Assembly: GCA_964017235.1 (NCBI GenBank)
Contig: OZ024936.1
Span: forward strand, 90,866,537 to 90,930,536
DNA from: Sabellastarte sp. h YS-2021
Lineage: Eukaryota; Annelida; Polychaeta; Sabellida; Sabellidae
DNA length: 64,000 nt
Reading direction: 5' to 3'
Position numbers and translations under genes: made by a program. The notes under the pieces were generated by a model, which had not been told where the DNA came from, did not search any database, and worked only from the letters and a program-made list of their open reading frames with translations. Positions 1-64,000 of this stretch are shown here, piece after piece. How positions within the stretch are numbered: the stretch's first letter is position 1; every line of letters begins with the position of its first letter.

Positions 1-178
1 GTGTCTTATTACATGTTTAGCTTTTAGTTATTGACATTGTGTGACGTTTAAGTAGGACTTAGCTATTATGCTATATTTTAGTCTTAATCAGTATTGGTCA
101 GTTTGACCTTTCATCTGACCTTTATGTATTCATTTCAAAGTCAGTTAGTCATCTTATATTTGATGTGCATTATTATGC
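1..178. repeat. Direct repeat, copy 1 (left edge)
   Basis: From about base 3 this sequence recurs at 1216-1437. Shared blocks include the start (gtcttattacatgtttagct), the middle (ttagctattatgctatattt) and the end (atatttgatgtgcattatta). This copy lacks about 45-50 bases present in the second copy, and it may continue beyond the window. The pair could be LTRs or internal repeats of an old retroelement. I found no coding remnant between them. Confidence 0.8.
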
Positions 179-991
179 TGTTCTTATAGCAGGGGTGGTG
201 CCTTGTTAAGTGTGGCATCCTACTTAGCTGTCAACCATAGCGTATGGTGCTACTATTTGGCTTCAACCTCAGCAACCTCCACCTTCTGAAGAAGAACTGA
301 TGGTGATTATTGTGTACCCTTGGACTCGCCAAGGTTAGTCTTACTCACTTTCAAGATGGGATGTATGGGTAACTGTTTTACTGTTTGATGTCCACTACTG
401 GTCAAGCTGCATTGACCCACTTGTTTGTGTTTAAAGGCATGGTTACTGAGGTTTGTGTATTTGCCTGTGACTTAGGCAGCAGGAAGTCACTATTTAGGTG
501 AGTACCTGCTTGTGTTTTCTGATTGGTATATAAGAAACAGCATATGAACCGGTAGAGGTTGTGCTATCTATCATCTTCATGTCATGTCTTTATTTGTTAT
601 CTTGATTGTGTTTGGTGCTCTTTGATAGCTACATATCTGTTAAGGTGATACCTGTAGGCTGCTGGGTTAGATTGGGATCTGTACCCCAGAGGAACTGTTA
701 TATTCTGCAGAACTGACATTGAGCATTAAAGTTTATCACATCACATGTGTACATTGTAATTATATTTGTTTGAAATTTTATAGCATAATGTGCTTCTTTA
801 AAGTTTAACTTTGCCTATATTATTACATTACGCTACTTTATGTTGGAACATGCTTACATCCAGACATTCTCTCTTCTTTTCTGTGCAGTAACAAATAACG
901 TTTTATGTTTTTAGAATGTCTTACTGTGATAATATTTATTTTGGGGAATTTATTGTAATTACTATGACATTTTAATTCATGAGGGGGACAT

Positions 992-1029
992 TGTTTTCCC
1001 TCTTAAGTCATGTTTTCCCTCTTAAGTCA
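992..1029. repeat. 19-bp tandem duplication
   Basis: Two perfect adjacent copies of tgttttccctcttaagtca lie between the two large direct repeats, just after a G-run (gaggggg). No function is evident. Confidence 0.9.
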
Positions 1030-1139
1030 TGCATTCACATTGTTATAAAACTCTATGGTTTCCAGTTTCACCTTTTAACTGTTGTGCATTCGTAGGTCGT
1101 GCGGCTCTTCTGCTTTGGAGCAGGGTTTAGCTCATTATC

Positions 1140-1186
1140 TCACATGGGTCTTTAATATTTAGTGGTAGGTTTAACCTCCCATGTGA
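1140..1186. repeat. 9-bp inverted repeat (potential stem-loop)
   Basis: tcacatggg at 1140-1148 is the exact reverse complement of cccatgtga at 1178-1186, with a 29-base loop. It sits about 30 bases before the second direct repeat and may be part of the same element. Confidence 0.5.
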
Positions 1187-1215
1187 TCTTAATGCATCTA
1201 ATTTAAACTCATTAT

Positions 1216-1437
1216 GTCTTATTACATGTTTAGCTTTTACTTATTGACATTGTGTAACCTTTCACCTTTGAACTGCTATTCTTCGATTATGGTTCCTCCC
1301 CCCATTGCGGTAGGGCTTAGCTATTATGCTATATTTTAGTGTTGATCATTATTGGTCAGTTTAATTTTTCATCTGACCTTTATGTATTCATTTCAAAGTT
1401 GGTTAGTCATCTTATATTTGATGTGCATTATTATATT
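1216..1437. repeat. Direct repeat, copy 2
   Basis: This is the more complete copy of the repeat at the left edge. The offset is about 1,213 bp, and it carries an extra block around gaactgctattcttcg. An AATAAA lies about 45 bases downstream near 1481, and a G-rich stretch (ttggggggactgg) follows near 1516. Those features would suit the end of a retroelement LTR, but no integrase, RT or primer-binding site is visible. Confidence 0.8.
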
Positions 1438-1550
1438 GCTATAATTCTTTTAGTAGTCACATTTATCTATTGTTAATGTAAATAAACATAATAATCTCAT
1501 ATGCATTTTCCTGTGTTGGGGGGACTGGACGAATGAACCCTTACAAATTA

Positions 1551-3199
1551 AATATTTCGCATTCATATGTAGCTTATGAGGCCAGCATACATGTAAAAAT
1601 GTGACCTAGGAATAACATACACAGATTCTTCTGGTAACTCTGCTCAAATATACATAAGGACACTGTACGCATGTGTGTGCATTATGAACCCAGGAAAGGT
1701 GTTTGAAGTGCACATTTTCCCAATTCTATAACACCTTTATGCTCATATGAGAAGGCCATTGGTCAGGTTTCTTTCCAGTACAACCTGATCCTGGGCTTTG
1801 AAAATAGACCTTGTATCTTTGAAGTAAACACTGAAGAGCAAGCCACCCTGTATATACATCCATCCCTGCCCTAACAGCTTGTGCGAGAGACTTCCCAGGT
1901 TTTAGAAACAATTCGGATTCAAATCGCTGTGTCAGAATGCGACAATTTATTCTTGCCAACATCCAAATCCCACAGAATTGTATCAAACATTACATACTCA
2001 ATGACAGAGCTGATCTAATTATAACCAAAGATAGACAAGCCTGTTCAGTTTTATCCCATGACATCAGCATGGGAAGGTGCAGATGTAGCTTTAAATAAGG
2101 AGGGAGTTCATGTGTCCCGGACATGTCCCCCAGAACCCAGGAAAAAAATTGTAACTTTACATTTAGTGATTTTTCTGCTAAATAACACTTATCTCAAAAT
2201 ATATCTCTGAGTACTCTTGCTAATTATTTATTTAGTGTTTTACGTCAAGCCTAGAACTGATGTATTTATTATTATAAGGAGGATTAATCACCATAAAAGT
2301 CTGGTCCAAACTGGATTCTAACTTAACCTGTTCCAGAAAGTGAACTTGCGTGAAATAGGTAACAACAGACAAGAAAAAAAATTGGACAGGGTACATACAA
2401 TGTGTCCTCCACTTAGAAACTAAAGAGCACGCACAAAGTGCAGCATTCTCTGAGGGGAAAATTTACTTGCGTGTCTGTATATCCCTTTTTTACCTCTAAC
2501 TTCGAAACTTTTAGGTCCCATGTATTATCATACTGACCTTAGATATATATTTAAAGTGCTATGTTATATAATTTTACAAGTCAAATGTTGTCTGTGGTTT
2601 GGGGATTAAAGCCCTATTATCTTTATGGTTACACTTGCATTGCTTTGGTAAGGGGTTCTTGGCCCCCAATTTCCTTGTGTATTTGTTTGTGTGTGTGTGG
2701 GGGGGTGTTCTTTCATCCTCTCCTTTGTACTTCTGCATCTTGACTGTCATTGTTTACAATATTTATAATATTTATGAAAATTCTGCCTGGCTTTAAAGCA
2801 TGATATGCTCTCATGTGATGATTTAGTGATCAGTTAGCAGTCATATACATCAGTTCTAACTAATTCATTTATTCAAGTATAAATAAATGTTTAATCAGGG
2901 AATATTTCCCATAATTCATTTTCTTTTTCCTTTAGCTAAGCCCTATGTACACCACATTTTACAGGTATCTGTTTGTTACTTTTAAAGTAATCATGAAACA
3001 GAAAAAAATCCAAATGAACACACTCAAAAGTAGTCACAGATGCTTCAGTGTTATAATTCTTACTGGTAACAATCTGGACACTTAGGTACTGTCCTCAAAA
3101 ATCTGTGATCATAGATTCAATTACAGCTCATGACAAGATATGAAATTCCCTGATGTGAAAATGTCTGATGGAACATAAAAAACACTAATAAACCATGTC
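1551..3199. other. No recognisable gene
   Basis: Mostly AT-rich non-coding sequence. A minus-strand open frame at 1726-1986 (86 codons) has no motif I recognise and no clear splice sites, so it is not called. A G-run follows a TG-rich stretch near 2685-2706. Confidence 0.5.
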
Positions 3200-3214
3200 T
3201 TTATTCTTTTTATT
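3200..3214 (-). terminator. Candidate polyadenylation signals for the CARD gene
   Basis: On the minus strand two AATAAA hexamers lie at 3209-3214 and 3200-3205, about 240-255 bases after the stop codon of the CARD exon. They are correctly placed for a short 3' UTR. AATAAA is frequent by chance in AT-rich DNA, so this is only a candidate. Confidence 0.35.
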
Positions 3215-3454
3215 TACCTTTTCAGAATAACTGTAATGCTTAAGTCTTTAATTTGAAAATAATTATCTTAATAATTATATAAATTATATAAACTATTTTT
3301 TGTCCCCAGATATAAAAATGTAATCAAATATATCATTTAATTATAAGCTGGATCGTTTTCTTTAACATACTTTGTCCACGATGGTATTTCTTTTAATAAT
3401 ATCGAAAATATCCTAAAACTGACCATTAACAATAATCATTTTAAGTAAATACAA

Positions 3455-3904
3455 CTATTCCATGTCTTCTTCTGAAGGCATTTCCGTTTCAAGAGCCTCT
3501 CCAAGAGACTTGTTGCATCGCCCTTCACATTCCTTTAAGGCCACGATGAACAACTCAACAGCGTTGCCTACCTGGTCATCTATTTTCAACAACAGACGCT
3601 TGGTACGTCCCAATGGGCTTTCATCTTTCAAGATACGTATTTTATCGTTATTTGTGAGGATTTCCAAGCTCACTACCTTCGTCAGTAATTCCTCACTCAC
3701 ATCAATATTATTGATTAGATGTTCCTGGTGCTTCCTCAGGACGGGATGTGAGCAAGCCATAGAAACACTTGATGAATCTCCTGAATCCAGAGCGACACTG
3801 TTGTGTAGTTTGTCGAAGCCATGTTTTAGTTCTTTACGAATTAATGCTAATTGTGGCAAGATGTATTTTACTGTTATATCTTCAGTACTAGATCGGCAAT
3901 TACT
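3455..3904 (-). CDS. C-terminal exon encoding a CARD domain
   Basis: Product: the C-terminal 149 residues of a protein with a caspase activation and recruitment domain. CARDs are six-helix death-fold adaptors that pair with other CARDs in apoptotic and innate immune complexes. Seen: the minus-strand frame is open from a 3' splice site (TATATTTCAG before 3904) to a TAG at 3455-3457, exactly 150 codons in phase 0. The domain runs from about HPVLRKHQEHLI through SEELLTKVVSLEIL, a charged loop, TKRLLLKIDDQVG and AVELFIVALKEC to the acidic tail PSEEDME. Spacing of the hydrophobic residues fits CARD helices 1-6. Upstream residues (KELKHGFDKL) look helical. The ATG that counts must lie in another exon. 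Neighbours: a probable 42-nt exon in the same phase at 5013-5054. No N-terminal partner domain is visible, so the protein cannot be named. A retained gene fragment or pseudogene remains possible, although the frame is intact. Confidence 0.72.
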   Translation of the reverse strand, partial: SNCRSSTEDITVKYILPQLALIRKELKHGFDKLHNSVALDSGDSSSVSMACSHPVLRKHQEHLINNIDVSEELLTKVVSLEILTNNDKIRILKDESPLGRTKRLLLKIDDQVGNAVELFIVALKECEGRCNKSLGEALETEMPSEEDME

Positions 3905-4523
3905 CTGAAATATACAAGCAAGTCATTGTATTGAATATTTCTAGCACGTTTGGCAAGGGTAGGGTATTTGAAATATTAAAGCAAGCCTTAAAAACCTAGC
4001 CTCTTCACGAACTTGGTCCTTCATTTCAATGCAACAATTTCCTTCAGTACAACACATAGTATTGTTTTATGTATTTGTTGGGTGAATAAAGTTCCAGAAT
4101 AAAAGATTTAAATAAATACAGTATCTACGTTTCAAAATGTCCATGACATTCCTGACACTCCTGTGTCTTCTTTCGTATGACATGCCTTTTTCATTGCACG
4201 ATTATTTTTGTATATTTTTGTTCAGTTGTTCCATAGAGTCTGTCAATTGAAGGGGATTTAGTGCGATAAAAGTCCACATTAGATTATATTAGCTTAGATA
4301 AGATGGCTGATATGATCACATTTGCAAAATTTACGGATGGGTACTTATGGGAATGAAAATGGTTGGATATTCCAAAAAATAATGAGCCTAATCTATTTAC
4401 TCATAGTTTTGCATTCACCAAGTGGAAGTAAAGTCAAATAGATACAAATAAAAGCAAAATTGGAAATAATGGCTTAAACCAGGAAAACTGTGTTGAAACC
4501 GGATATAAAATGATTACATTTGA

Positions 4524-4767
4524 ATGGGGGCCATGGTGGCAGAGTGGTAACACTGTCGCCTCCCACCTCTGAGGCCATGGTTCAGTTCCCAGCTCAGGCT
4601 CAAGTGGGAAAGCTTGTAGTTGCTTGCCATTGGTCGGCAGTTTACAGTACAGAGCCTTGACCATCTGTATGCACTGGTTTCCTCTGCCCTTCCAACTACC
4701 CATCGTGATATGACCAGTAGAGTGTTGAAAGCTATGTAAAACCCCAAGTAAATAAACAAATAAATAA
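4524..4767 (+). mobile_element. tRNA-derived SINE, full length
   Basis: The pol III A box is TGGCAGAGTGGTAACAC and the B box is GGTTCAGTTCC. A shared body (ctgtatgcactggtttcctc, then actacccatcgtgatatgacc) follows, ending in an aaataaacaaataaataa tail. It is flanked by an imperfect duplication, gattacatttga at 4512-4523 and gattatgtttga at 4768-4779. It lies in the intron between the two CARD-gene exons, antisense to that gene. Confidence 0.9.
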
Positions 4768-5012
4768 GATTATGTTTGACCAAATATTAGGTTTCACTGG
4801 AAATAATTGAAACTTGGATGACCTATTTGTGGACTATAATGTAAAATGGTTTCAATGCTTACAAACACATGGGCTTATTCAAATAGTGGTGACAGTGCAT
4901 CTAAGTCAGCTGTTACATATATGTTTTCTTAATACGTAAATGTGGGAGATTTTAATTTCTGTTTTCTACCGGGATAACACATCTTCAAAGATATAGGTGC
5001 CAAAGTACTTAC

Positions 5013-5054
5013 CTCATTAACTGATTGTCTTTGAGGATGTTTTCTGGCAACTCC
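5013..5054 (-). CDS. Probable 42-nt internal exon of the CARD gene
   Basis: On the minus strand the segment is bounded by an acceptor (CATATATTTAG) and a consensus donor (GAG followed by GTAAGT). It is 14 codons in phase 0 (GVARKHPQRQSVNE), which joins without a shift to the phase-0 acceptor of the CARD exon. The intron between them would be 5012-3905, 1,108 bp, containing a SINE. The call rests only on splice-site quality and matching phase. Transcript data would settle it. Confidence 0.45.
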
Positions 5055-5329
5055 CTAAATATATGAAGATAATATAACATAGTATGCTTAAATCAAACCC
5101 ATTTTAAGAACTAAAAGTTCGTTTAACGACAGGACTTCAAATGTGCCTAAGAGTGTATGAGATTATGTCTAAATTTTTGCTTAAAGTATTGCTGTAAACT
5201 TTATGTAAGTGGTAACTTTAATGATCAGCTTGTGATAAAAATATATGCTTTTATATTAGAGAAAATGACAACTTCAAATTTCGATAACAGACGTAGCAGT
5301 AATATTCAAAATAAATCAATTCCACTTAC

Positions 5330-5362
5330 AAGTCTTAAACACCCGTGCCATACTTTTTGCAT
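5330..5362 (-). CDS. Speculative first exon (33 nt) of the CARD gene
   Basis: On the minus strand an ATG at 5362-5360 opens 11 codons (MQKVWHGCLRL) ending in phase 0 at a donor, CTT followed by GTAAGTGG. The phase matches the 42-nt exon. The segment is very short and nothing else supports it. The true 5' exons could lie elsewhere. Confidence 0.18.
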
Positions 5363-5526
5363 TGTAAATAGTATAGGATAGATAGTCCAGAGAGTGTTAC
5401 TTAAGATTCTGTATTAAATTTCTAAACACTAACCCACCTTATCCTAACTTTTTCTGAAATAATATCTTCTCTCCTAGCTATCCTTATACTGACCTCCAGA
5501 TTAGGGTCACCTTAGTTTTTCTCCTT

Positions 5527-5538
5527 CAACTAATAGAT

Positions 5539-5569
<31 letters not shown>

Positions 5570-5583
5570 CAACTAATAGATTC
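5527..5583 (-). mobile_element. Poly(A)-only retroposition scar (29-bp poly-T with target duplication)
   Basis: A run of 29 T (5541-5569) is flanked by a perfect 14-bp direct repeat, caactaatagattc at 5527-5540 and 5570-5583. On the minus strand this is a poly(A) tail between target-site duplications. That is what an extremely 5'-truncated target-primed insertion leaves. Slippage then may have altered the tail length. Confidence 0.75.
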
Positions 5584-7690
5584 TTATTTTACCAAAGAGG
5601 ACTTGATGCTATTTGCAAGTTGGAATGTATTTGTTTTTTTCTTTGCCAATTTTGTCCATGCAGCAAAGACTACAAACCTAAATAAGTTGTATGTTTTCAT
5701 TTTTAAAACATTGCTGCAATCAGGCCCAAAATCTGTAATTCGTCGTAAGTCCCTTAGGAATTGTTAGTTGTTAATCAATCTATCTAAAGGAATAGTAATG
5801 AATTCTGATGTAATCGACAATGAGGGAAAGGTTCTCACAAGCCAGACATAAAAAGATCATTACAACTTGAACTCACTGAATTTTTTTATTACCTTCATTT
5901 ATCAACTGTAGTCCATAAATATATTAATGAACATAAAAACAGAGAATTTAATAAATAATTGGCCCGATAATGCCACTGAATCATTGGATACTCAAGAATA
6001 ATGACACTGGAGGCTTTTATAAAATATTACTTGCTGAGCATCAAAACGATCATTTTGCAAGAGGCAAATGGGAAACTGAATTAAATGTTGCAATGAATAA
6101 TCAAATGTCGAAGAGTGTGTGCCAAAGTTGTCACTGGTCAATGAGCAATAATACATATAAATGGTTCCAATTAAGAATTTCATATGAAATTTGAAAGTAG
6201 GTCACATTCATCAAAAGTAAACCTCAGTGAATATTCTTCATGCTTTAAATGCAGATATGAAATAGAAAATATTATTCACATGCTTGCCATATGAGTTCTG
6301 GAACCTAGTTCTAGAATATATTAAAAGTAAGGGTTACCATAACATTATTTATTATTAATTACACCTTTTAATAACATATGAGGTTATGTTTTAGCAAAAG
6401 TGAATCAGCAGGCTATCAATACAATTCTTCTTTTTGATAAAAAATATATATTTAAGTCAAATAAATGTCGAAACCTTAATCTAAATGGATTTATCGACTC
6501 CAGCTATTATACTCAGAACAAAAGTCAGCCAGTTATGTCTTCAAGAAATTCATTTTAAAAATTTTTTACTTAAGTGGCCACCACTTATTGGTCATTTGAT
6601 TTAGCTTGATATTAAATGTGGGTATTATGTTTTTGGTTTGTTTCACATAGAAGACCTTGTGGAGTTATGCAATCGCATAAAACAGTTGTTTTTCTTTTTC
6701 ACGAGTTTATGAAATAACAAAATTTGGATCTTAACGTTTTTACATTACTCTGCGCTTGTAAAGTGAATGTGATGGGAAAAAAACACATTATTTTACTCTG
6801 TGGCCAAGCTAGTTTGATCAGTGTTTTAAACTATAAAAAATGCATCTTATTTTCCAACAAATAGATTTCTTTTAAACTTTCGAAACTTATCATGCAAAAC
6901 AAATATATGGAGTCACGTGATAACCTCTAGGCCACATGTAGCCTTTCTTCCAACAAAATCACATGATAAATTCTAGTACTGTATTTGTCAAACATATAAA
7001 CTGCAAATAAATTAATGAATGAAGTGACGTCATTGTAGACATTGCTCACTAAAAATATAAGGGGGGTATGCAGACAATGATTTTCAACTAACGGTCACTG
7101 CACGACATTATTAGAAGCAGTTACGACAATAAAATTTGTGAGTTAATTTGCTTTCTACATATTTATCACTATTTGTTTCTATTTCTCAAAAAGGTCTCAA
7201 TAATTGCAAATATATTATTTTGTGTATAGTGTCCGTTGAATTTCTAAAGTCTCCTGGTATCGGCCTCCAAAATGGATAGACAAAAAATTAATGGATGTAA
7301 GTTTACAACAGATTATGTGAATCAAAATGCTTTGAAGGCTGCTACTACATATTTTAAGTCAAATATCTGTCAAGCTATGTGATTGGTTCATAACTCGCAT
7401 CAAAGATTTAACTAATAAAAGGGTATCTCTGGATAAGAACTTCTCCACAAGAATACACAGTTACATCAACTTGTGAGTCAAGGGAAGCCCTCACAAAATA
7501 GATTGGGAAGCCTCTTAGGACAGGGTAGCTGCTGGAAGTTCTGAATTGCATGCAACTAGTTCAGGTGGTAGGCATGATCACAATAAACAAATACAGAAAA
7601 GGTCCAACAGTGATATTGGCTGCCAGATCCAAAAGACAGTGTTATTTGAAGAACTATGAGATGTAAGTAATTCACCGTAGAAAGCATATG
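5584..7690. other. No recognisable gene
   Basis: AT-rich non-coding sequence. Short open frames at 5970-6194 (+) and 5992-6183 (-) overlap each other and show no motif. I see no SINE boxes, long repeats or credible exon here. Confidence 0.5.
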
Positions 7691-7712
7691 GTGGTCAGAG
7701 AGTCACAGTCAT

Positions 7713-7835
7713 GTAGGGACTGGTTCACAGCATTGTCACCTGTTAGAGTAGAATCCAATCAGAGTCGACAGCTGTAGATTAAATGACAAACCTGCTGAAT
7801 GTCTAGGCCACTGAGGTCCTATACAAAGGTCACTG
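7713..7835 (-). repeat. Degenerate SINE-like remnant
   Basis: This resembles the element at 8990-9142 in order of blocks: agggactggttcacagcattgtcacc, then a purine-rich segment, then aggccactgaggtcct. That last block reads on the minus strand as the start of a tRNA-like head. It is too decayed to define ends or box motifs with confidence. Confidence 0.4.
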
Positions 7836-8481
7836 AGAATCATGAGAGGAGGATGTTTCATGGGCAAGAAGGAACAAGAAGGAACAATTTGTTTCTGCCA
7901 ATGTGTCGGAGATGACAGAGGGTGAGTAAGACAAAGTGATCGAGGAAGGGCCACTGGAGTATGACAATACTCTTAGAAGTAAAAGACAACCTGGGATATT
8001 ATCTAGTATGTAATGTAAAAAGGATCACGATCAGCAAGGTAGGTGATCCACAGAACCATTGCCACCAAACCATAATCACAAGCAACTGAGAAACGTGGAA
8101 TGATTGATAGTATGTGAAGTGGCTGATTTACCTTATCCAACTCAGTTTGTTATGCACTTGTGTGTTGTATTATATTGTATTGTGTATTTATACTCAATGC
8201 AATACCTCCATATAAAACAGGACTCAAAGCACTATTTAACCAATCTGACTACACAGGTACAGCCCAAACTCACAAGTAACTGACATTCCCCTAACTGGAA
8301 GATAGAGGCTCTAGGATGACCATTTATCAATGTCCTTGAGGTTCTTTAGCCTGCCACTGGGGACAGAACCCATTAACAGGGGACCGCCATTTTAAGTGGT
8401 CATCCGAGCCACTATGTATCTGCCTGTACCTGGGTTTGAATCCACGTCCTCTGAGTTCGTAGGCAAGTGAGAGGAAGCCAT

Positions 8482-8815
8482 TCAGGTGAGAGTAGTTCTA
8501 AGGACAATGGCAAAGGACAATCTAGAGCAATATTCACTTCTATGGAGGCTGCTGTGAAGAAGAGTAACTCTGGGTGAATTTAAGAGAGAAGAGAGAATCA
8601 GATTAAAAATAAGAAAAATTCTCTCCTGACTTTTCTCCTCAATTTTCAAACAAATTATACCAAATTTGACCGAATCCATCTGTATCCCATGACAGACCTG
8701 CCCACCAAATTTGAGCTCAATTGAGGTTATAGTTTTTGAGTTATAAGGGCAAAACGGTGGACAGACAGACACAAACTGATCACAATAACCCTCGAGCGTT
8801 AATTAATTCAATTCA
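8482..8815. repeat. Probable dispersed repeat with a GGACAGACAGAC tract
   Basis: A minus-strand open frame (8482-8772) reads CPPFCPYNSKTITSIELK and similar. It ends beside ggacagacagacacaaact at 8759-8777. Such translated blocks next to a gacaga tract recur in invertebrate dispersed repeats, to my knowledge, so I read the frame as repeat sequence and not a gene. No second copy lies in this window to confirm it. Confidence 0.3.
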
Positions 8816-8989
8816 AACTATGCTTAATTACATGAGTGACCTATTTGACGATGCCACGGACTTATCATGGACCAGTGCAAAAGCAGCCCTTGCATTATAA
8901 GAGTGACATTGACGAGAAAACACAAATGAAACATGATAATTTGCTTAAAAACAGATTCTATCATTGTTGTTAATTATTCAATGTACAAG

Positions 8990-9142
8990 GGGAAGTTGGT
9001 GTTATACGTCCCCTATAACAGCCAGGGACATATTGGGACTGGTCCTCACCATTATCATTTGTGGGAGTCGAAGCCACACAGAGGTGACTGCCTGTGATAA
9101 GATGCCAAACTTGCTAACCACTAAGCCACTGAGGACCTCGGG
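8990..9142 (-). mobile_element. tRNA-derived SINE, minus orientation
   Basis: On the minus strand the head reads GGTCCTCAGTGGCTTAGTGG followed by TTAGCAAG, a good pol III A box. About 40 bases further a B-box-like GGCTTCGACTCCC follows. This differs from the main SINE family of the window, whose A box is TGGCAGAGTGGT. A fainter relative lies at 7713-7835. No clear target duplication was found. Confidence 0.6.
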
Positions 9143-9239
9143 AAGTCCCTTTGTTTGATATAAATAGAACCGTTATTGATGACAAACTTCAATTATGTCA
9201 TTTAGTCAAAGATGGTCGGAGAAATCACACACAATGTCT

Positions 9240-9950
9240 AGAGATGCACTGTCATGATTTTAGAGTATGGGAAAGCCAACCTGATTATCAATTTGGATTT
9301 ATCCCATTATGGTCAGTGAAAACCCGAGTTTTGATTGTCCTATTGACTATCATCGCCAAGTCAAGGCTACAGGTTTTAAAGTGCATTAGTTGTGATGATG
9401 ATTTTGTGGGATTTGGCATATCGGATGCTGCTCAGAAATCCTTTAAAGTATTGTAAGCACTACCTAAACATTTGAGTCCCACCATAAGTAAACAGAAGCT
9501 AGTCCATCACATTCCTCCACAGGTAGTGTGCCTTGACATCATGATTGACTCAGTCAGTGGAACAACATCAATATCAGAGGCCAAATTGTGTCAGTTTATG
9601 TAAACAGTGGTGGATTGGGTGGGATATGAATGTATTGCAAAAAGGCAACTGCAACTACTTAACCAACTGTGTCACATGCACAAGTGTCTCAGGCCCACCA
9701 GAATGTTCTTAAATCACATGTTGGATCTATTACACCAAAACCATGACAGTAACGTAATTACTTCTTACCCATGACTTCATGAGAGACCTCAGATGGTTTT
9801 CAAAATTCTTACAGAAGTTCAGTGTCATTTCCATGTACAGTCACAGGCAGATTGATTTTTGCAGAGTCAGATCTTAAGGATTATCTCAACCTGAATATAG
9901 GTCATAAATGAGTTACAAGCAGTAAGAATATTTTGGCCCCACTGTTCAGA
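9240..9950 (+). pseudogene. Broken reverse transcriptase / RNase H region, DIRS or Ty3-like
   Basis: Seen in shifting frames on the plus strand: CDDDFVGFGISDAAQKSF, matching the Y-x-DD catalytic box and following residues with Tyr replaced by Cys. Next come VVCLDIMIDSVSGTTSISEAKL-like residues, equivalent to the usual 'LGI.ID...G.LSIP..KL' segment. Then CHMHKCLRPTRMFLNHML, equivalent to 'YI.KCV.PAR.F.NRML', and ERPQMVFKILTEVQCHF, equivalent to 'RDL.WF..FL..FN'. This order is typical of the RT-to-RNase H connection in DIRS-like and some Ty3-like retrotransposons. Stops and frameshifts make it non-functional. It abuts the Harbinger relic. Clade assignment needs an alignment. Confidence 0.6.
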
Positions 9951-10559
9951 TGTTAAGTGTTAATCAAATGCAACAACCATAGAGTAACACACAGTGGGAT
10001 GAAAGATGCATTCTTATGGGGGTATTCCACTGGAGCCTACCCTGCAACCAACTCTACGATTTTACGGTCTGTTGCAAAAGTCAGGGATCAAGAACAAAAA
10101 CCACAAAAAGCGTGCAAAAATGTTGGGTTTGTTACATCTCCTAGACAGGACGTAGCATATACCAGCTTGTCAGGATCAAGATCACAACCTGACTTGGGAT
10201 AAGGATCATTTTCTTCATGACAAGAGCAGCTAGCAGGACAAGCCATAAACTCCTAACAGACAAGCGGTAGCAAGCCCCAACAAGTAGTAGTCACAAAAAG
10301 ACAAGACTGGAGCATTTTCCAGACTCACCCCACATGGATTGAAAATATCCTTGAATCGGGATCCAAAGTCGGGATAAAACCAATATATAAAACTATATAA
10401 CTATATAAACCCCTTCTGACAAAAAAAATCATCATTTATTACTGCAAAGATGCCTGCTACACACCAGAGAGACTTTCTGCAAAAGCTTAGGGTCCCTTTA
10501 TTTTTTATTGAGTTTAATATTTGATTTTCATCTTTATTTGTAGAGAAAGGGGGAAGAAT

Positions 10560-11585
10560 ATGAATCCAGGACCACCACCTATCCTACAGCTATCACAACA
10601 GCCACAGCTCCAGCCCGCCCCAAGGAGAAGAAAAAAGCTACAAAACCCATATGTCATTCCCTGGATCCTTCAAAGACAGGAAAAAGCAGGATGCTACAGC
10701 AACCTCCTAGTCGACCGCATACATAGAGACATCTCGGGATATCAGAATTTTGTCAGGATGCCACCTGCTTTTTTACCTTATCAAAGAATGCATACACCAT
10801 CACATGAAGAAGTCAGGAATCTATTAGAAGTTGCACTGAAACAGGAAGCCACTGGAAATTGGACTCAAACTGGCCATAACTCTGAGACATCTGGCCACTG
10901 GAAAGACCTAAACTTTTTTGCAGTATCACTGGCTGGTAGGCCACACCACCATCTGCAAATTTGTCCCCTAGGTATGCCGAGCCATCCTTGAGAATTCCAG
11001 GATGAATATTTGCATTGAGCAACTAGCCTTGAGGAATGAGAAAGAGTGAAGGAGAAGTTCAGAACCAGATGGAATGTCCTCCATGCTGTCGGGGAAAATT
11101 AGGCAGTGACTATTACAACTACAAGGGCTTATTTTCCCTGGTCCCTGGCCCTGGTCAACACGGAATACAGATTACTGTGGATAGACTGTAGGTCAAGTGA
11201 TTCTTGCTCAGTGGTACAGATTTTCAACAAAACCGATTTGAGGGAGAAGATTGGGGACAAAAGCTTGGGACTTTCATTACCTGAACCACTGGGGGAGTGA
11301 GCACCAGATTTGCCCTATTCCCTGATGACGCTTTGCCTTGATGCCATGGATGAAACCCTACAGCTGAGGACAACTCAAAAGAGAAGAAAGAATAGCCAAC
11401 TACAGGATCTCCAGAGGCCAGAGGGTTGAAGAAAACGCCTTTGGAATCTTATTGAGCTGGTTCAGGGTACTACTGAGCACTATGCAGCAACGGCCAAGGG
11501 TTGTCAGAGACATTATGTTTACATGTGTGGTGCTACACGACATCCTGAGGAAACACAAGGGCATGGCAGACAGGGCACCAATCCA
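10560..11585 (+). pseudogene. Harbinger transposase (HARBI1-like), inactivated
   Basis: Family role: DDE-type transposase that nicks and joins Harbinger ends and works with a separate MADF/Myb partner. Seen, moving through frames: a head with NPYVIPWILQRQEKAG and FVRMPPAF; a helix block LKLAITLRHLATGKT then HTTICKFVP and CRAILENS; DYYNYKGLFSL; ALVNTEYRLLWIDC, carrying the second acidic residue; VQIFNKTDLREKI; LPEPLGE; and VEENAFGILLSWFRVLL, with the catalytic Glu, followed by CVVLHDILRKHKG. Odd: the first Asp block (normally 'GALDGKH') is missing between HAVG and the YYNYKG motif, a local deletion of perhaps 60 bases. Several frameshifts and a TGA after LPEPLGE also break it. Start chosen as the ATG before NPGPPP. 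The end is approximate. Confidence 0.85.
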
Positions 11586-11849
11586 GTGTTTTTTTAATTT
11601 TTTTTTAATTTTGGTTCTTTTAAGTAGCAAATATTTTAAGACTTTTTAAGTTTTTTAAAACTTCACTTTTTTAATCACACACTATTTCATTTGTTCATTC
11701 ATGTTTTTTTTCTTGTGTTTGGGGGCCAAAGTGTTTTTTGTGGGGTGGTGTAATACTTGTTTTGGGATTTTATTATAACAAAGCTTTTAGTGGTTTTTGA
11801 AAGATTTGGGTGGTCCTGAAAATAACTTTTTACATCAGTGACCCTAAAA

Positions 11850-12973
11850 AGGATCAATTGGAGCCAGTGGCAGTGGTTCTACAGCTGCTGCTGTTTGGCT
11901 GCTGATGAGCTGGTGGCTGCTGATGTTCTTGCTGTGCTAGTGCTGGCTTGTCAGCTGGTGAAAATGCCTGTGTGTGCCTATCTGTTGGTAAGTCATCATA
12001 GGTCAAAGATTTCCGAAGAAGCTTGAGAGTCCTGATATGTTGTGCTGACTTTCTTAGTCTGCAGCTGAAGCAACTGATGGAAGCTTGAAGTGTTTAGCCA
12101 GCATCATTGTAAAGGTGAGTGGTCTTGAAGGTCCAGTCTGTTGGTTGTCACTGTCTAGGAAGGAAGTAGGCTGTCATCTGGTTTGCTGCTGCTGTGGTTG
12201 CCACTTGGCTCTGCTGAGCGGGTTGGATGACCTGGCTTGAAGGCATCTGTGTCTCTGGGAAGGTTAAGATATATTCCCTTGCAGCTGGTGCTGGCTGCTG
12301 TGGCTGTTGAAATGTCTGTGGCACAAATGTTGTAGTTGCACTTGAGCTGTGTGAAAGTGTCTGTGGCTGTTGGAGATGACCGCTTTCTTTTGCCCTGCTT
12401 TGCATGTTGCTAAGAAGCCTTACAGCCTGTTTCTAAATATTTGAAGTCTCTGTCTTCTAATCCCTCCACCTTCTATGCCAGATAGTAGCAGAAGGCTGTA
12501 TGTGTTGTCTCCTGCTTCTGCCCAAGGAATGATGTGAGCATGGTTCTCATCTGTGTGAACTGGTCCAAGAATTGCTGGTCAACCAAAGAATGTCCTGAAA
12601 CTACAGTGGGGCTGGTGCCTTGTCGAGGCTGTAATGTGGTGACTGCATGCTGATGTCTGTACTGCAAGTGTCTGGTGAAGTTCTAAAAATGTCGAGTGCT
12701 GAAGCACTGACTCCACAAGCCTGGGACTTGAAACCTGATGACTTTCTGAGCCCCTTGCATTTAATGTGCGACCTCAGGAATCCAAATTTATCCTCTATCC
12801 AGTTCTGACATTCCGTCATCTCTTTCAGGGCTTGACCAGACTTTGATTGTGTGAGCTTGCTGTAACATGGCCTTTGCGATCTTGCACACCTTGACAGACA
12901 ACTTGCAACTGTTGCTGAACCTCTCCCAGAGATACTCCTTCCTTTCTATGTCTTTGAAATGTTCAATAGGCAA
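11850..12973 (-). pseudogene. MADF/Myb-like partner protein of Harbinger, broken
   Basis: Reading the minus strand from 12973: FKDIERKEYLWERF and KVCKIAKAML, then, after a frameshift near 12820, TECQNWIEDKFGFLRSHIK and KGLRKSSGFKSQ. This matches the order of a MADF domain (a Trp in helix 1, a central Trp before 'LR..F', then a basic SG-rich loop). The rest is Gln/Ala/Thr-rich (QFLDQFTQMRTML, then QQPQQPAPAA), with further shifts. A run of CTG/CAG-like triplets at 11868-11965 continues the Q/A-rich tail. Harbinger transposons usually encode such a protein beside the transposase and need it for nuclear import and end binding. Here it is convergent with the transposase and decayed. Confidence 0.6.
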
Positions 12974-12999
12974 GATGGATTAGAGAGGTTTAAGGCTAA

Positions 13000-13923
13000 G
13001 GACTCAACCATGATATAATTGGTTGTATGCAACATTTATTACGTTCTGTCTGTTCACCAGGCAGAGATGTAATATATATATATATGTTACAAGTGATATA
13101 TCAGCAAACATAATGTCAAATTATGTATCATCTTGGTTTGGATTATGCAATGTGGGATCATCCCAATATAGCGTATTTCATTAAAGCAATCAAGATAAGT
13201 GGGCCACTGAGAATAAGGAAGAAACTATTATTGATATCCATACCTTGTTAAGACTTGTCAAATTGTGTGACCACATTCACTTGGGTGCAGTCTTTAAAGG
13301 TGTATTTTGCTAGCAATCTTTGGGTATTTACACCTATCCAATATTGCCCCAATTCAGTAGCAGTGTTTGATTCCTCTAGTCACTTGTTAGTGGACAAAGT
13401 CACTAATGGTCTAAGGTGTTGCAAAATACTTTGCACTTTATTACTCTTCCCAGATTGGAGGGTTTTCTTATTTCTCCTTATATGGCTATGCAAGTAGCAC
13501 TTAAAACCAGATGCAGACGAACCACTTTTTCAGAACTTCTCAGGTTAGTGGCTGCCTGTCACAGACGCAAGAATAAAAAAAAATGTCTGACAAAAATGAA
13601 TGTTAAGATGTGTTTCACACCTCCTCAGTACACCTTTCATTAGTTCTGACACTCAAGAGCCTCTTTTGCTTGCAATGCTGACATATCCATTCAAGATATA
13701 AAGAATCAGGACGCCAGATTGTATCTGGACATATATCTAACTAGACAATGCTGTGGCAAAATTATTGCGCTAAATGTTATACCTCTACTGTTTGCCTTAA
13801 GGGAACTATTTATGTACATGTTTCAAATTCTATACTATCACAGGGTTTTTCAGCTGTACTTAGGGCCACCTGAGTAACATTTCTTTTGGCTTGATTTTTC
13901 CAACTTTATTATTTAATTTTTAT
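13000..13923. other. No recognisable gene
   Basis: AT-rich spacer with a short (AT)n run at 13072-13085. Overlapping plus-strand open frames at 13255-13497 and 13416-13643 show no domain and no convincing splice boundaries. Confidence 0.5.
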
Positions 13924-14112
13924 CACTTGGCTTCCTAACATCATTTGTTTTTGGTAATTGATTGGCATTGACTTTTATATTTTAATATTATATTTTGACA
14001 ATTTGATTCTTGATATATTGATTCTTAACACTTGGCTTCCAAACATCATATATGTTTTGGCAATTGATTGGCATTGACTTTTATATTATGATATTATATT
14101 TTGATTTTATGA
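13924..14112. repeat. 105-bp tandem duplication
   Basis: Copy 1 (13924-14028) and copy 2 (14029-14112, partial) share cacttggcttcc, aattgattggcattgacttt and tatattatattttga with a few differences. It is not related to the monomer family that starts further right. Confidence 0.85.
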
Positions 14113-14399
14113 TCATCAAAAGCTTCTGTATTTATATATAGAATTATGCATGGACACAAATTATTTAAAATCATGCACAAAATAACTACTTTATTTTCAT
14201 GCATAATATTTCAAATAATTGTTTTATTTGATCAATCACCCGGCCACATTTTTTCTTTTCTACTAAAGTCGTATTATCAAATATTGAGTTTGCTGTTTTG
14301 AAATTCTTGCAGTACAATCTAAACCTACATAGACAGGAGATAATTGTGCTGAATTTATCAACAATTAAATTTTTTGTTGTTGTTTCAGTTATCTGTTAT

Positions 14400-16375
14400 T
14401 CATAACGTGTACCTCTTTACACTAGAATATAATATAATATTTCCTAAATCATACACATCACAAACTACCAGTTTCCAAAATTTGGATAACCTTTGATGAA
14501 AATTTACAACATTAAATTTAATTTCAAAATCTATTTTCTTGCAGGTTTTGAAAATGTTTTTATGTGTGAAATCAAATGCACAGTGTTTTTTTCTCTTCTA
14601 TATTTAAAAGAACAACCAGCACAAGATTTACTAGTTTACCTTCACAAAGGTTTCCTAAAAACTATGGAACAGAAGGTACCAAAGATATCTTCTACCCACT
14701 TGTACTGAAATAAAATTATTTATCCCGTCTGGGTATTGTCTTGGTGACAGCAATATCAAAAGTTTTGGTAATTAAATACATTAACTCACATGGAACCATA
14801 ATTAATGAAATGACCAATGAAATTTATACTATTTTTTCAGATGTAATATTTCAAGTAATAATTTCAGTTAGTTAATCTTATTATTAATTGAATTGTCTTA
14901 CAAGGACACATGATTAAAACATGTATTGTAAACAATTTAAAAAGTATTTATATAACTTTTTCATATGACATACCCACATGAAGATATGTGTCGTAGAAAA
15001 TTACTTGTGTTTCATTAATGGCTATTCATACATTGATAATTTAAGAAATATTATTGCCTTGTGCACTACCTGATATTAAAACATGTTCATCTTTACACTA
15101 AAACATAACCTTACAGTTATTTTAAATGCTGAAATGGACAGATAATTGACTGCATGTATTGTATGCAATTTATATAGCTTTCTGGTACAACATGCCCATA
15201 CTAACACATGCCAATTTCCTTTATGTCTTATTAACAATTAACAATTGATACATGATAAGAGATATTACTTTCTTCTGATCTACCTAATGTTTAAAACATG
15301 TTCATCTTTATGTTACAATATAATACAATGATTCTTTATCAACACAGAAGTTACAAATTATATAATTGTGGATATATTTCTATTGAAGTTCGCAAAGTTA
15401 AACATTATTTTAAAACCTGTGTTCTTCATGACTATAAAAGATTTGATATGTGATATAAAATGTAACAGAAAAATCGTTAATATATAAACCACCAATCAAT
15501 ATATGATCATAAACAACCTTTTGGTTTATGCAAGAAAAACAATATTTAAATTATTAAATACTTTTGTGCAGCAAAATGATTTACAAAGTTATGGAAGAGA
15601 CAATGTCAAATATATCAACTACATACAGTTGGTCAAGGTTCTGAGCTGTAAACTCTGACCAATGGAAAGCAACTATCAGCTTTCCCACTTGAGGTCGGGA
15701 TGGGAACCGAACTCCGATCTCAGAGATGGGAGGTGAGAGTTTTACAACTCTGCTACCATGGCCCCTCTATTATTCCTAAAATGTGGTGCATAAAAGTACC
15801 AAAGATAATCTTATTCCTACCTTTAATGAAACTGAAGTATGCATTTTGTCTCTGGATCTACATCTTGGTGACTGCAATATCAAAAGCGTTTTTGTATAGG
15901 TACACATATAACTGATGCAGACAAAATTATCAAAATGAACCACAAAACTTGCAGTTAAATTTTACAGACAAAATATTGTGAGTGACTTTTTAGTTGTTCA
16001 ATCTTTTATTCACTTTTGATTTTCTACAAAACAAAATGTTAAAATAGCTATATATACACTGCTTAGTGTAGCTTAACCATGTAAGGACACAGGTCATCTG
16101 GAAGTAATCATATTCCTACCTTTAATGAAATCGAAGGATGCATTTTGTCTCTAAATCTTCCTTTTGGTGACTACAATATCAAAAGGATTTTGTATCGGTA
16201 CATATATAACTGATGTGGACACAATTATTAAAATTACAAACAAAAATAGGTAAATTTTACAGACAAAATATTTTAATAGACTTTTCAGTTAGTTAATCTT
16301 TCAGTCACTTTGTACAAAAAAACAAAAATGCTAAATTAGCTATATATACAATGTTGTAGTAAATCGTAACATATT
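14400..16375. repeat. Oldest, LINE-free monomers at the left edge of the satellite domain
   Basis: Faded copies of the array monomer. Near 14470 ccagtttccaaaatttggataacc matches ccagaatttggatactc. Near 14970 cccacatgaagatatgtgtc plus acttgtgtttcatt matches the start of a monomer. At 15815-15900 and 16115-16200 the conserved block around cctacctttaatgaaa is clear. Lengths are irregular from deletions. At about 16108 a monomer start is joined directly to a monomer middle. No LINE segment occurs before 16376, so these copies may descend from the state before the LINE entered. Confidence 0.7.
15620..15764 (-). mobile_element. SINE fragment lacking its 3' tail
   Basis: Minus-orientation copy of the main tRNA-SINE family. 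The head ends at 15764 (minus strand GGGGCCATGGTAGCAGAGTT) and the body runs to the ttggtcaaggttctg block. The rest of the body and the A-rich tail are missing at the left. It interrupts a faded monomer at the tattattcctaaaatg block. Confidence 0.8.
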
Positions 16376-16936
16376 CTAATCTAAATCTAATCTACTACTT
16401 TGCAGGCCCAAATATCTTTGAAGCAAAGGGGAACTCAGTGCACCAGTTAATAAAAATTGTTTATCGTAAGGGGAATCAAGTGGTGGTTCAGGTCTAAAAT
16501 GTATATACTTAGACTAAAATATAAGGTGTCAGTCCCTTGTTAGCACATTTCTCAAATTATGTGGTGCCAGAATTTGGATACTCTTTACTGAAAAGAGATC
16601 AGATCTTTCTGGCACAAACCAGCAATTACTAATAAGCTGCAAATCAATACATGTTCATAATTAACTTGTTTATTTCATGAAATAAAATAGGAAGATTCAG
16701 ACAGTGTTGGGTTGTGAATATTATTCCTAAAATCATAGTAAAATGTGGTGCAAAAAGTGCTCCATGCACTAGTTAACAAAAATTGTTTATCATAAAGAGA
16801 ATCAAGTAGCGGTCAAGGGTCAGTGATCCAGAGTTATGAGTGTTACCAGAAGGAAGTTGACTAAGTTTAAAAACGAGTTAAAGGGATGGAATTTAAGGAC
16901 TTTCCTAAATGATGTAACAGATGGGCTAGTTCTTAT
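16376..16936 (-). repeat. Rearranged unit 0: LINE 3' fragment, monomer piece, LINE resumes
   Basis: The LINE segment begins at 16376 (tctaatctaaatctaatct), is cut at about 16490, and is followed by a monomer A piece (taaaatgtatatacttagac onward). At about 16767 it returns to LINE sequence (ccatgcactagttaac) until the TIR element enters at 16937. The two joins look like deletions or exchanges within the repeat family. The LINE continues at 19753. Confidence 0.75.
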
Positions 16937-17724
16937 TAGAGTTTTTACATTGTACACCAGTGGGAAGTAAGCCGGGTAGTTACATGCCTAATATGGCAGT
17001 GCTTGATTTAAATAAAATTTGAGGGGTTGCAACTTTATGTTTGTATAGAGCAATATTTGTGTACCCATCAAATACTAGACAATATGATTATTGTCTGTTG
17101 GAACCTTTTAAGGACTGGCCAGTAGAATCTATAATGAAATCTCAAGGGGCTGGTTATAAAAAATCTGTGGTGCCTGTTTTTTACAAATTCGTGTGTGTGT
17201 GTTCTTGCTAAACTGTGATCACAATCGTGAGCCACAGAAGTAACATTTAATTATTTTGTAGATGATTGAAAATATAATTCTAATTTGACAGTTAATAATT
17301 TCATTGTGACAGTTGGGTAAATTAACTATTGCAGTTTGGAAAGTGAAGCAATCACATCTCATTAGTGTAATATGCCAGTCCCTCAATCATTGATTGGAAA
17401 CCGGGAAAAAGCCCTACACAAAAAGCCCTACAGGAGAAAACCCTACAGTTTTTATATCCATGTAGAAAAGCAATACACCATTTCTAGATCTTGGAGAAGG
17501 CCCCATGCATCATGTTTAGGTTACAAATGACAGGGATGACCATTACAAAACGGTATTTCAATTGCTATTAAAAGTTCTAGATTCAATCTCAATGCCCCTT
17601 TGTAGTTTAAAAAACAATAAATTAATTATTTTTTAACAAAGTAAAACACTCTTGGTTAGTTACTCAATCGCTAGATGATAACTTATCAAAAAGAACATTG
17701 CAGTGAAACTTCAAGTAAAAATGG

Positions 17725-17953
17725 TGGGGGCTCGGTGGTGTAATGATCAGAATGATCGCCTTCAACCTCCGAGGTCACCGGTTCAAATTTTGACCTGGCC
17801 ACTTTATGTTGGAAAGTTGGTAGTTTCTAGCCTGGTGGTTTAGAGTGCAGAATCTTGACCAACTAGTATGCACTGGTTCCTCCACCTGTAAACTACGCAT
17901 CGCAATATGACCCTGGCTGTTGAATGTGATGGAAAACAGCAAATAAATCTAAA
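17725..17953 (+). mobile_element. tRNA-derived SINE, second subfamily
   Basis: The head starts gggggctcggtggtgtaatg, with B box ccggttcaaattt. The body shares tatgcactggttcctccacc with the main family, and it ends aaataaatctaaa. The target duplication is tcaagtaaaaatgg (17711-17724) and tcaagtagaaatgg (17954-17967), 13 of 14 matching. Confidence 0.9.
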
Positions 17954-18038
17954 TCAAGTAGAAATGGAGTTTTGTTCCAGAATGTTTAGTGTTATAATTT
18001 TTTTAAAGATTGGGACTTGATTATTTTCCTTTCATCGG

Positions 18039-18253
18039 AAGGGGGCTCAGTGGTGTAGCAGTTAGAATTCTTGCCTCCAACCTCTGAGGCCTCCGGTTTG
18101 AATCTCGGGCTGGGTGCTTCATGTTGGAAAGTTGGTAGTTACTTGTCGGTGGTTTACAGTGCAGTATGCACTGGTTTCCTCCACCTGTAAAACTACCCAT
18201 CACAATATGACCCTGGCTGTTGAATGAGATGTAAAACAACAAATAAATCTAAA
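18039..18253 (+). mobile_element. tRNA-derived SINE, second subfamily
   Basis: Same subfamily as the copy 86 bp to the left: gggggctcagtggtgtagca head, B box ccggtttgaatct, same tail. The target duplication is tcctttcatcgg (18027-18038) and tcctctcatcgg (18254-18265), 11 of 12 matching. Confidence 0.9.
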
Positions 18254-18650
18254 TCCTCTCATCGGTACTACAATATTTTTCTGTTTTTTTATGTTATTTG
18301 TATTGTGAATATTAAAAATATTTCATTATATATTATTTTTAGTTTGCATAATAATAAATGTGTATGGCATATAGCAAATACTGAAAACAATAATAATTTT
18401 GAAATAATAAAAGTGACATGTAACTTTTTGACAGTTTATGTTTGCACATTGTACTGCCTGAAAAGTACTTTCATCCAGAGTGTCAAAACTGGTGTAGGGT
18501 GTTCTGGGGGCTTCATCAAATTATATGACTTTCTTCTGTAAAACAATGTCTCCCTCACTCTGGTGTATCATATTATCAATTCAGTGAACCAATACATCTA
18601 ACCTTGCCCATGGGCTGTACCAGAGCCCCTGGCTGAATACAAGAAATACT

Positions 18651-18878
18651 TTATTTATTTAGGGTTTTACGTGGCTTTCAAGACTGTACAGGTCATATCA
18701 GGACAGGTAGTTGGGATGGCAGAAGAAACCAGTACATACTGTTGGTCAAGGTTCTGTACTATGAACTGCCAACCAACAGCAAGTAACCACCAGCTTTCCC
18801 ACTGGAGGTTAGGCTGGGAACCGAACCCCGATCTCAGAGGTGGAAGTTGAGAGTGTTACAACTCTGCCATCGTGGGGC
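18651..18878 (-). mobile_element. tRNA-derived SINE, main family
   Basis: Minus orientation, with the tail at the left (ttatttatttagggttttac) and the tRNA head at the right (minus strand starts GGCCCCACGATGGCAGAGTT). A perfect 11-bp target duplication, caagaaatact, lies at 18640-18650 and 18879-18889. Confidence 0.95.
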
Positions 18879-18993
18879 CAAGAAATACTGTAACTCTGTA
18901 CAAATACTATGCTGGCTTTTACATGAAACATATAACTTGGTATTAATCTTGAACCGTAGCTTATAGGCTCTGGTTAAAACAAATTAGAATGTA

Positions 18994-19232
18994 TTTGTTT
19001 ATTTGTTTATTTGGGGTTTAACGTCGCTTTCAACACTGTACAGGTCGTATCACGACGGGTAGTTGCAAGGGCAGAGGAAACCAGTACATAGAGTTCGCTA
19101 GGGTTGTGTACTGTAAACTGCCGACCAACGGCAAGCAACTACCAGCTTTCCCACTTACGGCCATGACGGGGATCGATCCCCGGCCGCAGAGGTGGGAGGC
19201 GAGAGTGTTACCACTCTGCCACCGTGGCCCCT
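18994..19232 (-). mobile_element. tRNA-derived SINE, main family, best-preserved copy
   Basis: The minus-strand head GGGGCCACGGTGGCAGAGTG and the palindromic B box GGGGATCGATCCCC are intact. A perfect 13-bp target duplication, aaattagaatgta, lies at 18981-18993 and 19233-19245. The tail is (tttg)-rich on the plus strand. Perfect duplication and intact boxes suggest this is one of the youngest insertions in the window. Confidence 0.95.
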
Positions 19233-19752
19233 AAATTAGAATGTAATGTAGAATGTAATGCTGATTTTGAAAATTAATTATGTCTTCTACAGGTCAGCTT
19301 ATTCCTTTCAATCACACTTAGTTCCAGTATTCAATTTGCTCTTTGAATATCATGGATACTTGCTGTCAGAAAAATAAAAAGATACAGAAACATATATAAA
19401 ACATAAAAAATATCCCAGAGCCTACAAGACCACCAACCAGAAACCAAAAGGTGTACAATACTGTACATACATGTTCCTTTGTGTTAATCATTCACATAGT
19501 GAAGAAGTCATCTTTGGCCCTATTGTTTGGGAAATGTGTACCAAGTCCTTCATCCCTCCTACATAATGGGTTCATATTAAAATTTTCTTTGTTAATGAGC
19601 TTAAACACCCCTTGTACATCACTAACCACCCATATTACCCTTGATGGTTACTTTAAGCTCCACCCACATGCCTGTTAAATAATTTTATTGGTAATTCACA
19701 AATAGGTCAATGTACCACCCTGGGTAGTAATGGTTACAATGTAAAAACTCTA

Positions 19753-20378
19753 ATTTGAAGGGAAAAGAGTTCCCCAAAGAACTGGGGCATAGTGACTGAA
19801 AGAATTACAAAAATGTTTGATTGATTTATTTAGGATGTCTATGGTCAAAATTTGGGTATGAAGGAACCTAAGTTTAAAGGTGCTTCTTGTGTTTTTGGAA
19901 GAGGTGTAGGGGTGAATTAATTGTCCTAGATAATCTTGTTGATCTTCGATGAAAATTTTGTATGTAAAGAGGCCTATTTTAAATTTCATCCTGTATCATT
20001 TCAGGTGAGGGTTAGCGTGTGTGAATTTTGGGGAACGGGTGACAACCCTGCAGAGTGAGTTTTGGACCTGCTGCAATCTCCTTAACTCAAAATCATTGAG
20101 TGTTTATTTATTTGGGGTTTTACGTCGCTTTCAACACTGTACAGGTCATATCACGATGGGTAGTTGGAAGGGCAGAGGAAACCAGTACATATAGTTCGCT
20201 AGGGTTGTGTACTGTAAACTGGCAACTAACAGGAAGCAACTATCAGCTTTCCCACTTAAGGCCATGATGGGGATCAAACCCTGGCCTCAGAGGTGGGAGG
20301 CGAGAGTGTTAATACTCTGCCACCGTGGTCCCCCAAAATCATTGAGTGATATAAACAGAGAATTGAAATGTTCCAATT
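19753..20378 (-). repeat. Unit 0 LINE segment, continued (interrupted by a SINE)
   Basis: This resumes the LINE segment cut at 16936 and runs to the unit junction. On the minus strand it reads the RT C-terminal tail, for example SFSHYAPVLWGTLF. A SINE occupies 20103-20334. Confidence 0.85.
20103..20334 (-). mobile_element. tRNA-derived SINE inside the LINE segment (unit 0)
   Basis: Main-family SINE in minus orientation, with a perfect 14-bp target duplication aaaatcattgagtg at 20089-20102 and 20335-20348. The same SINE at the same site recurs at 22373-22604. All later units have the empty site. Confidence 0.95.
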
Positions 20379-22648
20379 CATAACCATAAGGAGACAAGGG
20401 TCATCTGGAAGTACTTGTCTTTCATTCAATTAAAAAGATATCAGGTGCAACAATAAATCAATCATTCAATAAAAATGAAATATTGTATTGAAAATTTATT
20501 TCTTGAATCTGGCTACTGTTCTAAAGTGTATATACTAAGACTAAAATATAAGGTTTCAGTCCCTTGTTAACACATTTCTCAAATTATGTGGTGCCAGAAT
20601 TTGGATACTCTTTACTGAAAAGAGATCAGATCTTTCTGGTACAAACTAGCAATTCCTAATAAGCTGCAAGTCAATACATCTTCATAATTAACTTGTTTAT
20701 TTCAAGAAACAAAACAGAAACATTCAGACAGTGTTGGGCAGTGAATATCATTCCTAAAATCATAGTAAAATGTAGTGCAAAAAGTACTAAAGAAAATCAT
20801 ATTCCTACCTTTAGTGAAACTGAAGTATGCATTTTGTCTCTCAATCGACTTCTTGGTGACTACAATATCAAAAGCGTTTTTGCATAGGTATATATCTAAC
20901 TGGTACGGACAATATTATTAAAATTATAGGTAATTTTACAGAAAAATATTATAATTGACTTTTTAGTTGGTCAATCTTTCATTCACTTTTGATTTTGTAC
21001 AAAACAGAATGATAAAATAGCTATATATACACTGTTTTAGTATAGCATTATCATATGAAGACTAGGGTCATCTGGAAGTACTTGTTTTTCATTCAATTAA
21101 AAATATATCAGGCAAAAATGATAAATTAATGAATCATTAAAAAAATTGATGTATTATATTGAAAATTGGTTTCTTAAAGGCAGGTGATGTTCCAAAATGT
21201 ATATACTTAGACTTAAATACAATGTATCAGTCCCTTGTTAACACATTTCTCAAATTATAAGCTACCATAATTTGAATACTGTTTTCTGAACTTCATGAAA
21301 GTAAACATATTTTTAAAATCTGTTATTGTAACTTTTTAGAGTTTAAATGTAATACAGTTTCATTCAAACACAAATTAGCAATCACTAATAAGTTGTGCAT
21401 CAATATATATCCAAAATTAACTTGTTTATTTCACAAAACAAAATAAAAAGAATCAAATAGTTTTCTGTCATGAACATTATTCCTAAAAATTAGATGTAAA
21501 AATGTACCAAAGATAATCAATATCCTACCTTTAATGAAATCAAAGGATTCATGTTATCTCTAAATCTTCCTTTTGGCGACTACAATATCAAAAGTGTTTT
21601 TGTATAGTACAGATATAACTGATGTGGATACAATTATTAATATTACCCACCAAAATAGGTAATTTTTACAGACAAAATATCCTAATTGACTTTTCAGTTG
21701 GTCAATATTTCAGTCACTTTGACTGTATACAAAACAAAAATGCTAAAATAGCTATATATACAATGTTTTGGTATAGCATAACCATATTCTAATCTAAATC
21801 TAATATACTACTTTGCAGGCTCAATATCTTTGACACAAAGGGGAACTCCATTCACTAGTTAACAAAAATTGTTAATCATAAAGAGAATCAAGTAGCGGTC
21901 AAGGGTTAGTGATCCAGAGTTATGAGTGTTACCAGAGGGAAGTTGACTAAGTTTGGAAATGAGTTAGAGAGGTGGAATTTAAGGAGTTCCCTAAATGATG
22001 TAACAGATGGGCTAGTTCTTATTTGGAAGGGAAAAGAGTTCCCCAAAGAACTGGGGCATAGTGACAGAAAGAATTACAAAAATGTTTGATTGATTTATTT
22101 AGGATGTCTATGGTCAAAAGTTGGGGTATGAAGGAACCTAAGTGTAAAGGTGCTTCTTGTGTTTTTGGAAGAGGTGTAGGGGTGAATTAATTCTCCTAGA
22201 TAATCTTGTTGATCTTGGATGAGAATTTTGTATGTAAACAGGCCTATTTTAAATTGCACCCTGTATCATTTCAGGTGAGGGTTAACGTGTGTGAATTTTG
22301 GGGAACGGGTGACAACCCTGCAGAGTGAGTTTTCGACCTGCTGCAATCTCCTTAACTCAAAATCATTGAGTGTTTATTTATTTGGGGTTTTACGTCGCTT
22401 TCAACACTGTACAGGTCATATCACGATGGGTAGTTGGAAGGGCAGAGGAAACCAGTACATATAGTTTGCTAGGGTTGTGTACTGTAAACTGGCAACTAAC
22501 GGCAAGTAACTATCAGCTTTCCCACTTAAGGCCATGATGGGGATCAAACCCTGGCCTCAGAGGTGGGAGGCGAGAGTGTTAATACTCTGCCACCGTGGTC
22601 CCCCAAAATCATTGAGTGATATAAACAGAGAATTGAAATGTTCCAATT
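20379..22648. repeat. Array unit 1 (2,270 bp, alpha-like, with SINE)
   Basis: Unit enlarged by the SINE at 22373-22604 plus its 14-bp duplication. The A part reads aactggtacggac (alpha signature). B still has cttcatgaaagtaaacat, an older variant shared with the right edge of the array. Confidence 0.9.
22373..22604 (-). mobile_element. SINE copied with its array unit (unit 1)
   Basis: Same site, orientation and duplication (aaaatcattgagtg at 22359-22372 and 22605-22618) as the SINE at 20103. It was inherited by unit duplication and is not an independent insertion. Confidence 0.95.
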
Positions 22649-24669
22649 CATAACCATAAGGAGACAAGGGTCATCTGGAAGTACTTGTCTTTCATTCAAT
22701 TAAAAAGATATCAGGTGCAACAATAAATCAATCATTCAATAAAAATGAAATATTGTATTGAAAATTTATTTCTTGAATCCGGCTACTGTTCTAAAATGTA
22801 TATACTTAGACTAAAATATAAGGTGTCAGTCCCTTATTAACACATCTCTCAAATTATGTGGTGCCAGAATTTGGATACTTTTTACTGAAAAGAGATCAGA
22901 TCTCTCTGGTACAAACTAGCAATTCCTAATAAGCTGCAAATCAATACATCTTCATAATTAACTTGTTTATTTCAAGAAACAAAACAGAAACATTCATACA
23001 GTGTTGGGCCGTGAATATTATTCCTAAAATCATAGTAAAATGTAGTGCAAAAAGTACTAAAGAAAATCATATTCCTACCTTTAATGAAACTGAAGTATGC
23101 ATTTTGTCTCTCGATCGACTTCTTGGCGACTACAATATCAAAAGCGTTTTTGCATAGGTATATATCTAACTGGTACGGACAATATTATTAAAATTATAGG
23201 TAATTTTACAGAAAAATATTACAAGTGACTTTTTAGTTGGTCAATCTTTCATTCACTTTTGATATTGTACAAAACAGAATGATAAAATAGCTATATATAC
23301 ACTGTTTTAGTATAGCAGTATCATATGAAGACTAGGGTCATCTGGAAGTACTTGTTTTTCATTCAATTAAAAATATATCAGGCGAAAATGGTAAATTAAT
23401 GAATCATTAAAAAAATTGATGTATTATATTGAAAATTGGTTTCTTATAGCCAGGTGATGTTCCAAAATGTATATACTTAGACTTAAATACAATGTATCAG
23501 TCCCTTGTTAACACATTTCTCAAATTATAAGCTACCATAATTTGAATACTGTTCTCTGAACTTCATGAAAATAAACATATTTTTAAAATCTGTTATTATA
23601 ACTTTTTAGAGTTTAAGTGTAATACAGTTTCATTCAAACACAAATTAGCAATCACTAATAAGTTATGCATCAATATATATCCAAAATTAACTTGTTTATT
23701 TCACAAAACAAAATAAAAAGAATCAAATAGTTTTCTGTCATGAACATTATTCCTAAAAATTAGATGTAAAACTGTACCAAAGATAATCAATATCCTACCT
23801 TTAATGAAACCAAAGGATTCGTGTTATCTCTAAATCTTTCTTTTGGCGACTACAATATCAAAAGTGTTTTTATTTAGTACATATATAACTAAAGTGGACA
23901 CAATTATCAATATTACCCACCAAAATATGAAAATTTTACAGACAAAAAACCATAATTGACATTTCAGTTGGTCAATATTTCAGTCTCTTTGACTGTATAC
24001 AAAACAAAAATGCTAAAATAGCTATATATACAATGTTTTGGTATAGCATAACCATATTCTAATCTAAATCTAATATACTACTTTGCAGGCTCAATATCTT
24101 TGACACAAAGGGGAACTCCATGCACTAGTTAACAAAAATTGTTAATCATAAAGAGAATCAAGTAGCGGTCAAGGGTCAGTGATCCAGAGTTATGAGTGTT
24201 ACCAGAGGGAAGTTGACTAAGTTGGAAATGAGTTAAAGAGGTGGGATTTAAGGAGTTTACTAAATGATGTAACAGATGGGCTAGTTCTTATTTGGAAGGG
24301 AAAGGAGTTCCCCGAAGAACTGGGGCATAGTGACTGAAAGAATTACAAAAATGTTTGATTTATTTAGGATGTCTATGGTCAAAAGTTGGGGTATGAAGGA
24401 ACCTAAGTTTAAAGGTGCTTCTCCTTGTGTTTTAGAAGAGGTGTAGGGATGAATTAATTCTCCTAGGTAGTCTTGTTGATCTTGGATGAGAATTTTGTAT
24501 GTAAAGAGGCCTATTTTAAATCGCACCCTGTATCATTTCAGGTGAGGGTTAATGTATGTGAATTTTGGGGAACGGGTGACAACCCTGCAGAGTGAGTTTT
24601 AGACCTGCTGCAATCTCCTTAACTCAAAATCATTGAGTGATATAAACAGAGAATTGAAATATTCCAATT
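22649..24669. repeat. Array unit 2 (2,021 bp, alpha)
   Basis: Alpha signatures: aactggtacggac in A, aatatgaaaattttacag in B. The LINE part has a 4-bp loss (gtttgatttattt instead of gtttgattgattt) that is also found in unit 4. Confidence 0.9.
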
Positions 24670-26689
24670 CATAGCCATAAGGAGACAAGGATCATCTGGA
24701 AGTACTTGTGTTTCATTCAATTAAAAAGATATCAGGTGCAACAATAAATCAATCTTTCAATAAAATGAATATTGTATTGAAAATTTATTTCTTGAATCCG
24801 GCTACTGTTCTAAAATGTATATACTTAGACTAAAATATAAGGTGTCAGTCCTGTGTTAACACATTTCTCAAATTATGTGGTGCCAGAATTTGGATACTCT
24901 TTACTGAAAAGAGATCAGATCTTTCTGGTACAAACTAGCAATCAATTCCTAATAAGCTGCGAGTCAATACATCTTCATAATTAACTTGTTTATTTCAAGA
25001 AACAAAACAGAAACATTCAGACAGTGTTGGGCCGTGAATATTATTCCTAAAATCATAGTAAAATGTAGTGCAAAAAGTACTAATGAAAATCATATTCCTA
25101 CCTTTAATGAAACCGAAGTATGCATTTTGTCTCTCGATCGACTTCTTGGCGACTACAATATCAAAAGCGTTTTTGCATAGGTATATATCTAACTGGTACG
25201 GACAATATTATTAAAATTATAGGTAATTTTACAGAAAAATATTATAATTGACGTTTTAGTTTGTCAATCTTTCATTCACTTTTGATTTTGTACAAAACAG
25301 AATGATAAAATAGCTATATATACACTGTTTTAGTATAGCATTATCATATGAAGACTAGGGTCATCTGGAAGTACTTGTTTTTCATTCAATTAAAAATATA
25401 TCAGGCGAAAATGGTAAATTAATGAATCATTAAAAAAATTGATGTATTATATTGAAAATTGGTTTCTTATAGCCAGGTGATGTTCCAAAATGTATATACT
25501 TAGACTTAAATACAATGTATCAGTCCCTTGTTAACATATTTCTCTAATTATAAGCTACCATAATTTGAATACTGTTCTCTGAACTTCATGAAAATAAATA
25601 TATTTTTAAAATCTGTTATTATAACTTTTTAGAGTTTAAATGTAATACAGTTTCATTCCAACACAAATTAGCAATCACTAATAAGTTATGCATCAATATA
25701 TATCCAAAATTAACTTGTTTATTTCACAAAACAAAATAAAAAGAATCAAATAGTTTTCTGTCATGAACATTATTCCTAAAAATTAGATGTAAAACTGTAC
25801 CAAAGATAAGCAATATCCTACCTTTAATGAAACCGAAGGATTCATGTTATCTCTAAATCTTCCTTTTGGCGACTACAATATCAAAAGTGTTTTTATTTAG
25901 TACATATATAACTGATGTGGACACAATTATCAATATTACCCACCAAAATATGAAAATTTTACAGACAAAAAACCATAATCGACATTTCAGTTGGTCAATA
26001 TTTCAGTCTCTTTGACTGTATACAAAACAAAAATGCTAAAATAGCTATATATACAATGTTTTGGTATAGCATAACCATATTCTAATCTAAATCTAATATA
26101 CTACTTTGCAGGCTCAATATCTTTGACACAAAGGGGAACTCCATGCACTAGTTGACAAAAATTGTTTATCATAAAGAGAATCAAGTAGCGGTCAAGGGTC
26201 AGGGATCCAGAGTTATGAGTGTTACCAGAGGGAAGTTGACTAAGTTTGGAAATGAGTTAAAGAGGTGGGATTTAAGGAGTTTACTAAATGATGTAACAGA
26301 TGGGCTAGTTCTTATTTGGAAGGGAAAGGAGTTCCTGGGGCATAGTGACTGAAAGAATTACAAAAATCTTTGATTGATTTATTTAGGATGTCTATGGTCA
26401 AAAGTTGGGGTATGAAGGAACCTAAGTTTAAAGGTGCTTCTCCTTGTGTTTTTAGAAGAGGTGTAGGGATAAATTAATTCTCCTAGGTAGTCTTGTTGAT
26501 CTTGGATGAGAATTTTGTATGTAAAGAGGCCTATTTTAAATTGTACCCTGTATCATTTCAGGTGAGGGTTAATGTATGTGAATTTTGGGGAACGGGTGAC
26601 AACCCTGCAGAGTGAGTTTTGGACCTGCTGCAATCTCCTTAACTCAAAATCATTGAGTGATATAAACAGAGAATTGAAATATTCCAATT
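24670..26689. repeat. Array unit 3 (2,020 bp, alpha)
   Basis: First half of the duplicated alpha-beta dimer. The LINE part has a 9-bp deletion (ggagttcctggggc instead of ggagttccccgaagaactgggg), shared only with unit 5. Confidence 0.9.
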
Positions 26690-28705
26690 CATAGCCATAA
26701 TGAGACAAGGATCATCTGGAAGTACTTGTGTTTCATTCAATTAAAAAGATATCAGGTGCAACAATAAATCAATCTTTCAATAAAATGTATATTGTATTGA
26801 AAATTTATTTCTTGAATCCGGCTACTGTTCTAAAATGTATATACTTAGACTAAAATATAAGGTGTCAGTCCCTTGTTAACACATTTCTCAAATTATGTGG
26901 TGCCAGAATTTGGATACTCTTTACTGAAAAGAGATCAGATCTTTCTGGTACAAACTAGCAATTCCTAATAAGCTGCGAGTCAATACATCTTCATAATTAA
27001 CTTGTTTATTTCAAGAAACAAAACAGAAACATTCAGACAGTGTTGGGTCGTGAATATTATTCCTAAAATCATAGTAAAATGTAGTGCAAAAAGTACTAAA
27101 GAAAATCATTCCTACCTTTAATGAAACTGAAGTATGCATTTTGTCTCTCGATCGACTTCTTGGCGACTACAATATCAAAAGCGTTTTTGCATAGATATAT
27201 ATCTAACTGGCGCGGACAAAATTATTAAAATTGTAAGAAATTTTATAGAAAAATATTATATTGACTTTTTAGTTGGTCAATCTTTCATTCACTTTTGCTT
27301 TTGTACAAAACAGAATGATAAAATAGCTATATATACACTGTTTTAGTATAGCATTATCATATGAAGACTAGGGTCATCTGGAAGTACTTGTTTTTCATTC
27401 AATTAAAATATATCAGGCGAAAATGATAAATGAATGAATCATTAAAAAAATTGATGTATTATATTGAAAATTGGTTTCTTATAGCCAGGTGATGTTCCAA
27501 AATGTATATACTTAGACTTAAATACAATGTATCAGCCCCTTGTTAACACATTTCTCAAACTATAAGCCACCATAATTTGAATACTGTTCTCTGAACTTCA
27601 TGAAAATAAACATATTTTTAAAATATGTTATTATAACTTTTTAGAGTTTAAATGTAATACAGTTTCATTCCAACACAAGTTAGCAATCACTAATAAGTTA
27701 TACATCAATATATATCCAAAATTAACTTGTTTATTTCAAGAAACAAAATAAAAAGAATCAAATAGTTTCCTGTCATGAACATTATTCCTAAAAATTAGAT
27801 GTAAAAATGTACCAAAGATAATCAATATCCTACCTTTAATGAAACCGAAGGATTCATGTTATCTCTAAATCTTCCTTTTGGCGACTACAATATCAAAAGT
27901 GTTTTTATTTAGTACATATATAACTGATGTGGACACAATTATCAATATTACCCACCAAAATAGGTAAATTTTACAGACAAAATATCATAATTGACTTTTC
28001 AGTTGGTCAATATTTCAGTCACTTTGACTGTATACAAAACAAAAATGCTAAAATAGCTATATATACAATGTTTTGGTATAGCATAACCATATTCTAATCT
28101 AAATCTAATATTCTACTTTGCAGGCTCAATATCTTTGACACAAAGGGGAACTCTGTGCACTAGTTAACAAAAATTGTTAATCATAAAGAGAATCAAGTAG
28201 CGGTCAAGAGTCAGTGATCCAGAGTTATGAGTGTTACCAGAGGGAAGCTGACCAAGTTTGGAAATGAGTTATAGAGGTGGGATTTAAGGAGTTTACTAAA
28301 TGATGTAACAGATGGGCTAGTTCTTATTTGGAAGGGAAAGGAGTTCCCCGAAGAACTGGGGCATAGTGACTGAAAGAATTACAAAAATGTTTGATTTATT
28401 TAGGATGTCTATGGTCAAAAGTTGGGGTATGAAGGAACCTAAGTTTAAAGGTGCTTCTTCTTGTGTTTTAGAAGAGGTGTAGGGATGAATTAATTCTCCT
28501 AGGTAGTCTTGTTGATCTTGGATGAGAATTTTGTATGTAAAGAGGCCTATTTTAAATCGCACCCTGTATCATTTCAGGTGAGGGTTAATGTATGTGAATT
28601 TTGGGGAACGGGTGACAACCCTGCAGAGTGAGTTTTGGACCTGCTGCAATCTCCTTAACTCAAAATCATTGAGTGATATAAACAGAGAATTGAAATATTC
28701 CAATT
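26690..28705. repeat. Array unit 4 (2,016 bp, beta)
   Basis: Beta signatures: aactggcgcggacaaaa and tgtaagaaattttatag in A. The LINE part carries gcggtcaagagtcag and gaagctgaccaag, shared with units 10 and 12. Confidence 0.9.
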
Positions 28706-30725
28706 CATAGCCATAAGGAGACAAGGTTCATCTGGAAGTACTTGTGTTTCATTCAATTAAAAAGATATCAGGTGCAACAATAAATCAATCTTTCAATAAA
28801 ATGAATATTGTATTGAAAATTTATTTCTTGAATCCGGCTACTGTTCTAAAATGTATATACTTAGACTAAAATATAAGGTGTCAGTCCCGTGTTAACACAT
28901 TTCTCAAATTATGTGGTGCCAGAATTTGGATACTCTTTACTGAAAAGAGATCAGATCTTTCTGGTACAAACTAGCAATCAATTCCTAATAAGCTGCGAGT
29001 CAATACATCTTCATAATTAACTTGTTTATTTCAAGAAACAAAACAGAAACATTCAGACAGTGTTGGGCCGTGAATATTATTCCTAAAATCATAGTAAAAT
29101 GTAGTGCAAAAAGTACTAATGAAAATCATATTCCTACCTTTAATGAAACCGAAGTATGCATTTTGTCTCTCGATCGACTTCTTGGCGACTACAATATCAA
29201 AAGCGTTTTTGCATAGGTATATATCTAACTGGTACGGACAATATTATTAAAATTATAGGTAATTTTACAGAAAAATATTATAATTGACGTTTTAGTTTGT
29301 CAATCTTTCATTCACTTTTGATTTTGTACAAAACAGAATGATAAAATAGCTATATATACACTGTTTTAGTATAGCATTATCATATGAAGACTAGGGTCAT
29401 CTGGAAGTACTTGTTTTTCATTCAATTAAAAATATATCAGGCGAAAATGGTAAATTAATGAATCATTAAAACAATTGATGTATTATATTGAAAATTGGTT
29501 TCTTATAGCCAGGTGATGTTCCAAAATGTATATACTTAGACTTAAATACAATGTATCAGTCCCTTGTTAACATATTTCTCTAATTATAAGCTACCATAAT
29601 TTGAATACTGTTCTCTGAACTTCATGAAAATAAATATAGTTTTAAAATCTGTTATTATAACTTTTTAGAGTTTAAATGTAATACAGTTTCATTCCAACAC
29701 AAATTAGCAATCACTAATAAGTTATGCATCAATATATATCCAAAATTAACTTGTTTATTTCACAAAACAAAATAAAAAGAATCAAATAGTTTTCTGTCAT
29801 GAACATTATTCCTAAAAATTAGATGTAAAACTGTACCAAAGATAAGCAATATCCTACCTTTAATGAAACCGAAGGATTCATGTTATCTCTAAATCTTCCT
29901 TTTGGCGACTACAATATCAAAAGTGTTTTTATTTAGTACATATATAACTGATGTGGACACAATTATCAATATTACCCACCAAAATATGAAAATTTTACAG
30001 ACAAAAAACCATAATCGACATTTCAGTTGGTCAATATTTCAGTCTCTTTGACTGTATACAAAACAAAAATGCTAAAATAGCTATATATACAATGTTTTGG
30101 TATAGCATAACCATATTCTAATCTAAATCTAATATACTACTTTGCAGGCTCAATATCTTTGACACAAAGGGGAACTCCATGCACTAGTTGACAAAAATTG
30201 TTTATCATAAAGAGAATCAAGTAGCGGTCAAGGGTCAGGGATCCAGAGTTATGAGTGTTACCAGAGGGAAGTTGACTAAGTTTGGAAATGAGTTAAAGAG
30301 GTGGGATTTAAGGAGTTTACTAAATGATGTAACAGATGGGCTAGTTCTTATTTGGAAGGGAAAGGAGTTCCTGGGGCATAGTGACTGAAAGAATTACAAA
30401 AATCTTTGATTGATTTATTTAGGATGTCTATGGTCAAAAGTTGGGGTATGAAGGAACCTAAGTTTAAAGGTGCTTCTCCTTGTGTTTTTAGAAGAGGTGT
30501 AGGGATAAATTAATTCTCCTAGGTAGTCTTGTTGATCTTGGATGAGAATTTTGTATGTAAAGAGGCCTATTTTAAATTGTACCCTGTATCATTTCAGGTG
30601 AGGGTTAATGTATGTGAATTTTGGGGAACGGGTGACAACCCTGCAGAGTGAGTTTTGGACCTGCTGCAATCTCCTTAACTCAAAATCATTGAGTGATATA
30701 AACAGAGAATTGAAATATTCCAATT
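28706..30725. repeat. Array unit 5 (2,020 bp, alpha)
   Basis: Near-identical to unit 3 at an offset of 4,036 bp, including the private 9-bp deletion. Confidence 0.9.
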
Positions 30726-32746
30726 CATAGCCATAATGAGACAAGGATCATCTGGAAGTATTTGTGTTTCATTCAATTAAAAAGATATCAGGTGCAACAA
30801 TAAATCAATCTTTCAATAAAATGTATATTGTATTGAAAATTTATTTCTTGAATCCGGCTACTGTTCTAAAATGTATATACTTAGACTAAAATATAAGGTG
30901 TCAGTCCCTTGTTAACACATTTCTCAAATTATGTGGTGCCAGAATTTGGATACTCTTTACTGAAAAGAGATCAGATCTTTCTGGTACAAACTAGCAATTC
31001 CTAATAAGCTGCGAGTCAATACATCTTCATAATTAACTTGTTTATTTCAAGAAACAAAACAGAAACATTCAGACAGTGTTGGGTCGTGAATATTATTCCT
31101 AAAATCATAGTAAAATGTAGTGCAAAAAGTACTAAAGAAAATCATTCCTACCTTTAATGAAACTGAAGTATGCATTTTGTCTCTCGATCGACTTCTTGGC
31201 GACTACAATATCAAAAGCGTTTTTGCATAGATATATATCTAACTGGCGCGGACAAAATTATTAAAATTGTAAGAAATTTTATAGAAAAATATTATATTGA
31301 CTTTTTAGTTGGTCAATCTTTCATTCACTTTTGCTTTTGTACAAAACAGAATGATAAAATAGCTATATATACACTGTTTTAGTATAGCATTATCATATGA
31401 AGACTAGGGTCATCTGGAAGTACTTGTTTTTCATTCAATTAAAATATATCAGGCGAAAATGATAAATGAATGAATCATTAAAAAAATTGATGTATTATAT
31501 TGAAAATTGGTTTCTTATAGCCAGGTGATGTTCCAAAATGTATATACTTAGACTTAAATACAATGTATCAGCCCCTTGTTAACACATTTCTCAAACTATA
31601 AGCCACCATAATTTGAATACTGTTCTCTGAACTTCATGAAAATAAACATATTTTTAAAATATGTTATTATAACTTTTTAGAGTTTAAATGTAATACAGTT
31701 TCATTCCAACACAAATTAGCAATCACTAATAAGTTATGCATCAATATATATCCAAAATTAACTTGTTTATTTCACAAAACAAAATAAAAAGAATCAAATA
31801 GTTTCCTGTCATGAACATTATTCGTAAAAATTGGATGTAAAAATGTACCAAAGATAATCAATATCCTACCTTTAATGAAACCGAAGGATTCATGTTATCT
31901 CTAAATCTTCCTTTTGGCAACTACAATATCAAAAGTGTTTTTATTTAGTACATATATAACTGATGTGGACACAATTATCAATATTACCCACCAAAATAGG
32001 TAAATTTTACAGACAAAATATCATAATTGACTTTTCAGTTGGTCAATATTTCAGTCACTTTGACTGTATACAAAACAAAAATGCTAAAATAGCTATATAT
32101 ACAATGTTTTGGTATAGCATAACCATATTCTAATCTAAATCTAATATTCTACTTTGCAGGCTCAATATCTTTGACACAAAGGGGAACTCCGTGCACTAGT
32201 TAACAAAAATTGTTAATCATAAAGAGAATCAAGTAGTGGTCAAAGGTCAGTGATCCAGAGTTATGAGTGTTACCAGATGGAAGTTGACTAAGTTTGGAAA
32301 TGAGTTAAAGAGGTGGGATTTAAGGAGTTTACTAAATGATGTAGCAGATGGGTTAGTTATTATTTGGAAGGGAAAGGAGTTCCCCAAAGAACTGGGGCAT
32401 AGTGACTGAAAGAATTACAGAAATGTTTGATTGATTTATTTAGGATGTCTATGGTCAAAAGTTGGGGTATGAAGGAACCTAAGTTTAAAGGTGCTTCTCC
32501 TTGTGTTTTTAGAAGAGGTGTAGGGGTGCATTAATTCTCCTAGGTAATCTTGTTGATCTTGGATGAGAATTTTGTATGTAAAGAGGCCTATTTTAAATTG
32601 TACCCTGTATCATTTCAGGTGAGGGTTAATGTATGTGAATTTTGGGGAACGGGTGACAACCCTGCAGAGTGAGTTTTGGACCTGCTGCAATCTCCTTAAC
32701 TCAAAATCATTGAGTGATATAAACAGAGAATTGAAATATTCCAATT
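30726..32746. repeat. Array unit 6 (2,021 bp, beta)
   Basis: Its A part matches unit 4 at +4,036. From late B onwards it matches units 7-9 at +2,021, for example attcgtaaaaattggatg. It is therefore the junction between the dimer block and the monomeric expansion. Confidence 0.9.
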
Positions 32747-34767
32747 CATAGCCATAATGAGACAAGGATCATCTGGAAGTACTTGTGTTTCATTCAATTA
32801 AAAAGATATCAGGTGCAACAATAAATCAATCTTTCAATAAAATGTATATTGTATTGAAAATTTATTTCTTGAATCCGGCTACTGTTCTAAAATGTATATA
32901 CTTAGACTAAAATATAAGGTGTCAGTCCCTTGTTAACACATTTCTCAAATTATGTGGTGCCAGAATTTGGATACTCTTTACTGAAAAGAGATCAGATCTT
33001 TCTGGTACAAACTAGCAATTCCTAATAAGCTGCGAGTCAATACATCTTCATAATTAACTTGTTTATTTCAAGAAACAAAACAGAAACATTCAGACAGTGT
33101 TGGGTCGTGAATATTATTCCTAAAATCATAGTAAAATGTAGTGCAAAAAGTACTAAAGAAAATCATTCCTACCTTTAATGAAACTGAAGTATGCATTTTG
33201 TCTCTCGATCGACTTCTTGGCGACTACAATATCAAAAGCGTTTTTGCATAGATATATATCTAACTGGCGCGGACAAAATTATTAAAATTGTAAGAAATTT
33301 TATAGAAAAATATTATATTGACTTTTTAGTTGGTCAATCTTTCATTCACTTTTGCTTTTGTACAAAACAGAATGATAAAATAGCTATATATACACTGTTT
33401 TAGTATAGCATTATCATATGAAGACTAGGGTCATCTGGAAGTACTTGTTTTTCATTCAATTAAAATATATCAGGCGAAAATGATAAATGAATGAATCATT
33501 AAAAAAATTGATGTATTATATTGAAAATTGGTTTCTTATAGCCAGGTGATGTTCCAAAATGTATATACTTAGACTTAAATACAATGTATCAGCCCCTTGT
33601 TAACACATTTCTCAAACTATAAGCCACCATAATTTGAATACTGTTCTCTGAACTTCATGAAAATAAACATATTTTTAAAATATGTTATTATAACTTTTTA
33701 GAGTTTAAATGTAATACAGTTTCATTCCAACACAAATTAGCAATCACTAATAAGTTATGCATCAATATATATCCAAAATTAACTTGTTTATTTCACAAAA
33801 CAAAATAAAAAGAATCAAATAGTTTCCTGTCATGAACATTATTCGTAAAAATTGGATGTAAAAATGTACCAAAGATAATCAATATCCTACCTTTAATGAA
33901 ACCGAAGGATTCATGTTATCTCTAAATCTTCCTTTTGGCAACTACAATATCAAAAGTGTTTTTATTTAGTACATATATAACTGATGTGGACACAATTATC
34001 AATATTACCCACCAAAATAGGTAAATTTTACAGACAAAATATCATAATTGACTTTTCAGTTGGTCAATATTTCAGTCACTTTGACTGTATACAAAACAAA
34101 AATGCTAAAATAGCTATATATACAATGTTTTGGTATAGCATAACCATATTCTAATCTAAATCTAATATTCTACTTTGCAGGCTCAATATCTTTGACACAA
34201 AGGGGAACTCCGTGCACTAGTTAACAAAAATTGTTAATCATAAAGAGAATCAAGTAGTGGTCAAAGGTCAGTGATCCAGAGTTATGAGTGTTACCAGATG
34301 GAAGTTGACTAAGTTTGGAAATGAGTTAAAGAGGTGGGATTTAAGGAGTTTACTAAATGATGTAGCAGATGGGTTAGTTATTATTTGGAAGGGAAAGGAG
34401 TTCCCCAAAGAACTGGGGCATAGTGACTGAAAGAATTACAGAAATGTTTGATTGATTTATTTAGGATGTCTATGGTCAAAAGTTGGGGTATGAAGGAACC
34501 TAAGTTTAAAGGTGCTTCTCCTTGTGTTTTTAGAAGAGGTGTAGGGGTGAATTAATTCTCCTAGGTAATCTTGTTGATCTTGGATGAGAATTTTGTATGT
34601 AAAGAGGCCTATTTTAAATTGTACCCTGTATCATTTCAGGTGAGGGTTAATGTATGTGAATTTTGGGGAACGGGTGACAACCCTGCAGAGTGAGTTTTGG
34701 ACCTGCTGCAATCTCCTTAACTCAAAATCATTGAGTGATATAAACAGAGAATTGAAATATTCCAATT
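32747..34767. repeat. Array unit 7 (2,021 bp, beta core, reference unit)
   Basis: Nearly identical to unit 8 by eye. The previous unit ends with ggtgcattaattc where units 7-9 have ggtgaattaattc. Sub-boundaries are given in the array entry. Confidence 0.95.
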
Positions 34768-36788
34768 CATAGCCATAATGAGACAAGGATCATCTGGAAG
34801 TACTTGTGTTTCATTCAATTAAAAAGATATCAGGTGCAACAATAAATCAATCTTTCAATAAAATGTATATTGTATTGAAAATTTATTTCTTGAATCCGGC
34901 TACTGTTCTAAAATGTATATACTTAGACTAAAATATAAGGTGTCAGTCCCTTGTTAACACATTTCTCAAATTATGTGGTGCCAGAATTTGGATACTCTTT
35001 ACTGAAAAGAGATCAGATCTTTCTGGTACAAACTAGCAATTCCTAATAAGCTGCGAGTCAATACATCTTCATAATTAACTTGTTTATTTCAAGAAACAAA
35101 ACAGAAACATTCAGACAGTGTTGGGTCGTGAATATTATTCCTAAAATCATAGTAAAATGTAGTGCAAAAAGTACTAAAGAAAATCATTCCTACCTTTAAT
35201 GAAACTGAAGTATGCATTTTGTCTCTCGATCGACTTCTTGGCGACTACAATATCAAAAGCGTTTTTGCATAGATATATATCTAACTGGCGCGGACAAAAT
35301 TATTAAAATTGTAAGAAATTTTATAGAAAAATATTATATTGACTTTTTAGTTGGTCAATCTTTCATTCACTTTTGCTTTTGTACAAAACAGAATGATAAA
35401 ATAGCTATATATACACTGTTTTAGTATAGCATTATCATATGAAGACTAGGGTCATCTGGAAGTACTTGTTTTTCATTCAATTAAAATATATCAGGCGAAA
35501 ATGATAAATGAATGAATCATTAAAAAAATTGATGTATTATATTGAAAATTGGTTTCTTATAGCCAGGTGATGTTCCAAAATGTATATACTTAGACTTAAA
35601 TACAATGTATCAGCCCCTTGTTAACACATTTCTCAAACTATAAGCCACCATAATTTGAATACTGTTCTCTGAACTTCATGAAAATAAACATATTTTTAAA
35701 ATATGTTATTATAACTTTTTAGAGTTTAAATGTAATACAGTTTCATTCCAACACAAATTAGCAATCACTAATAAGTTATGCATCAATATATATCCAAAAT
35801 TAACTTGTTTATTTCACAAAACAAAATAAAAAGAATCAAATAGTTTCCTGTCATGAACATTATTCGTAAAAATTGGATGTAAAAATGTACCAAAGATAAT
35901 CAATATCCTACCTTTAATGAAACCGAAGGATTCATGTTATCTCTAAATCTTCCTTTTGGCAACTACAATATCAAAAGTGTTTTTATTTAGTACATATATA
36001 ACTGATGTGGACACAATTATCAATATTACCCACCAAAATAGGTAAATTTTACAGACAAAATATCATAATTGACTTTTCAGTTGGTCAATATTTCAGTCAC
36101 TTTGACTGTATACAAAACAAAAATGCTAAAATAGCTATATATACAATGTTTTGGTATAGCATAACCATATTCTAATCTAAATCTAATATTCTACTTTGCA
36201 GGCTCAATATCTTTGACACAAAGGGGAACTCCGTGCACTAGTTAACAAAAATTGTTAATCATAAAGAGAATCAAGTAGTGGTCAAAGGTCAGTGATCCAG
36301 AGTTATGAGTGTTACCAGATGGAAGTTGACTAAGTTTGGAAATGAGTTAAAGAGGTGGGATTTAAGGAGTTTACTAAATGATGTAGCAGATGGGTTAGTT
36401 ATTATTTGGAAGGGAAAGGAGTTCCCCAAAGAACTGGGGCATAGTGACTGAAAGAATTACAGAAATGTTTGATTGATTTATTTAGGATGTCTATGGTCAA
36501 AAGTTGGGGTATGAAGGAACCTAAGTTTAAAGGTGCTTCTCCTTGTGTTTTTAGAAGAGGTGTAGGGGTGAATTAATTCTCCTAGGTAATCTTGTTGATC
36601 TTGGATGAGAATTTTGTATGTAAAGAGGCCTATTTTAAATTGTACCCTGTATCATTTCAGGTGAGGGTTAATGTATGTGAATTTTGGGGAACGGGTGACA
36701 ACCCTGCAGAGTGAGTTTTGGACCTGCTGCAATCTCCTTAACTCAAAATCATTGAGTGATATAAACAGAGAATTGAAATATTCCAATT
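34768..36788. repeat. Array unit 8 (2,021 bp, beta core)
   Basis: Nearly identical to unit 7. I see no indel between them. Confidence 0.95.
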
Positions 36789-38809
36789 CATAGCCATAAT
36801 GAGACAAGGATCATCTGGAAGTATTTGTGTTTCATTCAATTAAAAAGATATCAGGTGCAACAATAAATCAATCTTTCAATAAAATGTATATTGTATTGAA
36901 AATTTATTTCTTGAATCCGGCTACTGTTCTAAAATGTATATACTTAGACTAAAATATAAGGTGTCAGTCCCTTGTTAACACATTTCTCAAATTATGTGGT
37001 GCCAGAATTTGGATACTCTTTACTGAAAAGAGATCAGATCTTTCTGGTACAAACTAGCAATTCCTAATAAGCTGCGAGTCAATACATCTTCATAATTAAC
37101 TTGTTTATTTCAAGAAACAAAACAGAAACATTCAGACAGTGTTGGGTCGTGAATATTATTCCTAAAATCATAGTAAAATGTAGTGCAAAAAGTACTAAAG
37201 AAAATCATTCCTACCTTTAATGAAACTGAAGTATGCATTTTGTCTCTCGATCGACTTCTTGGCGACTACAATATCAAAAGCGTTTTTGCATAGATATATA
37301 TCTAACTGGCGCGGACAAAATTATTAAAATTGTAAGAAATTTTATAGAAAAATATTATATTGACTTTTTAGTTGGTCAATCTTTCATTCACTTTTGCTTT
37401 TGTACAAAACAGAATGATAAAATAGCTATATATACACTGTTTTAGTATAGCATTATCATATGAAGACTAGGGTCATCTGGAAGTACTTGTTTTTCATTCA
37501 ATTAAAATATATCAGGCGAAAATGATAAATGAATGAATCATTAAAAAAATTGATGTATTATATTGAAAATTGGTTTCTTATAGCCAGGTGATGTCCCAAA
37601 ATGTATATACTTAGACTTAAATACAATGTATCAGCCCCTTGTTAACACATTTCTCAAACTATAAGCTACCATAATTTGAATACTGTTCTCTGAACTTCAT
37701 GAAAATAAACATATTTTTAAAATCTGTTATTATAACTTTTTAGAGTTTAAATGTAATACAGTTTCATTCCAACACAAATTAGCAATCACTAATAAGTTAT
37801 GCATCAATATATATCCAAAATTAACTTGTTTATTTCACAAAACAAAATAAAAAGAATCAAATAGTTTCCTGTCATGAACATTATTCGTAAAAATTGGATG
37901 TAAAAATGTACCAAAGATAATCAATATCCTACCTTTAATGAAACCGAAGGATTCATGTTATCTCTAAATCTTCCTTTTGGCGACTACAATATCAAAAGTG
38001 TTTTTATTTAGTACATATATAACTGATGTGGACACAATTATCAATATTACCCACCAAAATAGGTAAATTTTACAGACAAAATATCATAATTGACTTTTCA
38101 GTTGGTCAATATTTCAGTCACTTTGACTGTATACAAAACAAAAATGCTAAAATAGCTATATATACAATGTTTTGGTATAGCATAACCATATTCTAATCTA
38201 AATCTAATATTCTACTTTGCAGGCTCAATATCTTTGACACAAAGGGGAACTCCGTGCACTAGTTAACAAAAATTGTTAATCATAAAGAGAATCAAGTAGT
38301 GGTCAAAGGTCAGTGATCCAGAGTTATGAGTGTTACCAGATGGAAGTTGACTAAGTTTGGAAATGAGTTAAAGAGGTGGGATTTAAGGAGTTTACTAAAT
38401 GATGTAGCAGATGGGTTAGTTATTATTTGGAAGGGAAAGGAGTTCCCCAAAGAACTGGGGCATAGTGACTGAAAGAATTACAGAAATGTTTGATTGATTT
38501 ATTTAGGATGTCTATGGTCAAAAGTTGGGGTATGAAGGAACCTAAGTTTAAAGGTGCTTCTCCTTGTGTTTTTAGAAGAGGTGTAGGGGTGAATTAATTC
38601 TCCTAGGTAATCTTGTTGATCTTGGATGAGAATTTTGTATGTAAAGAGGCCTATTTTAAATTGCATCCTGTATCATTTCAGTTGAGGGTTAATGTGTGTG
38701 AATTTTGGGGAACGGGTGACAACCCTGCAGAGTGAGTTTTGGACCTGCTGCAATCTCCTTAACTCAAAATCATTGAGTGATATAAACAGAGAATTGAGAT
38801 ATTCCAATT
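36789..38809. repeat. Array unit 9 (2,021 bp, beta core, right end)
   Basis: Matches unit 8 until about 37590, then shifts to another variant (gatgtcccaaaatg, ataagctacc, ttggcgactac). The LINE tail has attgcatcctg and tttcagttgagg, shared with unit 13. Confidence 0.9.
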
Positions 38810-40834
38810 CATAACCATAAGGAGACAAGGGTCATCTGGAAGTACTTGTGTTTCATTCAATTAAAAAGATATCAGGTGCAACAATAAATCAATCATTTAA
38901 TAAAAATGAATATTGTATTGAATATTTATTTCTTGAATCCGGCTACTTTTCTAAAATGTATATACTTAGACTAAAATATAAGGTGTCAGTCCCTTGTTAA
39001 CACATTTCTCAAATTATGTGGTGCCAGAATTTGGATACTCTTTACTGAAAAGAGATCAGATCTTTCTGGTACAAACTTGCAATTCATAATAAACTGCGAG
39101 TCAATACATCTTCATAATGAACTTATTTATTTCAAGAAACAAAACAGAAACATTCAGACAGTGTTGGATCGTGAATATTATTCCTAAAATCATAGTAAAA
39201 TGTAGTGCAAAAAGTACTAAAGAAAATCATATTCCTACCTTTAATGAAACTGAAGTATGCATTTTGTCTCTCGATCGACTTCTTGGCGACTACAATATCA
39301 AAAGTGTTTTTGCATAGATATATATCTAACTGGCGCGGACAAAATTATTAAAATTGTAGGAAATTTTATAGAAAAATATTATAATTGACTTTTTAGTTGG
39401 TCAATCTTTCATTCACTTTTGATTTTGTACAAAACAGAATGATAAAATAGCTATATATACACTGTTTTAGTATAGCATTATCATATGAAGACTAGGGTCA
39501 TCTGGAAGTACTTGTTTTTCATTCAATTAAAATATATCAGGCGAAAATGATACATGAATGAAGCATTAAAAAAATTGATGTATTATATTGAAAATTGGTT
39601 TCTTATAGCCAGGTGATGTTCCAAAATGTATATACTTAGACTTAAATACAATGTATCAGTCCCTTGTTAACACATTTCTCAAATTATAAGCTACCATAAT
39701 TTGAATACTGTTCTCTGAACTTCATGAAAATAAACATATTTTTAAAATATGTTATTATAACTTTTTAGAGTTTAAATGTAATACAGTTTCATTCCAACAC
39801 AAGTTAGCAATCACTAATAAGTTATGCATCAATATATATCCAAAATTAACTTGTTTATTTCACAAAACAAAATAAAAAAAATCAAATAGTTTTCTGTCAT
39901 GAACATTATTCCTAAAAATTAGATGTAAAAATGTACCAGAGATAATCAACATCCTACCTTTAATGAAACCGAAGGATTCATGTTATCTCTAAATCTTCCT
40001 TTTGGCGACTACAATATCAAAAGTGTTTTTATTTAGTACATATATAACTGATGTGGACACAATTATCAATATTACCCACCAAAATAGGGAAATTTTACAG
40101 ACAAAATATCATAATTGACTTTTCAGTTGGTCAATATTTCAGTCACTTTGACTGTATACAAAACAAAAATGCTAAAATAGCTATATATACAATGTTTTGG
40201 TATAGCATAACCATATTCTAATCTAAATCTAATATTCTACTTTGCAGGCTCAATATCTTTGACACAAAGGGGAACTCCGTGCACTAGTTAACAAAAATTG
40301 TTAATCATAAAGAGAATCAAGTAGCGGTCAAGAGTCAGTGATCCAGAGTTATGAGTGTTACCAGAGGGAAGCTGACCAAGTTTGGAAATGAGTTATAGAG
40401 GTGGGATTTAAGGAGTTTACTAAATGATGTAACAGATGGGCTAGTTCTTATTTGGAAGGGAAAGGAGTTCCCCGAAGAACTGGGGCATAGTGACTGAAAG
40501 AATTACAAAAATGTTTGATTGATTTATTTAGGATGTCTATGGTCAAAAGTTGGGGTATGAAGGAACCTAAGTTTAAAGGTGCTTCTCCTTGTGTTTTTAG
40601 AAGAGGTGTAGGGATAAATTAATTATCCTAGGTAGTCTTGTTGATCTTGGATGAGAATTTTGTATGTAAAGAGGCCTATTTTAAATTGCACCCTGCATCA
40701 TTTCAGGTGAGGGTTAATGTATGTGAATTTTGAGGAACGGGTGACAACCCTGCAGAGTGAGTTTTGGACCTGCTGCAATCTCCTTAACTCAAAATCACTG
40801 AGTGATATAAACAGCGAATTGAAATATTCCAATT
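38810..40834. repeat. Array unit 10 (2,025 bp, beta-like)
   Basis: The A start (gaattgagatattcc junction, aatcatttaataaaaatg) matches unit 14 at an offset of 8,096 bp. The LINE part matches units 4 and 12 (gaagctgaccaag, gagttatagagg). Confidence 0.9.
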
Positions 40835-42859
40835 CATAGCCATAAGGAGACAAGGATCATCTGGAAGTACTTGTGTTTCATTCAATTAAAAAGATATCAG
40901 GTGCAACAATAAATCAATCTTTCAATAAAATGAATATTGTATTGAAAATTTATTTCTTGAATCCGGCTACTGTTATAAAATGTATATACTTAGACTAAAA
41001 TATAAGGTGTCAGTCCCTTGTTAACACATTTCTCAAATTATGTGGTGCCAGAATTTGGATACTCTTTACTGAAAAGAGATCAGATCTTTCTGGTACAAAC
41101 TAGCAATTCCTAATAAGCTGCGAGTCAATACATCTTCATAATTAACTTGTTTATTTCAAGAAACAAAACAGAAACATTCAGACAGTGTTGGGCCGTGAAT
41201 ATTATTCCTAAAATCATAGTAAAATGTAGTGCAAAAAGTACTAAAGAAAATCATATTCCTACCTTTAATGAAACTGAAGTATGCATTTTGTCTCTCGATC
41301 GACTTCTTGGCGACTACAATATCAAAAGCGTTTTTGCATAGGTATATATCTAACTGGTACGGACAATATTATTAAAATTATAGGTAATTTTACAGAAAAA
41401 TATTATAATTGACGTTTTAGTTTGTCAATCTTTCATTCACTTTTGATTTTGTACAAAACAGAATGATAAAATAGCTATATATACACTGTTTTAGTATAGC
41501 ATTATCATATGAAGACTAGGGTCATCTGGAAGTACTTGTTTTTCATTCAATTAAAAATATATCAGGCGAAAATGGTAAATTAATGAATCATTAAAAAAAT
41601 TGATGTATTATATTGAAAATTGGTTTCTTATAGCCAGGTGATGTTCCAAAATGTATATACTTAGACTTAAATACAATGTATCAGTCCCTTGTTAACATAT
41701 TTCTCTAATTATAAGCTACCATAATTTGAATACTATTCTCTGAACTTCATGAAAATAAATATATTTTTAAAATCTGTTATTATAACTTTTTAGAGTTTAA
41801 ATGTAATACAGTTTCATTCCAACACAAATTAGCAATCACTAATAAGTTATGCATCAATATATATCCAAAATTAACTTGTTTATTTCACAAAACAAAATAA
41901 AAAGAATCAAATAGTTTTCTGTCATGAACATTATTCCTAAAAATTAGATGTAAAACTGTACCAAAGATAAGCAATATCCTACCTTTAATGAAACCGAGGG
42001 ATTTGTGTTATCTCTAAATCTTCCTTTTGGCGACTACAATATCAAAAGTGTTTCTATTTAGTACATATATAACTGATGTGGACACAATTATCAATATTAC
42101 CCACCAAAATATGAAAATTTTACAGACAAAAAACCATAATCGACATTTCAGTTGGTCAATATTTCAGTCTCTTTGACTGTATACAAAACAAAAATGCTAA
42201 AATAGCTATATATACAATGTTTTGGTATAGCATAACCATATTCTAATCTAAATCTAATATACTACTTTGCAGGCTCAATATCTTTGACACAAAGGGGAAC
42301 TCCATGCACTAGTTGACAAAAATTGTTTATCATAAAGAGAATCAAGTAGCGGTCAAGGGTCAGGGATCCAGAGTTATGATTGTTACCAGAGGGAAGTTGA
42401 CTAAGTTTGGAAATGAGTTAAAGAGGTGGGATTTAAGGAGTTTACTAAATGATGTAACAGATGGGCTAGTTCTTATTTGGAAGGGAAAGGAGTTCCCCGA
42501 AGAACTGGGGCATAGTGACTGAAAGAATTACAAAAATCTTTGATTGATTTATTTAGGATGTCTATGGTCAAAAGTTGGGGTATGAAGGAACCTAAGTTTA
42601 AAGGTGCTTCTCCTTGTGTTTTTAGAAGAGGTGTAGGGATAAATTAATTCTCCTAGGTAGTCTTGTTGATTTTGGATGAGAATTTTGTATGTAAAGAGGC
42701 CTATTTTAAATTGCACCTTGTATCATTTCAGGTGAGGGTTAATGTATGTGAATTTTGGGGAACGGGTGACAACCCTGCAGAGTGAGTTTTGGACCTGCTG
42801 CAATCTCCTTAACTCAAAATCATTGAGTGATATAAACAGAGAATTGAAATATTCCAATT
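40835..42859. repeat. Array unit 11 (2,025 bp, alpha)
   Basis: A third alpha copy of the unit 3/5 type, but without the 9-bp LINE deletion, so it predates or escaped that change. Confidence 0.9.
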
Positions 42860-44880
42860 CATAGCCATAATGAGACAAGGATCATCTTGAAGTACTTGTG
42901 TTTCATTCAATTAAAAAGATATCAGGTGCAACAATAAATCAATCTTTCAATAAAATGAATATTGTATTGAAAATTTATTTCTTGAATCCGGCTACTGTTC
43001 TAAAATGTATATACTTAGACTAAAATATAAGGTGTCAGTCCCTTGTTAACACATTTCTCAAATTATGTGGTGCCAGAATTTAGATACTCTTTACTGAAAA
43101 GAGATCAGATCTTTCTGGTACAAACTAGCAATTCCTAATAAGCTGCGAGTCAATACATCTTCATAATTAACTTGTTTATTTCAAGAAACAAAACAGAAAC
43201 ATTCAGACAGTGTTGGGTCGTGAATATTATTCCTAAAATCATAGTAAAATGTAGTGCAAAAAGTACTAAAGAAAATCATTCCTACCTTTAATGAAACTGA
43301 AGTATGCATTTTGTCTCTCGATCGACTTCTTGGCGACTACAATATCAAAAGTGTTTTTGCATAGATATATATCTAACTGGTGCGGACAAAATTATTAAAA
43401 TTGTAAGAAATTTTATAGAAAAATATTATAATTGACTTTGAGTTGGTCAATCTTTCATTCACTTTTGATTTTGTACAAAACAGAATGATAAAATAGCTAT
43501 ATATACACTGTTTTAGTATAGCATTATCATATGAAGACTAGGGTCATCTGGAAGTACTTGTTTTTCATTCAATTAAAATATATCAGGCGAAAATGATAAA
43601 TGAATGAAGCATTAAAAAAATTGATGTATTATATTGAAAATTGGTTTCTTATAGCCAGGTGATGTTCCAAAATGTATATACTTAGACTTAAATACAATGT
43701 ATCAGTCCCTTGTTAACACATTTCTCAAATTATAAGCTACCATAATTTGAATACTGTTCTCTGAACTTCATGAAAATAAACATATTTTTAAAATATGTTA
43801 TTATAACTTTTTAGAGTTTAAATGTAATACAGTTTCATTCCAACACAAATTAGCAATCACTAATAAGTTATGCATCAATATATATCCAAAATTAACTTGT
43901 TTATTTCACAAAACGAAATAAAAAGAATCAAATAGTTTTCTGTCATGAACATTATTCCTAAAAATTAGATGTAAAAATGTACCAAAGATAATCAATATCC
44001 TACCTTTAATGAAACCGAAGGATTCATGTTATCTCTAAATCTTCCTTTTGGCGACTACAATATCAAAAGTGTTTTTATTTAGTACATATATAACTGATGT
44101 GGACACAATTATCAATATTACCCACCAAAATAGGTAAATTTTACAGACAAAATATCATAATTGACTTTTCAGTTGGTCAATATTTCAGTCACTTTGACTG
44201 TATACAAAACAAAAATGCTAAAATAGCTATATATACAATGTTTTGGTATAGCATAACCATATTCTAATCTAAATCTAATATTCTACTTTGCAGGCTCAAT
44301 ATCTTTGACACAAAGGGGAACTCCGTGCACTAGTTAACAAAAATTGTTAATCATAAAGAGAATCAAGTAGCGGTCAAGAGTCAGTGATCCAGAGTTATGA
44401 GTGTTACCAGAGGAAAGCTGACCAAGTTTGGAAATGAGTTATAGAGGTGGGATTTAAGGAGTTTACTATATGATGTAACAGATGGGCTAGTTCTTATTTG
44501 GAAGGGAAAGGAGTTCCCCAAAGAACTGGGGCATAGTGACTGAAAGAATTACAAAAATGTTTGATTGATTTATTTAGGATGTCTATGGTCAAAAGTTGGG
44601 GTATGAAGGAACCTAAGTTTAAAGGTGCTTCTCCTTGTGTTTTTAGAAGAGGTGTAGGGATGAATTAATTCTCCTAGGTAGTCTTGTTGATCTTGGATGA
44701 GAATTTTGTATGTAAAGAGGCCTATTTTAAATTGCACCCTGTATCATTTCAGGTGAGGGTTAATGTATGTGAATTTTGAGGAACGGGTGACAACCCTGCA
44801 GAGTGAGTTTTGGACCTGCTGCAATCTCCTTAACTCAAAATCATTGAGTGATATAAACAGAGAATTGAAATATTCCAATT
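42860..44880. repeat. Array unit 12 (2,021 bp, beta)
   Basis: Beta unit following an alpha, repeating the alpha-beta order. aactggtgcggac is a one-base variant of the beta signature. Confidence 0.9.
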
Positions 44881-46905
44881 CATAGCCATAAGGAGACAAG
44901 GGTCATCTGGAAGTACTTGTGTTTCATTCAATTAAAAAGATATCAGGTGCAACAATAAATCAATCTTTCAATAAAATGAATATTGTATTGAAAATTTATT
45001 TCTTGAATCCGGCTACTGTTCTAAAATGTATATACTTAGACTAAAATATAAGGTGTCAGTCCCTTGATAACACATTTCTTAAATTATGTGGTACCAGAAT
45101 TTGGATACTCTTTACTGAAAAGAGATCAGATCTTTCTGGTACAAACTAGCAATTCCTAATAAGCTGCGAGTCAATACATCTTCATAATTAACTTGTTTAT
45201 TTCAAGAAACAAAACAGAAACATTCAGACAGTGTTGGGTTGTGGATATTATTCCTAAAATCATAGTAAAATGTAGTGCAAAAAGTACTAAAGAAAATCAT
45301 ATTCCTACCTTTAATGAAACTGAAGTATGCATTTTGTCTCTCGATCGACTTCTTGGCGACTACAATATCAAAAGCATTTTTGCATAGATATATATCTAAC
45401 TGGCGCGGACAAAATTATTAAAATTGTAGGAAATTTTATAGAAAAATATTATAATTGACATTTTAGTTGGTCAATCTTTCATTCACTTTTGATTTTGTAC
45501 AAAACAGAATGATAAAATAGCTATATATACACTGTTTTAGTATAGCATTATCATATGAAGACTAGGGTCGTCTGGAATTACTTGTTTTTCATTCAATTAA
45601 AAATATATCAGGCGAAAATGATAAATTAATGAATCATTAAAAAAATTGATGTATTACATTGAAAATTGGTTTCTTATAGCCAGGTGATGTTCCAAAATGT
45701 ATATACTTAGACTTAAATACAATGTATCAGTCCCTTGTTAACACATTTCTCAAATTATAAGCTACCATAATTTGAATACTGTTCTCTGAACTTCATGAAG
45801 GTAAACATATTTTTAAAATCTGTTATTATAACTTTTTAGGGTTTAAATGTAATACAGTTTAATTCCAACACAAATTAGCAATCACTAATAAGTTATGCAT
45901 CAATATATATCCAAAATTAACTTGTTTATTTCACAAAACAAAATAAAAAGAATCAAATAGTTTTCTGTCATGAACATTATTCCTAAAAATTAGATGTAAA
46001 AATGTACCAAAGATAATCAATATCCTACCTTTAATGAAACCGAAGGATTCATGTTATCTCTAAATCTTCCTTTTGGCGACTACAATATCAAAAGTGTTTT
46101 TATTTAGTACATATATAACTGATGTGGACACAATTATCAATATTACCCACCAAAATAGGTAAATTTTACAGACAAAATATCATAATTGACTTTTCAGTTG
46201 GTCAATATTTCAGTCACTTTGACTGTATACAAAACAAAAATGCTAAAATAGCTATATATACAATGTTTTGGTATAGCATAACCATATTCTAATCTAAATC
46301 TAATATACTACTTTGCAGGCTAAATATCTTTGACTCAAAGGGGAACTCCGTGCACTAGTTAACAAAAATTGTTAATCATAAAGAGAATCAAGTAGTGGTC
46401 AAAGGTCAGTGATCCAGAGTTATGAGTGTTACCAGAGGGAAGTTGACTAAGTTTGGAAATGAGTTAAAGAGGTGGGATTTAAGGAGTTTACTAAATGATG
46501 TAGCAGATGGGTTAGTTATTATTTGGAAGGGAAAGGAGTTCCCCAAAGAACTGGGGCATAGTGACTGAAAGAATTACAGAAATGTTTGATTGATTTATTT
46601 AGGATGTCTATGGTCAAAAGTTGGGGTATGAAGGAACCTAAGTTTAAAGGTGCTTCTCCTTGTGTTTTTAGAAGAGGTGTAGGGGTGAATTAATTCTCCT
46701 AGGTAATCTTGTTGATCTTGGATGAGAATTTTGTATGTAAAGAGGCCTATTTTAAATTGCATCCTGTATCATTTCAGTTGAGGGTTAATGTGTGTGAATT
46801 TTGGGGAACGGGTGACAACCCTGCAGAGTGAGTTTTGGACCTGCTGCAATCTCCTTAACTCAAAATCATTGAGTGATATAAACAGAGAATTGAGATATTC
46901 CAATT
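44881..46905. repeat. Array unit 13 (2,025 bp, beta-like)
   Basis: The LINE part shares gtagtggtcaaaggtcag and agcagatgggttagtt with units 6-9, and its end matches unit 9. Confidence 0.9.
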
Positions 46906-48929
46906 CATAACCATAAGGAGACAAGGGTCATCTGGAAGTACTTGTGTTTCATTCAATTAAAAAGATATCAGGTGCAACAATAAATCAATCATTTAATAAA
47001 AATGAATATTGTATTGAAAATTTATTTCTTGAATCCGGCTACTTTTCTAAAATGTATATACTTAGACTAAAATATAAGGTGTCAGTCCCTTGTTAACACA
47101 TTTCTCAAATTATGTGGTGCCAGAATTTGGATACTCTTTACTGAAAAGAGATCAGATCTTTCTGGTACAAACTTGCAATTCCTAATAAGGTGCAAGTCAA
47201 TACATCTTCATAATGAATTTGTTTGTTTCAAGAAACAAAACAGAAACATTCAGACAGTGTTGGATCGTGAATATTATTCCTAAAATCATAGTAAAATGTA
47301 GTGCAAAAAGTACTAAAGAAAATCATATTCCTACCTTTAATGAAACTGAAGTATGCATTTTGTCTCTCGATCGACTTCTTGGCGACTACAATATCAAAAG
47401 CGTTTTTGCATAGGTATATATCTAACTGACGCCGACAATATTATTAAAATTATAGGCAATTTTACACAAAAATATTATAATTGACTTTTTAGTTGGTCAA
47501 TCTTTCATTCACTTTTGATTTTGTACAAAACAGAATGATAAAATAGCTATATATACACTGTTTTAGTATAGCATTACCATATGAAGACTAGGGTCATCTG
47601 GAAGTACTTGTTTTTCATTCAATTAAAAATATATCAGGCGAAAATGATAAATTAATGAATCATTAAAAAAATTGAGTATTGTATTGAAAATTGGTTTCTT
47701 ATAGCCAGATGATGTTCCAAAATGTATATACTTAGACTTAAATACAATGTATCAGTCCCTTGTTAACACATTTCTAAAATTATAAGCTGCCATAATTTGA
47801 ATACTGTTTTCTGAACTTCATGAAAGTAAACATATTTTTAAAATCTGTTATTATAACTTTTTAGAGTTTAAATGTAATACAGTTTCATTCCAACACAAAT
47901 TAGCAATCACTAAGAAGTTGTGCATCAATATATATATAAAATTAACTTATTTATTTCACAAAACAAAATAAAAAGCATCAAATAGTTTTCTGTCATGAAC
48001 ATTATTCCTCAAAATTTGATGTAAAACTGTACCAAAGATAATCAATATCCTACCTTTAATGAAATCAAAGGATTCATGTTATCTCTAAATCTTCCTTTTG
48101 GCGACTACAATATCAAAAGTGTTTTTATTTAGCACATATATAACTGATGTGGACACAATTATCAATATTACCCACCAAAATAGGTAAATTTTACAGACAA
48201 AATACCATATTTGACATTTCAGTTGGTCAATATTTCAATCTCTTTGACTGTATACAAAACAAAAATGCTAAAATAGCTATATATACAATGTTTTGGTGTA
48301 GCATAACCATATTCTAATCTAAATCTAATATACTACTTTGCAGGCTCAATATCTTTGACACAAAGGGGAACTCCATGCACTAGTTAACAAAAATTGTTTA
48401 TCATAAAGAGAATCAAGTAGCGGTCAAAGGTCAGTGATCCAGAGTTATGAGTGTTACCAGAGGGAAGTTGACTAAGTTTGGAAAAGAGTTACAGAGCTCG
48501 AATTTAAGGAGTTTCCTAAATGATGTAACAGACGGGCTAGTTCTTACTTGGAAGGGAAAAGAGTTCCCCAAAGAACTGGGGCATAGTGACTGAAAGAATT
48601 ACAAAAATCTTTGATTGATTTATTTAGGATGTCTATGGTCAAAAGTTGGGGTATGAAGGAACGTAAGTTTAAAGGTGCTTGTCCTTGTGTTTTTAGAAAA
48701 GGTGTAAGGGTGAATTAATTCTCCTAGTAATCTGGTTGATCTTGGATGAGAATTTTGTATGTAAAGAGGCCTATTTTAGATTGCGTCCTGTATCATTTCA
48801 GTTGAGGGTTAACGTGTGTGAATTTTGGGGAAGGGGTGAAAACCCTGCAGAGTGAGTTTTGGACCTGCTGCAATCTCCTTAACTCACAATCATTGAGTGA
48901 TATAAACAGAGAATTGAAATATTCCAATT
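46906..48929. repeat. Array unit 14 (2,024 bp, more diverged)
   Basis: Begins like unit 10, then accumulates private changes (aactgacgccgac, atatatataaaattaac). This marks the start of the decaying right flank. Confidence 0.9.
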
Positions 48930-51184
48930 CATAACCATAAGGAGACAAGTGTCATCTGGAAGTACTTGTGTTTCATTCAATTAAAAAGATATCAGGTGCA
49001 ACAATAAATCAATCATTCAATAAAAATGAAATATTGTATTGAAAATTTATTTCTTGAATCTGGCTACTGTTTTAAATGTATATACTTAGACTAAAATATA
49101 AGGTGTCAGTCCCTTGTGAACACATTTCTCAAATTATGTGGTGCCAGAATTTGGATACTCTTTACTGAAAAGAGATCAGGTCTTTCTGGTACAAACTTGC
49201 AATTCCTAATAAGCTGCGAGTCAATACATCTTCATAATGAACTTGTTTATTTCAAGAAACAAAATAGAAACATTCAGACAATGTTGGGTTGTGAATATTA
49301 TTCCTAAAATCATAGCAAAATGTAGTGCAAAAAGTACTAAAGAAAATCATATTCCTACCTTTAATGAAACTGAAGTATGCATTTTGTCTTTAGATCGACT
49401 TCTTGGCGACTACAATATCAAAAGCGTTTTTCCATAGGTATATATCTATCTGATGCGGACAAAATTATTAAAATTATAGGTAATTTTACAGAAAAATATT
49501 ATAATTGACTTTTTAGTTGGTCAATCTTTTATTCACTTTTGATTGTGTACAAAACAGAATCATAAAATAGTTATATACACACTGTTTCAGTATAGCATAA
49601 CCATATGAAGACTAGGGTCATCTGGAAGTACTTGTGTTTCATTCAATTAAAAATATATTAGGCGAAAATGATAAATTAATGAATCATTCAAAAAAATTGA
49701 GGTATTGAAAATTGATTTCTTACAGGCAGGTGCTGTTCCAAAATGTATATACTTAGACTTAAATACAATGTATCAGTCCCTTGTTAAGACATTTCTCAAA
49801 TTATAAGCTACCATAATTTGAATACTGTTGTCTGAATTTCATGAAAGTAAACATATTTTTAAAATCTGTTGTTATAACTTTTTAGAGTTTAAATTTAAAA
49901 GAGTTTCATTCCAACACAAATTAGCAATCACTAACAAATCATGTATCAATATATATCCAAAATTAACTTGTTTATTTCACAAAACAAAATAAAAAGAATC
50001 AAATAGTTTTGTGTCATGAACATTATTCCTAAAAATTCGATGTAAAAATGTACCAAGATAATCAATATCCTACTTTTAATGAATTTTTATTTAGGGTTTT
50101 ACGTCGCTTTCAACACTGTACATTTCATATCACAACGGGTAGTTGGAAGGGCAGAGGAGACCAGTACATAGAGTTCGCTAGGGTTGTGTACTGTAAACTG
50201 CCGACCAACAGCAAGCAACTAACAGTTTTCCCACTTAAGGCCGTGACGGGGATCAAACCCCGGCCCCACAGGTGGGAGGCAAGAGTGTTACCACTCTGCC
50301 ACCGTGGCCCCTTACCTTTAATGAAACCGAAGGATTAATTTTATCTCTAAATCTTCCTTATGGTGACTACAATATCAAAAGTGTTTTTGTATAGTATATA
50401 TATAACTGATGTGGACACAATTATTAATATTACCAACCCAAAAGAGCTAAATTTTACAGACAAAATATCATAATTGACTTTTTATTTGGTCAATATTTCA
50501 GTCACTTTGACTGTATACAAAACAAAAATGCTAAAATAGCTATATATACAATGTTTTAGTATAGCATAACCATATTCTAATCTAAACCTAATATACTACT
50601 TTGCAGGCTCAATAACTTCGACACAAAGGGGAACTCCGTGCACTAGTTAACAAAAATGTTTATCATAAAGAGAATCAAGTTCTGAACAAGGTCAGATTTC
50701 CAGAGTTATTAGTGCGACCAGATGGTAGCTGACTAAGTTTGGAAACTAGAGTTAAAGAGGTGGAAGTTAAGGAGTTTCCTAAATGATGTAACAGATGGGT
50801 TAGTTCTTATGTGGAAGGGAAAAGAGTTCCCCAAAGAATTGGGGCATAGTGACTGAAAGAATTACAAAAATGTTTGATTTATGATCTCTATGGTCAAAAG
50901 TTGCTGTACAAAGGAACCTAAGTTTAAAGGTGCTTATCCTTGTGTTTTTAGAAGAGGTGTAGGGTGAATTAATTCTCCTAGGCAATCTGACTGACCTTGG
51001 ATGAGAACTTTGTATGTAAAGAGGTCTATTTTAAATTGCATCCTGTATCTTTTCAGTTGAGGGTTAAAGTGTCAGAATTTTTAGGAACGGGTGACAACCC
51101 TGCAGAGTGAGTTTTTTATATGCTGCAATCTCCTTAACTCAAAATCATTGAGTGATATAAACAGAGAATTGAAATAGTCCAATT
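48930..51184. repeat. Array unit 15 (2,255 bp, diverged, with SINE)
   Basis: Enlarged by the SINE at 50084-50312. Many private substitutions. Confidence 0.9.
50084..50312 (-). mobile_element. tRNA-derived SINE in monomer B of unit 15
   Basis: Main family, minus orientation. Target duplication tacttttaatgaa (50071-50083) and tacctttaatgaa (50313-50325), 12 of 13 matching. It interrupts the most conserved block of the monomer. Independent of the SINEs in units 0 and 1. Confidence 0.95.
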
Positions 51185-53672
51185 CATAACCATATGGAGA
51201 CAAGGGTCATCTGGAAGTACATGTGTTTCATTCAATTAAAAAGATATCAGGTGCAACATTAAATCAATCATTCAATAAATATGAAATATTGTATTGAAAA
51301 TTTATTTCTTGAATCCGGCTACTATTCCAAAATGTATATACTTAGTCTAAAATATAAGGTGTCAGCCTTTGTTAACACATTTCTCAAATTATGTGATGCC
51401 AGAATTTGGATACTCTTTACTGAAAAGAGATCAGATCTTTCTGGTACAAACTAGCAATTCCTAATAAGCTGTGAATCAATACATCTTCATAATCAACTTG
51501 TTCATTTCAAGAAACAAAATAGAAACATTCAGACAGTGTTGGGTCATGAATATTATTCCTAAAATCATAGTAAAATGAAGTGCAAAAAGTACTAAAGAAA
51601 ATCATATTCCTACCTTTAATGAAACCGAAGTATGCATTTTGTCTCTCCATCGACTTCTTGGAGACTACAATATCAAAAGCATTTTTGTATAGGTACATAT
51701 CTAATTGACACGGACAAAATTATTAAAATTATAGGTAATTTTACAGAAAAGTATTATAATTGACTTTTTAGTTGGTCAATCTTTTATTCACTTTTGATTT
51801 TGTACAAAACAGAATCACAAATAGCTATATACACACTGTTTTAGTATAGCATAACCATATGAAGACTAGGGTCATCTGGAAGTACTTGTGTTTCATTCAA
51901 TTAAAAAGATATCAGGCAAAAATCATAAATTAATGAATCATTCAAAAAAATTGATGTATTGTATTGAAAATTGATTTCTTACAGGCAGTTGCTGTTCCAA
52001 AATGTATATACTTAGACTTAAATACAATGTATCAGTCCCTTGTCAACACATTTCTCAAATTATAAGCTACCATAATTTGAATACTGTTGCCTGAAGTAAA
52101 CATATTTTAAAATCTGTTGTTATAACTTTTTAGAGGTTAAATGTAATACAGTTTCATTCCAACACAAATTAGCAATTACTAATAAGTTTTGCATCAATAT
52201 ATATTCAAAATCAACTTCTTTATTTCACAAAATAAAATAAAAAGAATCAAATAGTTTTCTGTCATGAACATTATTCCTAAAATTTCGCTGCAAAAAAAGT
52301 ACCAAAGATAATCATTATCCTACCTTTAATGAAACCGAAGGATTTATTTTGTCTCTAAATCTTCCTTTTGGGGATTACAATATCAAGTGTTTTTGTATGG
52401 GTACATATGTAGCTGATGTGGACACAATTATTAATATTACCCACCAAAATAGGTGAATTTTACAGACAAAATATTATAATTGACTTTTCAGTTGGTCAAT
52501 ATTTCAGTCACTTTGACTGTATATAAAACAAAAATGATAAAATAGCAATATATACAATGTTTTAGTATAGCGTAACCATATTCTAATTAACACCTTATCT
52601 ACAACTTTGCAAGCTCAATATCTTCGAGACAAAGGGAACTCAGTGCAGTAGTTAACAAAAATTGATTCATAACTAGAATCAAGTGACCATCAAGGTCAAT
52701 GATCAAGAGTGATGAATGTGACCAGAGGGAAGGTGAATAAGTTTGGAAACTACAGTTAAAGACTTGGAATTTAACCATTTTGCCACTATATTTCTAATAT
52801 AAATAGTACTTTTACCCTGAATTTTCAATGCCTTTTTAAATGAAGTGACATTTCTTTGATAGATGTCATATTTGCAGATTACCATGACAAGACACCTGTG
52901 ATCCATATATACTGTGAAACTACACCAATACATCTTCAAACTGGCATATAGTTTTTGGTGTGTTACCATAGCAACAGTAAATTTTCCTTAGCAACCATGC
53001 AAATTCCTATAATTTTAAAGGTTTGAAAGAAAATTGTGAAATAATTTTTATTTTTATTAGATATACAGATTCATGTATAATAAACAACATAATTAGAGAA
53101 TTTATCAAACCTGCAACATAATATAGATACTTTTAGAACAAGAGTGTTTGACTAATTTAGTATTATCATAGTAACAAGAAAATTTCCTTAGCAACGAAAT
53201 ACATTTTAAGCTTCATAATGTTTTCAAACTGAAATTGTGTATTCACTGTAATTGTTATTGCTTATACTAAAATATTTGATAACATATTGCATTATATTTG
53301 ATGACATCAAATTGTAAATTTGATGACTTTTAGGTATGTGTTTAAATAATTTGCACTGGAATAGTAATTTATTTGCTGGGATATAAAGGATGTGTCACTA
53401 AAATGGTTTTAAATCTTTGAAAAAATCTTTACTGTGGATTAGTAAATTGTTTATTTACCTGGATTAAGTGACACAAATGACTTTGGATGTTCAAACAATT
53501 AAGACAGACTATAGTAAAATCATTTAGAACTTTGAATTAAAAATCTTATGGAAATGTTTGGTGGAAGTAATTACTGCAGTTAAGCAATCGTTACAATAAA
53601 AACTGATTTGTGAATTTAGTTCCACAATGCTTGTTTTGCAATCAATCAGTATCTGATTCATTGCACCTCTAA

Positions 53673-55177
53673 CTATTTCCAGAACTCCAATTTTGTGTGC
53701 CAGTCTTTCCAGCAGGTGGAGGATTTCTTAATGCATAAATAGACCTGACAACTGACTGATTCACATTTAAATGCTGTTTTTGAAACTTTTATTGCGGCAG
53801 TAAGGTCAGGATTTGTCTTTCAATATCTCTTGCACCCTTCTCTGACAACAGGAAACTGGTCATGTGCAGGCCGAAGTCTGGGCCTTGAAGCTGCAGACAG
53901 GGAAGGTCTTCCAGGTCTTTGTCTTGATGAAAAACCATCCACCAGCTGATGGGCAACATCTAAGCAGAATGAGCGGAAATCACGCTTGCATTTGTGTGGA
54001 GGATTGTGATCCACAAAGTGTCCTTCAATTATGTATGCGTTAAAGAGAGACCACATCAAGCATTTGTGAAATAAGTGGGTGTACCATTTATATTGTTTCC
54101 TGCTTTTATCCAAGGCTATGAATCTGTCATTCAAATCAAGCAAACTGTTGCAACAATTCCTGTGTTTGCGTAAACACGCCATTCACAATCACCTTTCTTC
54201 ATCTCAGATTTTGATCGCTTCAGGTCTTGTGGAAGGTCATTCCTGGTCACTATCACTGTCCCACAAGTTGCTAAGCCCACTTTTGAAAGGTAATAGGCCA
54301 GTAGAGGACTTGTGTACAATCTGTCAGTGTATATTTCGTACCCCTTGTCAAATAGTGGTTGAGCAAGTTCGATCATAACTCTTGAGCAAAGGCCAAAATG
54401 GGAATCGGCATCCTTTCCAGAGTAGACATTGAAGTTATAATTATATCCATTTGTTGCATCAGCTAATAAGAACACCTTTATCCCAAACATTACTGGCTTG
54501 TCTTTACAGTACTGTTTGAATCCTAATCGGATATGAAATGGAACCATACATTCATCCACACTCACCTGCTGGTGTGGAACATGCTGTACCTGGAACTTTT
54601 GTTGAAGATGCTGGAGTAGGAATCTTATTTTATACAACTTGTCATAATTTACATGTGTTTTTGGCAATGCGTCTTCTTCATTACAGAAGTGCAAATAACA
54701 GGATAGTAGTGTGAATCTATCTCTCTGAAAGACCTTCGTCAAACCAACAGCCTCCATTAGTGGTCACTTCGGAATACTGCTCCACAGTTCTTCAAGTCTG
54801 TCTTTGTACAGAACTTCTATCAGAATTTTGACTCCAACGTAGGCCCTAAGTTCCAGGTCAGTGATATCAAGGGTATTCTCTTTATTTTCATCACATGAAC
54901 ATTTGTAATTACTATTGGTAAAGTCTACAACAGAGTTCACTCGTTGATCATCGAAAAATAAATTGAAGTAATCAACTGCTTTATTGCCTGGGGGATTGGA
55001 CAAGGTTGGTCCTTGTAAAGATAAAGTAAATTGTAAAGAAATGAATTCACTGTTACAGTCTTCTTCATCATAAAGGTTTTCATTCTGTTCCCTACAAAGT
55101 CTGTCTTCATTTGATGTTTCAATTTCATATGTGTAATTGTCATCTAAAATTTCATCGTCCACAGTGTTTGATGCCAT
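53673..55177 (-). pseudogene. piggyBac transposase (DDE_Tnp_1_7 type), inactivated
   Basis: Cuts and pastes the element at TTAA through a DDD active site. Seen, minus strand: ATG at 55177, an acidic N-terminus, LELRAYVGVKILIEVLY, then an in-frame TGA at 54764-54766; QRDRFTLLSCYLHF; SVDECMVPF with catalytic Asp at 54554-54556; a DRLYTSPLLAYYL block with Asp at 54323-54325. Near 54140-54190 a frameshift and a deletion of perhaps 40-50 codons remove the segment before the third Asp. LLDLNDRF keeps that Asp (54135-54137), followed by RKQYKWYTHLFHKC and NAYII. A second in-frame TGA at 53820-53822 falls where a zinc-binding Cys is expected. The Cys-rich tail (AFKCESVSCQVYLC, CWKDWHTK) then continues in frame to a TAG at 53673. 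Clearly a dead copy. Confidence 0.93.
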
Positions 55178-56410
55178 TTTATCTAAAAGTACAAAGGTTA
55201 TTCTGACACATTGAAAAGAACATTAGCCATATATTGATGTAGATGTTTTATTTAAATAAAAAATGAAAGATGAAAAGAATTCAAACAAGCTGTAGAGCAG
55301 TGTGAGATAGAATCACAATCAAATTTCACCTTACAGGTAAATCTGTTTAATTTTTAAATAATTATTTAGAATACTGCATTTCTTTTTGAGCAAATAAATA
55401 CATTGGAATATACAGATATGTGCATTGCAAGCAATTATTAAAATGTAACCCCAAAAATATTGTTCTAACATCTGCTGATAATTAAACTTAGAACGTGTAA
55501 GGCACAATATTAAAACATGCAGGAGGATGTTGTGAACCTTCACCAGTAACAGACAGTAATGGTCTGTAATTATTTTGTTAACAAAACAGACAGAAGGATA
55601 GTGAGGCATCCATAATTTTATCTTCAATGACTTACACATATGCGGAAAGTTTGAATGAAATCATCAATAACTTTTAAGTAATTTTGTTGACAGACAGAAT
55701 GACAAAAAATAACCTAAAATGGGGTAGATAATTTATCAATACAGGATTTTCACTGATTGAAAGCAAAATTATGTAGCATCAGCTTGTTTGAAATTACACT
55801 TCCTATTTCAGTAGACTTTTTCTTGAATTTTACATCCTTGTTAAGTAATACTATGATATTAGTGTATTGAAGAAAATGTGTTATAGTTTTCAAAACAGAA
55901 CAGATTGAAAAACATTTCTTCAGTGAAATACTTCTGCAACCACCATGAGAAAGGCAACACACATGTTTCATTCCCATCATTCAACAAAAACTGGATTACA
56001 ACCAGTCTAGCCTCACACAGGGTGCTACCTAGAAGTCTCATCTTTTCAGAAACTATTGAAGTTTATTAAAACATATTCAGTAATTGCTATTAGGGATGCT
56101 AACACAAGCTTTCAGTTTTTGCTCAGGTTTAAAGTATTTAATAATTGTTCTCTTTATTATATAAAACAACCAGCAGGATATACTAATATCACAACTTACT
56201 TTCACATATTCTTTCAATTATGGAGATAATTCAGTGGTATTGTTTTACGAGTAATAATACAGCCTGCATGGCGAATCAATGAATATAAAGTTTTGACTAC
56301 AACAAAGTTGTTGGCTAGTACTACCCTTTTCTAACCACTCTTAATTTTTCTACTCAGTATGATAAAAAGTCAGAGAAAAAACATATTCATTGAAAGTATG
56401 TGTAATATTT

Positions 56411-56629
56411 CCCTGCATAAATTGGCTGCAGACATAACTTGGCTGCAGACATAACTTGGCCAGGTTATTCACATAGTCCAAACATAGAAACTAATGTTTG
56501 TACAATTGGCAAAACTCATAAGTCTCATTTCAATAGACCATTTAAGATAGCTATTGGCCAATAGATTTCAAGGTATGTTGAGATATAATGGTGGTGGCCA
56601 AGTTATGTCCACTGTCATTTTATGCAGGG
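56411..56629. mobile_element. MITE-like element inside piggyBac (219 bp)
   Basis: The left end ccctgcataaa...gacataacttggc is inverted at the right end as gccaagttatgtcc...ttttatgcaggg, about 34 bases with a few mismatches. The left arm contains a perfect 17-bp tandem duplication, ttggctgcagacataac, at 56422-56438 and 56439-56455. No clear target duplication. It could also be a long palindrome belonging to the piggyBac element itself. Confidence 0.55.
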
Positions 56630-57303
56630 AAGCAGTAACACCTTTAAAAATGTTAGGGATATTTGGGGATACACCCACTTTACCTTAATTGTTAAATAAA
56701 TGAGCATTTAGAAAGCAAAAATTTCTAAAGTCTTCAGAAGCCTGCATGTATACATGGTTTTTCAGTGTAAGCAGCTTTGTGGAGTGTTTTCAATATTTCA
56801 AGATTTTATCCTTATTTTAGGGTTGTAGTAAATTAACATATTTTATATTGAAACTAATCGTAAATTAAACTTCAGATAAGGTTTTAACTTGTTGATATCA
56901 AGTACACAATGTGGGTGGTGTATTAGTGCATATATTGTATGATATATATATCATTAAATTTGTGTTAATGTTGAAAGCAGTGTATTCAAGTTATAACTTA
57001 TATGGCTAAACTTAGATATTTCACTCTATATATTTTCTTTCTTAAAATGATCTGTTTAATTTAGCAGTTTATACAGATTAAATTTCTCTCACAATGTCAA
57101 AAAACTTGTATTTTGCCAATAAAATAAACCTCTGTTTTATACATAGAAGTAAAAGTAGTATCAAATATACCATGCTAGATTGTGTTCTGGAACGTAAAAA
57201 AACAAATTAGTATGTAAAAAGATGTTGTAAATACTTACAAACTGCAGTTTTCAATTCCCATGGAAATACATCCTGTTTTGGTGACATCATGCAGGCTGGA
57301 AAA

Positions 57304-57356
57304 AACGGCCTATCGTGGTGACTGCTAAAAGGCATCATAACGGCCTGTCGTGATGA
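57304..57356. repeat. Subterminal direct repeat at the piggyBac right end
   Basis: aacggcctatcgtggtga (57304-57321) and aacggcctgtcgtgatga (57339-57356) differ at two positions. They lie within 60 bases of the element end, a typical place for transposase-binding repeats. The left end shows no obvious copy. Confidence 0.6.
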
Positions 57357-57365
57357 AATGGTTAA

Positions 57366-57710
57366 GAAGTTTCCTAAATGATGTAATATATGGGCTAGTT
57401 CTTGTTTGGAAGGGAAAAGAGTTCCTCAAAGAACTGGGGCATAGTGACTGAAAGAATTACAAAAATGTTTGATTGATTTATGATCTCTATGGTCAAAATT
57501 TGGGGTATGAAGGAACCTAGGTTAAAAGGTACTTCTCCTTGTGTTTTAGAAGAGGTGTATGGGTGAATTAACTCTGAGATAAGATGGTTGCCTGTGGTTC
57601 AGAATTTTGTATGTAGTGAGGCCTATTTTAAATTGAGTTTTGGACCTGCTGCAATCTCCTTAGCTCAAAATCATTGAGTGATATAAACAGAGAATTGAAA
57701 TAGTCCAATT
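57366..57710 (-). repeat. LINE segment of unit 16 right of piggyBac (short form)
   Basis: Continues the RT C-terminal remnant and ends at caatt, followed by cataaccatat at 57711-57721, as in the array. Confidence 0.85.
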
Positions 57711-57721
57711 CATAACCATAT

Positions 57722-58151
57722 AGAGAGTGAGTTTTGGACCCACTGCAATGTCCTTAACTCAAAATGATTGAGTGATACAAACAGAGAATTGCAATAGTCC
57801 AAGCTGCGGCTCACCAAAGCATTTGCTAAGAGAACTGATGTTGTGAAGTCTAGAACTGGACAAATTCTGTATAGATCTCTAGCATGAACTCTGGTAGACT
57901 TTAAGACCTGTGACACATGGTCTGAGAGACTGAAATTAGAATTGAACACCTCCCCAAGGTTCTTGACACTTTGTGCTGGTGAGACCTGATTATCAAGTAT
58001 TTTAATTGGAAAGTGAGGAAGGAGTTGTTTACAGTTGTTTTTGGAGCCTATCAAAATGAACTCGGTTTTGTAGGGATTCGGTTTTAATTTGTTATCATGA
58101 AAGTTTGATTGTCATTTAGGCAGTTCTATAATGTTTGTACAGAGTGAAAAA
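57722..58151 (-). pseudogene. LINE reverse-transcriptase remnant (long form), partial
   Basis: Immediately after the short-form junction a second, longer LINE piece begins (gagtgagttttggaccc), partly repeating the preceding coding sequence. The minus-strand frame 58054-57710 reads IGSKNNCKQLLPHFPIKILD, SVKNLGEVFNSNFSLSDH, STRVHARDLYRI, SRSLDYCNSLFVSLNHFELR and TLQWVQNSL. These are standard blocks of the region after the RT catalytic centre in CR1/L2/Rex1-like non-LTR elements. 5'-truncated: nothing upstream of the NPYKT-type block remains. It ends near aataatatgaagacag, where monomer sequence resumes. Confidence 0.85.
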
Positions 58152-59557
58152 ATAATATGAAGACAGTGGTAATCTGGAAGGTATTGTGTTTCGTTCAATT
58201 AAAAGATATCAGGTGCAACAATACATCAAAATACAAAAAATTGATATATTGTATTGAAATGAATTTCTTGAATCCACCTACTGTTCCAAAATATATATAC
58301 TTAGACTTAAATATAAGGTATCAGTCCTTTGTTACCACATTTTTCAAATTGTATACTGCCAGAATTTGGATACTCTTCACTGAAAAGAGATCAGATATTT
58401 CTGATACAAACCAGCAATTCCTAAAAAGTTGCAGATTAATACATATTCATAATTAAATTGTTTATTTCCTGAAACAAAATAGAAAGATTGATACAGTTTT
58501 CTGTCGTGAATATTATTCCTAAAATCATATTAAAATGTGGTGCAAAAAGTACCAAAGAAAATCATATTCCTAACATTTATGAAACTGAAGTATGCATTTT
58601 GTCTCGAGATCTACTTCTTGGCGACTACAATATCAGAAGCGTTTTTATATAGGTACATATCTACCTGACATGGATAAAATTATTAAAATGACCCACAAAA
58701 ATTATGGGTAATTTTACAGACAAAATATTATAATTGACTTTTATGTTGGTCAATCTTTGATTCACTTTTGATTGTGTACAAAACGAAAAGATAAAATAGC
58801 AATATATACACTTTTTAGTACAACATAACCATATGAAAACAGAGTTAACTTGGAATTCAATTAAAACGATATGAGGGGCAATGATAAATCAATCAATGAT
58901 TCAAAGAAAAATTGATGTATTGTATTGAAAATTGATTTCTTACAGCCAGGTGCTGTTCTTAAATGTATATAATTAGAGTTAAGTAGAATGTATTAGTCCC
59001 TCGTTAACACATTGCTTAAATTATAAAGCTACCATAATTTGAATACTGTTTTCTGAACTTATTGAAAATAAACATATTTCTAAAAAGCTATGTCATAGCT
59101 TTTTAGAGTTTAACTGAAATACAGCTTCATTCCAAGACAAATTAGCAATTCTTAATAAGTGGTGCATTAATATATATTCATAATCAACTTGTTTATTTCA
59201 CAAAACAAAATGAAAAGATTCAAACAGTATTGTCATGAATATTATTCCTAAAAATGTGATGGAAAAAATACCAAACATAATCATATTCCTACCTTTAATG
59301 AAACCGAAGGATGCATTTTGTCTCTAAATCTTCCTTTTGACAACTACAATATCAAAAGTGTTTTGTATAGGTATATATGTGACTGATGTGGACACAATTA
59401 TTAAAATTACCCACAAAAATAATAGGTAAATTTTAGAGACAAAATATTGTAATTGTCTTTTTAGTTGATGAATCTTTCAGCCACTTTGACTACATTGAAG
59501 ACCAAAAAAATGCTAAAATAGCTACATATACAATGTTTTAGTATAGCATAACCATAT
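58152..59557. repeat. Diverged monomers A and B (right flank)
   Basis: Monomer A from atgaagacagtggtaatctgg to about 58840 and monomer B from ccatatgaaaacagag to cataaccatat at 59557. All landmark blocks are present with many substitutions. The next LINE begins at 59558. Confidence 0.85.
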
Positions 59558-60620
59558 TCTAATCTAAATCTTATCTACTGCTTTGTAGGTCCAAAAATTT
59601 TCAACACAAAGGGGAACTCATTTCTTATAGAAAAACGGTACATCAATTTTAGGATCAATTTTCAACCTAATATCACCATGATTTCTTTTTAATTTTGAAC
59701 ACCTAAACAAGATTTAGTGTTGATTATTTTTGTGAAATATGGCTACATGTGCACTGATGAACAAAAATTGTTTCCTGTAAGGAGAATCAAATGGCGGTCA
59801 AGGTAAGTGATCCAGAATTGTGAGTGAGCAGAGGGAAGGTGACTAAGTTGAGAAACTGAAGTTGAAGAGGTGGGATTTAAGGAGAGTCCTGAATGATACA
59901 ACAGATGGGCTAGTTCTTATTTGGAAGGAAAAAGACTTCCCACAGAAACTGGGGCATAGTAACTCAAAAAATTAAAAAAGTGTTTGATTGATTTATGAAC
60001 TCTATGGTCAAAATAGGGGATATGACGGAACCTAAGTTTGGGAGTTCTTCCCCTTTTGTTTCTAGAAGAGATGTAGGGGCGAATTAATTCTCCTAGTTAA
60101 GCTGGTTGACCTTGGTTGATAGCTTTGTATGTAATGAGGCCTATTTGAAATTGTATTCTGTATCTGACTGGTAGCCAGTGGAGTCTTTTCAGTTTAGGGA
60201 TAATGTGTGAGAATTTTGGGGAATGGGTGACAACCCTGCAGAGTGAGTTTTGGACCTGCTGCAATCTCCTTAACTCAAAATGATTGAATGATACAGAGAA
60301 TTGCAGTAGTCCAATCAGCTGCTCACCAAAGCATTTTCTAAGAGAACTGATGTTGTGAGGTTTAGAACTGGACAAATTCTGCAGAGGTCTCTAGCATGAA
60401 CTCTGGTAGACTTTAAGGCCTGTGATGCATGGTTTGAGAGAGTGAAATTAGAATCGAACACCTCCCCCAAGGTTCTTGACACTTTGTGCTGATGAGACCT
60501 GATTATCAAGTATATTGATTGGAAAGTGAGGAAGGAATTGTGTACAGTTGCTTTTGGAGCCTATCAAAATAAACTTGGTTTTGTAGGGATTCGGTTTTAA
60601 TTTGTTAACATGAAATTTGG
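59558..60620 (-). mobile_element. 5'-truncated CR1/L2-like LINE copy, long form
   Basis: The 3' end lies at 59558 after cataaccatat, with a ctaatctaaatct tail motif. A 3' UTR of about 285 bp precedes the ORF stop at 59843-59845. Coding remnant extends to about 60616. On the right it joins monomer sequence at about 60620, with part of monomer A missing. Confidence 0.85.
59843..60616 (-). pseudogene. LINE ORF2 C-terminus (reverse transcriptase), frameshifted
   Basis: Non-LTR retrotransposon polymerase remnant covering only the region after the catalytic domain. Minus-strand order: KLKPNPYKTKFILIGSK, then SAQSVKNLG, where an extra C in cctcccccaagg shifts the frame; VFDSNFTLSNHASQALKSTR; CRICPVLNLTTSVLL; VSFNHFELRRLQQVQNSLC; KFSHIIPKLKRLHWLPVRYR; QIGLITYKAINQGQPA; a degraded tail; and finally LLKSHLFNFSFST before the TAG. 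The 'RLDYCNSL' motif is damaged here but intact at 62610. The catalytic domain, endonuclease and ORF1 are absent. CR1/L2/Rex1-type by motif order; an exact clade needs alignment. Confidence 0.88.
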
Positions 60621-61851
60621 AATTTGAAGACAGTGATCGGTTGTTAACACATGTGTCAAATTTTATACTGCCAGAATTTGGATACTGTTTACTGAATGAG
60701 TTCAAATGTATTTCAGGTCTTTCTGATAAAAACGAGCATTTCCTAACAAGCTGTGAATCAATGCATATTCATAATAAACTTATTTATTCCACAAAAGAAA
60801 ATAGAAAGATTTAAATAGTTTTTGTCATGAATATTATTCCTAAAATGTGGTGCAAAAAGTACAAGAGATAATCATGTTCCTACCTTTAATGAAACCAAGG
60901 GATGCATTTTGCCTCTAAATCTTCCTTTTGGCGACTACAATATCAAAAGTATTTTTGTATAGTTACATATATAACTGATGCAAACAAAATTATTAAAATT
61001 ACCCACAAATAGAATAGGTAAATTTTACTGACAAAATATTATAATTGACTTTATAGCTGGTCAATCTTTTATTTACTTTTGATTATTTGCAAAACAATAT
61101 GATAAAATAGCTATATATACAATGTTTAATATGGTATAACCATATGAAGACTAGGGTCATCTGGAAGTAGTTGTGTTTCATTCAATTAGTAAGATATCAA
61201 GGAGAATGATAAATCAATCAATCATTCGAAGAAAAATTGATGTATTGTATTGAAAATTTATTTCTTACAACCAGGTGTTGTTCTAAAATGTATATAATTA
61301 GACTTAAGTACAATGTATCAGTCCCTCGTTAACTTTGAATACTGTTTTCTGAACTTTATGAAAATAAACATATATTTAAAAACCCTTGTTATAGTTTTTA
61401 AGAGCTTAACTGTAATACAGCTTCATTCCAAGACAAGTTACAAATTACTAATAAGTTGTGCATCAATATATTTTATAATTAGCTTGTTTATTTCTCAAAA
61501 CAAAATAAAAAGATTCAAAAAGTTTTCTGTCATGAATATTATTCCTAAAAATGCGTTGCAAAAAGTACCAAAGATAATCATATTCCTACCTTTAATGAAA
61601 CCGAAGGATGCATTTTCTCTCTCAATCTTCCTTTTGACGACTACAATATCAAAAGTGTTTTGTATAGATACATATGTAACTGATGTGGACACAATTATAA
61701 AAATTACCCACAAAATTAATAGGTAAATTTTAGAGACAAAATCTTATAATTGACATTTTAGTTGATCAATCTTTCAGCAACTTTGACTACATTGAAAACA
61801 AAAATGCTAAAATAGCTATATATGCAATGTTTTAGTACAGCATAACCATAT
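60621..61851. repeat. Diverged monomers A (partial) and B
   Basis: A starts in its middle (ttgttaacacatgtgtc), so about 200 bp of its start is missing. B runs from about 61138 (accatatgaagactaggg) to cataaccata at 61841-61850. B here has no stop in the minus-strand frame of the 51-nt conserved block, unlike other B copies. Confidence 0.85.
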
Positions 61852-62930
61852 TCTAATCTAAATCTAATCTACTGCTTTGTACAGCCCAAAATCTTCAACA
61901 CAAAGGGGAACTCATTTCTTACAAAAAAATGGTACATCAATTTTAGGATCAATTTTCAACCTAATGTCACCAAGATTTCTTTTTAATTTTGAACACCTAA
62001 ACAAGATTAGTGTGTTGATTATTCTTGGGAAACATGACTACCAGTGCACTGGTCAACAAAAATCTTTATTGTATGGTGAATCGAATAGTGGTCATGGTAA
62101 GTGATCCAGAGTTGTCAGTGCGACCAGAAGGAATGTGACTAAATTGAGAAACTGAAGTTGAAGAAGTGGGATTTCCTGAATGATGCAACAGATGGGCTAG
62201 CTCTTATTTGGAAGGAAAAAGAGTTCCCACAGAAACTTGGGCATAGTGACTCAAAGAATTAGAAAAGTGTTTGATTTATGAACTCAATGGTCAAAATAGG
62301 GGATCAGACAGAACCTATGTTTGGGAGATCTTCCCCTTGTGTTTCTAGAAGAGATGTAGGGGTGAGTTAATTCTCGTAGGTAAGCTGGTTGACCTTGGTT
62401 GATAGCTTTGTATGTAATGAGGCCTATTTGAAATTGTATTCTGTATCTGGCTGGGAGCCAGTAGAGTCTTGTCAGTTTAGGGGTAATGTGTGGGAATTTT
62501 GGGGAATGGGTGACAACCCTGCAGAGTGAGTTTTGGACCTGTGGCAATCTCTTTAACTCAAAATGATTGAGTGATACAAACAGAGAATTGCAATAGTCCA
62601 ATCTGCTGCTCACCAAAGCATTTGCTAAGAGAACTGGTCAAATTCTGTAGAGCTCTCTAGCATGAACTCTGGTAGACTTTAAGACCTGTGACATATGGTC
62701 TGAGAGAGTGAAATTAGAATCGAACAACGCTCCGACGTTCTTGACACTTTGTGCTGGTGAGACCTGATTACCTAGTATATTGATTGGAAAGTGAGGAACG
62801 GGTTCTTTACAGTTGTTTTTGTAACCTATCAAAATAAACTCGGTTTTGTAGTGGTTCAGTTTTAATTTGGTAACATGAAAATTTGAATGTCATTTTAGGA
62901 GTTCTTTAATATTTGTATAGAATGAATAAA
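61852..62930 (-). mobile_element. 5'-truncated CR1/L2-like LINE copy, long form
   Basis: Same layout as the copy at 59558: tail motif ctaatctaaatctaat, 3' UTR including the same extra block ggtacatcaattttagga, ORF stop at 62139-62141, and right junction aataatatgaaggcag. Confidence 0.85.
62139..62876 (-). pseudogene. LINE ORF2 C-terminus (reverse transcriptase), broken
   Basis: Minus-strand blocks: FILIGYKNNCKEPVPHFPIN, SPAQSVKNVGALFDSNFTL, STRVHARELYRI, then a loss of about 20 codons; SSRLDYCNSLFVSLNHFEL; QVQNSLCRVVTHSPKFPHI; TRLYWLPARYRIQFQIGLI; QPAYLRELTHPYISS. This is the best-preserved copy of the second half of the region, and it shows what the shortened LINE piece in the array units once encoded. 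No catalytic residues remain. Confidence 0.88.
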
Positions 62931-64000
62931 ATAATATGAAGGCAGTGTGTGTTATTGTGTTTCATTCAGTGTTTTATTCAGGTGCAACAATACATTAATC
63001 ATACAAAAAAGTGATATATTGTATTGAAATGTATTTCTTGAATCTACCTACTGTTCCAAAATGTATATACTTAGACTTAAATATAAGATATCAGTCCCTT
63101 GCTAACACATTTCTTAAATTATATACTGCCAGAATTTGGATACTGTTTACTGAAATTTATTAAATTTCAAATACTTTTAAAAACAGCTTTGATAACCTTT
63201 TTTAGAGTTCAAATATAATTCAGATCTTTCTGATAAAAGCGAGCATTTCCTAATAAGTTGTGAATCAATACATATTCATAATAAACTAGTTTATTTTGCA
63301 AAAACAAAATAGAAAGATTGAAATAGTTTTTTGTAATGAATATTATTCCTAAAATGTGGTGCAAAAAGTACCAAAGATAATCTTGTTCCTACCTTTATTG
63401 AAACCGAAGAATGCATTTTGCCTCTAAATCTTCCTTTTGACGACTACAATATCAAGAATGTTTTGTACAGGTACATAATATAACTGATGTGGACGCAATT
63501 ATTAAAATTACCCACAAAATAATAGGTAAATTTTACAGATAAAATATTATAGTTAATGTTTCAGTTGATCAATCTTTCAGCCACTTTGACTGTATTGAAT
63601 GACTATCTAAAAATAAAAAATTATAAAATAGCTATATATAAAATGTTTTAGTATAGCATAACCATATAAAAACAGGGGTCATCTGGAAGTACTTGTGTTT
63701 TATTTGATTACAAAGATATCGGGGCAACAATAAATCAATTAATTACTCAAAAAATTGATATATTGCATTAATCCTAAAATCATCACAAAATGTGATGCAA
63801 AAGTACCAAAGATAATCATATTCCTACCTTTAATGAAAACAAAGTATAAATTTTATCTCTGAATCTCGATCTTGGCAACTACAATATGAAAAGCATTTTT
63901 GTATAGGTACATATATAACTGATGCGGTCAAATTATTACCCACAAAAATAATAGGTAAAATTGGCAGATTTTACAGACAAAATATTATAATTGACTTTTT
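62931..64000. repeat. Diverged monomers to the window end
   Basis: One monomer (62931-63660) with a rearranged start, then a second from ccatataaaaacaggggtcatctgg with a deletion near 63772 joining its early part to taatcctaaaatc. The domain continues past the window. Confidence 0.8.

Follow-up and report, generated by a model that had tools for sequence, protein, structure and literature searches.

A LINE-bearing 2.02-kb macrosatellite in Sabellastarte sp. h YS-2021 that probably grew at one locus by unequal exchange

We propose that the dominant structure in a window of 64,000 nucleotides of the annelid Sabellastarte sp. h YS-2021 (C14:90866537-90930536) is a locus-specific, non-coding macrosatellite that very probably grew by unequal exchange, a single LINE insertion having been included in its growth. 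An earlier note on this DNA had described a 2.02-kb macrosatellite of about 16 head-to-tail units as the main structure of the window, and both points are borne out here by BLAST and alignment. The genome that was searched comprises 1,785.96 Mb in 647 contigs, the published assembly (wsSabSpea1, GCA_964017235.1; alternate haplotype deposited as GCA_964017245.1) being given in the genome paper as 1,786.39 Mb in 723 scaffolds (PMC13234546). We place the window on chromosome 10, 90.9 Mb along its 99.7-Mb main scaffold C14; in the search of the genome contigs the matches to the telomere repeat were confined to C21, C164 and C385.

The tandem order is seen directly in a self-comparison of the window, where the offset of 2,021 bases has 7,733 shared 12-mers, as compared with a mean of 1.4 and a maximum of 152 for the offsets of 1000-1899 and with 0 in one shuffled window, which agrees with the 2,021-bp diagonals that a self dot-plot had been expected to display. 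With the unit borders taken from BLAST and alignment, monomer A starts at 20392, 22662, 24683 and so on with regular spacing up to 51198, giving 15 complete units arranged head to tail (U1-U15, 20392..51197, + strand) and a sixteenth, U16 (51198..57726, + strand), which consists of monomer A (51198-51861), monomer B (51862-52581) and a LINE piece that is split by a 4.6-kb insert (52582-52774 and 57362-57726). The unit length is 2016-2025 bp in 13 of the 15 complete units and, with a SINE, 2270 bp in U1 and 2255 bp in U15. Each unit is composed of monomer A of 0.66 kb, monomer B of 0.73 kb and an antisense LINE piece of ~0.62 kb, for which the copies in U6 can be taken as representative (A, 30739..31399, + strand; B, 31400..32128, + strand; ORF2 end and 3' tail of the LINE, 32129..32759, − strand, antisense to the array). 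Within U6 the identity of A to B is 78.7%, gaps ignored, and the three-part unit of two diverged monomers plus the antisense end of a LINE, as described before, is thus recovered. The array has a size of ~32 kb and its centre is AT-rich (~30.5% GC). The span of 20379-57710 that had been assigned to it does contain the array, but 4.6 kb of that span is a piggyBac-like element, and one more LINE remnant of the same type precedes the span (16760..20391, + strand), which belongs to the unit before U1 and is broken by a 2.8-kb insert and a SINE. To the left of this remnant is a scrambled and diverged edge (15769..16761, + strand), which contains fragments of the monomers together with 0.1 kb of LINE that has the same junction. 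Transposon remains populate the surroundings of the array.

The monomers were found at one locus only and the LINE is dispersed. When all 22 first-look candidates were scored for each query, every genome match of monomer A (66 of 66) and of a flank B-type monomer (50 of 50) was located on C14 at 90882304-90968942; it is noted that words of very high frequency are passed over in this DNA search, that an enormous family could in principle escape it and that its misses do not prove absence. The whole-unit query, for which the best 39 of 4,299 candidates were scored and the array's own central units are not among the matches listed, had 13 matches on C14 and 37 outside it (50 in total), with all 37 of the latter (again among the best 39 of 4,299) falling within query positions 107-729, i.e., the LINE piece. 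The search of one unit against the whole assembly, which the earlier note had asked for, together with those of the monomers, gives monomers local to C14 and, among the best-scored candidates, a dispersed LINE piece. Since the monomer matches occur only at this locus, the array has the appearance of a macrosatellite specific to one place in the genome, not of a centromeric family; as is usual for macrosatellites, the tandem unit exceeds ~1 kb (2.02 kb, 15 complete copies) and the matches are restricted to one or a few loci, here C14:90.88-90.97 Mb. It is hardly credible that it represents one array of a centromeric or genome-wide satellite, as its tandem order, AT-richness and homogenised centre might suggest, because in the genome search (which skips very common words) the monomers were seen on one scaffold only and not as arrays on most chromosomes, because the CENP-B-box-like matches with at most 1 mismatch are at chance level (1 vs 1.19 expected), and because the size is just ~32 kb. 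Nor is the array a LINE-derived satellite in the strict sense, where the monomer itself comes from a LINE: in these searches monomers A and B gave no match off C14, and the 37 off-C14 matches listed for the whole unit are to the LINE piece.

The LINE piece is present in 15 of 15 complete units and also in U16, as had been stated for every unit. Its orientation is antisense, with the minus-strand ORFs in the array and the flanks reading, by eye, as the end of a LINE protein, and its left end is the 3' tail, with a TCTAA repeat on the + strand, as in the dispersed family, the clade of which may be L2/CR1-like. In the one dispersed copy that was scanned (L008) the ORF contains the reverse transcriptase domain RVT_1 (PF00078, E 3e-12), and three array-flank ORFs scanned for Pfam domains gave no match. 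At 8 of 8 left junctions that were compared (U1, U6, U14, U15, U16, two right-flank copies and the scrambled left edge), the end of monomer B, reading ...ACCATAT or, at the left edge, ...AACATAT, passes into TCTAAT at one base; the flanks of 25 dispersed LINE copies are unrelated. In U15 an exact 11-bp direct repeat, CATAACCATAT, is present on both sides of the LINE (left copy, 50565..50575; right copy, 51185..51195; both + strand), and the right copy reads CATAACCATAA in U1 and U14 and CATAGCCATAA in U6. This repeat is the probable target-site duplication of the LINE.

In the trimmed tree, which used 44 of the 45 fetched dispersed copies (L071 was left out for its short overlap), 10 array LINE copies form one clade against the dispersed ones (SH-aLRT 99.7, bootstrap 100, stem 0.039), and this clade splits into a core group (99.8/100) and a flank group (100/100). 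An earlier tree with 23 of 25 dispersed copies (L044 and L057 left out) agreed with it, with a support of 0.993. Because the array LINEs form one clade and share one junction, it is most likely, judging from the sequences, that a single LINE insertion occurred and was then co-amplified. Alternatively, a LINE with a site preference could have inserted twice and independently at the same site, with two members of one lineage giving the long flank form and the short core form. This would be consistent with the flank LINE being ~0.4 kb longer than the core LINE at the LINE 5' side, with the core form having its own 11-bp direct repeat and with the existence of a LINE-free B-to-A junction. We nevertheless consider it quite unlikely, because core and flank share 23 derived bases in 529 columns, as compared with 1.8 expected if they were independent (24 other columns being derived in core only and 30 in flank only, and in 3 columns both differing from the dispersed copies by different bases), and because the 44 best-scoring dispersed copies lack this set of 23 bases and the stem of 0.039, with at most 7 of the 23 in any one of them. 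Moreover, the tail variant of the array LINE is absent from 25 dispersed copies (the U16 tail departs from this variant), and the unrelated flanks of those 25 best-scoring copies argue against a general site preference. A single source copy outside the sample might still have inserted twice, the dispersed copies being the best-scoring 39 of 4,299 and 40 of 4,819 candidates, where a closer source copy may be missed.

The core right junction could be regarded as a sign of independent insertion, a reading that carries less weight in view of the trimmed tree. An untrimmed tree, in which the core and flank LINE copies were not grouped and which as it stands is at odds with our best explanation, was discarded, non-homologous flanks having been aligned in it. 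The core LINE ends exactly at the direct repeat, and it counts against our best explanation that the shortening of the LINE in the core should end so suspiciously at the target-site duplication with the flank form reaching further. The flank LINE also has a ~0.13-kb piece near its tail that is absent from the 5 dispersed copies compared.

The complete units show a homogenised centre and aged edges. With gaps ignored, U1-U14 have a mutual identity of 95.3-100%, and U15 and U16 (the latter compared without its LINE) are 92.2-93.2% identical to the rest. U7 is exactly equal to U8, U6 and U7 differ in 2 columns and U3 and U5 in 4, and most unit pairs differ by 2-8%. The closest relative changes along a single unit, which points to exchange within units. 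The near-identical centre with diverged edges is as unequal exchange predicts, and in Smith's model unequal exchange with homogenisation is said to give such a centre-to-edge pattern. With one assembly, unequal crossing-over is not distinguishable from gene conversion or rolling-circle reinsertion, either of which should produce much the same pattern, and the mechanism of exchange is an inference. Another reading is that the assembly itself expanded or collapsed the array, for which one could point to the equality of U7 and U8, the near identity of U6-U9 (~8.1 kb of near-identical DNA) and the average read length of ~9 kb (129.26 Gb of HiFi reads in 14.21 million, with a mean of ~9.1 kb, according to PMC13234546). 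Such an artefact seems highly improbable, because most unit pairs do differ, the edge units are marked by indels and by SINE and piggyBac insertions, there is a gradual passage from the array into its aged flanks, and the N count is 0 over the 114 kb read. It is noted, however, that because reads of ~9.1 kb have to cross the ~8 kb of U6-U9, the array may in reality have more or fewer than 16 units.

To the right of the young array are older units (57727..64000, + strand), which start from a chimeric junction within the LINE: at 57726/57727 the core-type LINE with its direct repeat joins the inside of a flank-type LINE, which we read as a probable recombination scar where the young array ends on the right. 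The flank has two LINE-bearing junctions besides the chimeric one, its monomers are 82-87% identical to the like monomer of U6 and its LINE is ~83% identical to that of the core, and at 63667/63672 there may simply be an A-to-B junction of the usual kind. The flanks had been described as monomer-only DNA, which the window does not bear out, the right flank in it bearing the longer LINE and no clear B-to-A junction without the LINE being seen within the window. Such a LINE-free junction was seen only outside, 17 kb beyond the window at C14:90947481-90949369, where a B-like monomer (85.0% to U6 B) is followed directly by an A-like monomer (83.7% to U6 A); the junction is diverged, so that it would show the empty site only roughly. 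In divergence these LINE-free monomers do not exceed the right flank, and it is to be noted as an observation against our best explanation that the divergence stops rising outward.

It could also be argued that the LINE insertion itself triggered the amplification, for example by stalled replication or by homology to thousands of LINE copies. If this were the case, the LINE-bearing units would be near identical and the nearby LINE-free monomers few and diverged. This proposal is unlikely, because the LINE-bearing units of the right flank are equally diverged and just one LINE-free B-to-A junction has been seen.

In the model of a single LINE insertion with unequal exchange, which we prefer, the 0.7-kb monomer would already have been tandem at the locus, as the LINE-free junction and the diverged monomers suggest. 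One 5'-truncated LINE would then have inserted antisense at the B-to-A junction with an 11-bp target-site duplication, to which the junctions and the tree point; in U15 this duplication is exact. From the LINE-bearing unit would have diverged the longer flank form and the shortened core form, both of which are observed, with the order and the mechanism being what the model proposes. Subsequently, unequal crossing-over or gene conversion would have multiplied the core form in the centre of the array and kept its copies alike, and the edges would have aged and gathered SINEs, a DNA transposon and piggyBac; for these two steps the pattern is seen in the units and the mechanism is again part of the proposal. 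A readable record of the birth of a macrosatellite would thus be present within ~87 kb of one chromosome, from the founder monomers and the insertion of one retrotransposon, which left a probable target-site duplication, through older and younger unit forms to the homogenised centre and the decaying edges with later inserts, and annelid biology could gain a worked example from the array.

Concerning function, the array might be thought to be kept for chromatin or transcripts in the manner of human DXZ4. In its unit of a few kilobases, its tandem order and its occurrence at a single locus it does resemble DXZ4 and D4Z4 as treated in parts of PMC8122249, where Smith's model is also named, and a role of DXZ4 in X inactivation is suggested in PMC2588610. 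This possibility appears very unlikely, however, since across 11 diverse monomers no stretch conserved in 10 or more of them is longer than 19 bases, a length that coincides with the 95% value from 1,000 shuffled controls, the Rfam scan of the window (gathering threshold) gave no match, and only 3 ORFs of at least 80 aa start in 20379-52600, two of them LINE and one across a SINE, leaving no such coding outside LINE and SINE. Moreover, DXZ4 is described as CpG-rich (PMC8122249), whereas the worm array is AT-rich. The tRNA scan of the window found none, and in the ORFs, the monomer alignment and the Rfam scan no coding capacity, no conserved block beyond chance and no RNA family were found in the array. 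As far as sequence can tell, the array would have no role beyond its own recombination and seems to be an ordinary kind of repeat without sign of function.

We file the array, on its unit size, locus and co-amplification, as a composite (transposon-bearing) macrosatellite of a previously described kind and not as a new class; the hint in the earlier note that it might form a special class is not upheld, composite macrosatellites with LINE or other transposon pieces having been described in humans (PMC2588610). The transposon and the other sequence are co-amplified in the 15 complete units and U16, with the LINEs in one clade. In this it is like the human megasatellites, which according to passages of PMC2588610 are long tandem units of LINE, LTR or DNA-transposon pieces amplified as one, for example the 5.4-kb MER33-containing repeat on 19q13 and the ~6-kb Acro repeat on 4p11, the latter adjoining blocks of a satellite. 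It is unlike them in sequence and phylum, and the Acro probe labels several chromosomes (PMC2588610), whereas the worm array was found at a single locus. It is also like the human MaLR 'LTR arrays' as presented in the same source (PMC2588610), where LTR6A lies within monomer C of each higher-order unit, the transposon having been inserted and then multiplied with that unit, and where unequal crossing-over was inferred from dot plots; in those arrays the whole monomer is LTR-derived, whereas no other part of the worm genome was found to resemble the monomer described here. On the sex chromosomes of apes, tandem composite repeats, 13 of them new, were reported from self dot-plots (PMC11168930), and the likeness to their tandem composite units is by description. 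In our searches of the literature on satellites, LINEs and annelids, which were weak, no earlier description of this repeat was found in the titles and abstract openings of the papers listed, nor any publication on satellite DNA of Sabellidae or any mention of polychaetes among the best-ranked matches on such repeats; the main text of the genome paper (PMC13234546) has neither 'satellite' nor 'centromer'.

Finally, we note the later insertions. The unit preceding U1 contains a SINE-like insert (20101..20333, + strand) whose target-site duplication measures at least 14 bp, and a second copy of the same insertion, at the same place and with one target-site duplication, is in U1 (22371..22603, + strand); since the same SINE is at the same site in two neighbouring units, these units were duplicated after its landing. 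In monomer B of U15 a further member of this SINE family inserted independently (50086..50311, + strand), with a ~13-bp target-site duplication having one mismatch. The LINE before U1 is broken by the 2.8-kb insert (16938-19751), which has 17-bp terminal inverted repeats, and the LINE of U16 has at TTAA the piggyBac-like element (52775..57361, − strand), in the transposase region of which (53820-55222) there are three open frames, two of them matching PF13843. The SINE of U15, the piggyBac of U16 and the 2.8-kb element on the left are all at the edges of the array.

The LINE piece of the sixteenth unit of the macrosatellite array is split by a piggyBac-like element (52775-57361), the insertion of which is at TTAA, with TTAA present at 52771-52774 and 57362-57365. 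The coding region of the element is spread over three frames, with the open frames lying on the minus strand at 53820-55222 and two of the three matching PF13843 in Pfam. Another insert, of 2.8 kb (16938-19751), which breaks the LINE of the unit preceding the first one, is bounded by perfect terminal inverted repeats of 17 bp, AGAGTTTTTACATTGTA. Inside this insert are present two copies of a SINE-like repeat, roughly 230 bp long, which has seven copies in the window (4513-4766, 15622-15765, 18650-18875, 18992-19247, 20101-20333, 22371-22603 and 50086-50311), and a further copy, with 90% identity, is present in the sequence L007.

In the left part of the window, a fragment at 11368-11646 matches DDE_Tnp_4 (PF13359), which we take to be Harbinger-like, while for the open frame upstream of it (10518-10991) the Pfam scan gave no match. 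A minus-strand open frame of 155 aa at 3455-3922 matches the caspase recruitment domain (CARD, PF00619, E 1.2e-5). It is perhaps an exon of a gene of immunity or apoptosis, or a retrocopy of such a gene.

Downstream of the window, a second LINE is present at L016:9555-9965 and L017:1304-1867 (minus strand). It has a reverse transcriptase match (PF00078, E 6.1e-11), whereas its match to an endonuclease (PF03372) is weak and falls below the cut-off. In L015, a weak phage-integrase-like SAM domain (PF02899, below the cut-off; L015:9106-9429) adjoins a frame of 243 aa (L015:8265-8993), and the two possibly belong to a DIRS-like or other tyrosine-recombinase element.

Finally, it is noted that the mitochondrial contig C647 (L013, L014) carries genes on both strands, which is unusual for an annelid, with cox1, cox2, cox3 and nad3 on one strand and nad1, nad2, nad4, nad5, nad6, cob and atp6 on the other, as named by eye from the translations.
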